The position numbers and the translations under genes are program-made. A DNA stretch of 64,000 nucleotides from contig JAGSHD010000014.1 in NCBI GenBank assembly GCA_023954715.1, positions 1 to 64,000 on the forward strand. The letters are read 5' to 3'. The notes under the pieces are model-generated. The model saw only the letters and a list, made by a program, of their open reading frames with translations. It was not told the DNA's origin and did no database searches. The stretch is from Candidatus Cloacimonadota bacterium. Lineage in GTDB: Bacteria > Muiribacteriota > UBA6191. Numbering within the stretch: position 1 is the first letter of the stretch; each line of letters opens with the position of its first letter. Of this stretch, positions 1-64,000 are shown piece by piece.

Positions 1-187
1 GAAGAGTAAAAAAATATACAAAAGATAGGATCTAACAATCTTTGATAAAAATAATAATAGGCTATTCATCACATACTAGATTGCAAGCCTTATACCTTCA
101 CTATTTGTACCTTTAGGTACAGGGGGAAGTTACCTTATTGGGCAGCAAGCAAGAAAGTAATAAAAAATGGGAATGGGCAAAATTGAA
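1..187. other. Non-coding window edge
   Basis: No convincing coding sequence. An inverted repeat TGTACCT-TT-AGGTACA lies at 106-121, downstream of the metalloprotease stop on the minus strand. It lacks a following T-run on that strand, so I do not call it a terminator. Confidence 0.5.
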
Positions 188-1090
188 TTATGCGCTTAGT
201 TGAAAACTAGGAGTTAGAGTTTTTGGAGCGATATTCATGGCAATACTACTTGTATTAGAATATGCTTTCATTGCTCGATTGACAATTTGTGTAGGCTTTT
301 CAAACGTAGAAGAGGATACACTAGAGGATGAAGGAGCAGAGTTTGATTTTATAGGGTCTTCTGATTGAGTGGACTCTTTTGCTAGCTCTTGGCGTGCTTC
401 AGCTTCCATTCGGGCAGCTGATGCTGCTACGGATCTATCCTGACCACTTGGCTCAGCTGGTGCATTTGCTGCTCTTTGTAAAACCTGGGCCTTTTGAATG
501 GTTTCTTCGGGCGTTGACTCTTTAGAAGTATCGACGTTTACGTGTCCGCCAACTCTATATCTCTTTCCGTCGGGACCATTTTGATAGTCGTAATTAGGAC
601 CGCCAGTAGCATAAGGTCCTGCAGCTGCTTTGTGTGCATTTTCGTGTGTTACGACTTCTGCATCACGAGCTTTAAGTTCTTGTACAGCTTCTTCTTGTTC
701 TTCGGTAAGCTCTCCTGGTTGAGAGGCTTGATTTTGTTGATCTTGATCCTCATTAGAAGAGTCGGCGTTGACTTGCTGCTCTTGATTTAGTCCAGATTGT
801 TCTTGAGTGCTTTCTGTATTAGAACCTTCTGCGTTTTGATCTTTTTGTAAAAATAGATCAAGAGGCCTTTCAAAAACTTGGGTAGGGGTTAAGTCAGAAA
901 TGCTTTTACTTTGTGGTACTTTGGTATTGGATTTGTGAAAAGGGTTTTGAAGCTCTTGGATAGGCGAAATTTCTTCTCCACCTTGGATGGATGCTACTTT
1001 AGACGTAGCACTACCTTTGGTAACAGAAGTAATTAGCTGGTTTGAAGATAACTTTCTCATGGGAGAAAAAGCAGAACCACCAATTTTCAC
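188..1090 (-). CDS. SprA-related putative metalloprotease
   Basis: The 300-residue product matches the SprA-related family (putative zinc metalloproteases of unknown substrate). The core at about residues 140-240 contains VVTHENAHKAAAG, an HExxH zinc motif. It is followed by the family-typical GGPNYDYQNGPDGKRY and VGGHVNVD segments and the alanine-rich helix QRAANAPAEPSGQDRSVAA. The N-terminal 130 residues are Ser/Gln/Glu-rich and low in complexity, and the C-terminal 60 are Ser-rich. I see no signal peptide. The start is GTG, with AAAGGA six bases upstream on the minus strand. It is divergent from the Hsp70 gene, with about 320 bases between. The family is clear; proteolytic activity is inferred only from the motif. 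Confidence 0.85.
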   Translation of the reverse strand: MKIGGSAFSPMRKLSSNQLITSVTKGSATSKVASIQGGEEISPIQELQNPFHKSNTKVPQSKSISDLTPTQVFERPLDLFLQKDQNAEGSNTESTQEQSGLNQEQQVNADSSNEDQDQQNQASQPGELTEEQEEAVQELKARDAEVVTHENAHKAAAGPYATGGPNYDYQNGPDGKRYRVGGHVNVDTSKESTPEETIQKAQVLQRAANAPAEPSGQDRSVAASAARMEAEARQELAKESTQSEDPIKSNSAPSSSSVSSSTFEKPTQIVNRAMKAYSNTSSIAMNIAPKTLTPSFQLSA

Positions 1091-1407
1091 AAAAAATCCT
1101 TTTTTTAGTTTAAATCGTCAGTTGTATACAGAGTATTCACCAATAATATTATCGACCATTTTATTGAGAAAGTTTAGAGTTATTCAAATATATTTTAGAT
1201 TTAGTTAATTAATCATACATAAGTTTGCTCAAAATATAACTTTTTGTCTATCCTTGATTAAAGATACAGTTTATAGAGTTTTGATATTATAGATGTGAAA
1301 ATTGATCTCTATACTATTCTAATGTATTATCTGTGCCTAGATATGAGAGACAAAACTGTAATCTCATAAACCCAATTAATATGTAGTTTTTATAGGTGGA
1401 TAGTAAT
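1091..1407. other. Divergent intergenic region
   Basis: AT-rich spacer between the metalloprotease (minus) and Hsp70 (plus), which must hold both promoters. A TATACT at 1310-1315 resembles a -10 box, but no -35 box lies at proper spacing (TTGATA at 1281 is 23 bases away), so no promoter is assigned. AGGTGG at 1394-1399 is the ribosome-binding site for the Hsp70 start at 1408. Confidence 0.6.
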
Positions 1408-3990
1408 ATGTTTTTTTTAGGAATTGATTTAGGGACAACAAATTGTTCAGCAGCATTTTCTAAGGGTGAAATAATTGAAGATGCTAGTATTTATCAAGCG
1501 GTATCTGATGATTTATTTGAAGAAAAAAGCCAATTACCTTCATTTTTTTACATTCCAAAAAACAGGGATGATTTTTCTCATTACCCACGGGCTGAAGATT
1601 TATCTGGGATTGTGGGATACTATGCAAAAGAGCAAGCTAAGACCAATGTTTACGATGTGGTTCAGAGTGCTAAGTCGTGGATCAGCGCCTATAATGAGCA
1701 AAGTTCCAATAAGATTTTACCTTTCACTAGTGCTTCAAGTGATTCAAAGAATAAAATATCTCCAGTTGAGGCCCAGTCTAAATATTTACAAACAATCTAT
1801 GATCAAGTTAAGCCAACAGATAGTGAATGTTATGTAGTAGTTACTGTTCCGGCATCATTTAACGAATATGCTAAAAACTTAACACTAGAAGCTACTAAGA
1901 TGGCGGGGATACAAAATGCAATTTTGCTAGAGGAACCACAAGCTGCCTTTTATAATTGGATGTACTACCAAGAAAGTAAGGACGCTTCTTTAGAAAAGGT
2001 TTTAGTAATCGATATTGGGGGAGGAACCACAGACTTTAGTCTGTTGCAGCAAAACAAAGGGCTCTGGAATCGTAAAGCAGTTGGTAATCACCTACTCTTA
2101 GGAGGAGATAATATCGATTTGGCATTGACCTTTAAAAAAGAGTCCGAGCTAGGAAGAAAGCTTAATCCTGATGAGTTTTGGCAAGTATTGACTATTTGTA
2201 GAGATATGAAAGAGGGTTATTTAGGAGAAGAGTCCTCTGCTAAGGAGTTTGTGTTAAAAGGGTCTGGTAGTAAATTATTTCACTCAAACGCTGTTATCAA
2301 GTTTCAAGCTAATGAGGTAAGAGACTTTATTAAAGATGGATTTTTTCCACAAATGAAGTATAAGCCCAGCCCATCAGAAAAATTAAAAGTTAATGATCTA
2401 GGGTTTAGAAAAATGGGTTTACCATACGAGAAAAATCCAAATATTACAGATCATTTGATGCAATTTGTCATAGAGCACTGTCCTGATGGTGTTGATGCTG
2501 TTTTATTTCATGGGGGGACTTTAGAGTCTCAATTTATTCAGGATTGTTTGTTAAAAAACTTAAACTCATGGTTTAAAAATAGCGTTAAAGTATTAAAAAA
2601 TCCAGACTCACACCTAGGAGTTTCACACGGCGCATGTATATACGCATTAGCTAAAAACGGTCAGCAAGACTTGATTCAAAGTGGTCTTTCTCACTCCTAT
2701 TTTATTGCAACCGAAAATACTAAGTCTGTTGATAGCCATTATTACTGTATTGGGGAAAAAGGTCAGTTAGAAGGTGTTAAAAAACTATGTCCTCATAAAT
2801 TTCAGCTTAAAGGAAACCAAAAAGTAAGTTTTCCATTATTTATGTCACCTCAACGAGAGCATTTGGTTGGTACAGAGTTGTTAGGTGACAATACAATGCA
2901 ATTGGTTTCTAATATCGATATTGAGTTTAAAAGCAAAGATGGGCACTTTCCTGTTCAAATTGAGTCTTGCCTAAATTCAACGGGTCAGCTTCAAATGTTT
3001 ATGATTAATAGTAGAAATTCAGTTGAAAAGTTTGAGCTAGAATTTCGCACGAGTGTGATGCAATCTTCTAAAAAATCAGTAGTAAAAGCTCCCCTAGAAG
3101 CAGAGCGTTTAATTTTACAATATTATGGCAAATCCTTTAATTCCAATGATAAAAAAGGGCCATTGGGTTTACTAAAAAAGTTTGAAACTATTTACAAAAA
3201 TAAAAAATCAGAGTGGAGTGTTGAATTTTGTAGATATTTAGTAAAAACTTTAATCGATAATCAAAGAGCTAGACGAAGAAAAGAAGTTTACGAAGCTAAT
3301 TTTTATAATGCAACAGGATACCTTTTAAGGCCTGGTTTTGGTCATGAAGGAGATGCAGATTTAATCAAAAAACTAGATTTTGTGAACTTCACACATTTTC
3401 CAAAGTCTACACAAAACAGAGTGGAGTATTGGATATTTTTACGTAGAATTTCTGGTGGACTAAGCGAAGAGTTTCAACAAAGTCTATGGGACTCATATAA
3501 AAATTACGTACTCAAAAAAGCTATTATTGTAAAGCTCCCGGGAAGTTTTCCAAATGAACAAGAAATCAAAGAAATGAGAAAGTGTTTTTGTTTTTTTGAA
3601 TACCTAAATCAAGAGTCTAAAACAGAGCTATTCAATTTTATGTTTACTGAGTTTAAAAGTAACAGAGTAAAAAAATCTGAGTTTTATCTGTTTCATAAGT
3701 TAGTATCTGTTACTCCATCTTATGCTAGCGTACAGCAATGTTTAGATCAGTCTGTCTCTAAACAATTTTTTGAATATTTATGTAATCATGTAGACTCAAG
3801 TAAAGAGATGCATAATACCTTAAATGTATTATTCAAAGAGTCTGAAGAAGCACTTCATGGTTTTGATGACACATTGATGCAAGACTTAAAAGTGAGCTAT
3901 AATTTAAATGTATTTGAAATTGAAGAGAGTAGCCAAGAAGAAATTTCTTACGGAGAAACTTTACCTCTCGGACTTAAAATTTTAAAATAA
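1408..3990 (+). CDS. Hsp70-family chaperone with DUF3731 C-terminus
   Basis: The N-terminal ~400 residues form an Hsp70/actin-type ATPase: phosphate-1 FLGIDLGTTNCSAAFS, phosphate-2 VLVIDIGGGTTDFSLL near residue 205, and adenosine motif LFHGGTLESQFI near 370. Instead of a DnaK substrate-binding domain plus lid, the C-terminal third (about 570-860) resembles DUF3731, known on a subset of large bacterial Hsp70s; the stretch YLLRPGFGHEGD and the segment EYWIFLRRISGGL are characteristic. At about 860 residues it is longer than DnaK (~640). An in-frame GTG lies at 1396, but AGGTGG sits eight bases before the ATG at 1408 and the ATPase motif begins right there, so I chose 1408. A kinase gene follows after 33 bases, probably in the same operon. 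The substrate is unknown; no DnaJ or GrpE gene is nearby. Confidence 0.9.
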   Translation: MFFLGIDLGTTNCSAAFSKGEIIEDASIYQAVSDDLFEEKSQLPSFFYIPKNRDDFSHYPRAEDLSGIVGYYAKEQAKTNVYDVVQSAKSWISAYNEQSSNKILPFTSASSDSKNKISPVEAQSKYLQTIYDQVKPTDSECYVVVTVPASFNEYAKNLTLEATKMAGIQNAILLEEPQAAFYNWMYYQESKDASLEKVLVIDIGGGTTDFSLLQQNKGLWNRKAVGNHLLLGGDNIDLALTFKKESELGRKLNPDEFWQVLTICRDMKEGYLGEESSAKEFVLKGSGSKLFHSNAVIKFQANEVRDFIKDGFFPQMKYKPSPSEKLKVNDLGFRKMGLPYEKNPNITDHLMQFVIEHCPDGVDAVLFHGGTLESQFIQDCLLKNLNSWFKNSVKVLKNPDSHLGVSHGACIYALAKNGQQDLIQSGLSHSYFIATENTKSVDSHYYCIGEKGQLEGVKKLCPHKFQLKGNQKVSFPLFMSPQREHLVGTELLGDNTMQLVSNIDIEFKSKDGHFPVQIESCLNSTGQLQMFMINSRNSVEKFELEFRTSVMQSSKKSVVKAPLEAERLILQYYGKSFNSNDKKGPLGLLKKFETIYKNKKSEWSVEFCRYLVKTLIDNQRARRRKEVYEANFYNATGYLLRPGFGHEGDADLIKKLDFVNFTHFPKSTQNRVEYWIFLRRISGGLSEEFQQSLWDSYKNYVLKKAIIVKLPGSFPNEQEIKEMRKCFCFFEYLNQESKTELFNFMFTEFKSNRVKKSEFYLFHKLVSVTPSYASVQQCLDQSVSKQFFEYLCNHVDSSKEMHNTLNVLFKESEEALHGFDDTLMQDLKVSYNLNVFEIEESSQEEISYGETLPLGLKILK

Positions 3991-4010
3991 ATATAATTTA
4001 GTATTTGTAA

Positions 4011-4016
4011 AGGGAG
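4011..4016 (+). promoter_or_regulatory. Ribosome-binding site deciding a non-AUG start
   Basis: AGGGAG is the only strong Shine-Dalgarno match ahead of the kinase-like gene. Seven bases downstream stands an ATT (4024), with a CTG at 4030. The reading frame has no ATG, GTG or TTG between the stop at 3994-3996 and the GTG at 4126, which lies inside the kinase fold. Confidence 0.6.
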
Positions 4017-4023
4017 AATCCTC

Positions 4024-4803
4024 ATTTCACTGATAGCTGACCGTTTTCGAGTAATAGCATTTATTGCAAAAGGTGGCCATGGCTCTATCTATTTAGCCAA
4101 CGATAGTAGTGATGGACAGATTAAAGTGATCAAGCAATATGATCAATGTGAGGATTTAGATTTAGATAAATTAGATGATCAGCAAAAAAAACTAAAGAGT
4201 TTAAATTTTGAAGGTATTTTAAAGCCACAAGAATGGCTGAAACTTAATCCCAGATTAGCCATTTACCCTTTTATAAAGGGGGGAACATTACATCAAAAGA
4301 TACAAAAAAGTGGGGTAATGACTCTTGATCAAGTGGGAGTATATTTAGCTCAGTTGGTCCGCATTGCAGATTATCTACACTCTAAAAATGCAGTTCATCG
4401 AGACATAAAGCCAGATAATATTTTTATAGAAAATGACATGCTCTATGTGGCTGACTTTGACTTTTGTCATTTTTCAGAAGGTTTTCTAAAGGACCTTTGT
4501 TTAAGTAAACAATATTGCCAATACGGTTCAAGCTTTTATATGTCCCCACAGCATCTAAAAGGTCGAAGGCCTAGTCACTCCATGGACTTGTATGCAATAG
4601 CCACGATGGTGTATTTTTTGATGACTGGGTCATATCCTTTTGGTAGTGATTTAGCAAATAGATTTGATGTTAGTAACTTTAAGATGATTTCTACCTTAAC
4701 TAGACATCAAAATCATTGTATTTTAAAGGCTGTCCATCCACTAGAGTCTCAACGCTATAAGTCTCCGATAGACTTTTATGAGGATTTATATTCAGCAGGC
4801 TAA
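4024..4803 (+). CDS. Ser/Thr protein kinase-like protein, probable ATT start
   Basis: A compact 259-residue eukaryotic-type kinase domain with nothing appended. Glycine loop AKGGHGSIYLA (residues 15-25), beta-3 lysine in KVIKQYD (K37), catalytic loop AVHRDIKPDNIFI with HRD at 125-127, and an activation segment GSSFYMSPQHLKG. The metal-binding DFG is DFD (144-146) and the APE motif is degenerate (SPQ), so activity is likely but not certain. The usual first candidate start (GTG 4126) would delete the whole glycine loop. The upstream codons encode it perfectly and contain no ATG/GTG/TTG, so initiation at ATT 4024 (or CTG 4030) behind AGGGAG is inferred. It lies 33 bases after the Hsp70 gene and in the same frame. 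Its stop is five bases from the stop of the convergent giant gene. Confidence 0.8.
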   Translation: MSLIADRFRVIAFIAKGGHGSIYLANDSSDGQIKVIKQYDQCEDLDLDKLDDQQKKLKSLNFEGILKPQEWLKLNPRLAIYPFIKGGTLHQKIQKSGVMTLDQVGVYLAQLVRIADYLHSKNAVHRDIKPDNIFIENDMLYVADFDFCHFSEGFLKDLCLSKQYCQYGSSFYMSPQHLKGRRPSHSMDLYAIATMVYFLMTGSYPFGSDLANRFDVSNFKMISTLTRHQNHCILKAVHPLESQRYKSPIDFYEDLYSAG

Positions 4804-4808
4804 TTCAA

Positions 4809-5190
4809 TTAATTTGAGTAGCAGCAGAGGCCAGATCTTGAGCCACCGGCGCCATCATTTATTCCAAAGAATATAGGGGAATCTTCAAAGTCACAGTTGC
4901 TTTGATAGTTAAAACTAATCATTGTAGAGCCGACAAAATTTGATGAATTATAATTTTTACCAGGAGTTAGGTTACCAGAGCCATTTTTACATACAGTTAC
5001 ATAGTCTTTTAAGTTACAAACTCGTGCATTATGATTTTGACAGTGACTAATCGTATCATTCATGTTCAATTCTCCTGCATTCATAACACAAAGATCAGTA
5101 TCTCCTGTGCCTATCAAAGTAAAGCCACTAGGACAAACCATAGTAGTTGGGCGAGCATGTACATGTACTCCATCGGCATGTGTTTCTGCA
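4809..5190 (-). other. C-terminal Cys-rich tip domain of paralogue A
   Basis: The last ~120 residues leave the repeat pattern. HADGVHVHARP (HxH) is followed by VCPSGFTLIGTGDTDLCVM, then HCQNHNARVCNLKDYVTVC and a terminal GLCCYSN. At least eight cysteines suggest disulphides outside the cytoplasm. The CxNxxARxCxLxDY pattern recalls short lectin-like tips of other giant surface proteins; this is an inference. Confidence 0.6.
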
Positions 5191-8100
5191 TCTCCCAAAT
5201 CAAAGATTTTTGCAAAACTAGTGTCAGAACTACTTACAAGTGATTTTGAAATTATTCCGTTGGTAATATGGCTAGTATTAAAAGAGCCATCCTTAAGTTT
5301 ATCAGTAGATATTAAACTAGAGCTTACTCCTGAGCCATCTTGAAAGACTTTAGTGCTATCAATATCTGTCCCAATAATACCACTAGTAATAAAATCAACT
5401 GGGATCTCAGTATTAGATAAGGTATTTGAGCCTAAAGCCGGTAAATCAATAATAGCTCCATTTAGCTTTTGTCCAGTAATAACAGCGGCTAAAAACTCAA
5501 CAGAGCTAATCGAGTTTGAAGCTGTACGACTATTTAAAGCAGTGCTAAATACAGGGAGTGTGGCAGTAAACTTGGCTAAAGTAACATTAGAGTCTGCTAT
5601 TTTACCCGCTTCGATAATGTCTGTGATTTTAGTAAGTCCAATAGTAGATGTAAGATTAATAACAGAGGAGTCAATGGTATTGTCTACAAACTTAGATCCT
5701 GGTATATCAGCGCTAAATGCGTCATCAGTTAAACTGTCATCAGTAAAGTGACGATCAACAATAGTATCATTAATAAATTTATTTAAGTTTACTCCGTCAT
5801 TTACAATATTAGCTTTAACAATAGCTCCATCGTTAATGTGGGTAGCAGTTATAGCGTCATCGTTTAAGTCATCCCAAGTTAAAGTATTAGCTTGTATATC
5901 AGCATTTACTATTGCTCCTAAATTTAAACTAGCATTTAGAGTTTTATCTACAATATGAGAGTTTAAAATACTGTGATTAGCAAAATCATTAAATCTTAAT
6001 CCACCAGCCAGTTTTGCAGCTGTGATTGAGTTTTCAGCTAGTTTTTCAGTGGCTACGCTACTATCTATAATTGAACTTTGATCAATGGCGTCAATAGCAA
6101 AGTTTCTGTTTATCAAGGTATCATTTAAAAGTCGGCTAGCATTTAGAGTAGCAGCTACAATTTCGTTTGTATCAAGGCTAGCATCCATAACATTTTGGGT
6201 TTCAATGGAACCAGAGTTTAATTTGCTTTGAGAAATATTACCCGCAGTAAATTGACTTCCGTTTACCGTACTATCGGTAATTTTAGCATTGGTAATTTGA
6301 TTTGTTTGAAACTTTGCAGCATCTATGGTGTTTGCATTAAACTTTACGGCATTGATCTTTGAAACGGTAGATAGATCTGGGGCTTTGATTTCTCCTAAAG
6401 CGATTCTATTTTCAGGGATATTATTATCTATAGAGGAGGATTCGATAGTATTGTTGACAAAGTGATCTTTGTCTAACTCATGATCTTTAATGTGTTTTGA
6501 TTCAATAGCAAAAGGGGCAATCTGTACATTAGTAAACGACCCGTTTTCAAGATGCGAGCTAAGTAATACTTGAGACTCTATATCAGATGCAATAATGGTA
6601 TTTGCATTTATAGCACCGATGTTGATAGAGTCACCATCAATGTGCCGTGTAATGATTGCATTTTCATCTATTTCAAGATTAGTTAGAGTTAAGTTAAATA
6701 TCTTACCCGTTGTAATAGTAATACTTGGCATTCTAGAAGAAATTAAAAAGTCGTCAACAAAGTTTCCACCAGTTAAACTAAGACTTTGGATTTTAGAGCC
6801 AGTAATCGTATCATCACTAAAGTCAGCGTTTATAATGTCCTGTAGTTTAATTTTATCAGAGTTTACAACAGCTGTAGTTACATTCGTATTATCAACAAAT
6901 CCATCAGCTATTTTAGATGAAGTTATTGTTTTGTTTACTATTTGACTTGTTTCAATGGCATTTGCTGCTAAGTCTGCATTGGCTAGTGATCTTAGTTTGA
7001 TAGTTTGCGAGCGAATCGATGAGTCATTGATTGTATTAATATCTGTGAATACTCCAAAATGAGAAGAAAATATGGCTTTAGCATCGACTTTATTTACTGT
7101 GAGGTCGTTATTTATATTTGCATTAGATAAAGTATGAGTAACAATGTTTAAGCTATTGATGGCATTGTCAGCAAGTTTAATAGAGAAATCATCAGTGATT
7201 GATAGTTTATGAGTATTAATTGATAAATTAGCAAGAGAAGCATTTAATATCTCCCTATCGATAAAGTGACCAGAAGTTAAATTTTGACTAGTCATATCAG
7301 ACATGACAAATGGTCGATTGGAAAACTTACTATTAACAAAAACTCTATCATTAAAAAACTGTTGTGTAAACTGACCAGCAAGTTTAGTTTGATCCACAAT
7401 ATCACTAGTGAATTTAACTTGATCAAGTAGCTCACCTAACTGCGTAGAAAACTTACCGGCAACGATACTGTCGTTTGATAACTCTCGAGAAGTAATTGTT
7501 AAGTTATCAATTTTGTTAAAAGGGATTGAAACAGTAGAATAGCTAGCTCGTGAGATTGTATTTGTGATAAAACTATGTCCACTTACAGATTGGGTAGCAA
7601 GGGAGCCACTTGTAACAATATTAGTAAACAACATAGAGTTTGTAATCGATTGATGAGCAAAATGCTTGGTATCTATAGAGTAGTTTTGTAACTTTGCTTC
7701 GACAATGGTGCCAGGGTTTACCAGATAAGGCAGCAAACTAGCATCGTTGATTAATCTAGAGTTAATTTCTCCATCGCTAATACTTAAGTTGGATAAGACC
7801 TCTGTAGCCAATTTATCATTTTCTAGTGAAAAACTAGCAGATAAATGACTTGTATCAATGGCATTTTCAACAAAGTTTCTGTTGTTAAAGGCTAGGTTTG
7901 TAAACTGACCTGAGTCAAATCCATTATCAACCAACTTACTGGTTGTGATCGCTGAGTTTTGTAAAGTTTCTCCAAAAAAGGATACATCTTTTATTTTATC
8001 TGTTGTAATCGAAGCGTTTCCAAGTGCATCTGCCCCTAAAACAGAAGTAGCAATCACAGTAGAGTCCAAAGTACCATCTTTAATCATTTCAGAGGTTATG

Positions 8101-11100
8101 ATTCTTGGTTTTAAATCAAAGCCGCTGATCCCATCTGTTGCCAATTTACTTGTATCTATAGAATTAAACTCAAAATGTCCGCCCTCTAATGTCAAGTCTA
8201 CGATATGATTACTAAATACACTGTTGTTTTGTAGTTTAGTCCCACTAAGAGAATTATCTGCAAAAGCATTGTTTCCGAGTGCGCCAGCTCCGATATCCTC
8301 TAATTTTAATGAGCCGTGAGCGACTTGCTTTTCACCCATGGGATTACTACTTGAAAAGCTAGTAGAAATCAAATTGGCAAAAGGTTGATGGTCATATTGT
8401 GGGATAACCTCATAAACATTTACATTATCAGCATACAAGAATCGGTCATTTGGTAATATCGTGAAAGCTTTGGCGTTACCAGTTCCACTCTTAATCTCTT
8501 TAAATGATGAACCACCATTTCGAGTTAAAAATAGCTTTTGTCCTGCTAGAACAAATCCAAGTGTTTCCGATACAAAGTGAATTTTTCTAATTTCTGATGA
8601 AAAAGTATATTTTAAAGTATCAACATCAGACTCTAGTTTATATAGATATTCATCGGCACCAACCCAAAGTTTTCCATCGTCGATTACATCCATCACTGCT
8701 CTTGTGGTTACTGCTGTAGACATAATACTTGTCCATGAGGCGCCACCATTGCTAGTTTTGTAAACTATTCCTCCTGCGTTGCTCCTACGAACACTAAGAT
8801 AAGCAGTTTTACCATCAATAAAATGCAAAGACTTAGGTTTCATATCAACTCCATTAGATATTACTACATTTCCACTTCCAGAGGTTTTTATAGCGACAAA
8901 TTCATTTAGAGTTTGATTATATTTTGACGGAACTAAGTCATTGTTGATCATACCAACTGCAAAAAAGTTGCTTTGGTCAAATGCAAAACCGATTGACTCA
9001 CTTGTATATGGAGTATGGGTAACAGAACTAAAGGTTGAGGCACTATCAGTTGATATACGTAGTTCACCAGTACTAGTTCCAACGATAAAGTTTGTACCTC
9101 GTCCATGACCTTCTGAAAAGGTTTGAGAGTTTTCTGAAATATTGATAGAAGTAAAAGTGCTCCCTCCATCTGTGCTGATCTGTATTTCTGTATTTGGTGG
9201 ATTTTCGTAAAATGCAACGATTTTGTTACCTCCATCTACTGGATATAAGCGATAAATTTCGCTTGCAAGCTTATCGTAGACAATATACTCACCATGGGTA
9301 AATGCTTTGTTTTGGATATGTTGAGCTGCAATAGAGTCAGTTGCTATTTTATCCCCGCTGATACTTGCTGGTATAAAGTGATGGGTCGTTAACACACCAT
9401 TTTTTAAAGAATTAGAAGTTAATGACTCTGATTGTATATGCTTGAAAAAAGTTGTATCAAATACAGCAAGGTTATAATCATTCTTAGTCACTAAAAAGCG
9501 CCCTTCTGATAGATATGTTGGGTTTAAGTCACTATTGTGGGGGATACTAGAGAGTCGAACAGCTTCAAAATTAGCCACAAACTGTTTTAATTGTGTTTTA
9601 ACAAGATCATATCTCCACATGCTTGAATTGGAATCATTAGTAGCTATATAAATATAGTTACCAAGAGCAATGAGCCCTTGTGGGCTAGAGGCATCAAATG
9701 CTGTTTGTTGTGCTGCATCAAAAGAAATTTGAGTCCAGGTTGCTCCATCATTTACTGATGTATAGAGCTTCATGCCTAAGTTATTTACAATAGCATATAA
9801 ATTACCGTTGTCTGGATTATAACTTAATGATTGAAATTCATTGATGAAAAATAGGTCTGTATGAGTTGTAAAACTTTGTCCACGATCGTGTGACACCAAA
9901 AACTCGTTAGCGGTTAAATTGGTAGTATAAATGGTGTCCTCATGGATGACCCATGGTAACAACGCATTAGAACCGCTATGAGAAAAGGTCCAATTTCGAC
10001 CAGAAGATACAGAGTAGTAGATCTCATTTGGGTTGGTTGCAAGTACTAAAACTCCTTCAGTTTGACTGAAAAAATGAATATCTTTTACTTTTCCAGGAGC
10101 GGTATCTGTCTTAGCCCATGATACACCACCATCAGATGTGTACATAATATCAAAAGATACCGAGCAAGCAGCATAACCTGTTTTATCGTTAAAAAAGTAA
10201 ATAGCATCCACTGCATTAGTACAGGCATTATTTCCAAGAGCAGTAAGGGTATCGTAATTAGGGGGAGATAATTTTTGAACTGTACCAGACCCATCTTGAA
10301 CTAAAAAGACTTCTCCACTATTTAGGCGAATTGAGTTTCCAAGTTTACCAAGGTTTATACCGATAGATGAATCCACATCACTGTTGATATCATCGATAGC
10401 GAATTGAGAGATCACTCCTGTTTGAATAATATCTTTACGAACTGCATCTACAAACAATTGGTTATGGCTAAGGCTGTAGTTAATGATAGAATCGCCACTA
10501 ATTGTACCATCAATAAAATGTTCAGACTTGAAAACACCGCCGGTATTAGTAGCCAATTTGATGTAAGAAACTGCATCTGTATCAATATGTTCAGCTAACA
10601 CAGACTGATTTGTGATGATACGTGTAATGATTTGATAGGATGCAATGGATCTGCTACTAATAGATGAGTCTTCAATACTTGCTGTAATAATGGTATTAGT
10701 TTGTAAAAATTCACCAGCAATTGACTTGTCTTTTATATTGGCACTATCCAACTGGTTTAATGCTATTTTTTTAGATGAAATAGTTTCGTTTAAAAACTTA
10801 TCTTCTTTGAAAATAGCGCTGTCAAAATCTTCGGTGATGATTGAACTAGGTTTGATTTTTCTAGTAGTAATTTGTAAGTCTGCTACCTTATCTGTATGGA
10901 TAGAAGTTGTTACAGTTGCGATGTGACTACCTAGTATGCTCGCATTTGAAAGTGTTCTTGTTGTGATCGAGTCATTGGCGAAGTCTTCAGATAATAAAGA
11001 GTTATATAAAATTTCAATAGAATCGATGGAGTCTTCTGATACTAAGAGACCGATTGAATTATCCTTAAAGTCTTCTGTTCTAAGAGTCCAGCTGATTAGA

Positions 11101-14100
11101 TGTTCACCATGGATAGATCGATCCAAAATTTGATCACTAGTGATGGTAGATAATGCAAAACTAGTATAATCAATAGTATTAGATAAAAATTGCTCATCTC
11201 TTAAAGAATCATCCATTAAATGATGGGTATGAAGAGCTGATGCAGCAAAACTTCGATCAAGTAGTACATGAGTTTTTATTAACTCTTGAATAATAGAAGA
11301 TGTAGATAGATGATAGGTTTTGATAGCTAAATCATTAATATCATCAGAAGTCAGACTATTACTAAGAAATCTAGAGTTAGTCAGTTGATGAGCAGTTGCA
11401 GTTGATACTTTTGAATTAGTAATATTAAAGTCTTGGATATGTCGAGCCTGTATGGAGCGATTGATAAACATAGATGTAAAATCGATTGCTTCAGCTGAAA
11501 TATCAGAGTTTTCTAAAGTATAGCTTTTTACTTTAACCCTAGAGACGGAGTTATTTTGAAAGTGACGAGACTTAAGGTCTCGGTTTAAAATATGTGTAGA
11601 TAAGATATTAAAGTCTTCAATAACACGATTGTCGATAGACTCATCAGCAAGGTCTACAGTTTTTATTTGATGAGTTACTATATCCTCACCATGAACTGAC
11701 TCAGATGTTAGTTTAGATAGGGTGATTGATTCATTTTTTAGTTTGTCAGAAGTAATCGAAAAGTCAATAATCTCTTCAAAACCAATAGAGTTAATAGCAA
11801 GTACTCTACTATCAATAGACTGTAAGTCAAAGTCTGAGTCAATTAAAGTTTGATCGGCAATGACTCTTGAATCCACACTATAAGAAGCAATTTTACTAGA
11901 AGTGATTGAGTCTTCTTTGAATTGCTCTCCAGTAAAAATAGAGTCTGCAATAGCATGATCACTTAGTGAGTTATCTTTTATATCTATATTTGTGATCGTG
12001 CCATCGATGATATTATCTGAGATAAACGAGTCACTAGAAAAGTTCATTGAGGCTAATGAGTTCATCTTCAAGTTGTTTGATTGAATACCAGCATCATCGA
12101 TATTTCTTGCAGCAACGGAAGCGTCTAGATTTGGGTGCCATAGTATTAAAGAGTTTTCAAGTGTTGCGGAACTAGAAGGGATATAAAATCTGTGTTGGTA
12201 TAACACAACTTGATTAGTACCACTATCAGAGTTAATGGCAAAATCAAAGGTGCTCAGTGGAGTAATAGATACACCAGGAACAAAGCGATAAACCATGTTT
12301 TTATCTTGGTCCCCACCAAAAACGTAAATATCTCCATTATAAGAGTGAGCACTGCATCCAGTAAAATCTATATTAAAACCACTAAGATCTACGGTCCATG
12401 ATGAGCCATCATTGGTTGATACCCAAACACTATCATCACCAAAAAGGTAAATATTATTTTGATGACTTACATGCTCTGTACCAATAAAATTATTAGGAAG
12501 AGGGGCTAAGGTAGTAACTGTTAAGGGATTTAGAGTAGCTTCTTTAGACTGATCTAAATAAGTGCTAGCAGCACTTCTACCACCAAACAAATAGATTTTG
12601 GAGTTTAAGCTAGCACTTTGATGATCACTCACATTTGTAAATGAACTTGACGACTGATTTTTCCAGGTAAACCCATCTCGTGATGTAAAGGTATCATCGC
12701 TGTAGTTTCCTCCAGTTAAAATCAAAAATTCTTCATTTTTAACGATATGATGGCCAGCTCTAGCTGAGAAACTACCGTTATTATGCTGTATCCAATTATC
12801 ACCATCTCCAGTTGAATATATTTCGTTGGATAATCCAGATAAGGAATCCCCACCAATTAACCATAGTCGATTTTGAAACACGATGGTTTGATGGCTTTTT
12901 CGTGGACTCCAAGGAGGCCTAGAATGTCGAGTCCAAGTGATACCGTCAGTTGATGAATGAACCTCATCAGTTCGTCCAGAAGCAGTTTCTCCACCCAAAA
13001 TAAAGATACGTCCGTTAAATACAGTCATAGTATGATTAGTAATAGGGCCAGTAGGAAGAGTAGCCCCCAGACTTGTAAAGTTTTGAGCATCACCAGCACT
13101 ATAGACTACATCACTGAATCCTGCTCCAGTATCTCCACCACTGATATATACAGTTCCACCATGTACTACGGACTGATGACCAAATAGTGCACTAGGAAGA
13201 CTAACACCTGCATCGGTAAAGGAACTACCATCAAAGCTAATAACCTTATCGCTCGCTGAACCATTGTATCCACCGTATAGATAGACTTGAGATCCAAACT
13301 TCACCGATGAAGATTGGGACATATTACTAGGTAGATTAGATACATTAGTGTAAGAGCTAACAATCTCATCTAGTTTAAGTTTGTGAGCATCGTTACTATG
13401 ACTACCTGCTCCACCTATAAAATAAAACTCGCCTTTATGAGAAAGGGCTTTTGCAGAATAATCATTAGAGTTAGTAAAAGTAGCTGATGTATAAGTGGTT
13501 AATGTGTCGCTTGGATAATCATAGGTGTAAAATAGTGAATCTCCAAAAAATTGTATTGAGTCTTGATCATAGATATAGGCATACTCATTGCTTAATCCAT
13601 CCAATGAAGGATGTGCATGTGAAGTTTTACTCGTTAAATTAATCCTTTGTGCAGAAGCATGTCCACCACCAAAAACTAACATTTCGTTTTCAAAAATGGC
13701 TACCACTGGGTTTGTTCTACTGTTAAAATCAATTGGGCCAAAGGTAGTTACTTGGCCATAACCACCTGAAAAGAAGTGTCGATCAAAAATACTATTGTTA
13801 GAGATATCTATTGTGCCAAGGGTTAGATCAGCAAGCTTACCGATTGTTACAGCATCGCTTTTTAAAACAGAGCTAGTACAATTGCCAGGCAAATTAGAAG
13901 ACCATGTAGTCAATTGACAGTCTACTAAAGAGAAATCCATAATTACATTGCTATCAATCGACCCTGTAGATAACTCACGGTAGGTAATAGAGAGAGTCTC
14001 GATATCAATGGATGCAATGGAGTCAGTATCTACTTTAGAGTCATCCACAGCGTCATCTGCAATTTTATCTTTTGTAACTAGTAGGTCCATTAGGTTAGCT

Positions 14101-17100
14101 GTACTTAAGCCTGATGTGTGGTCCAAAAGGTGTCCAGAAGTAAGAGCTTCAGATACTAATAAAGAGCCAGTTATTGTATGAAAAGCGATATCTGAAGTCT
14201 CAATAGTAAAATCTTCAAATTTTTCGGTTTTTAAAACAAAATCTGTGATTTTTTCAGTGAGAATATTATAGTTAGAAAGCTTTTGAGTCGTGGCAGAGCT
14301 TTCTTGAAAGTGTCTTGTGATTAAGGTTTGCGTATCAATATCAATGTCTTGAACGGAGCCATTTAAGATTTGTTTAGTGGCCATAGTAAAATCTAAGATA
14401 TCGTTAGACTCTATATTTTGGTCTCGAAAGTTACTGCTATATAGACTACGGTCTTTAATAACTGTTGTTGATATAGTGTTAGTAGATATATGATCTGTTT
14501 GAATAGAACGATCAGCAAAATCTGCATCAGTAAAACCACCATCAGAAAGCTTAAGACTTTGGATAGTTGATATAGCTAAGTGTCTAGTGTTAATTTGACT
14601 TGTTGAAAGTTTACTTGAAAGTACAACAGAGTCGTTAAAGTGTAGACCTAAGAGATTTTTATCTTTTATGTTTTTAGCGTAAATGTTGTTATCTAAAATA
14701 TGTCTATTTTCAAAACTTAGATCAATAATTTTAGATCCAGTGATGGTTGTGTTAGCGATGTCATTTAAAGACAAACTCTCATCAAGGATTCCGTGGTCAC
14801 CTTTTCCACCAGAGATAGTTTGATCTGTAAAATTGGCGTTGCCGATCATTTGTCTTGCAAATGTATTTCCGTAAGGATCAAAACTAAATACTTTTTGAGC
14901 AGAGGAGTCAATATTACTATCGTTAGAAGAAAATACTTGTACTGACTCTAATTGACTTGGGTTTGCTAGTTTAGAAAGTTGGGCAATCGAGCCATTTCCG
15001 ATGAAATAGAAGGTATCAGAAGTAACGGCTAAAGTACCACTAGATATACTGGTGGAAACTTGGGAGACAAAGTTTAAGCTTTTATCTTCTGGGTAATATT
15101 GATAGATCTTTTTACTATCTTCATCAAAAAAGTAAGCTTTATTTTTGTACTGAGTTATCTGCCAGTGATTGTTGTCGATTTGAGGTAGTTCATCAAAAAG
15201 AGTCCACGTCAGACTTTGAGGAGTTGAATTTAAGACTTGAGATCGATAAATCTTTTGCTTAACTAAAGTATAAAAACGATTGCCGGCTTTAAAACTCAAG
15301 TTTTTATGGTTTTTAGCTTGGAACAAGTTTTGCCCAATCAGATTTTGAGAAGTAGATAATCCTAAAGCCGTTTCTACTCCATCTTGGTATTGTACCAACT
15401 CAGGAGTGCCAGAATTAACTTTTGTATAGTAGAGTTTATTATCAAAAGGTGATACAAAAGGATTTTTAGCATAGGTAGTACCAGATAGATTAGTTATGGA
15501 TTGTGGACTAGTTTTTCCAGCTTGAAGTCGGTATATGTTAGTGGTGTCAAAATGTGCCTTTGCAGAAAAATAATAGTCGCCAGACGATACTTTTAGTACT
15601 TCTCTTAGTACGAGCTCGTCAAAATATGTATCAGTGAGTGGAGCCATACTAGTATCTGGAGATTGTACTAAAATACCATCTCTTTTTTGGTTGACAATAC
15701 TACTTGAATGATAAGTAATTTCTTTTACATTACTAATATTTTTGAAAAGCACGGGCACAAGATCTGCATTCAACTGAGAGTAATATGGTTTACCTTCTTT
15801 GATGAAGTATACTCTTTGATGGTCATGACTTATAAATTGGATAGTGCCCGTTGTACCGTTTAAGAGTTGGTTACTTACATTATATAGATTTAAACCATCG
15901 CTTGTGATTCGAAGTACCTCTTGACTTGTACTAGTATCTTGTGAAAAATAGAGATAGTCATTGTCTTTGGCAAACGATAAGTTTGTTACAGGAGTACCAG
16001 AAGTACTAGCACGAATTGAACTATGACTTTTTGTTGCCATATCATATAAGTTGATTCCGAAGTCATCGCTAGAATAAGCGATGAAGTTTTCATTTGAACT
16101 TAAATCCGCATGAGCAAATCTAGGTGTAGATGATAGCCATGTTTTACTACCAGAATTTAAATTTAAAGAGTAAATTTGTTGGAAAGAAGAAGGAGATATA
16201 GCATTTACCGGATGTATACTTAGGTCTCTATTGTTATCTTCTCCACCAAACAAATAGAGTTGATGTTGATTGTAAAAAGCACCAGCATTTGCAATATTGG
16301 ACTTTAAAGTAGATAAGTTTTGATGAGTATTATTAGTTACATTGTATAAAATCAAAGTAGATGTTGTTCCTGATGAGTTTGCTCCTCCAATCAACAAAAT
16401 ATGATCATTGTCATAGTTTAGAAGTGTAATATTATGAGCGTTGGTACCAGCTACACTCGCTTGGGTAGATACTTGACTCCAAGTATTAGAGCCAGTAGCA
16501 AACTTTTGATTATAGATACCATTTTTGTTACCTATTAAAAACAGCTCAGATCCTTTTGAAATCAAACTTGATTGGTCATAAGCAAAGCCAGGGCTAAGTT
16601 TTGCAGTCCAGTTATTAGCACCCACAGAATACTCAAGTAAACCTGAGTTGGAGCTCGTTTGGTAATCCATGAAATAGACACTTGCTCCATGTGCTACCAA
16701 TGCGCCTTGAGTGCTTGGAGTCGTACCTAAAATATTACCGATTGGCCAAAACTTTTTTTCAAGTAGAGAGAAATACCAAAAAGTTTGTCCAGACTGAAAG
16801 TATACTTTATCCGTTTGGTCATAGCTACATGAAAATGGAGTATTAAAGGGTAGGGTTTCTGTGAGAGTATAAAAGTTGTCTTGAATAGAGTCATACTCTT
16901 GAATTTGATTGTCGCTAGCACCAGAACCAAACAAGTATAGTTTATCCTGATAATACGCAGAACAGTTTTGCTCATGACTTAAGGGCAGTTTGTTATTAAG
17001 CGTAGCAAATGCAGTAACAGCTACAATAGCTTCTTGTGAGTCTAAAATGATTGGTCTATGTGAGATGCCTTGTGGAAAGAAACTAACCTGAGTAGTATCG

Positions 17101-20100
17101 CTACCATCACTTAGTGAGGCAAATAAGTTAACTTTAGAATTATGAGCTTTTGCCATAGATAGAGAGAAAATTTGATTGTTCTTTACTATTAAATCATGAA
17201 AGTCATCACCCGAACTCATAAAGCTAGATTCATCAGTATCATCGCTATCTACTTTTATAACGGAATTATCTGATTGTTTTATCAATAATGCTTCACCGGA
17301 TAAGTTCATCATAGTTACTTTTGCGATCATAGATACAGAATTATCAGAATTAATGTGGAGGTCTCTAACACCGTATTTACCTGTTTCAACAGAAAACGTA
17401 GATTGACCAGCTCCATCTCTTTGGATTTTTGATACTGTACCGTAATCCGTGGCACCGCTAATATAATAGATGAAATCTTTGTCATTACCTTGTCCCCACT
17501 GACAATGGTGGCCAACTCCTAGCGCAGTTACTTGATCCAATACTAAGTCAAGAGTATGAAGATTACGACTATCATCATGAAAACAAATATCAGTATTGTT
17601 TTTAGATATATTAATATTATGGATATTTGATCCGTGTGTATAAATTAGTCTTTCATCACTTTTAGCAAGATTGTTTCGGTAGATACTATTTGCTCTAACA
17701 TAAACCAAAGCCTCTTCAAGCATTTGTTGATGAGCAGGAAAGTTGGAGCTAAACTCAGTGATCCCTGAGACTTCACCAGCGAAGGATTGTGTCATAGGAT
17801 ACATCATGCCGTTACTTTGAACGTAACCACCAAACAGATAGACTTCATCATCAAAACTTAAACTCTGATGGTATAACAATGGCTTAGGCACAACAGCAGA
17901 GCTATTCCAGATATTGCTAGAAACGGTATATTGATGTAGCTGTGTAGATGGGTTTACTCCATTCAATCCCCCTGTAACGTAGAGTCGTTTTAGAGATTCG
18001 TCAAAAGATAAACCGAGGTGTTTAAAAGACAAACTAGCATTGTTAGTAATGTTTGAGAAGTTACTTGTTTGAGTACTAAAATTTAAAACTGATGTATTTG
18101 AGTTTGATAAGTCAATGTCGTCGTATCCATGAGCAACTAAAAAAGATCCGTTGTTAGGCAATACCCAAGGGAAATGTCTTTGCAAATCAACGGTACTTGT
18201 ACTTAACCATGAAGAGGGCGAAGATGCTCCAGGAGTTAATAATATGGACTCGTTAGAATCTACAAATCGGTTTTCACCAGTAAAGATGTTTTCTAAATCT
18301 TTTCGAGCCATTTGAGAAATATGAACATTAGCTATCGTATCATGTGTATGAAGATGATCAGCAAAATAAAGAGGAAAGTTTGATTGAAAGTTTGGGTTAA
18401 AACTGACTCCTGGATGGATAATTAAGGTAGTCATAGTCAAATGCCCAATTGAGTAAGTTGATGTACCTATGCCTAAGTTTAGTTGTGAATTTACTATTTC
18501 AAGTTGACCATGATGTAAAAAATCAAGATTACTACTTAGGTTACCGAGACGATCAATAGAAAAATAGTCATCGGCACTTAAAACCATATATGGTGATGAA
18601 GATGATGTGTCATTGATGCTAATTTTAGTTTGATAATTATCTACATCAGGAAAAATTCGTAAATCATCTCTTAGTATAAGCTCTTGATCTACGCTAAGGT
18701 CTTGAAGTCTAGATTGTGAAGAGAGGTTTATAAAGTAGTTGGTATCGTCCAGGTCACTTAAGTCTGGTGAAACTATAGGAGACAATATTTGAGTTACCGC
18801 TTGAGTATCGTTTACTGTCATTTGATTTAGAACAGCAGTTTCAGAAAGTACAATGCTAAAGGTTTCGTTGTGTAGACCATTTTGAGAGTCAATGTATTTT
18901 TGAAGAGTAGAAGATTGAGCGATTTCAAAATTTAGTGATCCAGCAGCTGTTGATAGGGAGAGTAAATTTTGTGCGTCCAAATGCAACAATGTACCGTCAC
19001 TTTTTTGAAATCGAATATGTCGAATATTAGAGTTTTCAGTAGCAAAAGTCCAATGGGTTTGCATAAGTAGAGCTTTAGCGGAGTCAGCTAAAAATCGAAT
19101 AGATCCCGTTGATCGAAGTCCACCTTTTGTAGAGCTAGTGTTTCCGAAAGGGTCAATAGAGAATACTGTTGTTAAAGATTGATCTTGAATACTAAAAGTA
19201 CTATCAATATCATTGAGGTGTAGATGTAGTTCTTGAAACCATGTAGGTGAATGAATATCAACTCTACCTAAAACTGTCACTGTACCGTCAAAATCTCCAG
19301 CTTGGTTAACGGTAACATTATCCGTAAAGTGTGCAGATCTTGCGTAGATAACCCCTTGATTAGTAACACAAAACTCTAAGTCATTTGGTAGGGTGCTATC
19401 AGCATTCATCCTACACTCAGGTACATAAGATGCTGAAGTAGCAGGCATAACCAATCTACTATAGATTTCAGTCTGCTTATCAATAATTAAATTTTGATCG
19501 AAGAAACTATCTTGTCCTACTGTTAAATTATTAAGGATACTTACATTTTTGGCAGTAAGATAAGATGATTTTAGTTGAGATTGGATATTTATTTGGTTAA
19601 AAGAACTTACTTGATTTGGATCTACACTATAGTTTGGATTATTTATATCTATAATATTGGATGCGTTTCTGACAACTCCGTTAAAATCAAGATTTCTGCC
19701 AATGGTTATCATACCAGTGTTAACATCAAGATCTCCGTTGATGGTGCTATTACCACTAAGAGTAAGGTCACCATCTAGTTGTAGACTATTTGCTTCGGTT
19801 AGAACACTTGGATCAAGAAATCGAGTAGCATTAGTGTAATCAATCAGGTTTTGAGCAGTAGCAAAACCGTTGTCTAGTGTTGTTACACCTTTAATTGCCA
19901 TGGATGTAGTGTAAATACTAGAGCTTAATGTAACTAATTTGTTGTTGCTACTAGTTATAAAGTCATTCCGAATATCAACGTTTTCACTTACATCTAGATC
20001 AGAAAGTATAGAAGTTCCGTTCGGATCAAATTTAAATCTTTGAGGCTCAACAATTGTAAAAAAAGATTGGGATGCAATGTAATTATCTGTTGTACCAATG

Positions 20101-22478
20101 GTACCAATTTCGGCATTAAAATCTGAAGTTACTTCGATTGGGGCATCAATATTTGTATTTCCAGAAAAGCTAAACTCTCTATGGATTTCAATATTTTCTA
20201 CGATAGAATGTTCATTTGGGTTAACAAATCTTTTACTTCCGTCATTACCTGGGCCTCTATCTGTATATATGGTCGCAGTTAAGGTACTGATATCACTTAA
20301 GTGAGTCGCTGCTAAAGTAGTTTTATCCATACATTCAATTGAAGATGCGATTGTTACATTTTGTAGACCAAAACAACCAGAGATTAATGCGCCGTCGATA
20401 GTCATATTGTTATCTATATTTAAATCTCCATCTACTGATAGTTCACCATAGATTGTCATTTTAGAGCTTAAATTATCTGCGGGTACTAATTTTAGTTGTT
20501 GATCAAGGGTAAGTCCTCCAGCTTTAACATCTAGACGTTTGTTTTTATATAAAAACACTATATCTCGCTTTTCTGAGGATCGAGTACCGAAAATACCAAA
20601 ACTTTTTCTAGGAATATAGCTTGAGTCTACAAAGGGTTCAATTGTATCGTCTGTATGTTGAACCCCACCAAACACTACTCGAGCTTGTGCGATATCTGGA
20701 TTACCAGCAGATACCTCTATGTTTTCACGAACTTTAAGACTAGAAAACAAATCCTTATCAAAGTTGTCTGGTATCAATCCATAAAAGTAAGTTTGTTTAG
20801 GCCAAACATTATCAAAAGTTTCTTTCATTAGTGAGCTATCAATAAACTCTAAATCAATAGTTTTAGAGTCAGTAAACTCAGATGAATTTATAATAGCCAT
20901 TAACTCCTCTTCAGAAGCTTGAGAAATTAAATCATGATTATGAAAATCAAAAAGATCTCCAGAAACCAAAGAATTATATATTTCTTCGGTGATCACAGGG
21001 TCAAAAATTGCATTTACGAAGTGCTTAGAGGCCGAACTAGTAAATCGATGTGCTGATACTCTAGCATTGAGTCGTAGCCTTGCTTTACCTTTGTCTCTAA
21101 AATGAAATTGAAGTGCCTTAAAATTAGAAGTTGAAGAAGGTTTAACAAAGTAGGGGGAGGTCTTACCGCCTTCACTAGATGGACGCAACTTGGAGGCAGA
21201 CAACTTAAAGTATTGTGGATCGCCATAGTTGTCAATTTCGTTTTCATTCAGTTTGTTATCTACACCAAGCTTAAAATGTGTTGAATCTATATTTGATAAC
21301 TCTCCAGATGAGTCCATAGTTATGTTTCCATCTAATAGATTAACCGAAGCGGATACGCCATTGACCCTCATACCTGCATAGTTTTTAATCTGAATATCTG
21401 CTCCACCCTTCATATGAAGTGAGCCATTGATACCTGTGGAGAGATTCATGATAGAGAGGCTTTGAAAATGACTCATACCGCCTAAATTTAAATTGTAGGT
21501 GTGCTCTTCTGTTGAGCCGTTATCAATAAAGTTGTCAGTTAGGACTAATTTATTAGCTCTCAATATATTTTTGAATGCATCCGCTTCACAGTTTAAAGAC
21601 ATACAAAGTCTTTCAAAAAATAGGTTTCCTTCTGTGACAATAAAAGTTTCTTCTACTTCTAAAACAGAATCTTTTAAATAGAGGCTACCTTCCATATCGA
21701 TAGCTTTATTGTTAGTTGTTCCCATGGATATATTTAAGGTTCCGTTTTCAAGATAAAACCCTGCTGCAAGTTGATTGGCTTGAGTATCGTCAGGTTTTGT
21801 ATCAATTGTTAAAACAGCTCCAGTTACAAGAACGCCATCTTCAACTTTTGGAGTAGCTTGGATGATTAAATTTCCTGTTTTGGTGTCAGCTCCGGATAAT
21901 TTCAGGGCGGAGACAGAGTAGGGTGAAGAATCTATATTAAAGTCTGGTTTGATTTGTTCCCAGTCTTCATTGATGGTTCGTCTCATATAAAAACGTAAGG
22001 CATAGTTTCCGTTAGGTAAATTAGCTCGATCTACTTCTGCTTGAGTTTTGTATTCATACTCTAACTTTGTCTCAAAAACGGCAGCACCAATTTCTACACC
22101 TTGATCATCTTCATCAAAAATTAAAGAGTATTGACCGTTATGAATTTGTACTTCTTCAAAAGTTTTACTCCAGACGATGGTCTCAGGACTTTGGCCCTCT
22201 TCAAGTTGGCTTATATCTAGAACTCTCTTAATAATCTCAACACGAATAGAAATAATTTGATTGTACGGACCATCTGCGGGGTGGACTACAGACCCTGAAA
22301 ACTCAATCACCTGAGATGTTGCACCATATGGTACAGAACAAAATAATATAAACAGAAAGGTACAACAAAAATGTGCGGTATTTTTTAACAAAGTCTGCGT
22401 AGCAAAAAGTTGTTTACTCTTTAGAAGCATTGTATTCAAGAGATTTATAGTATTTATTATAAAGTTTTTATAGTTCAT
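4809..22478 (-). CDS. Giant secreted fibre-like protein with Kelch/Asp-box propellers and decapeptide solenoid (paralogue A)
   Basis: At 5,889 residues this is one of the two largest genes here. Order: Sec-type signal (hydrophobic ~36-52); beta domain ~55-190 ending in SSPYSVSALKLSG; beta-rich shaft to ~1,380 with many LNINNNMTIDG-like strands; HLHTHDTIANV; Kelch-type block ~1,440-2,510; decapeptide repeats ~2,567-2,902; mixed Kelch/Asp-box block ~2,910-3,446; repeats ~3,455-4,030; Asp-box blocks ~4,053-4,343 and ~4,397-4,695, separated by about five repeats; repeats ~4,717-5,747; HxH and a Cys-rich tip to the end. The N-terminal domain matches the 'FQGxL...NGTV...PYxVxA' domain seen at the start of other giant bacterial surface proteins. 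It lies 95 bases downstream of paralogue B on the same strand, probably co-transcribed. The start ATG has AAGGA about 16 bases upstream, which is long. An export signal is clear; a surface-fibre role is inferred; no membrane anchor or sorting tail is visible. Confidence 0.85.
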   Translation of the reverse strand: MNYKNFIINTINLLNTMLLKSKQLFATQTLLKNTAHFCCTFLFILFCSVPYGATSQVIEFSGSVVHPADGPYNQIISIRVEIIKRVLDISQLEEGQSPETIVWSKTFEEVQIHNGQYSLIFDEDDQGVEIGAAVFETKLEYEYKTQAEVDRANLPNGNYALRFYMRRTINEDWEQIKPDFNIDSSPYSVSALKLSGADTKTGNLIIQATPKVEDGVLVTGAVLTIDTKPDDTQANQLAAGFYLENGTLNISMGTTNNKAIDMEGSLYLKDSVLEVEETFIVTEGNLFFERLCMSLNCEADAFKNILRANKLVLTDNFIDNGSTEEHTYNLNLGGMSHFQSLSIMNLSTGINGSLHMKGGADIQIKNYAGMRVNGVSASVNLLDGNITMDSSGELSNIDSTHFKLGVDNKLNENEIDNYGDPQYFKLSASKLRPSSEGGKTSPYFVKPSSTSNFKALQFHFRDKGKARLRLNARVSAHRFTSSASKHFVNAIFDPVITEEIYNSLVSGDLFDFHNHDLISQASEEELMAIINSSEFTDSKTIDLEFIDSSLMKETFDNVWPKQTYFYGLIPDNFDKDLFSSLKVRENIEVSAGNPDIAQARVVFGGVQHTDDTIEPFVDSSYIPRKSFGIFGTRSSEKRDIVFLYKNKRLDVKAGGLTLDQQLKLVPADNLSSKMTIYGELSVDGDLNIDNNMTIDGALISGCFGLQNVTIASSIECMDKTTLAATHLSDISTLTATIYTDRGPGNDGSKRFVNPNEHSIVENIEIHREFSFSGNTNIDAPIEVTSDFNAEIGTIGTTDNYIASQSFFTIVEPQRFKFDPNGTSILSDLDVSENVDIRNDFITSSNNKLVTLSSSIYTTSMAIKGVTTLDNGFATAQNLIDYTNATRFLDPSVLTEANSLQLDGDLTLSGNSTINGDLDVNTGMITIGRNLDFNGVVRNASNIIDINNPNYSVDPNQVSSFNQINIQSQLKSSYLTAKNVSILNNLTVGQDSFFDQNLIIDKQTEIYSRLVMPATSASYVPECRMNADSTLPNDLEFCVTNQGVIYARSAHFTDNVTVNQAGDFDGTVTVLGRVDIHSPTWFQELHLHLNDIDSTFSIQDQSLTTVFSIDPFGNTSSTKGGLRSTGSIRFLADSAKALLMQTHWTFATENSNIRHIRFQKSDGTLLHLDAQNLLSLSTAAGSLNFEIAQSSTLQKYIDSQNGLHNETFSIVLSETAVLNQMTVNDTQAVTQILSPIVSPDLSDLDDTNYFINLSSQSRLQDLSVDQELILRDDLRIFPDVDNYQTKISINDTSSSSPYMVLSADDYFSIDRLGNLSSNLDFLHHGQLEIVNSQLNLGIGTSTYSIGHLTMTTLIIHPGVSFNPNFQSNFPLYFADHLHTHDTIANVHISQMARKDLENIFTGENRFVDSNESILLTPGASSPSSWLSTSTVDLQRHFPWVLPNNGSFLVAHGYDDIDLSNSNTSVLNFSTQTSNFSNITNNASLSFKHLGLSFDESLKRLYVTGGLNGVNPSTQLHQYTVSSNIWNSSAVVPKPLLYHQSLSFDDEVYLFGGYVQSNGMMYPMTQSFAGEVSGITEFSSNFPAHQQMLEEALVYVRANSIYRNNLAKSDERLIYTHGSNIHNINISKNNTDICFHDDSRNLHTLDLVLDQVTALGVGHHCQWGQGNDKDFIYYISGATDYGTVSKIQRDGAGQSTFSVETGKYGVRDLHINSDNSVSMIAKVTMMNLSGEALLIKQSDNSVIKVDSDDTDESSFMSSGDDFHDLIVKNNQIFSLSMAKAHNSKVNLFASLSDGSDTTQVSFFPQGISHRPIILDSQEAIVAVTAFATLNNKLPLSHEQNCSAYYQDKLYLFGSGASDNQIQEYDSIQDNFYTLTETLPFNTPFSCSYDQTDKVYFQSGQTFWYFSLLEKKFWPIGNILGTTPSTQGALVAHGASVYFMDYQTSSNSGLLEYSVGANNWTAKLSPGFAYDQSSLISKGSELFLIGNKNGIYNQKFATGSNTWSQVSTQASVAGTNAHNITLLNYDNDHILLIGGANSSGTTSTLILYNVTNNTHQNLSTLKSNIANAGAFYNQHQLYLFGGEDNNRDLSIHPVNAISPSSFQQIYSLNLNSGSKTWLSSTPRFAHADLSSNENFIAYSSDDFGINLYDMATKSHSSIRASTSGTPVTNLSFAKDNDYLYFSQDTSTSQEVLRITSDGLNLYNVSNQLLNGTTGTIQFISHDHQRVYFIKEGKPYYSQLNADLVPVLFKNISNVKEITYHSSSIVNQKRDGILVQSPDTSMAPLTDTYFDELVLREVLKVSSGDYYFSAKAHFDTTNIYRLQAGKTSPQSITNLSGTTYAKNPFVSPFDNKLYYTKVNSGTPELVQYQDGVETALGLSTSQNLIGQNLFQAKNHKNLSFKAGNRFYTLVKQKIYRSQVLNSTPQSLTWTLFDELPQIDNNHWQITQYKNKAYFFDEDSKKIYQYYPEDKSLNFVSQVSTSISSGTLAVTSDTFYFIGNGSIAQLSKLANPSQLESVQVFSSNDSNIDSSAQKVFSFDPYGNTFARQMIGNANFTDQTISGGKGDHGILDESLSLNDIANTTITGSKIIDLSFENRHILDNNIYAKNIKDKNLLGLHFNDSVVLSSKLSTSQINTRHLAISTIQSLKLSDGGFTDADFADRSIQTDHISTNTISTTVIKDRSLYSSNFRDQNIESNDILDFTMATKQILNGSVQDIDIDTQTLITRHFQESSATTQKLSNYNILTEKITDFVLKTEKFEDFTIETSDIAFHTITGSLLVSEALTSGHLLDHTSGLSTANLMDLLVTKDKIADDAVDDSKVDTDSIASIDIETLSITYRELSTGSIDSNVIMDFSLVDCQLTTWSSNLPGNCTSSVLKSDAVTIGKLADLTLGTIDISNNSIFDRHFFSGGYGQVTTFGPIDFNSRTNPVVAIFENEMLVFGGGHASAQRINLTSKTSHAHPSLDGLSNEYAYIYDQDSIQFFGDSLFYTYDYPSDTLTTYTSATFTNSNDYSAKALSHKGEFYFIGGAGSHSNDAHKLKLDEIVSSYTNVSNLPSNMSQSSSVKFGSQVYLYGGYNGSASDKVISFDGSSFTDAGVSLPSALFGHQSVVHGGTVYISGGDTGAGFSDVVYSAGDAQNFTSLGATLPTGPITNHTMTVFNGRIFILGGETASGRTDEVHSSTDGITWTRHSRPPWSPRKSHQTIVFQNRLWLIGGDSLSGLSNEIYSTGDGDNWIQHNNGSFSARAGHHIVKNEEFLILTGGNYSDDTFTSRDGFTWKNQSSSSFTNVSDHQSASLNSKIYLFGGRSAASTYLDQSKEATLNPLTVTTLAPLPNNFIGTEHVSHQNNIYLFGDDSVWVSTNDGSSWTVDLSGFNIDFTGCSAHSYNGDIYVFGGDQDKNMVYRFVPGVSITPLSTFDFAINSDSGTNQVVLYQHRFYIPSSSATLENSLILWHPNLDASVAARNIDDAGIQSNNLKMNSLASMNFSSDSFISDNIIDGTITNIDIKDNSLSDHAIADSIFTGEQFKEDSITSSKIASYSVDSRVIADQTLIDSDFDLQSIDSRVLAINSIGFEEIIDFSITSDKLKNESITLSKLTSESVHGEDIVTHQIKTVDLADESIDNRVIEDFNILSTHILNRDLKSRHFQNNSVSRVKVKSYTLENSDISAEAIDFTSMFINRSIQARHIQDFNITNSKVSTATAHQLTNSRFLSNSLTSDDINDLAIKTYHLSTSSIIQELIKTHVLLDRSFAASALHTHHLMDDSLRDEQFLSNTIDYTSFALSTITSDQILDRSIHGEHLISWTLRTEDFKDNSIGLLVSEDSIDSIEILYNSLLSEDFANDSITTRTLSNASILGSHIATVTTSIHTDKVADLQITTRKIKPSSIITEDFDSAIFKEDKFLNETISSKKIALNQLDSANIKDKSIAGEFLQTNTIITASIEDSSISSRSIASYQIITRIITNQSVLAEHIDTDAVSYIKLATNTGGVFKSEHFIDGTISGDSIINYSLSHNQLFVDAVRKDIIQTGVISQFAIDDINSDVDSSIGINLGKLGNSIRLNSGEVFLVQDGSGTVQKLSPPNYDTLTALGNNACTNAVDAIYFFNDKTGYAACSVSFDIMYTSDGGVSWAKTDTAPGKVKDIHFFSQTEGVLVLATNPNEIYYSVSSGRNWTFSHSGSNALLPWVIHEDTIYTTNLTANEFLVSHDRGQSFTTHTDLFFINEFQSLSYNPDNGNLYAIVNNLGMKLYTSVNDGATWTQISFDAAQQTAFDASSPQGLIALGNYIYIATNDSNSSMWRYDLVKTQLKQFVANFEAVRLSSIPHNSDLNPTYLSEGRFLVTKNDYNLAVFDTTFFKHIQSESLTSNSLKNGVLTTHHFIPASISGDKIATDSIAAQHIQNKAFTHGEYIVYDKLASEIYRLYPVDGGNKIVAFYENPPNTEIQISTDGGSTFTSINISENSQTFSEGHGRGTNFIVGTSTGELRISTDSASTFSSVTHTPYTSESIGFAFDQSNFFAVGMINNDLVPSKYNQTLNEFVAIKTSGSGNVVISNGVDMKPKSLHFIDGKTAYLSVRRSNAGGIVYKTSNGGASWTSIMSTAVTTRAVMDVIDDGKLWVGADEYLYKLESDVDTLKYTFSSEIRKIHFVSETLGFVLAGQKLFLTRNGGSSFKEIKSGTGNAKAFTILPNDRFLYADNVNVYEVIPQYDHQPFANLISTSFSSSNPMGEKQVAHGSLKLEDIGAGALGNNAFADNSLSGTKLQNNSVFSNHIVDLTLEGGHFEFNSIDTSKLATDGISGFDLKPRIITSEMIKDGTLDSTVIATSVLGADALGNASITTDKIKDVSFFGETLQNSAITTSKLVDNGFDSGQFTNLAFNNRNFVENAIDTSHLSASFSLENDKLATEVLSNLSISDGEINSRLINDASLLPYLVNPGTIVEAKLQNYSIDTKHFAHQSITNSMLFTNIVTSGSLATQSVSGHSFITNTISRASYSTVSIPFNKIDNLTITSRELSNDSIVAGKFSTQLGELLDQVKFTSDIVDQTKLAGQFTQQFFNDRVFVNSKFSNRPFVMSDMTSQNLTSGHFIDREILNASLANLSINTHKLSITDDFSIKLADNAINSLNIVTHTLSNANINNDLTVNKVDAKAIFSSHFGVFTDINTINDSSIRSQTIKLRSLANADLAANAIETSQIVNKTITSSKIADGFVDNTNVTTAVVNSDKIKLQDIINADFSDDTITGSKIQSLSLTGGNFVDDFLISSRMPSITITTGKIFNLTLTNLEIDENAIITRHIDGDSINIGAINANTIIASDIESQVLLSSHLENGSFTNVQIAPFAIESKHIKDHELDKDHFVNNTIESSSIDNNIPENRIALGEIKAPDLSTVSKINAVKFNANTIDAAKFQTNQITNAKITDSTVNGSQFTAGNISQSKLNSGSIETQNVMDASLDTNEIVAATLNASRLLNDTLINRNFAIDAIDQSSIIDSSVATEKLAENSITAAKLAGGLRFNDFANHSILNSHIVDKTLNASLNLGAIVNADIQANTLTWDDLNDDAITATHINDGAIVKANIVNDGVNLNKFINDTIVDRHFTDDSLTDDAFSADIPGSKFVDNTIDSSVINLTSTIGLTKITDIIEAGKIADSNVTLAKFTATLPVFSTALNSRTASNSISSVEFLAAVITGQKLNGAIIDLPALGSNTLSNTEIPVDFITSGIIGTDIDSTKVFQDGSGVSSSLISTDKLKDGSFNTSHITNGIISKSLVSSSDTSFAKIFDLGDAETHADGVHVHARPTTMVCPSGFTLIGTGDTDLCVMNAGELNMNDTISHCQNHNARVCNLKDYVTVCKNGSGNLTPGKNYNSSNFVGSTMISFNYQSNCDFEDSPIFFGINDGAGGSRSGLCCYSN
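5240..8330 (-). repeat. Decapeptide repeat tract 4 of paralogue A (~100 units)
   Basis: Continuous degenerate ten-residue repeat of form D-x-S-I-x-[ST]-x-x-[IL]-x, with a hydrophobic residue every five positions; examples are DNSLSGTKLQ, NNSVFSNHIV and ENSITAAKLA. Unit number is estimated from length. DNA identity between units is low, so this is an old, diverged array. The end also carries long hydroxyl- and Asn-rich stretches typical of beta-solenoids. Confidence 0.8.
8390..9290 (-). other. Asp-box (BNR) propeller block 2 of paralogue A
   Basis: Four Asp-box motifs are visible, including ISTDGGSTFTSI, TSNGGASWTSI and LTRNGGSSFKEI, spaced as in sialidase/sortilin/photosynthesis-stability-factor propellers. 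Catalytic sialidase residues cannot be judged. Confidence 0.65.
9290..9450 (-). repeat. Short decapeptide linker of paralogue A (~5 units)
   Basis: ESLTSNSLKN, PASISGDKIA and DSIAAQHIQN join two Asp-box propeller blocks, showing that even a few repeat units serve as spacer between beads. Confidence 0.65.
9450..10320 (-). other. Asp-box (BNR) propeller block 1 of paralogue A
   Basis: Motifs YTSDGGVSWAKT, YSVSSGRNWTFS, SHDRGQSFTTH and TSVNDGATWTQ match the S-x-D-x-G-x-x-W/F Asp-box pattern, about 50 residues apart, giving roughly one small propeller. Confidence 0.65.
10390..12115 (-). repeat. Decapeptide repeat tract 2 of paralogue A (~57 units)
   Basis: The clearest ten-residue phasing in the protein: DFSITSDKLK, NESITLSKLT, SESVHGEDIV, DESIDNRVIE. 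Each decad splits into two five-residue halves, each with one Ile/Leu/Val. Confidence 0.8.
12140..13750 (-). other. Hybrid Kelch/Asp-box propeller block of paralogue A
   Basis: About 540 residues. Kelch strands with a Gly-Gly doublet (GRIFILGGETASG, RLWLIGGDSL, KIYLFGGRSA, DIYVFGGDQD) alternate with Asp-box turns (SSTDGITWTRH, STGDGDNWIQH, SRDGFTWKNQ) at the same blade period. That is enough for one to two propellers. Confidence 0.65.
13775..14780 (-). repeat. Decapeptide repeat tract 1 of paralogue A (~33 units)
   Basis: Units such as DRSIQTDHIS, TNTISTTVIK, DRSLYSSNFR and DQNIESNDIL begin right after a SGGKGDHG spacer and end at a mirrored SGGYGQ spacer next to the following propeller. Confidence 0.75.
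14950..18160 (-). other. Kelch-like propeller block 1 of paralogue A
   Basis: About 1,070 residues of beta-propeller-like sequence with Kelch strands KRLYVTGGLNG, EVYLFGGYVQS, ILLIGGANSSG and QLYLFGGEDNN plus WD/TolB-like blades (NENFIAYSSDD, NDYLYFSQDT). At about 50 residues per blade this could be about three propellers in a row. Confidence 0.6.
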
Positions 22479-22573
22479 AATAGTTTTTGTGGATCCTTTC
22501 TATGTAAATATATGAAAGAATTAAACCAATAGGAAAGTGAACCGTATGGTTCAAAGAGGGCGTCTATGATTTA
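22479..22573 (-). other. Short spacer between giant genes
   Basis: 95 bases with no convincing hairpin or T-run on the minus strand, consistent with co-transcription of paralogue B and then paralogue A. Confidence 0.5.
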
Positions 22574-22990
22574 CTAGAAACACCAGGCTGAGTTACCGCC
22601 ATCAGCACCACCAGTGACAACGTGTTCACCAAAACCAGAATGATTATCAGGAGTACTATCATTAAACAATAAAGTTTTGAAAGTGCCTCCTAAGCCTTTT
22701 GGGCTCACCATAAAATCAGAACTCAGATGTGTATCAAGATTGGTAAAGGAGATTCCAGCTTTTTCTGCTCTCCAAAGTTGTTCAGCAGTACACATTCTAC
22801 CTCGAACTACGATGTTGTTTAAAGTATAAGCAGTATAGGTATCATGTTGGGAAAAGAACTTAGCATTAATATTCGGTACGATACAAAAAGCATTACCAGA
22901 AGTCCCAACTTTCGAGGCTCCAACTCCATTACACAGTATCTCTTGAGTTAAGATGTCGTGTTTATGATGAGAGTCAGCATTTCCTCCACC
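22574..22990 (-). other. C-terminal tip domain of paralogue B
   Basis: After ADSHHKHD (HxH) the decapeptide pattern stops. The tip has four or so cysteines (ILCNGVG, AFCIVP, GRMCTAEQLWRAE, SAWCF). CTAEQLWRAE resembles the CTLxEW segment of short lectin-like domains. The sequence differs from the tip of paralogue A but occupies the same place. Confidence 0.55.
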
Positions 22991-25900
22991 AAAGAGCTCT
23001 GAAATCACCGTATTTCCAAAATTTAGTTTGTTGTAAGTTATGGTGTTGATATCAAATTTTGCAATAGACATAGCTGCATTGAAATGTGCCCCGGTAACTT
23101 GATTGTCATTTATATCATCATTAACTATTGTAAGGTCTGCAAAATGAGTGTTAGAAAACTTTGCAGTAGCTTCAAGATCAGCAAACTCGATAGTTTTAAT
23201 TTCTGTAGCTCCAAAAGATCCTGCTAATAAATCTACATTTTGTATCGTATTGTCAGCAACGTTATTTACGCTTAGTGAACCATCAGTAATTTCATCACCA
23301 CTTAAACCAGATACATGTGCTTCCGTGAAAGATGCCCCTGCAATTTTTACACTTGTTATCAATTTATCAGGAATATGAACATTTAAGATGGCGTTTGGAG
23401 CGAAGTCAGCATTCACAATAGTAGATAGTACCAACTTAGACTTATCTATAATTGTATCTTTTATTTTGCTCACTGTTAAGCTAGACGCTCCAATATCACC
23501 TGAAACGATAGCATTGTTTTCTAGTATTGATCCTTCTAAATCGTTAAAGACATGATCACTTAGGATTTGTTGACTATTTAAGGTGAGTCGGTCTGTTCCA
23601 CTTGATTTTATAATTGCTCCGGCAATTAAATCAGCACTATTGATACTACCATCAAGAATATTTCTTTCTGTAGCAAAAGTTGTTTCAAAATCAGCTTTTA
23701 CTAAGTTGGATGCTAAAAATTCAGTATCTTCTAATGTAATTAACCCAATGTTGGTAGAGCTTAATGCTTTGGAAATATTGGCAGAGGTAATTGTTAAATC
23801 ATCAATCTCTGCTACACCAAAAGCGTTATCAACAAAGCTTTCACCATCAATTTTAGTGCCTACAACATTATTTAACAAAGAGGCAGTTATGGCATTATCA
23901 GCAATTTTTTCATTTCGAATGGATGCTGCAACTATATTAGCATTTTGAACTATTGTCCCGTTAAAATGTCCTGCATTGAAAGTATTTTGAGCTAAATCGA
24001 GATTATTTAAAGTACTATCTAATATTGATGAGTCATCAAGATCAGACGCCATATTAGCTCCGTCTACTCGACCGTCAACAATGTTTGCTGAAATTAAAGT
24101 ATCCGATGCCAGTTTATTATTTGTTATCACTCCATCAGAAAATAAACCGCCGATAATTGTTCCATCATCAACTTTTACACTTGTTATAACATTTAAGTTA
24201 ATATGGCCAGGTGTAATCACACTACTTTTTAATACAGAGTTATCTAAAGTGTTTAAAGTAATTTTACCAGCTAAGATTTCATTAGTTAAAAAGTGTGTAC
24301 TTGAAATAGAGTTACTTGCAAAAGCAGATGCGTTAATTAATCCAAAGTCCTCCCCAATGAGAGTGTTTTCTTTGATGTGAGTTGTAAATATTTCACCAGA
24401 AGTAATTTGATCATTTGCAACACTCTCGATAGCGATTTTTGGCCCTTGGATTTCATTGTTAGTGTCTACTTTGATACCTGTTACAGCAAAATCTTCTAGC
24501 TTTTCGCCGTCAATATTAGCCCCAGATAAATCGTTAGTATCGAGTGTATTTTGTGCAAAGTGCTCTGTAGCAAAACTGTTGTCTTCAATATGGTCGTTTT
24601 CGATTGATCCATCAAGAATTGCCCTAGAGGATATAGCTCGACTAGCAATAATACTTGTAGTAATAAAACCTGTAAATTTAGAAGTTGTGAATGCTGAATC
24701 TAAGAAGACTTCTGCTTCAAAAGAATTGTCTTCTAAATCAAGGGTATCTATCGTAGTATCTGTAAAGTTACCACCAGTTAATACACGATTTGACCATACA
24801 GAAGTAGTAATAGCATTGGATGAAACATTAGTGTGAGTAAAAGTATTGTTGGCAAAAGCTGAAAATGGCATGACTTGGAAGTCCGTGATATCAGAACCTG
24901 AATCTAACATTAAAGTATGCTCAAAATTACTATTAACATTTCTAGCCCTGTACAAGTCTTTGTTATTTTGAGTGTAATACACAAAAGTATCGTTTATATA
25001 AGATTGAACTCGGCTTTCCCAACTCGTATTGGCATCATAAGCACTTAGGTTACTAATAACTCCATCGTACTTTTTAAGGCGACCTTGAGTTGCTGTGGCC
25101 GCAATAAAATAAAGCGAGCTACCATCTTTTGAAAAGCTTGGATACGCTACACGAAAAGTAGTATTAACAGCCGTGTAGGCAACTATTGTTGATCCATTGG
25201 TGTTAATGATCATTTCATCTGGAAAGGCACTATTACTGTAAGCAATTTTACCAGTTTCTTCATGATAGGCTATTCCATAATTTCGAACATTAGTATCCAC
25301 AGTCGATAAATACTTACCATCCCGATACCAGTTTAAATCTCCATTACTAGCTAGGATTAAGGTTTTATTATTTAATCTATCTCTGATTTGAAATGTATTA
25401 GTAGTATTTGACTCTATTATAGTAGAGCCTGTATTAATAAAATCAATATCATATGAGTCATTAGAGAGCATAGCAGTTAGCTTATTGCCGTGCGCAGATT
25501 TTTGAAGGTGAGTCCAATCAGTAGCGTTGTCATCCACCAAAGTTCTATTGCTTCCATCCCAGTCATAACGATAGATGTCTCCTCCTTCAATGGTAACGAT
25601 AAAAGCGTCTCCTGCTTTAATTTCAGAAGCTATGAGTTTATCGTTGGTAATTACAGACGGCTGAAATTGATCTGCTTGAAAAATGTTACTTTCTAGATAA
25701 GTATTGGTGATACTGGAGTAGGCGAGGTTTTCTTCTTTGATACTTAAATCAGCAATATGAGTTGTTAAAATAGATCCAGCCACAATATGAAATGTTGACA
25801 CAGCATCGGATGCAATAAAAGATGCAGTTACAATATTATCTTGAATCAAACTAGAGCTATCAATCAAATTATTTATCAAATGTGTTGTTAATATAGATTT

Positions 25901-28900
25901 ATCGGCAATGCTTCCACTAGTTACAGAGTTTGCCGCCAAGTGAGAGATCAAGATTTGATCATCAACTACTTTATTTGAAGAGATTGTTTCAGCAGCGATT
26001 TTAACATCAAAAATAGAATTTTCTGTAAAAGTCTCTGCTTGTAAAGTTAGGTCTTGTAAATGTTGTTGTTCAATAGCAGCATTTTCAATTTTATTATCAG
26101 TAATTGTATTTGTGGCAATAAAGCCAACTTCAATAGAGTTAACTTGTAAATGACTTTGTTCAATGACTTGGCCATTAAAAGATGATTCATGAAATGTTAA
26201 CTCAGCTAAATGAGTATCATCTAATGTTGTTGCTGTGATATTCCCATTTAGAACAGCATTTTCTTTTAGGTTGTGAGCAGGTTGGATGAAAGCATTAGTT
26301 TTGTCAATGGTAGCAGTGTGAGATGTTATTGCGATTAGCTCTCTTTGATTAACATTGCTAAAACTCGATTCATATAAATTATTGGTATCAAAGTAGTAAA
26401 ACTTATCTCCTAAATACATTGGATTTAATGGAGTTACTCCTCCCCAGCTATTTCCAATAAAGGAGTTACCCCAAGCACAGGCACCTACGGTAGTTCCATT
26501 TACCCCTATAAGGTATGAGCCATCCTTTGTAATATTAATATCGTTAAATCCACCTACAGTATCATTGCAGTCTCCGCCTTGAACAGCTAATGTACCAGCT
26601 GTAATATGGGCCCATTTATTTGTATCGTCAGCAGCAAAAACAAGTTTATCAAACCCGCTTTGTCCAAGAGTGCTAACTTCTGTTGTAGATAAGTCATGGA
26701 GATTGTAGCTATATACCTTTTGGTCTCCTTCATGATAATACATGATCTCATCGTTAGTATTTTTCCAAGTTAAAAATGGGGTAGAGTCACCGTTAAATGG
26801 GACTCCCGTATCGATAATTTTCTCTAGATAGAGATCGGACCAATGAATATTTCCATTAGCAATGAATGCAATTTTACTATTGTCAGGAGATACGCTTGGA
26901 CTAATCAATCTTGTGATTCCACCACCAATGGATGCAAAAGTAGTTTGTGCACCATTAGATTGAGTTACATATAAAGAACCTCCATTGGATTGGTATAATC
27001 TTGCTTTTGTGGTGTCCATAGTACCTGTAGCAAAAGGGACATTACTTAGATTATTGAAATGTCCATCTGTTAATGAGAGGGTCTTGATTTTTGACTGTGT
27101 TAGCGTGTTGGCTGTTATATCTTCTCCTAAAATAGAGTTACTTGCTATTTTATCGTTAGTAATAACAGCTGGTTTGATGTGGACTCCGCTTACAGCTTGA
27201 TCATTTATTTTTGAAGTTTCAATATCATAGCTCACCACAAACTGACCAATAATTGAGTCCTCATCCAACAGAGCAGCATTAATCGTACCAGACTTAATAA
27301 CATCATTCGTCAACGATAAGAGTTCAAAATCTGCTAGTGTTATTGAATCAGAAAGTATTTTGTTAGCCTCAACGGATTCATTCAAAATATTTTGGTGGAT
27401 AATTGAATGATCTTTAATTTTTTGCTTAATAAAGGCACGAGTTTTAAACTTTTTTCCTTCAAAAGAATTTGATAATAATGAACTCTCTTGGATAGATAAA
27501 TCATCAATTTGATCATTCCAGTATTCATAGAGCGAAAAGTGATTGCTTTTAACTTCTCCATTAATGATATGCCTACTAGTGATCGTTTGAGGTAAGATTC
27601 GAGAAACAGAGAAAGTACCATTACTCACATCATCACTGGTTAATGTGTTTTTTTGAAAATGAATTCCAAAAATTGCATTATCTTTAATGTTGTTCGCAGA
27701 AATTGCTTCGGATTGTATTTTACTACCGTGAAAACTGTAAAAATCTAAATTTGTTGTGTTTAGGGCCTCTGTTTGAATATCACTATCTTGTATTGCTTTA
27801 GCATTATCTGTAGTAAATAACCTTGCATCAAAGCTGGATACTTGAAGTAGAGGATAATCGATTCCACCTAAACTAGCAAAGTCATCACCTGTAAGTGTGT
27901 CGGTAGTAATTTTTTGATCTCCATAAATAGACTCGCTTCTAATTTTTTCTTTGGTGACAGACTCAAAGGCTATGACGCGGGTTGAAATAGCATCTGAGCT
28001 AATTTTAACACTGCTAACAGAGTTTGATGCAAAAAGTGAGCTGATTAAAGCTTTAGTAAGATAGGAGCTTTCTGATATGGAGTTTGCAGCAAGTTTTTCT
28101 CCTGCAATAGATGATGTGACAAAGGATTTTTGATCAAACTCAGCGGATATTTTAGCGGCTAGGAGGGTGCGATTCGCTATTTTTTGTTGTTCAATACCTT
28201 CGCCAAATTTTGACATTAGGATGCTTTTTCCACCGGCTAAAAAGATGGACTTGTCTTTTGAGATATGACAAGCAGTAAATAGTTGGTCATCATAATCAGA
28301 GTTTAGGACCTTTTCCCATGTTTTACCTCCGTCATAAGTAATGAGAGTATTTTGTCCTCTAGCAGAAACTAGGGCAATTTCATTGGATATTGCAGATATA
28401 TCTTGAACTTTTTCGCCAATATCAGTGAGTAATTGAGAGGGGCCTCCAGCACTAGTAACATAAAAAACTTTACCTGCAGAGCTACCAAACCAAATTCCAT
28501 CACCATAATCAGAGCTTATCGCTGAAATACTTACGCCAGCTGTTGAGAGTGTATAGCTACTTGCTGCAGAAAAATCACTGGTTAAAATAGAGTATACTGA
28601 AGCATCTCCACCAATAAGTACTTTTCCAGCACTGCCATAATTTAAGTCATTTGGTTGTGATGCTAAAGCTCGTGCAGTTTGGGTAGAAAATCCATTACTA
28701 GTAACAAATGCGTTGGTATTTATGTCCATGATGATTACACCATCATTTTCACTCTTAAATAAAAACTTATGTCCAGTGCCGCCAAAGTTAGATTGGACAG
28801 AAAATGTTGATCCACTAGTACTTGATTTGTAGAGGACTCTATTTCGATCAAATCCATAAGCAGTACTTGAGTCTACAAACATTAACTCTTCAAAATTTGT

Positions 28901-31900
28901 TAGATGCTCGGATCTTTGTACCGCATTAAATGTTTCACCATTGTCTGTACTTAAATAGTTTCTATGGGCGTTGTTGACTGTAAAATACTGCTCGTTTAAG
29001 ACCTGTAAACTAGTAAAAGCTGCTTCAGCTGAGTCGGCAGTACCAAACGATGCATAGTTACTATATGTAGAGCCGTTATCAGAAGTTTTTGCTATAGAAA
29101 TGTCGTTGTTTGAGCGTACTTTGAATATAAGATACCAATTATTTTTATCAATGAATACAGTATCAATAATATCAATAAGGGCACCATCAACCATAGGTCT
29201 AGAGGAAACCCCAAATCCAGTTGCTACAGCCGCTGAACCACTAGGTGCAAAAGCAACATGATCATCGATGTTACCGGTATTCATCCAGATGTGATTGAAA
29301 GTTGTTCCACCCAGATCAAAAGTATTTAAAACATTCCAGTTATCTGTTGTACGGACAATTCTATCTTCAATAAAAATCTGTCCATTATTTAATGAGGTCA
29401 TTTGGAATTGTAGATCAGAGTAGTAGGTGACTGTATGATTTAATTGTAGATACTCATCTAGAGAGTCTCCTCCTTGAGTGGAAGAGTAATCAAAATTTGC
29501 GCTAGCCCCATTTTCTCGTACAATCCAAATATGCTGTAAAGAGTTCAAAGAGTAAACTCGTCTAAATCCACTGCCATCGTTTTTACGGATTTCTCGTAGA
29601 CTTAAAGCAGAGTCATAGGTCATCCATGCTGTATTATCAGAGATAAATACACCATGAAACTCATCTTCAAAATGAAAGTCATAAATGTCCACACCAAAGT
29701 CTTGCACAAGAGCAAACTGTGCTCCTTGGTTTGTAGACAGGTATAATTTTTGTTTGTCTACCAAGACCCATACTTTTTTATCAATACTGAGTGCTTTAGT
29801 GAATTCAGAGGTAGGTGTTAAATTATCTTGTTTAACTAAAGTATTTTTACTAGCAGAGCCAAACTCAAATATTCCTTCTAATTTATCAAATAATAAGAGT
29901 TTGCCGTTTTGTAGTTTTACAGCTTTTTGTATATTAGTTAGTTGATTGGAGTCGCTGAGTGAATAAAAGCCCTGAGTAGTACTTAAATCACTGACTCTGG
30001 TTTGAAGGTTTCCGTTGCTTACACTGGCAGAGGCTAAATTAGAAGAAGTTAAGGTAAAGTCTAAGATGTGGGTTGTCAAAATAGAAGAGTCTGCAAAATG
30101 ATCTGACTCAATCGCTCTTGAGTTAATATGAGAAGATAAGATAGCAGCATCGTTAATATCTTCTTGTAAGATTGTTAGGTTTAGGATGTTACCACTTGTA
30201 ATAGCACTTTGAGCAAAAACAGATTGAGGTAAGGCTGTCATATCAAGGTGTTCATCAGTAATGGTTTGATTTAAGAAGTCTTCAGATGAGAGGGATGATA
30301 GTTTAATTTTTGAAGAAGTGATTAAGCTACTTTCTAGGCTAGCTGAGGTAATAGTTAGTGGCACAATATGACGATTTTCTATAGTGTGAGTTTTAAACAA
30401 ATCATACGAAATTGATAGATTACTGATTTCTCCATTGGTTATAGAGTTAGAAGCAAAATGAGAATCAGATAAAATAATATGGGCAAAATCAGAGCTAGTC
30501 AGTGTAAAACTTTCAATTAATGAGGAGTGAATAGCATTTTGAGTTGTAATACGTGTACCAATGGCTAGATCACTAACCAGATTATTTAATACAGCTAAAT
30601 CGATAATATGTGTTGTTAGGATTTGTTGGTCAACAATCATTCTGGCTGAAATAACATTACTATCAATATGAGAAGATAAAACAGCATCTGTGTTGATATT
30701 GAGAGTTTCAATAGAAAAGTCACTTAGTTTGATTGTAGATATTTGACTGGTTTGAATTTTCCACTGACTTACAGAGTTAAGAGCAAATTTACTACTAGTA
30801 ATCTCTTTGTTTGGGATCAAGGAGTTGATAATACTTAAATCGATGATGTTTGTAGAATATATAGATTGGGGTGCGATTATTCGTGTATCGATTTGATCAT
30901 CTCTAAGGTCAATGGTCTGTATGGATGCATTCAAAATTTTATCTGTGACAATGGCACTAGGAGCAATGTGCACCGAAACAATTTGGCTAGAGCTCAATGC
31001 TGCTGTTTGTATTTCTGAACTTAAAACTTTTGAAGAAATCACTGCATTAGTTGCAAATTTACTAAGTATAATGGACTCGTTAGCAAGTTTTTCAGATGAT
31101 ATTGTATTTGTTTGCCATAATTGGAGTGTTAAAGAGTTAGCAGCAAAATCTTGATCAATCAAAGTGCTATTTTTGATTTGCATGCTATCTAAAGTGTTAC
31201 TAGCAATTTTACTATTTGTGATAGAGGCATCTTCAAAACTTTGTGATGTTAAGGTGTTTTGAGAAATAGAGCTAGATTCAAAAACTTTTTCGGCAATTTT
31301 AGTAGCTATAATTTGACTATCATCAATTTGGTGGGATTGTATAGACAAGTTTTGTATGGATGTACCACGTATAGTTTTTGTTAAAATATCGCTTTGAGCA
31401 ATAGTATTGGTAGTGATTTGATTTGAATCAACTGTATTTAGAGCTAGATGTGAAAGTAATATATTATCTTCTACAAAGTGTTCACCAATTATGCTTCTAT
31501 CTATTACCTTTAAGCTAGAAATGATTTTATCTGCAAACTTATGATTTGCACTCAATGCAGCAGCAACAATAGTGTTTGTATCAATATCAATTGTAGCTAT
31601 GGATTGACTAACAATTTTAGTGTAATCAATGGAGTCCATTGCAAACACAGAACTAGTTAAAGTATTAGAGGAAATATTAGATGATACAATAGTATTGGTA
31701 TCAATTTTAATACTATTAATGGAGCCATCACCAAAATCAGAATTTGTTAAATCCAATGCTTTCAACCGGCTACTGATGATAGTGTAGTCCTTTATTTTAG
31801 CAGTGGATATAGATTTATCTGCAAAATTATCTCCGCTCAATGAGTCTAAAAGTATTTTGATAGAGTCAATTGCTCCGGTAGATACATGATCATAACGAAC

Positions 31901-34900
31901 AGAGTTATCTAAAATTTTATCTGTAGTAATAGACTGATGCGCAAATAGTTCTCCCGTTAGGGTAGAAGGTTGAATGTGGGAGTTAGATATTTGTAGAGTA
32001 TTGATATGATAGGATTGAATGGAGCCATCAATCAATAATGTACCATCAATTTCTCCATTGGCGATATGTATATTTTGAATAATTTCATCATCGAGGTTTT
32101 CAGAAAAAATAGACGAGTCTTTTATAACCACTGAGCTAAGGCTGTCTTCTTGAAAATGGCGACTTAGAAAGATAGATGTTTGTAAACTAGCTTGGCGTAT
32201 AGAATTGTTTGTGAATAGCTTACTGTTTAAACTATTGTTTTTCAACTTTATGTTTTCGATGCTTAAATCAATGATGGCGTCATTTGTACTAGCATCTCCA
32301 CCTATATTGGAAACACCCGATGCATCACCAATAAACTGAACTGCATGGACGCCACCTGTACTCATTGCTGAAAAAACTGTACTACCAGAATCAGTACGCA
32401 CCAATAAGAGTGGTTTAGTACCTGAATCTGTTGTTGGTTCAATGGAAAGAACTAATCCATCACTAGTAAAAATACTTTGATCTAAAAAGGCTCTATAGAT
32501 TGTTGAAGTAGACTCAGAAGTAGGAATACTATTATCAATATCTTGCCTTGCGATATTTTCTATGGATACTCCACCAATTTTATCGTGCCTATGTAAATAA
32601 TCTGCATTTAAGTGATTCGTTAATACATTTAAATCACCAGGTGTCATTAAAATACCCGACCCACTAGAAAAATTATCAGCGATAATAATACCCTCTGTAT
32701 TTTTAACAGATAAAGCCATGCTATGAAATTTTGATGTTCCTGTGTATGTAATTTTGTTAGCTTTTTGAACGTGAAAAGTATCTAATCCAATAATGGTAGT
32801 ATTTGTGGTTTGATGATCTGAATTAATATGGATGTGAGGAGTTTTCACCCATTCAGCTGTAGTTTGATCTAGGACCTGTAAAGAATTTAACTTACTATGT
32901 TGATTTAAATCTACTAGAAAATCATTGTCTAAATCTAAAAATTGAGGAGCAGTTAGAGTGTTTTCGGTAGATAAAGAAGAGCTCAACTGAAGAGTTTGTA
33001 TATTAGAAAAAGTAGAAGGGGATAGATAAAAACTAGAGTTATCCCGATCTTCAAAATATCGAAAGTATCCCGTTGTAGCCTTTATCTGATTTGCAGCTAA
33101 TCCAGAAATAACAAGCTCTTTATGTGCTGTTTGACCAATGTAGACACTAGTAACAAGATCAGAGGTGTCTGAAAATTGGAGTGTATCTCCGCTTTGCTCT
33201 GTTACGTGGATCGTATCAGAAAAAGTTAAGCTTTTGTCATAAGTGATATCATGAAAGTTTGTTAAGTTTCCGTCAGGATCAATGGTAAAATAGGTAACAG
33301 GATTAGAAGAACCTGCTGCTAATATATCTTCAGAGCGAATACTATGGGTTACAATATCCATTTTGTGCATGACAGTATCTGCGTTTATCTCAACAGCAGG
33401 CCCTGATATATCCACGTTACCAGTGACTACTAAATTATTAAGTTGAAAATCAGAGGTTAACTGAAGAGATTTAGCTGAGAGTCTACCAGTTTGGTCCACA
33501 TGAAATGATACAGAGCCCCCATTCATTACTTTGATATCATCTCGATATACGAAATCTTTTGATACAAACAATCTATCTTGTCCATATAAACCATCGTCAC
33601 CACGTAATTGCTCTTGGACGTCCATATTACCAGATACAACAAAGCTATCAAAAATACTGATGGTATCGGCACTTAGGTTTCGTACATTTGAGCTACTGTG
33701 GGGATCTAGTACATAAGCTATATTGTCTATATCAACTATAGAGGTTGTTCTGATTGTACCTCCGTTAAGTAATATGCCGTTATAATGGCTAGTGGTAAAC
33801 TTTGCATCACCCGCATGACTCAAATTACCATTATGAATAGTTAAATCTCCTGCTTTCATTAAAAGATCGCCGTTTGCAATAAGTCTTAAACTATTTAATA
33901 CAGAGTGCCCTAAAGGGTACATTACTCGATTCGGGTTGGTTTTACCTTCAATTTTTGTACCATAGATAGTTTGTTCTACAATAAGGCTTTCATCTTTAAT
34001 AATTAGCCCGTTGTTAAGATCAACATGTCTAGTTTGTAAGTTACCAAGAACAAAAGCGTTACCATTGGTGACATTAATACTGTTATAAACAGAGAGGCCA
34101 TCTAAGTAACTCGTTTGATGAGGGGTAGCGTAAAACGAAGGATTGTCATAGTCATAATAAGTTGTTGTATAAGCATAAGCAGCAGTTAGATTACCATTAA
34201 CATTAAAGTTTGAACTAATATTTAAGTTGGCTCCAAACTCGAGTTTGTTTCCAACATAGAAGGTTCCGACAATCGATAGGCTGTCAAAGTGTGATAGGCT
34301 ATTAGGATCAATTTTATAAGGGACCCCATCTCCTAAATTGTTACGATCAATAAACTCATCTGCTGAAACTTCAGATATTCCAAAAGAGGTATTATCATGT
34401 AAGTTAATTAATCCGGTCATCTTGGCAGGTACATTTTGGTTTCCAAAATTGATTTCGCCTAATATGTTTAGAGTCTCAGGTATATAGACATAAGAATTTG
34501 GTTTAGGCACACCACTTGAGTTGTCATCAGTTGATCTAATCTCAAGGTCTCCTCCTAAATTGTTTGATCGATCTATGTCTATGTTACCAGTGATAGAGAC
34601 ATTTCTTGAGATAGAAACAAGATCTTGAAAGGAGGCTTCACCAGCGTGTATGTTTAAACCGAACTGATTATCTAATTGTTCTTCAATGCCTTTATTACAT
34701 AAGCCATCGTTGGGATCACAATACTGCTCATTAACAAAACGAATCTCAGAAACAGCATGAGTGTTATTGTTACTACCAATAACGATAGGGCTATCATTTA
34801 TTAAATCAGCCCCCATATAAACATCAAGACCTTCTGCTTTAGAGACAATTATTTTGTTACTTGCCGTTACATCATGATTTCTAAACTCGTTAACCGCTGT

Positions 34901-36766
34901 TAGTGTCTGAGGAAGAGTAGAGTCAACAGCTGTGATTGGCATGATATCTTTGATGAGACGCTTTTTGGAACTATCAGCACCATTGATAATATCAATTAAA
35001 TCAGAGGCCGTAGCATTATCATCAATATTATGGATATGAGCTTTGTAAACCAAGTATTTTGTACCATTGGACTGCATGTTAGGGTGCTCGATAATATTTG
35101 GAGAGTTTGGATTGTCAAAACATGAGATGGGAGTACCAAGTAACTGGGAGTTTGGAATACCTCGACAAGGGTCAATAACGTAATATTTACCTTCGGGGTT
35201 GGTACCATCAAAACCAGATTTACCGTCAATGCCAGCACAATAATCTTTACGCAGCGCTTGGTGATAAGTTAAGCCAATTTTACAAAGAGGAACCTGGCTT
35301 AATAAATCAAAAGCCATGTCTACTTCTAGGGGGGTATTTAGATTATCTGAGATATTATCGCTTTCCCCTGTGTTTTCATTGTGATTATATAAAACTAATG
35401 AATCAATGGAAGTAATCTGATCAGCAGATACTTGATATGCTTTAACATTGTTGGCATCTTTTATGGGCGATAGAATTTTAGGTGCGTAGATAACACCTGC
35501 ACCTGCAACACTCACATGAGCAGTTTTTGCTGTACTTACTGGTCCTGTAATTTTTAGCTGAGATTGGTCTTCAGGATCAGAACTAAGAAGGCCAGGGTTT
35601 GGAAGAATGGTCAATGAGTTAACTTTAGTCCCTGTATTAATTTCATCTTCTTTGATAACTACATAGGGGTCAATTTGAAAGTCCTTGTAGTCCTCTGATT
35701 TATCGAATGCTCCTAAACGGTCTCCTTGTATTTCTTCTCCTAAGGCATCGATTTCGTTAACGGTAATCTCTCCCTCAACGGTTGCATCCATAGCAAAGAC
35801 ATTTGCGGGGATTAGCTCTGTATCGCCAATTTTGTATGGGGAGACCTCGACTCCTTTATTTAGTAAGACTCGACCGGCCGTTATATGGGCCGAAACGTCA
35901 GAAATAGCAAGATCACCTGAAGAACCGAGACTGACATTATTATTTTGTGGTATATGAATTGAAAAAGCACTTCCGACTTCGGTAGGGGCCATGTCAAAAG
36001 CTGTGAAATCGCTACCATCTGTTTTTTGCTCTGGAAAGCGGATGACTAGACCAGATCCAGTGTATTGGCTTGAGGGTAAATCTAAGCCACCATCACTAGG
36101 AGGGTTTGGACAATTACTAGAAGTATTTGCCAGTTTTGGGTTATAACAGATATTGACAGTGTGAGGATTTGCATCATCAGGAGATACGACCTCTAAAAGA
36201 GCGTCCCGATTATAGGATTGGTTAGTAGGATGAGGTTCGATAGTTAATCGGCCTTGTTTAATGTCTTCTCCTTTTGTGGCTACCGATGAAACAGAGTAGG
36301 GAGTTCCATCAATATTAAAAGGGCCAACCCAGGTTTCTTCGTTTGTACCAAAAGGTACAACCAATAAATGCATGACAGGATGATTTTTTTGATCAGCAGC
36401 ACCAAAGCGAAAACGAGTTTCAAAAAGTGAAGTGCTTAAACGATTATTAGGATGGACTCCGATTCTTTGGTAGATGATTCCATCTTTGATATTTATTTTT
36501 GGAAACTGCTCTACCCAATAGGAGCCTTCTTGGAAAGAGTCTAGAATGTTTGCGGTAGAATATGGAGGCTTAGATAAGTCTCCTTCTTTGGTATAAGTGG
36601 GATGAATCCAAAAAGTTACTCCTACCGTACCGTTAATAGGCACACCAGTATCTGCTTCAGATAAAAAACCTTGAAAGTTAATGGTATTAAAGGAGTCTAA
36701 GCTTTCATCAGTAAAGGTGGTAGCAATACATAAAATTGACAATATAAGAAAAATTAGTTTATTCAC
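22574..36766 (-). CDS. Giant secreted fibre-like protein with Asp-box and TolB-like propellers (paralogue B)
   Basis: About 4,730 residues. From GTG 36766 the protein opens with an ideal Sec signal, MNKLIFLILSILCIA. The frame runs on to a GTG at 36847, but that would bury the signal 27 residues in; neither start has a good ribosome-binding site, so the choice rests on the signal. Then come a beta domain (INFQGFLSEADTGVPINGTV ... DGTPYSVSSVATKG), a beta-rich shaft to ~1,420, the motif YLHRHDKIGGVSIENIA, four decapeptide tracts, one Asp-box block, two TolB-like blocks and a C-terminal domain after SHHKHD. It shares the overall plan with paralogue A but carries different propellers. It lies 64 bases downstream of the CBM20-esterase gene on the same strand. 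Surface-fibre function is inferred; no anchor is visible. Confidence 0.85.
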   Translation of the reverse strand: MNKLIFLILSILCIATTFTDESLDSFNTINFQGFLSEADTGVPINGTVGVTFWIHPTYTKEGDLSKPPYSTANILDSFQEGSYWVEQFPKINIKDGIIYQRIGVHPNNRLSTSLFETRFRFGAADQKNHPVMHLLVVPFGTNEETWVGPFNIDGTPYSVSSVATKGEDIKQGRLTIEPHPTNQSYNRDALLEVVSPDDANPHTVNICYNPKLANTSSNCPNPPSDGGLDLPSSQYTGSGLVIRFPEQKTDGSDFTAFDMAPTEVGSAFSIHIPQNNNVSLGSSGDLAISDVSAHITAGRVLLNKGVEVSPYKIGDTELIPANVFAMDATVEGEITVNEIDALGEEIQGDRLGAFDKSEDYKDFQIDPYVVIKEDEINTGTKVNSLTILPNPGLLSSDPEDQSQLKITGPVSTAKTAHVSVAGAGVIYAPKILSPIKDANNVKAYQVSADQITSIDSLVLYNHNENTGESDNISDNLNTPLEVDMAFDLLSQVPLCKIGLTYHQALRKDYCAGIDGKSGFDGTNPEGKYYVIDPCRGIPNSQLLGTPISCFDNPNSPNIIEHPNMQSNGTKYLVYKAHIHNIDDNATASDLIDIINGADSSKKRLIKDIMPITAVDSTLPQTLTAVNEFRNHDVTASNKIIVSKAEGLDVYMGADLINDSPIVIGSNNNTHAVSEIRFVNEQYCDPNDGLCNKGIEEQLDNQFGLNIHAGEASFQDLVSISRNVSITGNIDIDRSNNLGGDLEIRSTDDNSSGVPKPNSYVYIPETLNILGEINFGNQNVPAKMTGLINLHDNTSFGISEVSADEFIDRNNLGDGVPYKIDPNSLSHFDSLSIVGTFYVGNKLEFGANLNISSNFNVNGNLTAAYAYTTTYYDYDNPSFYATPHQTSYLDGLSVYNSINVTNGNAFVLGNLQTRHVDLNNGLIIKDESLIVEQTIYGTKIEGKTNPNRVMYPLGHSVLNSLRLIANGDLLMKAGDLTIHNGNLSHAGDAKFTTSHYNGILLNGGTIRTTSIVDIDNIAYVLDPHSSSNVRNLSADTISIFDSFVVSGNMDVQEQLRGDDGLYGQDRLFVSKDFVYRDDIKVMNGGSVSFHVDQTGRLSAKSLQLTSDFQLNNLVVTGNVDISGPAVEINADTVMHKMDIVTHSIRSEDILAAGSSNPVTYFTIDPDGNLTNFHDITYDKSLTFSDTIHVTEQSGDTLQFSDTSDLVTSVYIGQTAHKELVISGLAANQIKATTGYFRYFEDRDNSSFYLSPSTFSNIQTLQLSSSLSTENTLTAPQFLDLDNDFLVDLNQHSKLNSLQVLDQTTAEWVKTPHIHINSDHQTTNTTIIGLDTFHVQKANKITYTGTSKFHSMALSVKNTEGIIIADNFSSGSGILMTPGDLNVLTNHLNADYLHRHDKIGGVSIENIARQDIDNSIPTSESTSTIYRAFLDQSIFTSDGLVLSIEPTTDSGTKPLLLVRTDSGSTVFSAMSTGGVHAVQFIGDASGVSNIGGDASTNDAIIDLSIENIKLKNNSLNSKLFTNNSIRQASLQTSIFLSRHFQEDSLSSVVIKDSSIFSENLDDEIIQNIHIANGEIDGTLLIDGSIQSYHINTLQISNSHIQPSTLTGELFAHQSITTDKILDNSVRYDHVSTGAIDSIKILLDSLSGDNFADKSISTAKIKDYTIISSRLKALDLTNSDFGDGSINSIKIDTNTIVSSNISSNTLTSSVFAMDSIDYTKIVSQSIATIDIDTNTIVAAALSANHKFADKIISSLKVIDRSIIGEHFVEDNILLSHLALNTVDSNQITTNTIAQSDILTKTIRGTSIQNLSIQSHQIDDSQIIATKIAEKVFESSSISQNTLTSQSFEDASITNSKIASNTLDSMQIKNSTLIDQDFAANSLTLQLWQTNTISSEKLANESIILSKFATNAVISSKVLSSEIQTAALSSSQIVSVHIAPSAIVTDKILNASIQTIDLRDDQIDTRIIAPQSIYSTNIIDLSIINSLIPNKEITSSKFALNSVSQWKIQTSQISTIKLSDFSIETLNINTDAVLSSHIDSNVISARMIVDQQILTTHIIDLAVLNNLVSDLAIGTRITTQNAIHSSLIESFTLTSSDFAHIILSDSHFASNSITNGEISNLSISYDLFKTHTIENRHIVPLTITSASLESSLITSSKIKLSSLSSEDFLNQTITDEHLDMTALPQSVFAQSAITSGNILNLTILQEDINDAAILSSHINSRAIESDHFADSSILTTHILDFTLTSSNLASASVSNGNLQTRVSDLSTTQGFYSLSDSNQLTNIQKAVKLQNGKLLLFDKLEGIFEFGSASKNTLVKQDNLTPTSEFTKALSIDKKVWVLVDKQKLYLSTNQGAQFALVQDFGVDIYDFHFEDEFHGVFISDNTAWMTYDSALSLREIRKNDGSGFRRVYSLNSLQHIWIVRENGASANFDYSSTQGGDSLDEYLQLNHTVTYYSDLQFQMTSLNNGQIFIEDRIVRTTDNWNVLNTFDLGGTTFNHIWMNTGNIDDHVAFAPSGSAAVATGFGVSSRPMVDGALIDIIDTVFIDKNNWYLIFKVRSNNDISIAKTSDNGSTYSNYASFGTADSAEAAFTSLQVLNEQYFTVNNAHRNYLSTDNGETFNAVQRSEHLTNFEELMFVDSSTAYGFDRNRVLYKSSTSGSTFSVQSNFGGTGHKFLFKSENDGVIIMDINTNAFVTSNGFSTQTARALASQPNDLNYGSAGKVLIGGDASVYSILTSDFSAASSYTLSTAGVSISAISSDYGDGIWFGSSAGKVFYVTSAGGPSQLLTDIGEKVQDISAISNEIALVSARGQNTLITYDGGKTWEKVLNSDYDDQLFTACHISKDKSIFLAGGKSILMSKFGEGIEQQKIANRTLLAAKISAEFDQKSFVTSSIAGEKLAANSISESSYLTKALISSLFASNSVSSVKISSDAISTRVIAFESVTKEKIRSESIYGDQKITTDTLTGDDFASLGGIDYPLLQVSSFDARLFTTDNAKAIQDSDIQTEALNTTNLDFYSFHGSKIQSEAISANNIKDNAIFGIHFQKNTLTSDDVSNGTFSVSRILPQTITSRHIINGEVKSNHFSLYEYWNDQIDDLSIQESSLLSNSFEGKKFKTRAFIKQKIKDHSIIHQNILNESVEANKILSDSITLADFELLSLTNDVIKSGTINAALLDEDSIIGQFVVSYDIETSKINDQAVSGVHIKPAVITNDKIASNSILGEDITANTLTQSKIKTLSLTDGHFNNLSNVPFATGTMDTTKARLYQSNGGSLYVTQSNGAQTTFASIGGGITRLISPSVSPDNSKIAFIANGNIHWSDLYLEKIIDTGVPFNGDSTPFLTWKNTNDEIMYYHEGDQKVYSYNLHDLSTTEVSTLGQSGFDKLVFAADDTNKWAHITAGTLAVQGGDCNDTVGGFNDINITKDGSYLIGVNGTTVGACAWGNSFIGNSWGGVTPLNPMYLGDKFYYFDTNNLYESSFSNVNQRELIAITSHTATIDKTNAFIQPAHNLKENAVLNGNITATTLDDTHLAELTFHESSFNGQVIEQSHLQVNSIEVGFIATNTITDNKIENAAIEQQHLQDLTLQAETFTENSIFDVKIAAETISSNKVVDDQILISHLAANSVTSGSIADKSILTTHLINNLIDSSSLIQDNIVTASFIASDAVSTFHIVAGSILTTHIADLSIKEENLAYSSITNTYLESNIFQADQFQPSVITNDKLIASEIKAGDAFIVTIEGGDIYRYDWDGSNRTLVDDNATDWTHLQKSAHGNKLTAMLSNDSYDIDFINTGSTIIESNTTNTFQIRDRLNNKTLILASNGDLNWYRDGKYLSTVDTNVRNYGIAYHEETGKIAYSNSAFPDEMIINTNGSTIVAYTAVNTTFRVAYPSFSKDGSSLYFIAATATQGRLKKYDGVISNLSAYDANTSWESRVQSYINDTFVYYTQNNKDLYRARNVNSNFEHTLMLDSGSDITDFQVMPFSAFANNTFTHTNVSSNAITTSVWSNRVLTGGNFTDTTIDTLDLEDNSFEAEVFLDSAFTTSKFTGFITTSIIASRAISSRAILDGSIENDHIEDNSFATEHFAQNTLDTNDLSGANIDGEKLEDFAVTGIKVDTNNEIQGPKIAIESVANDQITSGEIFTTHIKENTLIGEDFGLINASAFASNSISSTHFLTNEILAGKITLNTLDNSVLKSSVITPGHINLNVITSVKVDDGTIIGGLFSDGVITNNKLASDTLISANIVDGRVDGANMASDLDDSSILDSTLNNLDLAQNTFNAGHFNGTIVQNANIVAASIRNEKIADNAITASLLNNVVGTKIDGESFVDNAFGVAEIDDLTITSANISKALSSTNIGLITLEDTEFLASNLVKADFETTFATERNILDGSINSADLIAGAIIKSSGTDRLTLNSQQILSDHVFNDLEGSILENNAIVSGDIGASSLTVSKIKDTIIDKSKLVLSTIVNADFAPNAILNVHIPDKLITSVKIAGASFTEAHVSGLSGDEITDGSLSVNNVADNTIQNVDLLAGSFGATEIKTIEFADLEATAKFSNTHFADLTIVNDDINDNQVTGAHFNAAMSIAKFDINTITYNKLNFGNTVISELFGGGNADSHHKHDILTQEILCNGVGASKVGTSGNAFCIVPNINAKFFSQHDTYTAYTLNNIVVRGRMCTAEQLWRAEKAGISFTNLDTHLSSDFMVSPKGLGGTFKTLLFNDSTPDNHSGFGEHVVTGGADGGNSAWCF
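23010..24850 (-). repeat. Decapeptide repeat tract 4 of paralogue B (~61 units)
   Basis: Same ten-residue pattern as in paralogue A: ESVANDQITS, DGTIIGGLFS, NNAIVSGDIG, DNQVTGAHFN. The tract runs from the last TolB-like block to the tip. Confidence 0.78.
24900..25620 (-). other. TolB-like propeller block 2 of paralogue B
   Basis: About 245 residues with WD40/TolB-type blades: GDIYRYDWDGSNRTLVDD, YPSFSKDGSSLYFIAAT (PD40-like) and KDLYRARN. Length suits one six- or seven-bladed propeller. Confidence 0.6.
25620..26290 (-). repeat. Decapeptide repeat tract 3 of paralogue B (~22 units)
   Basis: Units include NSIEVGFIAT, NTITDNKIEN, AETISSNKVV and DKSILTTHLI. The tract links the two TolB-like blocks. 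Confidence 0.75.
26330..27030 (-). other. TolB-like propeller block 1 of paralogue B
   Basis: PD40-like blade SPSVSPDNSKIAFIANG, with GSLYVTQSNG, DEIMYYHEGDQKVYSYN and DKFYYFDTNNLYESS, indicates a TolB/WD40-like beta-propeller of about 235 residues. Confidence 0.65.
27030..28190 (-). repeat. Decapeptide repeat tract 2 of paralogue B (~39 units)
   Basis: Units such as ANSISESSYL, SNSVSSVKIS, SDAISTRVIA and FESVTKEKIR show strict ten-residue phasing. Confidence 0.78.
28200..29930 (-). other. Asp-box propeller block of paralogue B
   Basis: About 575 residues with Asp-box turns: STNQGAQFALV, TSDNGSTYSNY, STDNGETFNAV, SSTSGSTFSVQ and TYDGGKTWEKV. This is enough for one to two propellers related to the BNR/sortilin/Ycf48 group. 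Confidence 0.65.
30010..32275 (-). repeat. Decapeptide repeat tract 1 of paralogue B (~75 units)
   Basis: The longest uninterrupted tract of this paralogue. Units include NNSLNSKLFT, DNSVRYDHVS, TNTIVSSNIS, SNTLTSSVFA and DSIDYTKIVS; hydrophobics recur every five residues. Confidence 0.8.
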
Positions 36767-36911
36767 AACTGAAGTAAAGGCAAAGGTTATACCATAACAA
36801 ATATGTACAATCTGGTACACATTCAATCGAATACAAAATGAAGTCACATTAATTTTGTAAAAATGGTTTTATAAGAGATTACTTTTTCTAGATTGTAAAT
36901 TGTAGTTTCAA

Positions 36912-38105
36912 TTAAAACTTTTTACTTAACTCAATCTTTAAATCTGTGGTTCCGTAAAAATATAATAGAGGCATGTGCATTCGACTAGCCCATGCATATT
37001 CATCATGGGCTGCATCTTGATGTTCAAAGTAAAAAAGATCCTGATCATAACCTTTTTCTTTGAGTAATTTATTCATGTTTTGAGTGTCTAACAAGGCATG
37101 AGAGACTCCTTTAGAGTCCATCCCTTCTTTTGTCCCCATATCCATCCAGATTTTAGTGGAGTTTTTTTTCTGTTTTGGAATATATTCGCGAAACATATAT
37201 TTGTCATCCCACCACAAAGAAGGCGATATGACTCCTACTTTACCAAAGTACTGTGAGTATTCAAAACCAGCGTATAGTGAAACGAGTCCACCTAGACTAG
37301 AGCCCATCAGACCCGTATTTTCTGGCCCCGTTTTGACTCGAAACTCTTTTTCAATAACGGGCATAAGTTCTTTTGAAATAAAGTCTAAGTAAAGGTTGGC
37401 TTTACCACCACCATGTTGCTTTGATTTAGTGGGGGTATATTCTTCTAATCTACCCATAGTATTATAGATACCAACGATGATAATTTCTTCTATTAGGTTT
37501 TTAGAGATTAATTCTTGGGTAGTATTATCTACCTCCCATTCTCTGCCCATAAAAGCTGTATTGGCATCAAATAAGTTGTTTCCATCGTTCATATATAATA
37601 CGGGATAGTGCTTTTTTGAATCTGATTTATACGATGGCGGAAGATATACTATGATGTTACGAAAATTGTTTAAAAATTTAGATTCAAACTTTCTTAGAAA
37701 TTGAAAATTGCCTTGTCGAGTATGATCTAATGAGTCACTTTCAAATCCAGCAAAATTGTAAACCTGTAGTTCAACTACTTCAGACTTTTGAGCTATCACT
37801 CTAAAATTATTTGTATCTTGAAAAAATTGGTCTTTTTGAACTGTTTCCCAGGAACCTAAAGTAAATTTAAACTCTAAAGATGTGTTTTTAGGAACTCGTA
37901 AAGTAGTGGTAAAAGTGTTTTGATCCAGTCGAGATAGTAGATGGCTTTGCTCGGTCCAATCCCCTAGAGTTTCATGGTTTCCAATGATGACTAATTGATC
38001 AGGAGTATAATCAGGTACTTTGACTTTTAACTCCAAAACAATGTATTGAGTTTTGACAAAAAACCATGTAACGATAAAGAGGGTTAAAACGAAAAGGTAT
38101 AACAT
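36912..38105 (-). CDS. Membrane-anchored CBM20-like/esterase D-family hydrolase
   Basis: 397 residues: an N-terminal hydrophobic segment (~1-22) that can anchor the protein outside the membrane; a beta domain (~25-115) like the CBM20 starch-binding module (LVIIGNHETLGDWTEQ, then LEFKFTLGSWETVQ); and a putative-esterase alpha/beta hydrolase (~130-390) of the EstD/enterochelin-esterase group. The nucleophile elbow is GLMGSSLGGLVSLY, preceded by YPVLYMNDGNNLF; the acid and histidine are probably in the C-terminal part around QDAAHDEYAW. Likely an extracytoplasmic carboxylesterase or deacetylase acting on glycans, but the substrate is not shown. It precedes the two giant genes on the same strand by 64 bases, so it may share their transcript. 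Family assignment is strong and CBM20 moderate. Confidence 0.8.
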   Translation of the reverse strand: MLYLFVLTLFIVTWFFVKTQYIVLELKVKVPDYTPDQLVIIGNHETLGDWTEQSHLLSRLDQNTFTTTLRVPKNTSLEFKFTLGSWETVQKDQFFQDTNNFRVIAQKSEVVELQVYNFAGFESDSLDHTRQGNFQFLRKFESKFLNNFRNIIVYLPPSYKSDSKKHYPVLYMNDGNNLFDANTAFMGREWEVDNTTQELISKNLIEEIIIVGIYNTMGRLEEYTPTKSKQHGGGKANLYLDFISKELMPVIEKEFRVKTGPENTGLMGSSLGGLVSLYAGFEYSQYFGKVGVISPSLWWDDKYMFREYIPKQKKNSTKIWMDMGTKEGMDSKGVSHALLDTQNMNKLLKEKGYDQDLFYFEHQDAAHDEYAWASRMHMPLLYFYGTTDLKIELSKKF

Positions 38106-38450
38106 GGTTTAGCTTTATTTGTCCTTAGAGTGAAGTATAAGTATGGTGATTTTGCATGTTCAAAGTATAAGCTTATGAACAAAACATTCAGAATGTAAGG
38201 TTTTTTGTACTGTTTTGCAAGAACTATTCTAATTTTATGACGCTTTGTGATCTCTGTTTAGGATGATTTATCCACATTTTTTTTAAATGTAAGTTCTAGT
38301 GATTTAATTAATGAGACTTCAAAAATTTACTGATTATATTGAAAAGTCGAAGGGATTTTATTATTGTAAATTTGAAATTATTAGCCTGACGACTTAGAGA
38401 GATGATATCTTTGAAAGTAATTAAATGTAAAAAGTAAATAATAGGATTTT
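38106..38450. other. Divergent intergenic region
   Basis: 345 AT-rich bases between the esterase/giant operon (minus) and glyoxalase II (plus). It should hold the promoter for the 33-kb minus-strand unit. I found no -35/-10 pair with proper spacing on either strand and no convincing hairpin. An AGGA lies just ahead of the ATG at 38451. Confidence 0.5.
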
Positions 38451-39230
38451 ATGGAAAAACTAGAAATTGTACAATTTGCACAAGCTACAGACAATTATGC
38501 ATGGTTGATTGTTGATCACTCACGGCAAATAGCAGCATTAGTTGATGCAGTATGTGGTGAAGATATTAAACAATACTTGGATAAATATAAACTAAGTTTA
38601 ACTCATATTTTAAATACGCATCATCACTATGATCATGTGGGTGCAAACGAATTTCTATTTCATTCTGATTTAAAGGTATACGGGAGCGTTTACGATTACA
38701 AAAACAAAAGAATTCCTCACCAAAACCAATCTGTAAAAAGTGGAGATGTAATTTTGTTTGGAGACAATGAGATAGAGGTTATTGATATACCCGGACATAC
38801 TCTAGGTCATCTGGCTTATATCATATCAAATCATGTATTTTGTGGAGATACCGTTTTTTTAGGAGGATGTGGCAGAGTATTTGAAGGAACCTATCAACAG
38901 ATGCATTTTAGTATTAAAAATATGTTAGAGTCTGTACCCTCTAATTTTTTATTGTACCCCGCTCATGAGTATTCATTGTCTAATCTCAAGTTTGCTAAAC
39001 ACCTTTTAGATGACGATTGTGTTAATCATGCCATTACTATTGCTAAAAAGCGCTTAAGTGAAAAGGGTTCAAGCTTACCTACTTCTGTTCAAGATGAAAA
39101 ATCATGGAACCCATTCTATCGAGTAAATGATCCAAACTATTTAAAAAGTGTTACAAGCTTATCTTTTGAAGCGAAACAGTCTCCACATATTGCTTTTGCA
39201 GAGATCAGAAAAATGAAGGATAACTTTTAA
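38451..39230 (+). CDS. gloB: Hydroxyacylglutathione hydrolase (glyoxalase II)
   Basis: A 259-residue metallo-beta-lactamase-fold enzyme that hydrolyses S-lactoylglutathione to lactate and glutathione in methylglyoxal detoxification. The dinuclear metal motif is NTHHHYDHVGAN (THxHxDH), with further metal ligands in IPGHTLGH and CGDTVF. Glyoxalase II-specific signatures are GCGRVFEGT, YPAHEYSLSNLKFA (the substrate-binding HEY/F...N motif) and the near-terminal NPFYRVND. Length is normal for the family. AGGA precedes the ATG. Its TAA shares one base with the ATG of the next gene, so the two are translationally coupled. No glyoxalase I gene is present here. Confidence 0.92.
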   Translation: MEKLEIVQFAQATDNYAWLIVDHSRQIAALVDAVCGEDIKQYLDKYKLSLTHILNTHHHYDHVGANEFLFHSDLKVYGSVYDYKNKRIPHQNQSVKSGDVILFGDNEIEVIDIPGHTLGHLAYIISNHVFCGDTVFLGGCGRVFEGTYQQMHFSIKNMLESVPSNFLLYPAHEYSLSNLKFAKHLLDDDCVNHAITIAKKRLSEKGSSLPTSVQDEKSWNPFYRVNDPNYLKSVTSLSFEAKQSPHIAFAEIRKMKDNF

Positions 39231-40048
39231 TGGCGAAGACTTGTCAGTTTTATAAATTGGATTGTCCTCCATGTTTAAATGAAGTAGATGGATTTGGGGA
39301 CTATTGTACTTGGCATGATGGTTCTATTAAGATGGATTTAAGTTTTGAAGAACTTGAACCTTGTTTAACAGAAGCGCAGACTTATATTTTAACTGGACTA
39401 AATTTTCGCTATAAAGAGATATGTAATGCAAATTTGAATAACTCTCAAATGATTCAAGTAGACTTTTCAGACATGACCGTTACCAATAGTAATCTAACAT
39501 CATCCATCTGGAAAGAATCTAGTTTGTTAAAAAGTGGCATTGAATCTAGTGATTTATTGCGCACAACTTTTTTGAATACTAATATTGAAAACTGCAAGGT
39601 TCGGTTTAGTAATATGAAAAAGGCGACTTTCAGAGATTGCTTGATTATGCATTGTACTTTTGAGTCTAGTGTATTGAGCAAAACACTGTTTCAGTCTACT
39701 CATTTCAAAAACGTAGATTTTTCAGGTGCAATATTTTTATGTGACGAGTCATATAATGATAATTTGTTTCCTGTGTTTGAAAACTGCCACTTTGAAAATT
39801 GTTTGTTTGCTAATCAAGAGTTATCTTTTTTTAGTTTCGAAAATTGTGAGTTCAGTAAAACTTCTTTTTTAGATTGTCAATTTCAACGAACTAAATTTTT
39901 TGAATGTACTTTTTTTAAGACAGAGTTTTTAGGAGCAATGGATCTTGATAAGGCCTATTTTGACGAGTGTGAACTAGACCGTTTTACTCTCGATTTAGAT
40001 GAAATGAAAATTGTAGAGAAAAAGATAGAAATGGGTACTAACGACTAA
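39230..40048 (+). CDS. Pentapeptide-repeat protein with N-terminal zinc knuckle
   Basis: 272 residues. The first 30 hold C5, C12, C15, C26 and H29 (Cys-rich, ending YCTWHD), a likely zinc-binding knuckle seen on some pentapeptide-repeat proteins. Residues ~55-250 are degenerate pentapeptide repeats of form A(D/N)LxX, here mostly with Phe or Cys cores (VDFSDMTVTNSNL, FENCHFENCLFANQ, CEFSKTSFLDCQF), predicting a right-handed quadrilateral beta-helix. No signal peptide. The ATG overlaps the gloB stop by one base, with AAGGA inside gloB, so it is expressed with glyoxalase II. Function unknown; such proteins often bind other proteins or mimic DNA, but that is not shown here. Confidence 0.8.
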   Translation: MAKTCQFYKLDCPPCLNEVDGFGDYCTWHDGSIKMDLSFEELEPCLTEAQTYILTGLNFRYKEICNANLNNSQMIQVDFSDMTVTNSNLTSSIWKESSLLKSGIESSDLLRTTFLNTNIENCKVRFSNMKKATFRDCLIMHCTFESSVLSKTLFQSTHFKNVDFSGAIFLCDESYNDNLFPVFENCHFENCLFANQELSFFSFENCEFSKTSFLDCQFQRTKFFECTFFKTEFLGAMDLDKAYFDECELDRFTLDLDEMKIVEKKIEMGTND

Positions 40049-40165
40049 GTTTTATATTTTTTTGCACTATTTATAAAAAACTCGTATCATTAGTAGTATC
40101 AGTTAATTTTAAAGATAGACAATTCTTTAGAATGGATAGTTTTAGATTTATTATAAGGTATTGAG

Positions 40166-40804
40166 ATGAATAAAATTGTATTATATGCTTGTTTGATGAT
40201 CCTGTTTTCAGCGTCCTTATTCGCGATGTTTTGTCCAGAGTGTGGCACCAAAAATCAAGACAAATTTAAATATTGCTACTCTTGTGGTGAAAAATTGCCT
40301 CAAGGTCAATCGCAGTCACAATTCAAAAAACCAACAAAGTCATCAGAAACTATTACTGCTGAAGATCTGTATGATTATGACTCTAACCTAGTCTATCCGG
40401 GTAAGGAGACATCTAAAAATCAACAGATGATTGATAAATTACAAAAGCAAATTGCTGCTCAACGAAAATTATATAAAAATAAAAGGAGTAACCCGGGTAC
40501 AATTGGATCAAATCCAAAAGATGTGTTCTCTTTTTTGAATGGTGGCGCATCCAAACAGTTGATGGGTCTACAAGGTAAAAATATTTCAGAGAGCCAATTA
40601 CTTGAGCTAAACGAAAGTCCTCAAGTAAATCAGTTGATGAACCAAATGAAATCTCAAAACTTTCAAAAAAACATTTTAGAAGGATTAAAGCAGATGAAAG
40701 GTCAAAAGGGAGCAGATAAAAAAATAGGCTCTTCTATTAATCAATTAGAGGCTTTATTTCAAATGTTAAATATGCAAGGTGCTATGGGCGGTAATCAGCC
40801 GTAA
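40166..40804 (+). CDS. Secreted or anchored zinc-ribbon protein, unknown function
   Basis: 212 residues. An N-terminal hydrophobic segment (MNKIVLYACLMILFSASLFA) is followed at once by a zinc ribbon, FCPECGTKNQDKFKYCYSCG (CxxC-x13-CxxC). The remaining ~165 residues are Lys/Gln/Asn-rich and hydrophilic, with likely helix in NQMKSQNFQKNILEGLKQMK and no known domain. If the hydrophobic segment is a cleaved signal, the ribbon would lie outside the cytoplasm, which is unusual. AAGG precedes the ATG. A second secreted zinc-ribbon protein is encoded at 53.7-55.6 kb, so a shared process is possible. Confidence 0.75.
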   Translation: MNKIVLYACLMILFSASLFAMFCPECGTKNQDKFKYCYSCGEKLPQGQSQSQFKKPTKSSETITAEDLYDYDSNLVYPGKETSKNQQMIDKLQKQIAAQRKLYKNKRSNPGTIGSNPKDVFSFLNGGASKQLMGLQGKNISESQLLELNESPQVNQLMNQMKSQNFQKNILEGLKQMKGQKGADKKIGSSINQLEALFQMLNMQGAMGGNQP

Positions 40805-40853
40805 GCTCTTATTGCAGTTACGAAATTTTCACAATATAGATCAAAGCTTTAGT

Positions 40854-40873
40854 TTTTGTAAGCCCTTACAAAA
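40854..40873. repeat. Inverted repeat, 8-bp stem
   Basis: TTTTGTAA-GCCC-TTACAAAA lies between the zinc-ribbon gene and the lipoprotein gene. There is no T-run on either side, so it is not a classical terminator. CTTTAG before and CTAAAG after it could extend the structure. Confidence 0.45.
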
Positions 40874-40935
40874 GCAATTTGGATAAGCTAAAGGTAGTTA
40901 TTATATAAGGATTCCTTTATCCCGAAACAATCTTC

Positions 40936-41334
40936 ATGTTGAAGTATTGTTTGTTTATAATATTGTTGTTAGTTGGTTGTTCAAGAGATAATGATCATCC
41001 AGAGTTTTCTTTAGGACAAAGTATAGTTGCTGACTTTTCTCGCTTTCATTTGAATCGAATGGTAGGCACGATTGAGACCGTAAATACGGCAAAAGACAAG
41101 CTTGATACATCGGGAGTGTTTTACTCTTATTCACCCGATATGGAGTTTATAGGCAAAATGGGGCCTTACGACGTTCAGATTAGACTAGAAGAAGATACCA
41201 ACTATTACATCATCTCAGGTACGTTTGGACCGGTGGGTAGTGTTAATGGTAGAGCATATTTATCCACCAATAATGGCATTTATATGGACTTTTACGATCA
41301 AGATTTCACCCACTACCGCGGTACAATAAAATAA
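40936..41334 (+). CDS. Small lipoprotein of unknown function
   Basis: 132 residues with a clean lipoprotein signal MLKYCLFIILLLVGCS (lipobox LVGC, acylation at Cys15). The mature part is ~118 residues, probably beta-rich (YDVQIRLEEDTNYYIISGTFG, GRAYLSTNNGIYMDFYDQDF), with no domain I recognise. No good ribosome-binding site precedes the ATG; an AAGGA lies about 24 bases upstream, so start strength is uncertain. Asp after the Cys would suggest inner-membrane retention in enterobacteria, but here it is Ser, favouring outer-membrane sorting if that rule applies. Confidence 0.75.
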   Translation: MLKYCLFIILLLVGCSRDNDHPEFSLGQSIVADFSRFHLNRMVGTIETVNTAKDKLDTSGVFYSYSPDMEFIGKMGPYDVQIRLEEDTNYYIISGTFGPVGSVNGRAYLSTNNGIYMDFYDQDFTHYRGTIK

Positions 41335-41366
41335 GCCATAATTATATAAGTGGTCTCTTCGATAAA

Positions 41367-41402
41367 ACTGAATAGTTACAATAGGCCTTGTAGCTATTCA
41401 GT
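41367..41402. terminator. Bidirectional hairpin terminator candidate
   Basis: A 15-bp stem, ACTGAATAGTTACAA pairing with TTGTAGCTATTCAGT with one G-T wobble, around a TAGGCC loop. It sits between two convergent genes (lipoprotein and nuclease-like). The flanks are T/A-rich rather than pure T-runs. Confidence 0.65.
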
Positions 41403-41459
41403 ATTCTATTAGAAAACATCCAAGTAATTTTTATTGCTTTTATTAGTTATAACTGAATC

Positions 41460-42008
41460 TTAAAGTTTTTCCCAAAGACCTTTGTTTTTTGTTTCTGCTT
41501 GTTCCATAGCCTTTACGAAGGCATTTTTAATAGGAGTTATTATTTCTTGTCCATCATGTAATATTCCTAGGCCTTGGCTTAAAATTTCTAAGTTTACGAT
41601 GGCCTCTTTTTGAATAATGTAAGCATGGTTAAAATCTAGCCCTTTATCTACATAAGCTTTGGGTTTGTATATCCTAACCTTTCGATTTAGATATTTTTTT
41701 TTAAGTTGCTTTTTAATTGATGATTTGGATAAATGATCATTGAGTGAAGAAATATCTAATAAACCGATGAGTTTTATTTCTTCTTGCCGTGACTCTGTTT
41801 GAATTAAAAAGGTGTCAGGGCTTAAAATATCGATTACTTGTCCTGATTTTGTAAAAAATCTATCTCGAGAAAACCATGACTCTGATGATTTTGAGCGTGT
41901 GAAAGTGGCTTTTCTAGCTTGGCCATTTACAAATATAGTTTGATCAAACTCATTAGCTTCACTAAAAGCAATATTGATTGATATTAATAAGAAAATGATA
42001 CTTTTCAT
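41460..42008 (-). CDS. Secreted SNase-like protein lacking catalytic residues
   Basis: 182 residues with signal MKSIIFLLISINIAFS. The body follows the staphylococcal nuclease (thermonuclease) OB-fold plan: GQVIDILSPDTFLIQ, EEIKLIGLLDIS, NRKVRIYKPKAYVDKG, FNHAYIIQKEAIVNLEILSQGLGIL, and C-terminal helix AETKNKGLWEKL. The catalytic arginine-aspartate-glutamate region (RxxxxDTPE in active enzymes) is KLIGLLDISS and the second arginine (DRYGR) is replaced by GLDFNH, so nuclease activity is probably lost. The start at 42008 is preferred over the ATG at 42020: GGAG lies seven bases before it, and the signal begins there. Likely a periplasmic binding or structural relative. Fold assignment is moderate. 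Confidence 0.65.
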   Translation of the reverse strand: MKSIIFLLISINIAFSEANEFDQTIFVNGQARKATFTRSKSSESWFSRDRFFTKSGQVIDILSPDTFLIQTESRQEEIKLIGLLDISSLNDHLSKSSIKKQLKKKYLNRKVRIYKPKAYVDKGLDFNHAYIIQKEAIVNLEILSQGLGILHDGQEIITPIKNAFVKAMEQAETKNKGLWEKL

Positions 42009-42311
42009 AGTGTACTCCATAATAATTTTTCTACATATATTGTCGTCATAGAAATAGTCTACAATTAATAGTAAGACATAAAAGATTCGTTTAATGTATT
42101 TTATGTTCAGTAAAATAAAGAGTAACTCAAATATTATGAAGTCTTTAAACTGTTTTCAGCATTGAAATGGAATTCTATAGCGTATGGCTAGTATTGTGAT
42201 AAAATTAATGAATTAAAATTTTTGAAGCAAGCGGTGGGTAAAGTTTTGTACCACTATCAAAATATTTTTCAACTTTACAAATTATAAATCTCAAAAATAG
42301 AAGGATTCATT
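42009..42311. other. Divergent intergenic region
   Basis: About 300 AT-rich bases between the nuclease-like gene (minus) and peptide deformylase (plus). No clear promoter pair or RNA gene. AAGGA just before 42312 serves the deformylase GTG. Confidence 0.5.
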
Positions 42312-42842
42312 GTGGAAATTTTTAAATTTGGAGCAGATTGCTTAAGAGAAGAAACGACCTCCGTAGATAAGATTAGTCAAGAGCTGTTAGACTTTATGGA
42401 TGATATGATAGAGACTATGATTTTAGCCCCTGGGATTGGCTTAGCAGGACCTCAAGTAGGCTTGAATAAAAACGTTTTTACCATGAATGTGGATGAAGGG
42501 GTCTTTGAAAAAATTATCAATCCAAAAATTATCTCTAAAGATGGAATAAGCACTTTTAATGAAGGATGCTTGTCCTTTCCTCTTTTATATTCAGATGTAG
42601 TTCGTCCTGAGTGGATTAAGGTTTCTTATATCAACGAGCAAGGAAAAGAAGTGATTCGAGAAGAAGACGGCTTATGGGCAAGATGTTTTCAGCATGAGTT
42701 AGATCATTTGACGGGTACTCTTTTTATAGATCACTTATCTAAAAAACAGATGAAAGAGTTAAAGAGTGATCTGAAAGATATTCGTACTATTGGTTTAAGT
42801 CAAAACGAGATTGAACGAATCACATTGAGTAAGCAAAAATAG
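42312..42842 (+). CDS. def: Peptide deformylase
   Basis: 176 residues, normal length. It removes the formyl group from the initiator methionine of nascent proteins, in the cytosol. All three family motifs are present: GIGLAGPQ (41-48; the second Ala of the usual GLAAxQ is Gly), EGCLSFP (84-90, metal ligand Cys86) and QHELDH (127-132, ligands His128 and His132, catalytic Glu129). The start is GTG with AAGGA upstream. The usual partner fmt is not adjacent. Its stop is two bases from the stop of the convergent thioredoxin-like gene. Confidence 0.95.
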   Translation: MEIFKFGADCLREETTSVDKISQELLDFMDDMIETMILAPGIGLAGPQVGLNKNVFTMNVDEGVFEKIINPKIISKDGISTFNEGCLSFPLLYSDVVRPEWIKVSYINEQGKEVIREEDGLWARCFQHELDHLTGTLFIDHLSKKQMKELKSDLKDIRTIGLSQNEIERITLSKQK

Positions 42843-42844
42843 TT

Positions 42845-43318
42845 TTATTGTGATAGTTTGATTAAATCATTTTCTTCTAAAGTGGAGCCTTGGGAGATGA
42901 TTTTTTGATCAGCGTCAACTACCACATAATACGGAAAAGAGTCAATCCCGAAGTATTTGAAAAACATTAGTTTAGGATCATGGTTCATGGGAAACTTATT
43001 GTATTGATTGGCTAGCTGCTTTGAGCCATCATCTATACTAGGAGAGACTCCAATAAAGTTAATATGCTTTTTATATTTTTTATAGAGTTTATTATACTTG
43101 GGTCCACTAATAATACATTTAGGGCAAGAAGAAGACCATGCAATGTAAAGAGTAGGCTTTTTTAGGTCTATGCTATGGTCTTTTTCAAACCAAGTATTTA
43201 AGAAGTTGGGGGCAATTGCACCAACTTGAGATACTTCATGGCTGTGTTGTGATTGATATATATATCCTAATCCTACACAAATCAAAACTAGTATTAAGAT
43301 GCGTTTAACGAGCTTCAA
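42845..43318 (-). CDS. Membrane-anchored thioredoxin-like (TlpA/ResA-type) protein
   Basis: 157 residues. N-terminal membrane anchor (~5-21, ILILVLICVGLGYIY), then a thioredoxin fold with active-site CPKC (Cys65, Cys68) in YIAWSSSCPKCIIS and the cis-proline region DSFPYYVVVDA. The Trp of the usual WCxxC is displaced (WSSSC). Likely an extracytoplasmic thiol-disulphide oxidoreductase; the partner is unknown. It lies 16 bases after the EEP-family gene on the same strand, so they are probably co-transcribed. Good match to the redoxin/TlpA group. Confidence 0.8.
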   Translation of the reverse strand: MKLVKRILILVLICVGLGYIYQSQHSHEVSQVGAIAPNFLNTWFEKDHSIDLKKPTLYIAWSSSCPKCIISGPKYNKLYKKYKKHINFIGVSPSIDDGSKQLANQYNKFPMNHDPKLMFFKYFGIDSFPYYVVVDADQKIISQGSTLEENDLIKLSQ

Positions 43319-43334
43319 AATATTATCCTAGAAA

Positions 43335-44123
43335 TTAGATATTTACGTTACAGACAATAGGATAATGATCTGAGGTATAATCTAAGGCTTCGCTTTTTTT
43401 GATCTCCACTAGACTACATTTATTTTGAAAAAATCGACTTCCGTAAAAATTATCTATTCGAACCAAGCTTGGATAGTTTTCATCTTTATTGCCAAGAGGA
43501 GTTGGATAGGATCCTTCGCGAAGATTACTTGAGTTGGTGCATTCATATAAATCTAAAAAGCCATTACTTTGAAAGTTTTGAGTAGATCGCAAGTCAAGCT
43601 TGCCTTCATGGTTTGTAACTCTAGAAAAAAATGTTTTTTTGAAATCTTTAGGAGTAAGGTTTGATCTATATGGTGGACAGTTAAAGTCACCCATAATTAA
43701 ACTGTTTTCTCGTCGGTGAGCAAGTTGGGTAATAATTTGAGCTTCAGCAAGTCGTAACTCAGAAGAGTAGGGGTTTAAGTGAGTAAGAATAACTCTAAAA
43801 TCGGTATCACCTTTTTTAAAATCAGCACAGATTAAGCCATGAAACATAAATCGATTGTAGGTTTTACCCTGCGTTAGGTCAACACTATCTTTATACAATA
43901 ATACCATATCAGCAGCACTAGGAGTTTGATGATAAATTGCTCTTAAATTAAGCTCTTTTTTCACAAAGTTCAAAATACTGTAATCATTTGCATGAAAACC
44001 GTCACACTCTAACAGTCCAATAATATCGGGATCTTCTGATTTGATAAAATCTATGATTTTCCCTAGTCGATTTCCGGCTTCAAATTGACCGCCACGTAAA
44101 ATATTATAGTTAATAATTTTCAT
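43335..44123 (-). CDS. Endonuclease/exonuclease/phosphatase-family hydrolase
   Basis: 262 residues with the EEP-fold motifs in order: MKIINYNILRGG (Asn metal ligand), DIIGLLECDG (catalytic Glu), LTHLNPYSSELRLAEA (His), LIMGDFNCPP (GDFN), RIDNFYGS (usual RIDYIF) and TSDHYPIV (SDHxPI). Members cleave phosphodiesters in DNA, RNA, phosphoinositides or sphingolipids. No signal peptide is visible, so a cytosolic substrate is likely, but which one cannot be told. It is upstream of the thioredoxin-like gene in the same orientation. Confidence 0.85.
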   Translation of the reverse strand: MKIINYNILRGGQFEAGNRLGKIIDFIKSEDPDIIGLLECDGFHANDYSILNFVKKELNLRAIYHQTPSAADMVLLYKDSVDLTQGKTYNRFMFHGLICADFKKGDTDFRVILTHLNPYSSELRLAEAQIITQLAHRRENSLIMGDFNCPPYRSNLTPKDFKKTFFSRVTNHEGKLDLRSTQNFQSNGFLDLYECTNSSNLREGSYPTPLGNKDENYPSLVRIDNFYGSRFFQNKCSLVEIKKSEALDYTSDHYPIVCNVNI

Positions 44124-44301
44124 TTCTTATGTGCTCCCAAGGGATTTTAAGGTATTAGAGTTTAAGAGTCGCAAATTGCGTTCAATAGTTTAATAAAAAA
44201 ACAGTCCATTTTTAATATTAGAAATTATACCTTTTTGAGTAAAAATAATCTAAGTTTTCTAGGAAGTATCGCGTGAATCTGAAAGATATTTTAGTTTTGA
44301 T

Positions 44302-44880
44302 TCAATTTATAGGTAAAATAGTCTTTGGTTGAAGGTTCTGTTTTGACTTTATAGGGGGATTTAAAGCATAGAAGTCGTTTTTTTTAAGCAGTTTTGGTGA
44401 TGACTTTTTGGCTGGTATACCTTTTGACTTAACAAATAAATGAGGCTCATCTAAATTAAGTTGTAGATCTTTAAAAAACTTTTTATTCTGATCTATGTAC
44501 CAATGAAACTGTATGTTTTGAAAACTCTGGCTTTCATCTTTATCTAGCATGGGTAACAATATGTCTTCAAAAACCTTGGCTTTTTTATTGAGTTTTTTAC
44601 GAATCATTTTTTGAGGAACAAACCTTGGTAAACCTTTGATATGTAGCACTTGGATAATTTTGGGAAAAGGGACTTTCCATTGGTGTAGTTTTTTAACGAC
44701 AATGAGTGCGTTATTCTTGATATCTTGGGGAGTAAGTTTAGATTTCTTATGTTTACTCTGAAAAATATAGATTATATTATCTTCTTTGGAGAGATTAAAT
44801 TTAGAGTCTAACAGTTTAAAAATAGGATTTGAGTAATGAGCTTGTACAAAGAACAATAGGAAAAGAAGATTTTTTAACAT
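44302..44880 (-). CDS. Secreted protein of unknown function
   Basis: 192 residues from ATG 44880, where a signal peptide MLKNLLFLLFFVQAHYS begins. The frame also runs to a TTG at 44937, but that start would leave 19 polar residues before the signal and lacks a ribosome-binding site, so 44880 is preferred. The mature part is basic (many KK/RKK) with a likely helical centre (QKMIRKKLNKKAKVFEDILL). No known domain recognised. It is divergent from the phosphatase pair with about 100 bases between. Confidence 0.65.
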   Translation of the reverse strand: MLKNLLFLLFFVQAHYSNPIFKLLDSKFNLSKEDNIIYIFQSKHKKSKLTPQDIKNNALIVVKKLHQWKVPFPKIIQVLHIKGLPRFVPQKMIRKKLNKKAKVFEDILLPMLDKDESQSFQNIQFHWYIDQNKKFFKDLQLNLDEPHLFVKSKGIPAKKSSPKLLKKNDFYALNPPIKSKQNLQPKTILPIN

Positions 44881-44982
44881 ACTTATATTATACTGTATTT
44901 CCACTAAAAAAGAATAGGGTAAGATAGTAGTTTTCAAGAACTGACTTAGGTGATTGTGTAACTACGGGAAGGTCTGGTTAAA

Positions 44983-47900
44983 TTGAAATTTCGACAAAAA
45001 AAGAAGCTCTCTCGAATTTTCATGTTATTTTTTGCACTTGCAGTTTCATTTCCATTGATTGGTTTAATACGATTAGGAATAGACTCCTACTCGCAAAGTA
45101 TCCGATTAAAAAAGCGAGAGATTTTCGCCAATTATAATCAATCAGGAAAAGATTTAGATAAGCTTTTTATATCATACCGAGATTTAGTTAGAAGTTTAGG
45201 TACATCCTTCTATAATGCTCCTGTGTTAAAAAAATTACATGGTTCATCTAAGCAAAATTTGTGGACAGATTCATCAGATGATTTTTTTAGAAAGACTTCC
45301 AAGGATAAAATAAATAACTTGAGACGTGCCTATATTAAGCATTATAAAGAGCTTCAACGTAAGGTTTATAGTGTTTTTAGTAAAAGCGATGATATTATCG
45401 ATCCTTCAGATTGTCCAATTAGCGTGCAAGTGATTGTCTTAGAAAAATCATTTTTCTCTAAGCCTTACTATAATAAACCTATTGAGTCAGAGAAGTTTAC
45501 TTACTTTGAATTGTTTAAAGGTACTCGTCCAAAAGGTTGGAACACGCGAAAGGAACGAGAACGCTACTGGGGAAAATTAGGTATTTATGACTATTTCGAT
45601 CAATTTCCAGCTCATTTGACTTTTCCTCATAAGGGAGAAAAAGACAAGTTGATTTGGGATGGGGTCAATGAAATTTTTCGTAAAATGTTTCGAGATCAAA
45701 TAGTGGGTCCATCGTCTTGTTTAGAAACTCGTATTTCCATGAAAAACTTGTTTCAAAAGTTTCCTGAAGAAACTCATGGAAAATTTACTAATATAAACTT
45801 ATTTGGTCAATCAGTAACCTTTTACTGGCAACTTTACCCGAAAGATTTTAATTTTGAAAAATTTTCTAGCTTACAATATCACAAAACACTGGAGATGCCT
45901 TTAGCGAGTTATGCCATCATTATTGATGACTTCAAGTTAGAGACAACCTATTTCTCTTTACTCAACAGAGAGTTTGGACTAAAGGGTTTGAGCTTTTGGG
46001 TATCTGAACTAGCAAAATTGAGGGATATTCCTGCGCTTGCTTCGTTTGAATTACCTGATAATTTAAAAGAGACTTTCGCTTCGACACATAAAGATTATCA
46101 ACTTTTACAGAGACAATTAAGCCAAGTTAAAGAGTCATTTGATGTATTTGAAGAAAACTGGTTTCAACAAAAAGATAACTTAAAAGCGGTTTCAGCAAAA
46201 TTAGGTCAGCTTTTAAGTTCTTTTAAAAAGAGTAGAATCAAGAAGCAATTAAAAAAAATAAACAAGTCATTAGACAAACATAGAAAACTTTTATCTCGTG
46301 AGGGCGTTGATCCAAAAGTTAAAGACTTTATGATGTCTTATAAATATCTTTTAACAGCTTTTTTGAAATGCTACGACTTAAAATCTTCGCTCAAAAAAAG
46401 TAAAGATATCGCTTTTTTTAATTGGCAAGCTGACTATGAACAATGGAAAGACAGCCAAGAAGAATTATTTAAAAAATTTACAAATAGTGGGATTAGTTTT
46501 GAAGTTTTGAGGCGAAAAAAGATTTCAAAACCTCATAGTAGTTACTTTGTATTGAGTGAGGACTCGAATTCTAAAACTATATTGAAAGCTGACGATACAC
46601 TATTAAAGATTGAAAGTATTATTGGTATTTTAAATCCTAAGACAGGAGAGTTTGCCTTAGAAAAGCAGTTGGTAGATGACTACCTATCATCAGAAGGTAA
46701 TCAAGTCAAAGAAGCAACAGTTTATGATCTCATAGAACGTGTTAAAGCTACAGGTAAAAGTAGTCACTTTACATACTTTAAAAGTGGTGAAAGGTGGCTA
46801 GGGACACTTTACCCCTCAAAAGTCATTCCTGAAAAGGTCTATTTCTTTACCCAAAGTGAAACCTTTTTAGTAGATGAGATTTTATCTATCGCTTATGGTG
46901 TAATCAGTCTGGTAATTTTAGCTCTATTATCTACTCTCATCTTAGGTGGTTTGATGTCAAAAAGAATTGTAAACCCTGTAGCGGAGTTAACAAAAAAAAT
47001 CGCAAGACTAGCAGAAGGAAAATACGATGAAAAGGTTCAAATCAACGAAAACAATGAATTAGGTAAATTAGCCCATCATTTTAATGAAATGGCTGATGGT
47101 ATTCAAGAAAACCTATTTTATATGAAAGCTGTTGATGATATTAATAGGTTGATGAACAGTAATCATTCAAGAATGATTATGCTGAAGTATATTTTACATC
47201 TACTTTCTGTTAAATACCGAGCCGGTCTAGGATTAATTGGCTTTTTTCATAAAAGTCTATCGGTTCGTGCACATGAATACTCTATCTATGAAAGTGCTGT
47301 GATTGCGCAGGATGAACAAGAGGCATTGGTTGCAAAAATGCTCAAGTTTGTACAGGATAATCAATCTTCATTTTTAGATAGCAAAGTACTAGTTTTAACT
47401 AGGGGGCAATTAGACTATTTTCATCCGTCACTCAAAAATGGACTGATTTATTATTTAGGTGAGCAAGATGATGGAGATACGATACCAGTTACTGGTGTTT
47501 TATTTTTGTCTGACATATCAGATGTACTAAACCAAAACAAAGATATGTCTGTGGTAGTTCAAATGATTGAAAACTTGTGTGAACAAGCTAAAACGATTGT
47601 AATGAAAAGTTTATTAGATGAAATTGGTGGAGATACTGAAAAAGGCTGGGAAGTTCAAAAGAGCTTGATGCCTAACTATGATCCCGATGGAATGGGATGT
47701 TTAGATATTGCTAGTTACTTTGAAGGAGCTATTGGATTAGCTGGTGACTATTTTGACTATTTAGAGTTTGAGGACAAAACACAGTTAGGGTTTTCTATTG
47801 CTGATGTTTCAGGGAAGGGGATCGGCCCTTCTTTGTTTGGTGCGACTTCTAGAGCTTTCATGAAAGTTTTGTCACAAAAATATCAAAAGGATACAGCTCA

Positions 47901-48378
47901 AACTCTAATTGACTTGAACGATAATATTTCTTTTGATAAATCCTCGAGTTTATTTTTGACAATGTTTTACTGCGTGATTGATTTAAAAAATATGATTATG
48001 TATTACTCATCAGCTGGTCACAATAAGATGTTTTTATTGAAGAAGTCAGGTGAGTTAGTTCATTTGAGTGCTAAAGGATTAGTTATTGGTATGTTTGCTC
48101 CTGTAGTTTATGAGCAAAAAAGTATAGAGATAGAGCCTGGTGATGAGGTTATATTGTATACAGATGGAGTTACTGAACATGAAAATCCCCACTTAGATTT
48201 ATATGGAGATGACAAGTTTGAAGACTTCTGCAAAGAGCATCAAGGTATTTCTTCTAAAGATTGGTCGGATATATTAGCTAAAGATTTAGAAGACTTTCGG
48301 GCAGGGATTTTCCCGTCGGATGATATAACTTATATTCGCATCAAAATTTTGAAGCAATTGGAGGAAGAAAATGCTTAA
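44983..48378 (+). CDS. Membrane HAMP-PP2C (SpoIIE-type) phosphatase 1
   Basis: 1,131 residues. First membrane helix ~13-33, a ~600-residue extracytoplasmic region with coiled-coil-like helices (~360-460), second helix ~637-658 (VISLVILALLSTLILGG), HAMP ~660-708 (RIVNPVAELTKKIARLAEGKY), a ~170-residue GAF-like linker, and a PP2C/SpoIIE phosphatase ~900-1,128. Metal-binding aspartates are in AGDYFDYLEFED, IADVSGKGIG, LYTDGVTE and SDDITY, all intact. RsbU-like enzymes of this type dephosphorylate anti-sigma antagonists; here the outer region would sense an envelope or extracellular cue. The TTG start follows GGGAAGG by ten bases. It overlaps the paralogous next gene by 8 bases. No anti-sigma, antagonist or sigma gene is in the window. 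Confidence 0.85.
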   Translation: MKFRQKKKLSRIFMLFFALAVSFPLIGLIRLGIDSYSQSIRLKKREIFANYNQSGKDLDKLFISYRDLVRSLGTSFYNAPVLKKLHGSSKQNLWTDSSDDFFRKTSKDKINNLRRAYIKHYKELQRKVYSVFSKSDDIIDPSDCPISVQVIVLEKSFFSKPYYNKPIESEKFTYFELFKGTRPKGWNTRKERERYWGKLGIYDYFDQFPAHLTFPHKGEKDKLIWDGVNEIFRKMFRDQIVGPSSCLETRISMKNLFQKFPEETHGKFTNINLFGQSVTFYWQLYPKDFNFEKFSSLQYHKTLEMPLASYAIIIDDFKLETTYFSLLNREFGLKGLSFWVSELAKLRDIPALASFELPDNLKETFASTHKDYQLLQRQLSQVKESFDVFEENWFQQKDNLKAVSAKLGQLLSSFKKSRIKKQLKKINKSLDKHRKLLSREGVDPKVKDFMMSYKYLLTAFLKCYDLKSSLKKSKDIAFFNWQADYEQWKDSQEELFKKFTNSGISFEVLRRKKISKPHSSYFVLSEDSNSKTILKADDTLLKIESIIGILNPKTGEFALEKQLVDDYLSSEGNQVKEATVYDLIERVKATGKSSHFTYFKSGERWLGTLYPSKVIPEKVYFFTQSETFLVDEILSIAYGVISLVILALLSTLILGGLMSKRIVNPVAELTKKIARLAEGKYDEKVQINENNELGKLAHHFNEMADGIQENLFYMKAVDDINRLMNSNHSRMIMLKYILHLLSVKYRAGLGLIGFFHKSLSVRAHEYSIYESAVIAQDEQEALVAKMLKFVQDNQSSFLDSKVLVLTRGQLDYFHPSLKNGLIYYLGEQDDGDTIPVTGVLFLSDISDVLNQNKDMSVVVQMIENLCEQAKTIVMKSLLDEIGGDTEKGWEVQKSLMPNYDPDGMGCLDIASYFEGAIGLAGDYFDYLEFEDKTQLGFSIADVSGKGIGPSLFGATSRAFMKVLSQKYQKDTAQTLIDLNDNISFDKSSSLFLTMFYCVIDLKNMIMYYSSAGHNKMFLLKKSGELVHLSAKGLVIGMFAPVVYEQKSIEIEPGDEVILYTDGVTEHENPHLDLYGDDKFEDFCKEHQGISSKDWSDILAKDLEDFRAGIFPSDDITYIRIKILKQLEEENA

Positions 48379-51300
48379 AAGGGATTTTTCTCAAAAGCTT
48401 TCAAAAGTCTTTTTGTTTTGGTTTGCATTAGCCTTGTTGATCCCATTGATAACTTTGGTAGTTTTCACTTTATATACCTTTGATGTTCGTCAAGATTTAC
48501 TTATAAAAAGAGTTCAAGAAAACCAATTAGATTTAGTATTGAAAGTAGAGAATCACTATAAGAGTACTTGGATTCCTGACTATTCATCAAGAATCTTAGA
48601 TATAGTTTTTGATAAAGAGTTTTATAAAGAACAAAGTCGGGAAGAGGCTATTTCTTACTATTTGGACAGGTTGTTACCTAAATTAGGTTTTGCTATTGAA
48701 AAGCAAGACAGTATTGAAAAGTTTATTCATTATGAAAATAAACTCCCTATCAGAATGCAATTGATACGTTTTGAGTTAACTAAAAATCAAAAAGATATTT
48801 ATGAAGTTTTAACTTACGGCAGCTCCAGAAACTTAAATGGTGCCATAAAAAAGATTCACGCAGTAACAGAAAAAAATGTAAAAATCAGAAAAACATTTTA
48901 TGAAGCATTAGAGGCAAGGTCGAAAATTAAAGTAAGTGAACTTATTGAGTTTTGTGGTGCCCTGCATGACTTGTCTTCAGATCTAAAGCTAACAAAACTT
49001 TACTCGAGTGTTAAAAAACTAAAGGGAGACGAACTTGTAGATATAGGTGTTTTGTCAAAAGCAGTTCAAGAGCTGAAGTCATTAAGGCTCGATCTTATGA
49101 AAAGCATGCAATATTTGATTACCCATTCATATCAAGGTAGTTCATTAAATGAGTTAGACTATTTAAAGGCTCAAAAAGAGTTTTTAAAAAACTTTTCTAA
49201 GATGTATGGAGATAGGAGAGCAGTTTTACAGGAGCTTTTAGTGAAGCTAAAAAATAAAAGTGCTTACAAAGAAGAAGTTTTCACTTTTAAACAACACACG
49301 GAGCCATTTAGGTTTCCTATTTATGATTACGTAAAGAGAAAATTAAAAGATGAGCCACTTAGTAAGGTTAATTTAAATATTAACAGCAGTGACAACATGA
49401 ACGTCAACTTTATAATATCTAAGGATATTAATGATGATGAAGTTCGTGATTATAATGATACTGTTTGGCCTGCTTTGTCAACTGGGATCCGAATGTTTTC
49501 TAAGTTAAGTATGCTGGGCTTGTTTGGGCAGGATCCTAAAAAAGAGTTTATTTTAAGTGCTTTACTGGGGATTCATGATTTAGACTCTATTAAAGGTACT
49601 TGGTTTCAGTTAAATAGTGGTGGCCAAACGCTTCGATTGAACTGGAACTCCTTTCCATCGAATGATTTAAGCTACTACTTTAGTGGGGCTGAAGTTCCTC
49701 CCCAAGGTGTTATTGTCAGCGCTATACAAAATAGTACTATGGTAGAGTTTTATTGCGATTTATATAACTATGAGATTTCTGCAGATGCTCATAACTTATC
49801 TAATCAGGAGTTTAGAGAAGGTATTTCTGAGTATATTCAATCAAGTGATTTTTTCAAAAAGAGAATGCTCTCTTATCCGGAGCTTTCTGTAATAGACTCA
49901 GAAGTATTTCAGCTACATAGGGGATTATATATTTTAAAAGGAGCCCTTGATCAGAAAATCTTAGAGAAAGATTCAAAGTTTTATAAGAGTTTACTTTTAT
50001 ATATATTGGGATTAGATCAAAGTAATCCAAATTTAAAGTACTTAAATACAATTTGGCGTAAAAACACATTTTCAATGATTCGATCTAAAGACTCCTTGTT
50101 ATCTCAAATTAATAACATTGCTAATCTTAATCAAGATCAATCTTCTGCAATTAAAGATTGGTTACAATCTCCATCATCAAGCTATTCATTTCATTATAAA
50201 AAAGAGAGTAGAGAGTATATTGGTACCATTTATCCATCTGTGTTTAAAGATAAGTTTTTCTTTTTATCTTTGCCAGTAGATTTAGCTTATGGTGAGTTAG
50301 ATACCTTAAAAGCTTTGTTAATTTTAGTGCTGGTTTTCACAATTTTGATCAGTTTGTATCTAGGAAACCTCCTATCATCAAAAGTAGTAAGTCCAGTAAA
50401 CTTTTTGACAGATCGAGTGGTTACCTTTACTAAACAAGGTTTAGATGAATCAGAAGTAACAATAAAAAGAAATGATGAGATAGGATTAATGACTTGGTAC
50501 TTTCGTAAGATGATTCGCTCTATTAACCAGAAAGTGATGGAGTTGAGTTCAGTAAATAAATTGAATGAGATGCTATTAAAAAAGGATAAAGACGTAGACT
50601 CAAAATCTAAAATGTCCTCTTTACTTTCTTATGCAGCCCAAGAGTTTTGCCAACAATTACCATCTGATTTTACTTATCTGGCATTTTTTGAGCAGACTTC
50701 TAAAGAAAAGCTAATCGCCTCAGAAAGCTATCGTAAAGATCACGAGCCTTTTTCTGATGAGCAAAAGTTAAAGCTTCATGAGTATGTCTGTATTGAACTT
50801 GAAAAAATGAAGGACAAAGGTGGAGTATGGATCTCGCCTCAGTGGGCTAGTGAATTTGGTGTACAGCATTTTTGGTTACAATGGATCTGTGCCAAATCCG
50901 ATCATTTAAATCAAGTAGCAGAGGTTTTGAGTGCTTCCCAAGAAGAACTAGAAAAGCAAGGCGCGGATACAATGCCAGTAGAGGGATTTTTACTATTAGC
51001 AGAGCCATCTGAGGACCTATTTGAAACTATAAATGATACTAAAAGTTTACAAGTCGAAAAGCAGAGCTTTTTCAATAGTCTATCGTCTCAGGCTGCTACT
51101 GTTGTATCTAAGGCTTATTTAGAAAAAATTCAAAAAGATAATGTTCAAGGGCAAGGTATTCAAGAAAGTTTAATGCCGTCAAAAGCACCTGATTCAGACG
51201 GAAAATTAGATATTGAGCATTATTTTATTGCTGCAAAATATTTAGGAGGAGACTTTTATGATTTTGTAGAGTTTGAAGATAAATCAAAAATAGGTTTTCT

Positions 51301-51859
51301 AATCTCGGATGTTTCTGGGAAGGGGATTGGACCATCTTTGTTTGGCTCCACTTTAAAGGCATTTTTGCGGCTGCTGGCATTAGATCCGTTTAATCCTGGG
51401 GGCGCATTAGAGGGTATTAATAATTATGCAAACGATAGAAAGAAAAACTCATTATTTGCTTCGGCATTTTATTGCACCATAGATTTGGATACAATGAAGT
51501 TTTATTATTCTTCAGCTGGTCACAATAAGATGTATTTATATCGAAATAAAACTAAAGAGCTCGAGCATTTAAACGCAAAAGGACTTGTGCTAGGTATGTT
51601 TGCCCCCTTAGACTATGAGACTAAAGAGAGCTCATTAGAGTCTGGTGATTGGGTGATTTTATACACCGATGGAGTCAACGAGCTTGAAAATACAAAATTA
51701 GAGCTATATGGCTATGATCGATTTGAAAAATTTATCCATGATCATGTAGATGGTGATGCTAAGACTATGAAAGATGACTTGATTGAGGACTTAGAAGATT
51801 TTAGAAAAGAAAATGATCCATCAGATGATATTACTTTTATTGTTGTTAAGGTTAAATAG
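48371..51859 (+). CDS. Membrane HAMP-PP2C (SpoIIE-type) phosphatase 2
   Basis: 1,162 residues and a diverged tandem paralogue of the gene before it. First helix ~14-36, large outer region, second helix ~641-665 (LLILVLVFTILISLYLG), HAMP ~665-715 (SPVNFLTDRVVTFTKQGL), GAF-like linker, PP2C ~940-1,160. The catalytic block is closely alike (GGDFYDFVEFED, SDVSGKGIGPSLFGS, SSAGHNKMYLY, LYTDGVNE, SDDITF), while the outer regions have drifted far, so the two may read different signals into a shared output. The ATG lies inside the previous gene's last codons and AGGA precedes it, so translation is coupled. Confidence 0.85.
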   Translation: MLKRDFSQKLSKVFLFWFALALLIPLITLVVFTLYTFDVRQDLLIKRVQENQLDLVLKVENHYKSTWIPDYSSRILDIVFDKEFYKEQSREEAISYYLDRLLPKLGFAIEKQDSIEKFIHYENKLPIRMQLIRFELTKNQKDIYEVLTYGSSRNLNGAIKKIHAVTEKNVKIRKTFYEALEARSKIKVSELIEFCGALHDLSSDLKLTKLYSSVKKLKGDELVDIGVLSKAVQELKSLRLDLMKSMQYLITHSYQGSSLNELDYLKAQKEFLKNFSKMYGDRRAVLQELLVKLKNKSAYKEEVFTFKQHTEPFRFPIYDYVKRKLKDEPLSKVNLNINSSDNMNVNFIISKDINDDEVRDYNDTVWPALSTGIRMFSKLSMLGLFGQDPKKEFILSALLGIHDLDSIKGTWFQLNSGGQTLRLNWNSFPSNDLSYYFSGAEVPPQGVIVSAIQNSTMVEFYCDLYNYEISADAHNLSNQEFREGISEYIQSSDFFKKRMLSYPELSVIDSEVFQLHRGLYILKGALDQKILEKDSKFYKSLLLYILGLDQSNPNLKYLNTIWRKNTFSMIRSKDSLLSQINNIANLNQDQSSAIKDWLQSPSSSYSFHYKKESREYIGTIYPSVFKDKFFFLSLPVDLAYGELDTLKALLILVLVFTILISLYLGNLLSSKVVSPVNFLTDRVVTFTKQGLDESEVTIKRNDEIGLMTWYFRKMIRSINQKVMELSSVNKLNEMLLKKDKDVDSKSKMSSLLSYAAQEFCQQLPSDFTYLAFFEQTSKEKLIASESYRKDHEPFSDEQKLKLHEYVCIELEKMKDKGGVWISPQWASEFGVQHFWLQWICAKSDHLNQVAEVLSASQEELEKQGADTMPVEGFLLLAEPSEDLFETINDTKSLQVEKQSFFNSLSSQAATVVSKAYLEKIQKDNVQGQGIQESLMPSKAPDSDGKLDIEHYFIAAKYLGGDFYDFVEFEDKSKIGFLISDVSGKGIGPSLFGSTLKAFLRLLALDPFNPGGALEGINNYANDRKKNSLFASAFYCTIDLDTMKFYYSSAGHNKMYLYRNKTKELEHLNAKGLVLGMFAPLDYETKESSLESGDWVILYTDGVNELENTKLELYGYDRFEKFIHDHVDGDAKTMKDDLIEDLEDFRKENDPSDDITFIVVKVK

Positions 51860-51900
51860 CCAATATTGAGGTTTTGTACTGTATAGCAGTCTTAAGGTTG

Positions 51901-52104
51901 TTATACGTACAAATCTATAAAATTTCCTCTGCTATATTTAAAGCGTTGTTTTAATTTTTCAAAGCCATTTTTAGCTATTCTTAAAAGTTCATCCATTGAT
52001 ATATATTTCAATTTTAAAATTGATTGGCTAGAGCTAATCTTAGAGGGTTTGACTTTAAGTTGCTCAGAATATATACGGGGTAAAACTTTAGGAGAAACTT
52101 TCAT
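51901..52104 (-). CDS. Possible small basic protein
   Basis: 67 residues, Lys/Ser-rich with a likely helix (MDELLRIAKNGFEKLKQRFK). No signal peptide or known domain. There is no Shine-Dalgarno sequence ahead of the ATG. It stands alone between the phosphatases and the next plus-strand operon. Composition resembles real local proteins, but it may be spurious. Confidence 0.35.
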   Translation of the reverse strand: MKVSPKVLPRIYSEQLKVKPSKISSSQSILKLKYISMDELLRIAKNGFEKLKQRFKYSRGNFIDLYV

Positions 52105-52407
52105 ATTTTGTTTGGAGGCGTCTCAAATAATAGCTTTTATTGATAGGCTAATAGTTGATTTGGTAAAAATTAGTGAACTGTAAAAAGGTGACAAAATATA
52201 GCACATATCGATACTTTTTGTCTCTCTTTTTTTAAATCCCTATAAAAAACGTAAATAAATGAAATTATTTTGACATTGGGGATTGACGGATTTTGCAAAT
52301 AATCAAATAATATATTTAATGGGAAAGTTTTACCTATTACTTAGATTACTATATAATTGTTTTAAAGTACTAAATTGCTTTTTAAAATTGATTCAACAGG
52401 AGCCTAT
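52105..52407. other. Intergenic region upstream of secreted pair
   Basis: About 300 AT-rich bases. It holds the promoter candidate at 52283-52311 and AGGAG ahead of 52408. No RNA gene or riboswitch fold recognised. Confidence 0.5.
52283..52311 (+). promoter_or_regulatory. Sigma-70-like promoter candidate
   Basis: TTGACG (-35, 5/6) and AATAAT (-10, 5/6) are separated by 17 bases, about 97 bases before the ATG at 52408. A second TTGACA at 52270 has no matching -10. Confidence 0.4.
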
Positions 52408-53712
52408 ATGAAAACTTCAATAAAAATTATGAATGCAATGCTATTCGCATCATTGCTAATTCAACCGATTCAAGCAGAAGGTGCTACTGGTGGAGATTTT
52501 TTAAGTTCTATGACTCCTGCTTTAAAGCAGTTGGGTGGCCTAGCTATGCAAAATCAAGAAGCCCAAGCAGCTCAAGAAACAGCTCAGGTTGATGGAAAAA
52601 AAGAAGACTTTCAAAATATGATGGCAGACAAGCAAGCCCAAGCTCAAGCACAACAACAGCAAGCGGCTTCTGTAGTTAAGGGGTTTCCAATTTTAGACCC
52701 ACATTCAGCATATTTAAGCGCTGGATATAAAAACCAAAGAAATGCTATGTTTCAAAGAAGTATTAACAAGGCAGCAGCTGACTTTAAACGTACCAATTCA
52801 ACAACACAAGCCGCATTAGCTGCAGAAGAGAAAATGACCAACGAGGCTATGGGAGCCGTGTCTGGTGTAGTTGGAAAACTGGCTGATCAGATGAACAAAT
52901 CTGATGAAGAAGCTGATAAGTTGGAGCGGGATGAGATTATTGCTGCTTGTGCCCGTAATACAGGGCAATGTACTCCTGATGCTGATGGTTTTATTTCCGT
53001 AAGTGTAGATGGCAAGACTAAAAAAATGAAAGCAGATGAGGCTCTTTTAGCAGAGATTCAAAAAGCATCTTTACAGCAAATCAGTAACAATGAAACAGCT
53101 ATCGATTTAGGTATCCTATTAAAACATAATAAAGAAGCTAATACATATACATTAGACACATCCCGCATCGATGGCTATGACTTATTGTCTCAGGCAGATA
53201 AAGATCGTTTGGCAGTACATTGTGTAGGGAGCATGAACTTTAATCAAGCTAAAGCTTGCGCAGCAAAAGTACAAGCCACTCAAAAAATTGCTACTGATTT
53301 AAAAAATAGTTCACAGACAGATCGAGCTAATAAAGCGATTATGGAAGGGCTAAAAGATAGATTAGAGGCTATTAAAGGAATTGCGATGCCAGAGGGTGGT
53401 CAAAATTTAGAGCGCTTAATGATTGCTAAAAATTCTAATTGTAATATTGCAAATAGAAATACTCTCGATAGATTTACTACGGCTTATACAGCAGCAAGTA
53501 GCAAGTTGAAAGAAGAGAGTACGATTAAGGTTTTAAAGGGTATTCATCGAGATGCAGATACTAATCTTAAAACTTATTGTGAAAGTGTTGCTAATTTGAT
53601 TGATTTAAAACGAGTTCAAGCAACTTCTACAAATAGTCCATCTACAACAAATGGAACACCTGGCGGTACTAATCAAACAAATGGAGCTAGTACGGTAGCA
53701 GACCAATCTTAG
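52408..53712 (+). CDS. Secreted Gln/Ala-rich protein of unknown function
   Basis: 434 residues from ATG 52408, chosen because AGGAG lies six bases upstream and a signal peptide (MKTSIKIMNAMLFASLLIQPIQA) starts there; the frame opens 33 bases earlier with an ATG inside polar sequence. Mature residues ~40-95 are Gln/Ala-rich and likely coiled coil (AQEAQAAQETAQVDGKKED, DKQAQAQAQQQQAASVV). The middle is helical with scattered Cys (AACARNTGQCTPDADG). The end is Ser/Thr/Asn/Gly low-complexity (TSTNSPSTTNGTPGGTNQ). No known domain. The next secreted gene begins five bases on, so they form an operon. Confidence 0.75.
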   Translation: MKTSIKIMNAMLFASLLIQPIQAEGATGGDFLSSMTPALKQLGGLAMQNQEAQAAQETAQVDGKKEDFQNMMADKQAQAQAQQQQAASVVKGFPILDPHSAYLSAGYKNQRNAMFQRSINKAAADFKRTNSTTQAALAAEEKMTNEAMGAVSGVVGKLADQMNKSDEEADKLERDEIIAACARNTGQCTPDADGFISVSVDGKTKKMKADEALLAEIQKASLQQISNNETAIDLGILLKHNKEANTYTLDTSRIDGYDLLSQADKDRLAVHCVGSMNFNQAKACAAKVQATQKIATDLKNSSQTDRANKAIMEGLKDRLEAIKGIAMPEGGQNLERLMIAKNSNCNIANRNTLDRFTTAYTAASSKLKEESTIKVLKGIHRDADTNLKTYCESVANLIDLKRVQATSTNSPSTTNGTPGGTNQTNGASTVADQS

Positions 53713-53717
53713 TAGTG

Positions 53718-55604
53718 ATGTATAAACTTTTAATACTTTTCACAGTTTGTGTGAATCTAAGCTATTGCAACTTGACTTCAAGTTGGAATGGCTTTTCGCA
53801 TTTACCGATTCAAGGTAAAGTCAAATTAAAAGATGACGTGGTAGATTTTTACTCGGATCGTTACTCTGATAAATTATTTTTTATTAAATCAAACGGAATC
53901 TTATACTCTTCTAAATTTAAAAATAAAGTTGGGTTAGTAGATGTAAAAGCTATTGACTTGAATCAGAAATTCACAAAAATTGTTTTGTATGTTAGCTCTA
54001 AAAACACTCTTATTTTAAGAGATCACTCTAATCAGATTTATCAGTATAATTTGAGACTAAGGCAGTTAAAGCACTTACGAGAAAAAAATATTTGGAAGTA
54101 TTTTTTTGATGAATTAATTATCTCAAATTCTCCAAAACAATTGTTAAGTTTTAGAAATTTGTCAAAGAGTTTATCTGACCAGTTAAAACTATATATTGGT
54201 TTCAATAAGCAGCAGACACTTTTATTATCTAAAGTAAATCGTAAAACCATGCAATCTTGTCTTATAAATCATTTGGTTTATACCCCCCACAAGAAACAAT
54301 TTTCATTTGAGGGTACAACTATAGAAAACAAGGCAGTTTATTTTTCTTACTTTAGTTCTTATGCTTATACGAGACCCTTAGTGTTACCCAAGAACTCATC
54401 TTTGATCATGGACTATATTATTGAGAAGGGTGAGTCAGATTCTATCAAATATTTTTTTGGGAGTTCTAAAAAAGTATATATTTCCAAAAAGAAGGATGTT
54501 AGAGGAGAGGACTATGCATTAACAAATAAACATTTCGTTTCTATTTATGATTTTAACAATAGTCTACAGGTAGGTGACGCTACTGATAAACTATATTTTT
54601 CTATTTTGTACGATTCAAAGCTTTATTGGATAGCGATGGCAGATCACTTTAATATCAAAATATTTAATGAGATGAGATTTTTAGATACTAAAAAGCAGGC
54701 CAAGCGTTATGAAAATCAAGACGTTTATGCATTATGGGATATTTTAAATTCATCAGCAAAGAGTCCAGAGCTAACAGACTTTTCTGGATTAGATAAATTA
54801 ATTTATAACAACTACTATAATTATGCCATTTCTGGAGAGAGGTTGTTTTCTGTGCTTTTAAAACGTTATCAATTTGATAAGCTGGTAGAATATTCAACAA
54901 AATTAAACAAAAAATTTAAATACCTACGCCCAAAGCCCCCATTTCAAGCCCTAAAGGCTTTCAATGATAAAAACTACACCAAAACAGTTCGGATCCTAGA
55001 AAAGGGCGTAAAAGAGCATTATAAAAAGAATAAGAAGCGTACAAGTGTTGCATTAATTGAATGGATACAAGTAGCGGTGTTTGACGCACTTGGTGAATAC
55101 GATCGTGTTACACAATTTGCCATTCACATGCAAAAGAGGCTTAAAAAAGATTGGGAACGAGATATTCATTTGGTAGATACAGTGCGTTATTTACTTAAAA
55201 AAGACCAATTAAAATTTGCGAAGCTCTTTATGAGTAAATTTTTTCAAAAAAACTCCTATCGGGCCATGGCCTACAATTGTATGGGGCTTATTGCAAGTAA
55301 AGAAGAAAAGTGGAGTGATGCAAAAGGGTATTTCAATAAAGCGAAAAAATTAAATCCATCTATTGATTTATTGTTTGATATAAATCAGGTGGAAAAAAAT
55401 GCTAAGATCAGTCCAAAAGTCTTGATCACTCCTTCAAGTAAATCAGATAAAAAAGCTTGTCACTCTTGCCAAGCAGAGCTACAAAAAGACACCAAGTTTT
55501 GTAGTCAGTGCGGAACAAAAGTCCGTCCAAGCAATTGTGTAAAATGCGACCATAAACTAGATAGAAAAAGTAAATTTTGCTCTAATTGCGGTAACAAAAT
55601 TTGA
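53718..55604 (+). CDS. Secreted TPR-like protein with C-terminal double zinc ribbon
   Basis: 628 residues. Signal peptide at 1-18 (MYKLLILFTVCVNLSYC); a beta-rich N-terminal half (~20-330) with propeller-like strands (KLFFIKSNGILYSSKF); a helical, TPR-like part ~340-560 (CMGLIASKEEKWSDAKGYFNKA is a TPR-type helix pair); and a double zinc ribbon at ~582-628: CHSCQAELQKDTKFCSQCG and CVKCDHKLDRKSKFCSNCG, giving four CxxC knuckles. A GTG three bases upstream is in frame. The Cys residue after LSY could also be a lipid-modified cysteine, though no good lipobox is present. It follows the secreted Gln/Ala-rich gene by five bases. Function unknown. Confidence 0.7.
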   Translation: MYKLLILFTVCVNLSYCNLTSSWNGFSHLPIQGKVKLKDDVVDFYSDRYSDKLFFIKSNGILYSSKFKNKVGLVDVKAIDLNQKFTKIVLYVSSKNTLILRDHSNQIYQYNLRLRQLKHLREKNIWKYFFDELIISNSPKQLLSFRNLSKSLSDQLKLYIGFNKQQTLLLSKVNRKTMQSCLINHLVYTPHKKQFSFEGTTIENKAVYFSYFSSYAYTRPLVLPKNSSLIMDYIIEKGESDSIKYFFGSSKKVYISKKKDVRGEDYALTNKHFVSIYDFNNSLQVGDATDKLYFSILYDSKLYWIAMADHFNIKIFNEMRFLDTKKQAKRYENQDVYALWDILNSSAKSPELTDFSGLDKLIYNNYYNYAISGERLFSVLLKRYQFDKLVEYSTKLNKKFKYLRPKPPFQALKAFNDKNYTKTVRILEKGVKEHYKKNKKRTSVALIEWIQVAVFDALGEYDRVTQFAIHMQKRLKKDWERDIHLVDTVRYLLKKDQLKFAKLFMSKFFQKNSYRAMAYNCMGLIASKEEKWSDAKGYFNKAKKLNPSIDLLFDINQVEKNAKISPKVLITPSSKSDKKACHSCQAELQKDTKFCSQCGTKVRPSNCVKCDHKLDRKSKFCSNCGNKI

Positions 55605-55952
55605 TAAAAAATTTTGTGCTACCAATAAAAATATTGTCACAATAACTTAGGTTAAAAGCTACTTTTCATAATCTTCTATGGCTTGAAACGATTAATCCTG
55701 TTGATCTAGAGAAGTGCTCTAGGATAATTATAAAACTCTTACTATATACAATCACAATATTTGGACCATTATACGAAAACCAAAAAGCTTGAGAAACGTT
55801 ATCGCAACTCGGTTTTAAAGTGAATGAGTAATATAAATAGTACAAAATTTATTACCATAAGGTTTTCATCTGTAAAGCTATTTGTATTTGGGTATGAAAA
55901 AAACCGCTACACTTTTAGATATAGCGGCTTTTAAAAATAAGAAGTTGATTTA
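55605..55952. other. Convergent intergenic region
   Basis: 348 bases between the zinc-ribbon gene (plus) and the symporter (minus). It holds a hairpin CTAGAG-AAGTG-CTCTAG at 55706-55722 without a T-run and the strong terminator at 55897-55932. No gene seen. Confidence 0.55.
55897..55932 (-). terminator. Rho-independent terminator of the symporter gene
   Basis: On the minus strand the stem CCGCTA / TAGCGG, extended by A-T pairs around a bulged G, is followed by a seven-base T-run, 21 bases after the symporter stop. The A-run on the other side lets it serve plus-strand transcripts weakly too. Confidence 0.8.
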
Positions 55953-57410
55953 CTATTTATGTATTTGTTTAATCTCGGTCTTGTTGCCTAAAAGTCCATC
56001 AAAAAATTGATTAACTAGGTTTTTATCAATAATACCTGCCTCAATCAAAATTATGATTGATATGATAATTGGGGATATGATAGCAGTAAAAAACAACCAA
56101 GGTTTATAGTGAATCGGTCTTTGCGTACCGGTACCAATTTTAAACTGATCACTTCTTAAAACATGATTCATAGCGAAACCTACAAACAATGCAATTAATA
56201 GACCACCAACAGGTAAAAACCAGTTAGATGCTAAATAATCCATTTTATCAAAAAATGTACCTTTGTTTTTAAAGAAGCTATCTTCTAAGAAACCAAAGTT
56301 TTTGAAAGTACCTTGCCACCAAGCAGATCCAGATAGAGCACAAGGGATAGAAACTAACCAAATAGAGACTCCCATTGTAAACGAGGCTTTGTTTCTGTCC
56401 CAACCTTTATCAATTAAATAAGCTACAGGTACTTCTAATAATGAAATTGCAGATGTTAAAGCAGCAAAAAATAGTAGCAAGAAAAACGATACTGCAACGA
56501 AAAATCCACCAGGAACTTTTATAAACTCTTGAGGAAGAGAGATAAATACTAATCCAACACTCTTGCCAACTTCACCTTCATAAGCAAACATAATAGAGAA
56601 AATGATGATACAAGCCATGATTGCTATAACAGTATCTAGTGCGGCTACAATTAAACCGGCTTTAAATAGATCAGTTTTATCATCAAGATATGATCCATAG
56701 GTAAGCATAGCTCCCATACCAAGGCTTAAGGTAAAAAAAGCATGTCCAAGAGCCTCTAAAATTGCAGCCCCGTGTAAACCACCATTTGGTATGAATATAA
56801 ATTTGATTGCTTTCATGAAACCATCATTAGGTAACCAAATAGAGTTAATGATTAATAAAACCATAATGACAATCAAAACAGGCATTAAAATCTTAACAGC
56901 TTTTTCAATTCCACCTTTAACTCCACCCATTACGATAAATAAGGTTGCGCCCATAAAAATAGTGGACCAGAAAAGGTTTAAACCTGGATTAGCATAAATT
57001 TTTCCAAATAATGTACCAAAGTCATCTGGTTTCATTGTTGAAAAAGTATCAGTGAGAGCGAGATATACATAATGCATTACCCAACCAGCAACAACTGCAT
57101 AAAAGGAGAGTATGATAAAAGAAGCTGCAACTCCCATGATACCCATAATTTTCCATGGAGAGTTTTTTCCAGCTAGTTCTTCAATAGCTGCTACGGGACT
57201 TTTTTTGGTAGCTCTACCAATCATCATTTCAGCGATGATTACAGGTAAGCCAACGATTGCGATACAAAATAAGTATAAAAGAACGAAACTTCCACCACCA
57301 TTTTCAAAAGTTATATAGGGAAACTTCCAAATATTACCTAAACCAATAGCTGAACCAGCTGCTGCTAAAACAAAGGCTAATCGTGAGCCCCATTGTTCTC
57401 TTTCTTGCAT
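55953..57410 (-). CDS. Sodium-dependent symporter of the NSS (SNF) family
   Basis: 485 residues, about 11-12 membrane helices. Helix 1 carries the sodium/substrate signature GSAIGLGNIWKFPYITFENGG (the Asn matches the LeuT sodium-site asparagine). NSS transporters take up amino acids or related solutes with sodium. The bacterial members of this branch are often annotated as amino-acid, tyrosine or tryptophan transporters; which substrate is used here cannot be read from sequence. GGAG precedes the ATG by seven bases. The gene has its own terminator and is separated by about 225 bases from lipB, so it is a separate unit. Marine or salt-exposed life would fit sodium coupling but does not prove it. 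Confidence 0.9.
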   Translation of the reverse strand: MQEREQWGSRLAFVLAAAGSAIGLGNIWKFPYITFENGGGSFVLLYLFCIAIVGLPVIIAEMMIGRATKKSPVAAIEELAGKNSPWKIMGIMGVAASFIILSFYAVVAGWVMHYVYLALTDTFSTMKPDDFGTLFGKIYANPGLNLFWSTIFMGATLFIVMGGVKGGIEKAVKILMPVLIVIMVLLIINSIWLPNDGFMKAIKFIFIPNGGLHGAAILEALGHAFFTLSLGMGAMLTYGSYLDDKTDLFKAGLIVAALDTVIAIMACIIIFSIMFAYEGEVGKSVGLVFISLPQEFIKVPGGFFVAVSFFLLLFFAALTSAISLLEVPVAYLIDKGWDRNKASFTMGVSIWLVSIPCALSGSAWWQGTFKNFGFLEDSFFKNKGTFFDKMDYLASNWFLPVGGLLIALFVGFAMNHVLRSDQFKIGTGTQRPIHYKPWLFFTAIISPIIISIIILIEAGIIDKNLVNQFFDGLLGNKTEIKQIHK

Positions 57411-57634
57411 AAAATGCTCCTAATTATTTTTACTAAAGTATGGCTTTTATATCGCTTCAGCAATGTGAATTTCGCGTTGAGTATGCCTATTAGTATAGTT
57501 ATCTTAATAAAATAATCTATAGACCAAAGTGAGGGGATTAAGTAGGGTAAAATGCCTAAGATTTAAATTTAATCGCATAAAATACCACATTTAGATGAGC
57601 AATGAAAGGAGGGGGAGGGATTGGCTCAGTGAGG

Positions 57635-58249
57635 CTAGTAACTTTGAAAGATAGTAGTACAAATTGATTTATATTTTTGAGTAAATTGTTTCATTGTTAA
57701 GTCAGGAATAAATTGAGTTATGTTTGCCATGATTCCCGACTCAAAGCCACAAGGGTTGATTAGTTGATAATGGTTTAAATTACTTGTAAAGTTTAAAGAA
57801 AAGCCATGAAAAGTTATCCAGTGTCGGCAGGCTATACCAATAGAGCAGACTTTTTTATCATTGAAGAAAACGCCAGTTTTACCCTCAACCCGATGTGCAC
57901 CGACCATAAATAGATCTAATGTTTTAATGATGCTCTCTTCAATATTAAACAAAAATTTATGTAGATCTCTAAGATCTGGTTTTAACTTAAAAAAGAAATA
58001 ACCAGTCAGTTGCCCCTCATCATGATAAGTAATGTCACCACCCCGACTAATTTTAACAACCGGTATCTCTGTGTTAGTTAAAAGATTATCAATAGCCCCA
58101 CGCTTAATACCATAAGTAATCACAGGAGGATGAGAAAGCAACCAAACCAAATGATCAGAGTCAGTACTTTTTTTAGACAATACCAACTCATTTTGAGTAG
58201 CCAAAGCCTCTTCATAATCAACAACATCATCAATTTTAAATTCAATCAT
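57635..58249 (-). CDS. lipB: Octanoyl-[acyl-carrier-protein]:protein N-octanoyltransferase
   Basis: 204 residues from ATG 58249, at MIEFKIDD. An upstream in-frame ATG (58345) would add a hydrophobic 32-residue leader not found in the family; the body aligns from 58249, with GGAA just upstream. LipB moves octanoate from acyl carrier protein to lipoyl domains. Motifs: LLSHPPVITYGIKRG, RGGDITYHDEGQLTGYF, KVCSIGIACRHWITFHG (catalytic Lys) and LINPCGFESG (catalytic Cys). It lies downstream of the E3-E2-E1 cluster, and lipA lies upstream of it, giving a complete lipoylation pair. Confidence 0.92.
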   Translation of the reverse strand: MIEFKIDDVVDYEEALATQNELVLSKKSTDSDHLVWLLSHPPVITYGIKRGAIDNLLTNTEIPVVKISRGGDITYHDEGQLTGYFFFKLKPDLRDLHKFLFNIEESIIKTLDLFMVGAHRVEGKTGVFFNDKKVCSIGIACRHWITFHGFSLNFTSNLNHYQLINPCGFESGIMANITQFIPDLTMKQFTQKYKSICTTIFQSY

Positions 58250-58530
58250 AAAAATTCCAGTTAAAAACAAATGTTCATAAACTATAGCAATTGAGTATAA
58301 AGCCACACAAAACAGCCCATACCAAAATAATCCAAACAAACCCAAGGTTACAAGTGATGAGTGTATTTTGATTTTCTCATTTTAGAATAGTAGCGAGCTA
58401 CTAGAAAAAATGAAGAACAACAAAAGACGCGATCAATTGAAACCGCATAAAAAGAAAAGCCCCAACAAAGAGAAAAGGAGCCCCAAAGCCATAAAGCCCC
58501 AAAACTCCAATACCATCACTATCAAAACAA
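58250..58530 (-). other. Spacer between E3 and lipB with short G-tracts
   Basis: 281 bases. Three copies of a GCCCC-A motif (58455-58465, 58478-58487, 58493-58504) give GGGG tracts on the minus (transcribed) sense. A 6-bp hairpin TAGTAG-CGAG-CTACTA lies at 58388-58403 without a T-run. No gene. Confidence 0.5.
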
Positions 58531-59931
58531 CTATTTGTTGATGATGTGCACTGCCTCTCCAAGATTACCCTTGGCAGCTTCCATCAAAATCTCACCAAAA
58601 GTAGGGTGAGCATGAACAGTAAGTGCGATATCTTCAGTAAAAGCACACATTTCTATTGCTAGAGATGCTTCACTAATTAGATCAGAAGCATTTGCTCCAA
58701 TTATAGTGATCCCTAAAACTTCGTTAGTCTCTTTGTCAGAAATAAACTTAACAAAACCTTCGGTCTCATTTGTAGTCATTGCTCTACCGATTGCAGCATA
58801 TGGAAACTTACTAACTTTTACGTTTAGCTTTTTATCCTTAGCTTCGGTTTCAGAAACACCAGCTTGTGCTATTTCAGGGTCAGTAAAAACAACAGCCGGA
58901 ATTTGTCGAACATCCAAAACAGCATTATGGCCTGCAATAACTTCAGCAGCTATTTCGCCTTCTTTAGATGCCTTGTGGGCAAGCATTGGTTGACCAACAA
59001 GATCTCCAATAGCATAAATATTAGATACACTGCTTTGAAGTTTGTTGTTTACTTCTACAAAACCTCGATCATTGATTTTCACACCAAGCTTTTCAAGACC
59101 TAAACTCTTTGAATTTGGAGTTCGCCCGATGGATACAAAAATATGGTCAGAAGTAACTTCTTCAATTCCTTTTTTTGTTTCAAACTTTAAAGTGACTTGA
59201 TCACCAGATTTGTGATGAGATTGAGCTTTAGCATTTGTATGAACAGTAATGCCTAGCTTTTTAATCTTCTTTTCGATTACTTTAATGACGTCTTTGTCAA
59301 AAGCGGCTAGTACAGAGTCCATAAACTCAACAACTGTCACTTTTGTCCCTAGCTTGGCGTAAACCATTCCAAGTTCAAGACCAATATATCCACCACCAAT
59401 AATAGTGAGTGACTCAGGAAGCTTTTTAAAAGATAAAGCTCCTGTAGAATCAACAATCTTATCTTGGTCAACATCAAATCCTGGGATTTGTGTCGGAGTA
59501 GATCCAGTAGCAACGATACAGTTTTCAAACTCTACCGTCTCTTCGCTACCATCAGCTTTAAGTACTTTTAACTTTTTATTACTAACAAAGCTAGCTGTAC
59601 CAGCTAAATGTTTAACTTTGTTACCCTTTAAAAGGCCTGCTACTCCAGTGGTCAACTTTTTAACGATTCCGTCTTTCCAAGACATTAGCTTTTCAAAATC
59701 AAGAGTCACATTTTGTGCATTTACACCAAATGTAGAGTACTCATTTTTTGATTTGTAAAATGACTTAGCAGCATGAATCATGGCTTTAGATGGGATGCAC
59801 CCAACGTTTAAACATACGCCACCAACGTTTTCTTTTTCGATAACAAGAGTATCAACTCCAAGTTGACCTAATCGAATACCAGCTACATAACCACCAGGGC
59901 CTGCACCGATAACAACGGTATTTACTTTCAT
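58531..59931 (-). CDS. lpdA: Dihydrolipoyl dehydrogenase (E3)
   Basis: 466 residues, usual length. FAD/NAD flavoprotein that reoxidises dihydrolipoamide on E2. Motifs: VIGAGPGGYVAGIRLGQLG (FAD), GGVCLNVGCIPSK (redox CxxxxC), TIIGGGYIGLELG (NAD), YAIGDLVGQPMLAHKA and HAHPTFGEILMEAA (catalytic His-Glu). One base separates it from the E2 gene upstream; GGAG precedes the ATG by five bases. It probably also serves other lipoyl complexes. Confidence 0.95.
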   Translation of the reverse strand: MKVNTVVIGAGPGGYVAGIRLGQLGVDTLVIEKENVGGVCLNVGCIPSKAMIHAAKSFYKSKNEYSTFGVNAQNVTLDFEKLMSWKDGIVKKLTTGVAGLLKGNKVKHLAGTASFVSNKKLKVLKADGSEETVEFENCIVATGSTPTQIPGFDVDQDKIVDSTGALSFKKLPESLTIIGGGYIGLELGMVYAKLGTKVTVVEFMDSVLAAFDKDVIKVIEKKIKKLGITVHTNAKAQSHHKSGDQVTLKFETKKGIEEVTSDHIFVSIGRTPNSKSLGLEKLGVKINDRGFVEVNNKLQSSVSNIYAIGDLVGQPMLAHKASKEGEIAAEVIAGHNAVLDVRQIPAVVFTDPEIAQAGVSETEAKDKKLNVKVSKFPYAAIGRAMTTNETEGFVKFISDKETNEVLGITIIGANASDLISEASLAIEMCAFTEDIALTVHAHPTFGEILMEAAKGNLGEAVHIINK

Positions 59932-59932
59932 T

Positions 59933-61183
59933 TTAGCTCCTTAGAAGAATCATGTTAGGGTTTTCTAAAAGAGCAATTACTTCATTAGAAAAATGAGCAG
60001 CAACAGAACCATCAACAACTCTATGATCAAAACACCATGATAGATTCATCATAGATCGAATAACAATTTCGTGGTTTCTTACTACAGCTCGCTCTTGTAA
60101 TTTAGTCATTCCAAGGATAGCTACTTCTGGATAATTAATAATTGGAGTTGCAAATAACCCGCCCACTGATCCAATATTGGAAACTGTGATTGTTGAACCT
60201 TTTAACTCATTAGTAGTAATTTTTCCGTCTCTAGTTTTTTGGGCTAGAGTATTCACTTCTTGAGCGATTTCTAAAATAGATTTATTGGCTACATCTTTTA
60301 TAACAGGAACAATAAGTCCTTTGTCAGTAGCTACAGCCATACCCACATTATGAACCTTATGTATAACTAGTTCGTTAGTGTTTAAATCTAATGAAGAGTT
60401 AACATTTTCAAACTTTGTTAATGCTAAAGAAACTGCCTTTATAAAAAATGGCATATAAGTAAGTTTAATACCAAGATCAAGTGCATCTTGTTTTAGTTGT
60501 CCACGAAGATCAACTAATTTTGTCAAATCTACTTCATCAAAATATGCAAAGTGAGGAACAATCGATTTTGATTCGACCATTCGATCAGCAATAATTTTTC
60601 GAAGGCCTTTCACTTGAACTCTTTCATCACCTTCAAGATCATGAACAGGAGTACTTGCTACTCTTTGAGATGAAAAAATAGGGACACTAGATGAACCAGT
60701 ATTTTTGTAATTTTGTACATCTTCTTTGGTAACTCGTCCACCTTTTCCAGTGCCAGCTACCAAATTAATGTCCACACCAAGATCTCTAGCAACTTTTCGA
60801 GTAGCAGGAGTAGCTAATGATTTTTCACCACTAGTTTTAGCTGCTACAGGAGCTGAATTTAAAGGGCACTCTTTTTTTTGCTCAATTTTTTCGACTGGTT
60901 TTTCTTCAGGAGCTTTTGTTTCTTTGGTCGTTACTTCATCAGCAACTTCTAAGTCGTAAAGGGCTTTGTCTTTAAATGCTATATCACCTTCAGGTATATA
61001 TTGTTTTGATAATACGCCGGGATGAACTGCAGGTAGTTCCACCGATGCTTTATCAGTCATTACCTGTACAATTGGCTCATCTTGTTCAACGGTATCGCCG
61101 ACATTTTTTAGCCATTCAACAACTTCACCCTCAACCACACCTTCACCGATATCAGGAAGGCAAACAGTAACTGTTTTAGACAT
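59933..61183 (-). CDS. bkdB: Dihydrolipoyl acyltransferase (E2), branched-chain type
   Basis: 416 residues. One lipoyl domain (~1-78, lipoyl Lys in VMTDKASVELPAV), an Ala/Lys/Glu linker, a peripheral-subunit-binding domain (~124-165, ATPATRKVARDLGVDIN), and the acyltransferase core (~190-415) with catalytic SWCFDHRVVDGS. It forms the core of a 2-oxoacid dehydrogenase and passes acyl groups to CoA. The PDIGEGVVEGEVVEW start resembles branched-chain E2 enzymes; partners E1-alpha/beta agree. AAGGACG precedes the ATG. Pyruvate cannot be excluded as a further substrate. Confidence 0.88.
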   Translation of the reverse strand: MSKTVTVCLPDIGEGVVEGEVVEWLKNVGDTVEQDEPIVQVMTDKASVELPAVHPGVLSKQYIPEGDIAFKDKALYDLEVADEVTTKETKAPEEKPVEKIEQKKECPLNSAPVAAKTSGEKSLATPATRKVARDLGVDINLVAGTGKGGRVTKEDVQNYKNTGSSSVPIFSSQRVASTPVHDLEGDERVQVKGLRKIIADRMVESKSIVPHFAYFDEVDLTKLVDLRGQLKQDALDLGIKLTYMPFFIKAVSLALTKFENVNSSLDLNTNELVIHKVHNVGMAVATDKGLIVPVIKDVANKSILEIAQEVNTLAQKTRDGKITTNELKGSTITVSNIGSVGGLFATPIINYPEVAILGMTKLQERAVVRNHEIVIRSMMNLSWCFDHRVVDGSVAAHFSNEVIALLENPNMILLRS

Positions 61184-61240
61184 AATTCGTCCTTATATAA
61201 GTGGCTCTAGTAATCAGTTAGAGCCATTAAAATTGTAAAA

Positions 61241-62215
61241 TTAATAATCGTAAGTATCTTTAATTGCTTTGATCACTCTTGGAGAATCTGGCATATACTC
61301 GTGCTCATGGGCATTGGCAAATGGAGTATCAAAACCACAACATCTGAATACCGGTGCCTCTAAGTGTAAAAATGCTTTTTCCATGATCAATGCAGAAATT
61401 TCAGCAGCAAATCCCATAGTTTTTGGAGCTTCTTGAGATACAACGCACTTACCTGTTTTTTTGATAGATGCAATGATTGTATCGATATCTAAAGGATTTA
61501 AAGTACGAAGATTTAAAACCTCTACATCGATACCCATAGCTTCTGCCTTTTTAGCAGCTTCAAGGTTTTGATGATGCTGAGCACCCCAACCAATCAAAGT
61601 TAAGTCTTTACCCTCTCTAGCCACTTGAGCTTGTCCTAGTGGAATTTCATAATCATCCAAAGGTACTTCGCATTTAGATGCTCGATAAATTCTTTTAGGC
61701 TCAAGAAACAAGATAGGATCGTCTGTTCTAAGTGAAGCTAATAGTAAACCTTTTGCCTCATAGGGATCAGAAGGGATAACTACTTTAATACCTGGTGTAT
61801 GTAAAAACTGTGCTTCTGGAGACTGAGAGTGATAACAACCACCGTGAATACCGCCACCATAAGGTGTTCTTATAACCATTCCGGCTGTAAATGAGTTGCC
61901 AGATCTAAATCTAGATTTTGCTACTTCGTTTACAATTTGATCATAAGCAGGAAAAATATAATCAGCAAATTGGATTTCAGGGCAAGGCTTGAAACCGTTC
62001 ATGGCAAGACCCATAGCAAATCCGATGATTCCTTGTTCAACAATTGGAGTGTTGAAACATCTAGGCTCACCAAAACGATCGGTTAGACCTTTAGTCGCAC
62101 GAAATACTCCACCAAATCCACCAACGTCCTCTCCAAAAACAACAACTTTGTCGTTTCTTTCCATTTCAAGATGAAGTGCATCATTAACAGCTTCAATAAT
62201 ATTCATTACTTTCAT
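61241..62215 (-). CDS. bkdA2: 2-oxoisovalerate dehydrogenase E1 beta subunit
   Basis: 324 residues. Transketolase-like beta subunit that forms the ThDP site with E1-alpha. Segments FGEDVGGFGGVFRATKGL, FNTPIVEQGIIGFA, IQFADYIFPAYDQIVNE, HSQSPEAQFLHTPGIKVV and FRCCGFDTPF closely follow branched-chain E1-beta (BCKDHB type) rather than pyruvate E1-beta. Its ATG shares a base with the E1-alpha stop codon, so the subunits are coupled. 57 bases separate it from the E2 gene. Confidence 0.88.
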   Translation of the reverse strand: MKVMNIIEAVNDALHLEMERNDKVVVFGEDVGGFGGVFRATKGLTDRFGEPRCFNTPIVEQGIIGFAMGLAMNGFKPCPEIQFADYIFPAYDQIVNEVAKSRFRSGNSFTAGMVIRTPYGGGIHGGCYHSQSPEAQFLHTPGIKVVIPSDPYEAKGLLLASLRTDDPILFLEPKRIYRASKCEVPLDDYEIPLGQAQVAREGKDLTLIGWGAQHHQNLEAAKKAEAMGIDVEVLNLRTLNPLDIDTIIASIKKTGKCVVSQEAPKTMGFAAEISALIMEKAFLHLEAPVFRCCGFDTPFANAHEHEYMPDSPRVIKAIKDTYDY

Positions 62216-63306
62216 TAGTGGGACTCCTCTTTAGTGAACTCTTTAAGAAAATCATATTGTTCTTGTAAGTTCCATGGAATGTCGCTGTATACTTCATTGA
62301 ACATACTGTCAATTCCAGGCTTTGGTTTAGCTTTAGCTATAGCAATACTTTCTTCGATTTCTTCGATTAGAGCATTGTAAAACTCTAGATCTTGTTCTTC
62401 TGACCAAAGATTATTTTTGATAAGATACTTTTTTACTCGCTCGATAGGGCAAAGTTTTTCCCATTTGGCAACTTCATCGTCAGTACGGTATGCACTCGGA
62501 TCATCAGCCGTAGAGTGAGGTCCGATTCGATAGGCCATAGCTTCGATTAAAACGGGTCCGTTTCCGGCAGCACAATACTCTCTTGCTTCTTGAACTGTGT
62601 CATAAATAGCAAATGCATCCATAGCATCTATTCTATATGTTTTCATTCCGTAACCAATACCACGAGGGGCTATTCCGTCACCAGCAAATTGATCTTTACT
62701 TGGAGTAGAGATTGCATAATGATTATTTCTACAATAGAAAATCACAGGAGCCTTAGTTACAGCAGCCATATTTAAACCAGCATGAAAGTCTCCCTCTGAT
62801 GCTGCTCCTTCTGCAAAATAACACATAGTTACAGCATCTTCGCCTCGTAGCTTTTGAGCATAAGCACAACCAGCAGCTTGCGGGATTTGTGTGGCAAGAG
62901 TTGAAGAAACAGTAACGGCGTTCAGTTCTTTTTTACCAAAGTGGTTCGACATTTGTCGACCTTTAGCTGTATCGTCTACATTCAGTAACATATGATCGCA
63001 ATATTCTTGGATCGTGAAACCTTTCATGAAGATTGCACCTTGTTCTCTGTATTGATAAAAATGCCAATCTTGTGGTTTTAGAGCTGCTGCTGAAACAACA
63101 GTAGATGCTTCTTCACCTCTTGACGGCATAGCAAAGGTAACAATGCTTTGTCTTTGTAATGTGACCATTCTTTCATCGATTCTTTTTGTTTGAAGCATAA
63201 TTTTATAGGCTTGTAACAATAAGTCATCAGAGATTGTTTTTTGATAACCATCCCGAATCTCTCCATCTTCATTCAGATAGGAAATAGTTTCGATCTCAAA
63301 TTTCAT
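62215..63306 (-). CDS. bkdA1: 2-oxoisovalerate dehydrogenase E1 alpha subunit
   Basis: 363 residues. ThDP-dependent decarboxylase subunit, first gene of the cluster. Strong branched-chain signatures: AKGRQMSNHFGKKE, SSTLATQIPQAAGCAYA, EGAASEGDFHAGLNMA, FYCRNNHYAISTPSKDQ, IEAMAYRIGPHSTADD. The phosphorylatable-loop sequence HSTADDPSAYR matches mammalian BCKDHA. The ThDP GDG motif is AEG here. AGAGG precedes the ATG, and a 6-bp hairpin AGCAAG-AAAA-CTTGCT (63324-63339) lies in the leader. The complex degrades Val/Leu/Ile-derived keto acids to acyl-CoAs, which can prime branched fatty acids. Confidence 0.88.
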   Translation of the reverse strand: MKFEIETISYLNEDGEIRDGYQKTISDDLLLQAYKIMLQTKRIDERMVTLQRQSIVTFAMPSRGEEASTVVSAAALKPQDWHFYQYREQGAIFMKGFTIQEYCDHMLLNVDDTAKGRQMSNHFGKKELNAVTVSSTLATQIPQAAGCAYAQKLRGEDAVTMCYFAEGAASEGDFHAGLNMAAVTKAPVIFYCRNNHYAISTPSKDQFAGDGIAPRGIGYGMKTYRIDAMDAFAIYDTVQEAREYCAAGNGPVLIEAMAYRIGPHSTADDPSAYRTDDEVAKWEKLCPIERVKKYLIKNNLWSEEQDLEFYNALIEEIEESIAIAKAKPKPGIDSMFNEVYSDIPWNLQEQYDFLKEFTKEESH

Positions 63307-63516
63307 ATATACCTCTTTGTATAAGCAAGAAAACTTGCTAATCCATGTATCTCTATTTAGAAATACATATCGTTTGTTTTATGTGTATAGCCAACTTTAG
63401 TTTTATGTTTTTGACATATTACTAAATTGAAAAATCAACTTAAGTCGACTATGGTTTGAGTCTAATAATAGACACTGTAATTAGCCCTCTTCATCAGATT
63501 AAGGCTAAACTACTAA
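63307..63516 (-). other. Leader region of the E1-alpha operon
   Basis: 210 bases between lipA and the E1-alpha gene. Contains the small leader hairpin at 63324-63339. No convincing -35/-10 pair or terminator for lipA was found, so co-transcription with lipA remains possible. Confidence 0.45.
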
Positions 63517-64000
63517 CTACGCTTGTTGTTTGTTTATATATTCATTGATGAAAAACTCACCAGCTTTATAACTAGATCTAACTAATGGGCCAGACGCTAC
63601 CATTTTAAAACCAAGATTGTATGCAATTTCTTTGAATTTATCAAACTGTTTCGGAGGTACAAATCTCATAACAGGCGCATGATCTTGAGATGGTTGTAAA
63701 TATTGTCCTAGACTTAAAAAATCTATGGAGTTTTCTCTCATATCTTTCATAGCCTCAATGATTTCTTCATCTGTTTCACCCAAGCCGAGCATTAAAGAGG
63801 ATTTAGTGTAGATACCATTGTTGGCATCTTTTACTCTTCTTAGTTGCATAAGAGATTGATCATAAGTTGCACGTGGGTCACGAATACTTGGGGTTAAGCG
63901 ACGAACAGTCTCTAAATTATGTGAAAAAACATGAGGTTTAGCATCTATGATTTTTTGGATAGATACTTCACTACCAGAAAAGTCACCGGTTAACACTTCT
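63517..64000 (-). CDS. lipA: Lipoyl synthase, C-terminal part (cut by window edge)
   Basis: About 161 C-terminal residues of a radical-SAM lipoyl synthase, which inserts two sulphurs into octanoyl-E2. Visible: VLTGDFSGSEVSIQKIIDAKP, HNLETVRRLTPSIRDPRATY, SSLMLGLGETDEEI, LSLGQYLQPSQDHAPV and the terminal GPLVRSSYKAGEFF with the conserved cluster-ligand Ser. The two cysteine cluster motifs lie beyond the window. Start not seen. Confidence 0.93.
   Translation of the reverse strand, partial: EVLTGDFSGSEVSIQKIIDAKPHVFSHNLETVRRLTPSIRDPRATYDQSLMQLRRVKDANNGIYTKSSLMLGLGETDEEIIEAMKDMRENSIDFLSLGQYLQPSQDHAPVMRFVPPKQFDKFKEIAYNLGFKMVASGPLVRSSYKAGEFFINEYINKQQA

What the first reader, a model, noticed from the sequence alone, without database searches (positions are those of the whole stretch)
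4809..36766. Two adjacent giant secreted paralogues built as beads-on-a-string: decapeptide solenoids carrying beta-propellers
Seen: about 10,600 residues in two consecutive genes with the same N-to-C plan and alternating repeat tracts and propeller blocks. Inference: a modular surface fibre whose propeller beads display binding sites along a solenoid, a design I do not recognise as a named system. The cost (half of this window) implies an important job such as attachment, predation or prey/substrate capture.
Basis: partly seen in the sequence, partly recalled or inferred. Interest (0 to 1): 0.85.

Follow-up and report, generated by a model that had tools for sequence, protein, structure and literature searches.

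The report
Giant lectin-tipped surface fibres with propellers
Two neighbouring bacterial genes encode enormous secreted proteins (about 4,700 and 5,900 amino acids) that look like oversized relatives of the adhesive fibres the predator Bdellovibrio uses to recognise prey, with phage-fibre-like ten-residue repeats as shaft, beta-propellers inserted along it and a lectin-like tip, and the pair has kept its layout across two genera.

Summary
Two same-strand genes (B: 36766-22574, A: 22478-4809) encode secreted proteins of about 4,730 and 5,889 aa. Each has an N-terminal domain, a stem of about 1,300 aa, decapeptide tracts (about 2,000 aa each; consensus S-I-T-S-x-K-I-A-D-N) alternating with propeller blocks, and a Cys-containing C-terminal domain. 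The pair, its order and its tract lengths are conserved in the same genus and in a second genus, at about 30% identity. A third giant and two small paralogues lie elsewhere in the genome.

The tip domain is homologous, by sequence (E 5e-6 to 7e-11) and predicted fold (TM 0.72), to the C-type-lectin tip of Bdellovibrio Bd2740, a "mosaic adhesive trimer" (MAT) fibre. The N-terminal domains are faintly related to the MAT N-domain, below its curated cut-off. The decapeptide tracts match phage tail-fibre families (E to 5e-30), and the monomer prediction shows no solenoid. Best reading: giant MAT-like, probably trimeric, adhesive fibres with inserted propellers, a new variant of a known kind. Trimerisation, surface display and ligand are inferred, not shown.

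The parts
36701..36766 (-). Giant B: signal peptide (aa 28-49; GTG start at 36766)
   Evidence: hydrophobic segment LIFLILSILCIATTFT; start aligns with orthologue B1
36233..36700 (-). Giant B: N-terminal beta-rich domain (MAT-N-like in position; the NF053851 profile does not match B directly)
   Evidence: 83% identical in orthologue B1
32288..36232 (-). Giant B: stem, about 1,315 aa, partly period 6, no known family
29996..32287 (-). Giant B: decapeptide tract 1 (764 aa)
28196..29995 (-). Giant B: beta-rich block 1 (600 aa; BNR-like, sub-threshold)
27044..28195 (-). Giant B: decapeptide tract 2 (384 aa)
26273..27043 (-). Giant B: propeller-like block 2 (257 aa; PD40-like, sub-threshold)
25607..26272 (-). 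Giant B: decapeptide tract 3 (222 aa)
24863..25606 (-). Giant B: propeller block 3 (248 aa; PD40 just above cut-off)
23024..24862 (-). Giant B: decapeptide tract 4 (613 aa)
22577..23023 (-). Giant B: C-terminal tip domain
22317..22478 (-). Giant A: signal segment (aa 1-54, long n-region)
   Evidence: conserved ...SVP[YF]GA... in A1 and A2
21834..22316 (-). Giant A: N-terminal domain (weak match to NCBIfam Bdello_MAT_N, sub-threshold)
17859..21833 (-). Giant A: stem, about 1,325 aa
14790..17858 (-). Giant A: propeller block 1 (1,023 aa; Kelch and WD40-like)
13773..14789 (-). Giant A: decapeptide tract 1 (339 aa)
12126..13772 (-). Giant A: Kelch propeller block 2 (549 aa)
   Evidence: 4.6e-27
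10389..12125 (-). Giant A: decapeptide tract 2 (579 aa)
9441..10388 (-). Giant A: Sortilin/BNR-type propeller 3 (316 aa)
9297..9440 (-). Giant A: short decapeptide tract 3 (48 aa)
8328..9296 (-). Giant A: BNR-like propeller 4 (323 aa, sub-threshold)
5247..8327 (-). Giant A: decapeptide tract 4 (1,027 aa)
4812..5246 (-). Giant A: C-terminal C-type-lectin-fold tip, homologous to Bdellovibrio Bd2740 tip (PDB 8oks)

Best explanation
A and B are giant adhesive surface fibres distantly related to the MAT (mosaic adhesive trimer) fibres of Bdellovibrio. Steps: (1) exported by a signal peptide (sequence shown, function inferred); (2) the N-terminal beta-rich domain sits at the cell surface (inferred from MATs); (3) three chains wind together through the stem and the phage-tail-fibre-like decapeptide tracts into a long shaft of set length (trimer inferred; conserved length shown); (4) beta-propellers inserted between tracts project sideways at fixed distances as extra binding modules (position shown, binding inferred); (5) the C-terminal C-type-lectin-fold domain forms the tip that contacts a glycan or protein on another surface (homology and predicted fold shown for A, trimer and ligand unknown). 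B and A are 95 bp apart, in the same order in three genomes, so they are probably co-expressed and used together for attachment or cell recognition.
For: Tip: AF2 model with pLDDT about 70-87; best PDB match 8oks, the Bdellovibrio Bd2740 C-terminal domain (E 8e-5, prob 1.00, TM 0.72), then C-type lectins. A profile of the giants' tips alone finds 8oks at 4.9e-6, giants plus small paralogues at 7.2e-11, small ones alone at 9.4e-9. N-domain: NF053851 Bdello_MAT_N matches small paralogues at 9.2e-8 and 1.5e-5, and orthologue A1 at 6.4e-4 over model positions 2-151 of 162. Tracts: PHROG tail-fibre family 892 at 1e-28 (B tract 1) and 5e-30 (A tract 4), and a phage family of unknown function at 3e-42; phage tail proteins in tblastn. 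Third giant: C-type lectin (phmmer against PDB, 8e-15) and Laminin_G_3. Conservation: A and B present in all four family genomes, tracts nearly gapless, propellers faster; purifying selection by codon position. MAT biology: PMC10769870.
Against: No oligomer could be modelled, so the trimer is by analogy only. NF053851 stays below its curated cut-off (60 bits) everywhere and has no direct match in B. The Bdellovibrio MATs described are about 600-1,150 aa with no propellers mentioned in the parts of the paper read. PHROG tract matches may reflect shared periodicity rather than descent. Organism uncultured; no localisation data.
Confidence: 0.62

Rival explanations
1. One reading: monomeric beads-on-a-string in which each decapeptide tract is an intramolecular beta-solenoid (pentapeptide-repeat-like) carrying propellers.
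For: Period 5/10 with hydrophobic cores; sub-threshold Pentapeptide_4 matches (34.8 against cut-off 38); profile matches to designed pentapeptide proteins and to IcmE/DotG in PDB.
Against: Small residues at i-2, the pentapeptide rule, are not enriched (17% and 37%), while i-1 is S/T/A or K/H. AF2 gave no solenoid in two runs (pLDDT 21-45, short helical turns about every ten residues). The closest families by E-value are phage tail-fibre families.
Confidence: 0.2
2. The tracts are flexible, mostly unordered spacers and the proteins are tethers that only hold propellers and a lectin tip together.
For: Low AF2 confidence in the tracts; Ser/Thr/Asn/Asp-rich composition.
Against: Tract length and register are kept almost without indels down to about 31-37% identity (764/764/760/762 aa in B; 768/770/751 residues in unbroken decapeptide register in C), and core positions are 99% hydrophobic, unlike a disordered linker.
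Confidence: 0.12
3. The fibres are specialised for predation or parasitism (capture of other cells), as in Bdellovibrio. This is a narrower version of the best explanation, not an alternative anatomy.
For: Closest tip homologue is a predator fibre; giant proteins are linked to predation in Omnitrophota (PMC10066038).
Against: No other predation trait was examined; related tips and fibres may serve ordinary attachment; no lifestyle data for this lineage.
Confidence: 0.2
4. Prophage or phage tail structural genes rather than a host surface fibre.
For: Tracts match phage tail fibres.
Against: Signal peptides; no phage genes seen around the pair in three genomes; conserved in order across two genera; neighbours are ordinary cellular genes.
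Confidence: 0.03

Closest known systems
MAT (mosaic adhesive trimer) fibres of Bdellovibrio bacteriovorus, especially Bd2740 (PDB 8oks; PMC10769870)
   Same: Signal peptide, beta-rich N-terminal domain, fibre-like body, C-type-lectin-fold C-terminal tip with detectable sequence homology, several paralogues per genome with different modules.
   Different: Roughly 4-9 times longer; decapeptide tracts of about 2,000 aa in total and inserted Kelch/BNR/PD40 propellers; N-domain below the curated MAT cut-off; different lineage; trimer not tested.
Phage tail fibres with decapeptide repeats (PHROG 892, 28766, 21412; P-SCSP1u gp28; phage J proteins)
   Same: Same decapeptide repeat by profile search; gp28 is a trimer (PMC10575957).
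   Different: Signal peptide, no phage context, propellers and lectin tip here; the distal part of gp28 was not resolved, so its repeats have no structure.
Apilactobacillus kunkeei Giant1-5 (PMC12863079)
   Same: Consecutive genes for 3,000-8,000-aa extracellular rod-like proteins, thought adhesive.
   Different: No shared domain seen: alpha-helical rods, N-terminal beta-solenoid, SH3b-like C-terminus, Gram-positive.
Pentapeptide-repeat (Rfr) solenoids
   Same: Hydrophobic residue every five positions.
   Different: Small residue at i-2 missing; decapeptide rather than pentapeptide unit; below the Pfam cut-off.

Membership tests
MAT superfamily | Signal peptide | tested here: met
   Hydrophobic N-terminal segments in all nine giants examined; no other hydrophobic stretch in the window's two proteins (heuristic, not SignalP)
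MAT superfamily | Conserved beta-rich N-domain of about 130 aa after the signal peptide (NF053851) | tested here: inconclusive
   Small paralogues 9.2e-8 and 1.5e-5; A1 6.4e-4 near full length; A0 0.015; B0 none; all under the 60-bit cut-off
MAT superfamily | Adhesive C-terminal tip (here the C-type-lectin subtype of Bd2740) | tested here: met
   (fold predicted for A; B by alignment and shared profile)
MAT superfamily | Intertwined trimeric body | not testable with these tools
   Only monomer prediction available
MAT superfamily | Surface display on the cell | not testable with these tools
MAT superfamily | Multiple paralogues per genome with varied modules | tested here: met
   A, B, C, a partial second C copy and two small members
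Pentapeptide-repeat (Rfr) solenoid | Pfam profile at cut-off | tested here: not met
   34.8 bits against 38
Pentapeptide-repeat (Rfr) solenoid | Small residue at i-2 of each central hydrophobic | tested here: not met
   A/S/T/C 17% and 37%
Kelch propeller (A block 2) | Curated Kelch models at cut-off | tested here: met
   95.2 bits against 50; Kelch_1 73.3 against 20.1
Sortilin/BNR propeller (A block 3) | Pfam Sortilin-Vps10 at cut-off | tested here: met
   39.2 bits against 33
PD40 propeller (B block 3) | Pfam PD40 at cut-off | tested here: met
   26.3 bits against 20.9 in the whole protein, 21.0 in the slice
BNR/PD40 propeller (B blocks 1 and 2) | Pfam model at cut-off | tested here: not met
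   BNR 16.5 against 27; PD40 16.4 against 20.9

The most novel reading that the evidence does not exclude
A family-specific set of giant (about 5,000-aa) trimeric fibres in which phage-fibre decapeptide rods act as rulers of fixed length that hold propellers at set distances below a lectin tip: a multivalent capture organelle, possibly for catching other cells, built from enlarged MAT-like fibres outside Bdellovibrio.
Probability: 0.3. Interest if true: 0.8.

Novelty: new variant of a known kind. Interest (0 to 1): 0.62.

Why it matters
If true, MAT-type adhesive fibres are not confined to Bdellovibrio and can grow to about five times the usual size by adding phage-fibre rods and propellers. 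It gives testable meaning to otherwise unannotated giant genes in an uncultured lineage, and a case where rod length, more than rod sequence, seems to be what selection keeps.

Tried and rejected
Search of the decapeptide consensus in PDB gave only 9eg4 orf16 and P-SCSP1u gp28; the distal part of gp28 is unresolved and I could not find out whether the repeats are resolved in 9eg4, so I have no structural template for the tract. AF2 of B aa 2150-2960 with five rows was too poor to interpret (mean pLDDT 37.7). The second model against viral predicted structures gave nothing significant. DNA tandem repeats: none. Phage origin was considered and rejected for lack of phage genes around the pair; one tract hit in a distant relative (G027) is a phage tail J-like protein. 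A viral scan with alignment A5 could not be run because the alignment was too divergent. Plasmid hits are partial matches centred on the tract. hhalign of A2 against A7 shares rows and is circular; replaced by A2 against A8, which gives 76% probability, E 2e-5. Two paper searches for giant proteins in this lineage found nothing.

Full report
Observation. The window (contig C29 of a 4.58-Mb, 86%-complete genome) has two long minus-strand ORFs, B (22574-36847) and A (4809-22478). The likely start of B is the GTG at 36766, where the orthologue also starts. A repeat model trained on the A and B sets finds decapeptide tracts at A aa 2564-2902, 3452-4030, 4347-4394, 4718-5744 and at B aa 1521-2284, 2885-3268, 3526-3747, 3996-4608, about 2,000 aa in each. 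Shuffling destroys the signal, and the third giant, not used in training, shows it too. There are no DNA-level tandem repeats. Between the tracts lie propeller blocks: Kelch/WD40-like, Kelch, Sortilin/BNR and weak BNR in A; BNR-like, PD40-like and PD40 in B. In B only the last block reaches a curated cut-off, so the propeller reading of B's first two blocks is weaker; AF2 makes the first block strand-rich but at low confidence. Before the first tract or propeller both proteins have a stem of about 1,300 aa without known families, and both end in a Cys-containing domain.

Relatives. Of 40 genomes of the phylum held, only the four of the same family have the giants. Named records for three of them are NORP72 and BROCD023 (labelled Candidatus Cloacimonadota) and UBP17_UBA6191; the labels disagree, so I do not assert a phylum. 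B precedes A on the same strand in three genomes, with gaps of 95, 70 and 45 bp; the fourth is fragmented. A third giant C (5,281 aa) with tracts of 1,024 and 952 aa, a partial second C copy at a contig start, and a tandem pair of 862 and 904 aa share the plan. Trees of the N-domain and tip group A with A and keep B and C apart from A across genera, so the types look older than the genus split, though deeper branches are weak.

Evolution. Between window and same-genus orthologues, N-domains are 77-83% identical, tracts 53-77% with almost no gaps, and propeller blocks 45-63% with more gaps (the assembly gap in B1 tract 2 is excepted). In B the first tract is 764, 764, 760 and 762 aa in four genomes at 35-73% identity. 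In C, 768, 770 and 751 residues run in unbroken decapeptide register. The intact orthologue A2 has lost about half of A's Kelch block 2, while the flanking tracts differ by 16 and 11 aa. Gap counts for propellers in B2 and C2 are inflated by assembly gaps and are not used. Codon positions 1 and 2 differ less than position 3 throughout, as expected under purifying selection.

What the tracts are. The closest families are phage tail-fibre and structural PHROGs (tail-fibre family 892 at 1e-28 for B tract 1 and 5e-30 for A tract 4; a phage family of unknown function at 3e-42), and phage tail proteins appear in tblastn with the small paralogue. The pentapeptide Pfam model stays under its cut-off, and the pentapeptide rule of a small residue two before the core residue (from general knowledge of that family) is not met. 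AF2 on single chains gives pLDDT 21-45 in tracts, with short helical turns about every ten residues and no solenoid. That fits an obligate oligomer or disorder; conserved length and register argue against disorder. The solenoid claim is thus unsupported but not excluded: PDB profile hits to pentapeptide designs and IcmE exist.

What the tip is. AF2 predicts the A tip well (pLDDT about 70-87), and Foldseek ranks the Bdellovibrio Bd2740 C-terminal domain (8oks) first with TM 0.72 and probability 1.00, followed by C-type lectins. Sequence profiles agree without using the model: 4.9e-6 from giants only, 9.4e-9 from small paralogues only, 7.2e-11 together. Caulton et al. [quoted passage not shown] The NCBI model of that domain matches the small paralogues (9.2e-8, 1.5e-5) and, weakly, A1 over nearly its full length, but under its curated cut-off. 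Giants and small paralogues share N-domains (hhalign probability 76%, E 2e-5) and tips (97%, 4e-10). Giant C further carries a C-type lectin (8e-15 against lymphocyte antigen 75) and a Laminin_G_3 domain.

Conclusion. Shown: coordinates, modular plan, conservation, tip homology and predicted fold. Inferred: export, trimer, rod, propeller binding, adhesion. I call these MAT-like giant fibres, not proven MAT members, because the curated N-domain cut-off is not reached and trimerisation is untested. Predation is possible but rests only on the kinship of the tip.

Noticed in passing
L040 (G000:C22:28634-44479): Third giant, 5,281 aa, same plan, with a C-type lectin, Laminin_G_3 and Kelch modules after its last tract.
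   Followed up: partly
L059 (G000:C24:1-3318): A near-identical second copy of the 3' part of giant C at a contig start, partly differing in sequence; possible recombining duplicate or assembly effect.
   Followed up: partly
L041 3836-9140 (G000:C18), L044, L046: Tandem small paralogues (about 860-910 aa; three in G002) with the same N-domain, decapeptide tract and CC-ending lectin-like tip: the likely minimal form of the giants.
   Followed up: yes
L060 5988-12743 (G000:C15): 2,251-aa protein with a similar N-terminal region, one short decapeptide tract and many GGxxN-type repeats (Pfam LbR_Ice_bind 2.6e-14, BppL_N 4.7e-5): another fibre-like protein.
   Followed up: partly
L047 4838-10318 (G027): Decapeptide tract inside a phage J-like tail protein, in what looks like a prophage of a distant relative.
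   Followed up: no
window 39230-40048 (+): Small protein that looks like a pentapeptide-repeat protein, conserved close to the pair in the same genus.
   Followed up: no
window 1396-4803 (+): Hsp70-like protein followed by a short protein-kinase-like gene, convergent with giant A; in G001 ABC-efflux-like genes lie beside the pair instead.
   Followed up: no
window 44983-51859 (+): Two tandem proteins over 1,100 aa that look like HAMP/SpoIIE-type phosphatases, conserved near the pair in the same genus.
   Followed up: no
window 21834-22316 (-): The A N-domain also has a weak match to the TANFOR domain (TIGR02542, E 0.003-0.01).
   Followed up: no

Follow-up and report, generated by a model that had tools for sequence, protein, structure and literature searches.

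The closest described systems are phage fibres and the mosaic adhesive trimers (MATs) of Bdellovibrio. For gp24 of Alteromonas phage V22, PMC10579305 gives a central-fibre range of 457–924 and an AlphaFold-Multimer model, which predicts a homotrimeric β-helical fibre with a lectin-like head. The fibre gp28 of P-SCSP1u is a trimer according to PMC10575957, where only the fibre N-termini are resolved. MATs are proteins of ~1,000 aa, and PDB entry 8OKS is the tip of the Bdellovibrio MAT Bd2740, which adopts a trimeric C-type-lectin fold.

The window, a 64,000 nt stretch of a Candidatus Cloacimonadota genome, contains two neighbouring giant open reading frames, P0001 and P0002 (Table 1). A preliminary description had placed a possible β-solenoid at positions 5240–14780. 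The P0001 gene (4809–22478) reaches far past that span, and its shaft is not continuous, being formed from blocks of repeat that alternate with β-propellers. The first Kelch-type region (aa 1433–2551) scores 52 bits with PF24681 (cut-off 50), 50.7 with PF24981 (50), 36.8 with Kelch_4 (21.6) and 29.2 with Kelch_1 (20.1), and the second (aa 2904–3436) scores 78.4 bits with PF24681 (50), 54.1 with Kelch_6 (25.3) and 52.8 with Kelch_1 (20.1). The NF045728 match at ~aa 4091–4205 has 42.6 bits (E 4.2e-11), far below the cut-off of 175. The N-terminal domain of P0001 has no Pfam family match; we take it to resemble the N-terminal ‘YQGRL’ domain that other surface proteins carry. In the third giant of the genome Laminin_G_3 scores 94.9 bits (cut-off 27.6), and a C-type lectin domain is matched at E 4.5e-14.

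Table 1. Coordinates of the features of P0001 and P0002 in the window.
Feature	Position	Strand	Basis
P0001 giant ORF, 5889 aa, ATG start	4809..22478	-	open reading frame
P0001 N-terminal domain, ~aa 55-195, behind signal-like hydrophobic segment	21894..22316	-	read from translation
P0001 non-repeat stalk, ~aa 196-1432	18183..21893	-	without 5-residue periodicity
P0001 Kelch-type β-propeller region, aa 1433-2551	14826..18182	-	Pfam
P0001 shaft block A, aa 2552-2903	13770..14825	-	34 scored units
P0001 Kelch propeller region, aa 2904-3436	12171..13769	-	Pfam
P0001 shaft block B, aa 3437-4009	10452..12170	-	53 scored units, cluster aa 3422-4009
P0001 probable Asp-box propeller, aa 4010-4349	9432..10451	-	NCBIfam NF045728, below cut-off
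P0001 shaft block C, aa 4350-4405	9264..9431	-	5 scored units
P0001 second probable Asp-box propeller, aa 4406-4730	8289..9263	-	Asp-box-like motifs in translation; no family above cut-off
P0001 shaft block D, aa 4731-5739	5262..8288	-	72 scored units, cluster aa 4741-5739
P0001 C-terminal tip domain, aa 5770-5889, His- and Cys-containing	4812..5171	-	PDB 8oks_B match
P0002 giant ORF, 4757 aa, GTG start, adjoins P0001	22574..36847	-	open reading frame
P0002 N-terminal domain ‘...NTINFQGFL...’, ~aa 55-190	36278..36685	-	conserved in two orthologues
P0002 non-repeat stalk, ~aa 191-1516	32300..36277	-	orthologue identity
P0002 shaft block A, aa 1517-2282	30002..32299	-	71 scored units, cluster aa 1497-2282
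Ungapped 51-unit run in P0002 block A, aa 1773-2282	30002-31531	-	without indel in 3 genomes
P0002 propeller-like region with Asp-box, aa 2283-2881	28205..30001	-	BNR 13.5 bits (below cut-off 27); motifs in translation
P0002 shaft block B, aa 2882-3265	27053..28204	-	34 scored units, clusters aa 2839-2991, 3016-3265
P0002 probable PD40-type propeller, aa 3266-3528	26264..27052	-	by-eye likeness to next propeller; without own family match
P0002 shaft block C, aa 3529-3739	25631..26263	-	19 scored units
P0002 PD40-type propeller, aa 3740-3999	24851..25630	-	Pfam PD40 26.3 bits (cut-off 20.9), best stretch aa 3894-3915
P0002 shaft block D, aa 4000-4620	22988..24850	-	28 + 19 scored units
P0002 C-terminal tip domain, aa 4622-4757	22577..22984	-	aligns with other tips

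The units NESITLSKLT and DESIDNRVIE, quoted in the preliminary description, lie at residues 3582 and 3612 of P0001. Within the shaft blocks ILVFM residues autocorrelate at lags 5, 10, 15 and 20 (r 0.49, 0.45, 0.44 and 0.40), with no such signal at lags 4 and 6, as expected from the hydrophobic spacing of five that had been proposed. The S/T, K/H/R and small-residue classes have their maxima at 10, 20 and 30 (0.11–0.16) and are close to zero at 5 and 15. The combination of a hydrophobic period of five with a polar period of ten defines a unit of ten residues whose two halves, of five residues each, are not equivalent, again in line with that description. Its consensus, D/N-x-S/T-I-x-S/T-x-K/H/D-I/L/F-x, is drawn from regular runs, and individual units often match it worse. 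A position matrix trained on P0002 units only found 149 matches in P0001, with 77 pairs at an exact spacing of 10, against maxima of 33 matches and 1 such pair in 200 shuffles; aa 1–1430 of P0001 gave 6 matches and no pair. By length P0001 holds 199 units, which agrees with the earlier estimate of about 200, and P0002 holds 198. Higher-order periodicity was scanned in the 388 units of the genome's three giants, giving 3 deviations of |z|>3 in ~180 tests (hydrophobicity at position 4, lag 3, z 3.5; charge at position 5, lag 2, z −3.3, and at position 8, lag 4, z −3.6), and in 245 BROCD023 units, giving one (charge at position 7 with lag 6, z 3.1). The two sets share none of these deviations, and no consistent two-unit (four-sided coil) or three-unit (triple helix) signal was found in them.

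The suggestion that the repeat is a variant of the ‘DGSITSAKI’ type found in some phage fibres and bacterial surface proteins is supported by register, position preferences and PHROG matches. The register is of ten residues, with I at positions 4 and 9, S/T/A at 3 and K/D/H at 8, and both register and preferences match the short paralogues of the same genome and of two relatives. The two on contig C18 of this genome, of 867 and 907 aa, have the repeat register, the Cys-containing tip and a similar N-terminal start in common with the giants; together they contain 24 well-scoring units, in which position 2 is often G and position 7 often A, and they match no Pfam family at E≤0.01. P0002 matches phrog_13518 (E 1.8e-59) and phrog_892, ‘tail fiber protein’ (E 2.2e-31), while the short shaft matches 12 PHROG families at E≤0.001. 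A tblastn search returned 27 phage records, the named ones being mostly tail or host-specificity genes. V22 gp24 carries the ten-residue repeat of the giants over aa 439–928, where 45 of 49 consecutive ten-residue slots hold scored units. Unlike the giants, gp24 is a structural protein of a phage, 1430 aa long, and its units are rich in alanine. P-SCSP1u gp28 has a repeat stretch at aa 157–217 (E 0.038). Judged by the register shared with the short paralogues and phage tail fibres, the repeat of the giants is a diverged ‘DGSITSAKI’ decapeptide. The repeat region of the Legionella secretion-system protein DotG/IcmE, which phmmer matched to the short canonical shaft (E 9e-9), is alanine-rich and repetitive and was not taken as homologous. 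Among solved structures the repeat profile matched 9eg4 orf16 best (E 2e-6), and sequence searches found no solved structure of a long repeat run. A literature search on repeat peptide strings, 9EG4 and pentapeptide-like or decapeptide repeats in tail fibers found no paper, and other literature listings contained no item about the repeat or the giants.

Since the relatives of the repeat in database searches are mostly phage tail fibres, the giants might themselves be phage-derived tail-fibre genes, from a prophage or phage-like particle, and not bacterial adhesins. The genomic setting makes this extremely improbable. The neighbouring genes look housekeeping, encoding by eye pyruvate dehydrogenase subunits and a glyoxalase-like protein and by Pfam an esterase, and the last two are kept in NORP72. 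Capsid or tail genes were not noticed among the listed ORFs of the window, and giants are present in all four genomes of the family.

The hydrophobic residue at every fifth position is also shared with the pentapeptide-repeat proteins (PF00805, PF13599). The giants could accordingly form a single-chain, four-sided β-solenoid of pentapeptide type, with two decapeptides per 20-residue coil and both hydrophobics in the core. Consistent with such a fold are the Pentapeptide_4 scores (27.7 bits for P0002 and 16.9 for P0001, cut-off 38), and a phmmer match of P0002 to the pentapeptide structure 2j8k (E 0.003); the repeat profile also weakly matches a pentapeptide structure and proteins named beta1 (E 0.4–0.9). 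All the same, no Pfam model reaches its cut-off on the shaft repeat, and in the profile check proposed earlier the repeat fell outside the pentapeptide families; of 40 shaft pieces of sixty residues, 4 matched these families at E<1, the best with E 4.7e-4. These pieces (alignment A1, 40 x 60 aa) come from regular ungapped runs only, which overstates the sharpness of the profile; alignment A2 omits the piece of G003 that a TGA interrupts. A profile comparison against the pentapeptide protein encoded in the window aligned just one column, a weak test with a single-sequence template. The preliminary description also held that the small residue two before the core is missing. This stands as a tendency in the three giants of the genome, where G/A/S/T/C make up 23–30% of position 2 and 41–47% of position 7; in the short paralogues of three genomes the values are 57–67% and 54–75%. 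Between orthologues the i-2 positions are only 54% and 53% identical, whereas positions 3 and 8 (i-1) reach 76% and 83% and position 6 reaches 68%. On the Pfam cut-offs and this position pattern we reject membership of the pentapeptide-repeat family, and the conserved non-core positions also speak against a solenoid of that type.

An AlphaFold monomer model of the shaft, from a 13-row alignment, has a mean pLDDT of 50, and Foldseek found nothing with it at E≤0.001. A true pentapeptide control (window 39230–40048), run from a single sequence and so shallower than the shaft, reached a pLDDT of 35, and low monomer confidence for the shaft therefore says nothing either way. In these low-confidence models the shaft shows one six-residue strand per ten residues, whereas the recognised part of the control has strands approximately every five. 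On balance the single-chain solenoid is unlikely. The proposal of a distinct new β-solenoid was not borne out, as V22 gp24 carries the repeat where the published model is a homotrimeric β-helical fibre, and a trimeric shaft is the better reading.

The giants are conserved in order and register. NORP72 encodes a full-length collinear P0001 orthologue (~5883 aa, ~62% identical), and the N-terminal 1482 aa of P0002 have relatives in 3 other genomes, with 67% and 33% identity to two orthologues. The 51-unit run of P0002 has the same length, with no indel, in 3 genomes that span two genera at 37% identity; compared unit by unit, identity is 0.37 in phase and 0.13–0.19 when shifted by 1–5 units. For 149 P0001 units, taken from regular runs only, the hydrophobics at positions 4 and 9 are each retained between orthologues in 147/147 cases. 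A pN/pS of 0.32 for the shaft, falling to 0.15 at core positions, indicates purifying selection. P0001 and its BROCD023 orthologue are 32% identical over 5356 aligned residues, and their shafts differ by gaps of exactly 10 at four places (following aa 3886, 5371, 5684 and 5707), by two 8-residue gaps, by single gaps of 16 and 5, and by many of 1–2, some of which may be alignment noise. These indels are too few to decide between 10- and 20-residue units.

Such conservation bears on whether the repeat is an irregular elastic linker, or some other oligomer, that only spaces the propellers and has no fixed β-helix. The low-confidence monomer model and the many imperfect units (164 scored matches inside the P0001 shaft clusters against 199 by length) would fit this idea. 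Linkers usually tolerate changes in length, however, and the indel-free 51-unit run, with its in-phase identity, and the strict retention of core hydrophobics make an elastic linker quite improbable.

At the other end of the comparison with known fibres is the C-terminal tip. A profile of 9 tips, which share three invariant cysteine columns, matches 8oks_B in the PDB at E 3.8e-8. The P0001 tip alone matches the same chain at E 5.2e-4, its sole PDB match below E 1, and for one short paralogue's tip 8oks is second by E-value (0.0058) to another protein. By this profile evidence the C-terminal domain of the giants is distantly related to the Bd2740 tip with its trimeric C-type-lectin fold, and hence a tip domain of known MAT type, albeit a distant one.

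We favour, with moderate confidence, reading P0001 and P0002 as giant MAT-like adhesins that are secreted and probably trimeric. Their N-terminal domain would lie at the cell, followed by the non-repeat stalk and the decapeptide shaft, which the propellers interrupt, and the lectin-like domain would form the tip. Each unit probably contributes one short strand (positions 4–9) and one turn (10-1-2-3), and three chains are probably wound into a trimeric β-helical shaft by analogy with phage central fibres. The proteins would lie at the surface and act in adhesion; no anchor or secretion system was identified for the giants. It is possible, though doubtful, that the trimeric decapeptide shaft, of ~95 nm or more, holds sets of propellers at fixed heights, with selection maintaining its length unit by unit. 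Such a shaft would work as a ruler, fixing how far from the cell the propellers and the lectin tip stand, and would be a new kind of bacterial surface fibre. That the long run keeps exactly its number of units offers a direct way of testing shafts as molecular rulers.

Here a repeat that is common in phage fibres occurs in giant bacterial proteins that also have propellers and a lectin tip of MAT type, which points to an uncultured lineage that combines phage-style shafts with adhesive tips in the style of predators. Like the giants, Bd2740 and other MAT fibres are long and fibre-like, with an N-terminal domain, a stalk and a C-terminal tip, that of Bd2740 being homologous to the tip of the giants. 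The giants differ from them in their size (4.7–5.9 kaa), their decapeptide shafts and internal propellers, and in belonging to a different phylum.

The two neighbouring giant ORFs P0001 and P0002 are separated by 95 bases and share one build. Each begins with a signal-like hydrophobic start and an N-terminal domain, followed by a non-repeat stalk that extends to about residue 1430–1516. A 'YxxDPxxxS' type motif, of a kind that also occurs in other fibre proteins, recurs in the stalks: by one pattern, the first 1500 residues hold 2 copies in P0001, 4 in P0002 and 2 in the third giant, on contig C22 of the same genome. Beyond the stalk, blocks of a ten-residue repeat (the shaft) are interleaved with β-propeller domains before a cysteine-containing C-terminal domain (the tip). 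In P0001 a propeller region precedes the first repeat block. Kelch propellers (PF24681) score 78.4 bits in one half of P0001 and 52 in the other (Pfam cut-off 50), and PD40 scores 26.3 bits in P0002 (cut-off 20.9); the probable Asp-box propellers are assigned from sub-threshold matches and motifs read by eye in the translation. The preliminary description placed the repeat at 5240-14780, a span that does lie inside one ORF but is not repetitive throughout, as four repeat blocks make up ~1990 of its ~3180 residues and the remainder is mostly propellers.

Coordinates of the open reading frames discussed
Feature	Location	Position	Strand	Length (aa)	Observation
P0001	window	4809-22478	minus	5889	contains the span first described
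P0002	window	22574-36847	minus	4757	
Pentapeptide-repeat protein	window	39230-40048	plus	272	Pentapeptide_4, 65.2 bits (cut-off 38)
Large protein	window	44983-48378	plus		SpoIIE phosphatase domain at end; HAMP
Large protein, adjacent	window	48371-51859	plus		SpoIIE phosphatase domain at end
ORF	window	1396-3990	plus		resembles Hsp70-like protein, by eye only
ORF	window	4126-4803	plus		resembles protein-kinase-like protein, by eye only
Third giant	L009 (contig C22)	2638-18483	minus	5282	
Large protein	L011	1-6771	minus	2257	LbR_Ice_bind repeats, 53.5 bits (cut-off 30); one weak decapeptide match

The ten-residue repeat itself is confirmed. Hydrophobic (ILVFM-type) autocorrelation in the shaft is 0.49 at lag 5 and 0.45 at lag 10, with next to no signal at lags 4 and 6. 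The S/T, K/H/R and small classes have period ten only. A position matrix trained on P0002 units alone found 149 matches in P0001, with 77 pairs exactly ten apart (at most 33 and 1, respectively, in 200 shuffles). The consensus is D/N-x-S/T/A-I/L/V-x-S/T/N-x-K/H/D/N-I/L/F-x. By length, using block borders from unit scoring, P0001 holds 199 units (164 scored matches in clusters) and P0002 198.

P0001 aligns almost without gaps to its counterpart in the related genome NORP72 (~62% identity). Across 149 regular units, identity is 81–82% at positions 4 and 9, 83% at 8, 76% at 3, 68% at 6 and 49–58% elsewhere; core positions 4 and 9 stay hydrophobic between the two genomes in 147 of 147 cases each. 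The pN/pS ratio is 0.32 for the shaft, 0.15 for its core and 0.43 for the propellers. A 51-unit run of P0002 (510 residues) is free of indels in its own genome, NORP72 (72.5% identity) and a second relative, BROCD023 (36.9%), and shifting the BROCD023 copy by 1–5 units lowers identity to 0.13–0.19. These alignments argue that the units are old and kept one by one, with no turnover by slippage. The remaining blocks are nearly, not always, equal in length between genomes. Within the family, the repeat profile matched all 4 genomes, counting the one studied here; of 35 further genomes of the phylum that were searched, it matched 1. A search of 36 genomes with the N-terminal part of P0002 gave 4 with a match, and these all belong to the family. 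One P0002 relative (L021, G003 contig C272) shows one in-frame TGA in this part, which may be real or an assembly error.

The shaft scores at best 27.7 bits against the Pfam pentapeptide families (cut-off 38), and 4 of 40 pieces scanned singly match Pentapeptide_4 at E<1, so that by these tests it does not belong to them. Some resemblance does exist, as phmmer with P0002 matches 2j8k (E 0.003), the structure of a pentapeptide protein. The pentapeptide-repeat protein of the window has a NORP72 counterpart near the same giants. Two short classical 'DGSITSAKI' proteins of the same genome as the giants (contig C18, open frames 867 and 907 aa) share the giants' preferences at positions 3, 4, 5, 6, 8 and 9. 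They differ at position 2, where G occupies 38–46% in short proteins of three genomes and 7–11% in giants, and at position 7, where A occupies 21–42% and 7–14%; this accounts for the missing small residue noted earlier. Phage families match strongly: in PHROG, phrog_13518 reaches E 1.8e-59 and the tail fiber family phrog_892 reaches E 2.2e-31, and tblastn adds 27 phage records. On sequence grounds the repeat is a diverged phage-fibre decapeptide and not a categorically new solenoid, in contrast to the initial suggestion of a possible distinct β-solenoid.

The best evidence for the putative fold of the shaft comes from such a relative, phage V22 gp24, with 45 scored decapeptide units in 49 consecutive ten-residue slots (residues 439–928). 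PMC10579305 lists this 1,430-residue protein as an 'AlphaFold-predicted' central fibre and reports a homotrimeric β-helical model for it. A monomer prediction for 200 residues of the P0002 shaft (13 aligned rows, mean pLDDT 50) placed a six-residue strand in each ten residues, and Foldseek returned nothing useful for it. A single-sequence control model of the window's pentapeptide protein reached pLDDT 35, which is not comparable with the shaft's value; in these low-confidence models strands recur every ten residues in the shaft, against roughly every five in the portion of the control that the predictor recognised.

An alignment of nine tips from giants and short proteins matched one solved chain, 8oks_B (E 3.8e-8), from the mosaic adhesive trimer (MAT) adhesin Bd2740 of Bdellovibrio. 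The P0001 tip alone matched it at E 5.2e-4, and a short paralogue's at E 0.0058 (rank second). In Pfam, three of the nine tips gave a weak match to Xlink (best E 0.0076) and one to FGE-sulfatase (E 3.1e-4), families whose folds are related. A C-type lectin domain in the third giant matches Lymphocyte antigen 75 at E 4.5e-14, and the protein also has Laminin_G_3 matches; by eye, a segment of ~1,000 residues that includes Kelch, Laminin_G and C-type lectin domains seems to be inserted within its tip, ahead of the final CC motif.

P0001 and P0002 are probably secreted adhesive fibres, with the N-terminal domain at the cell, a shaft formed by a trimer of decapeptide chains, propellers carried at set heights and a distal lectin-fold tip; the trimer, the place on the surface and the adhesive role are inferred from homology. 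Stacked strands usually lie ~4.8 Å apart, and in a trimeric shaft with three faces each unit would add one such step, giving ~95 nm over 199 units, or about half that length if the shaft were a four-sided coil of one chain. The MAT tip region Bd3182 647-781, with a height given as 60 Å, provides a yardstick of ~4.4 Å per ten residues. P0001 and P0002 are most likely unusual, giant, propeller-bearing MAT-like adhesins.
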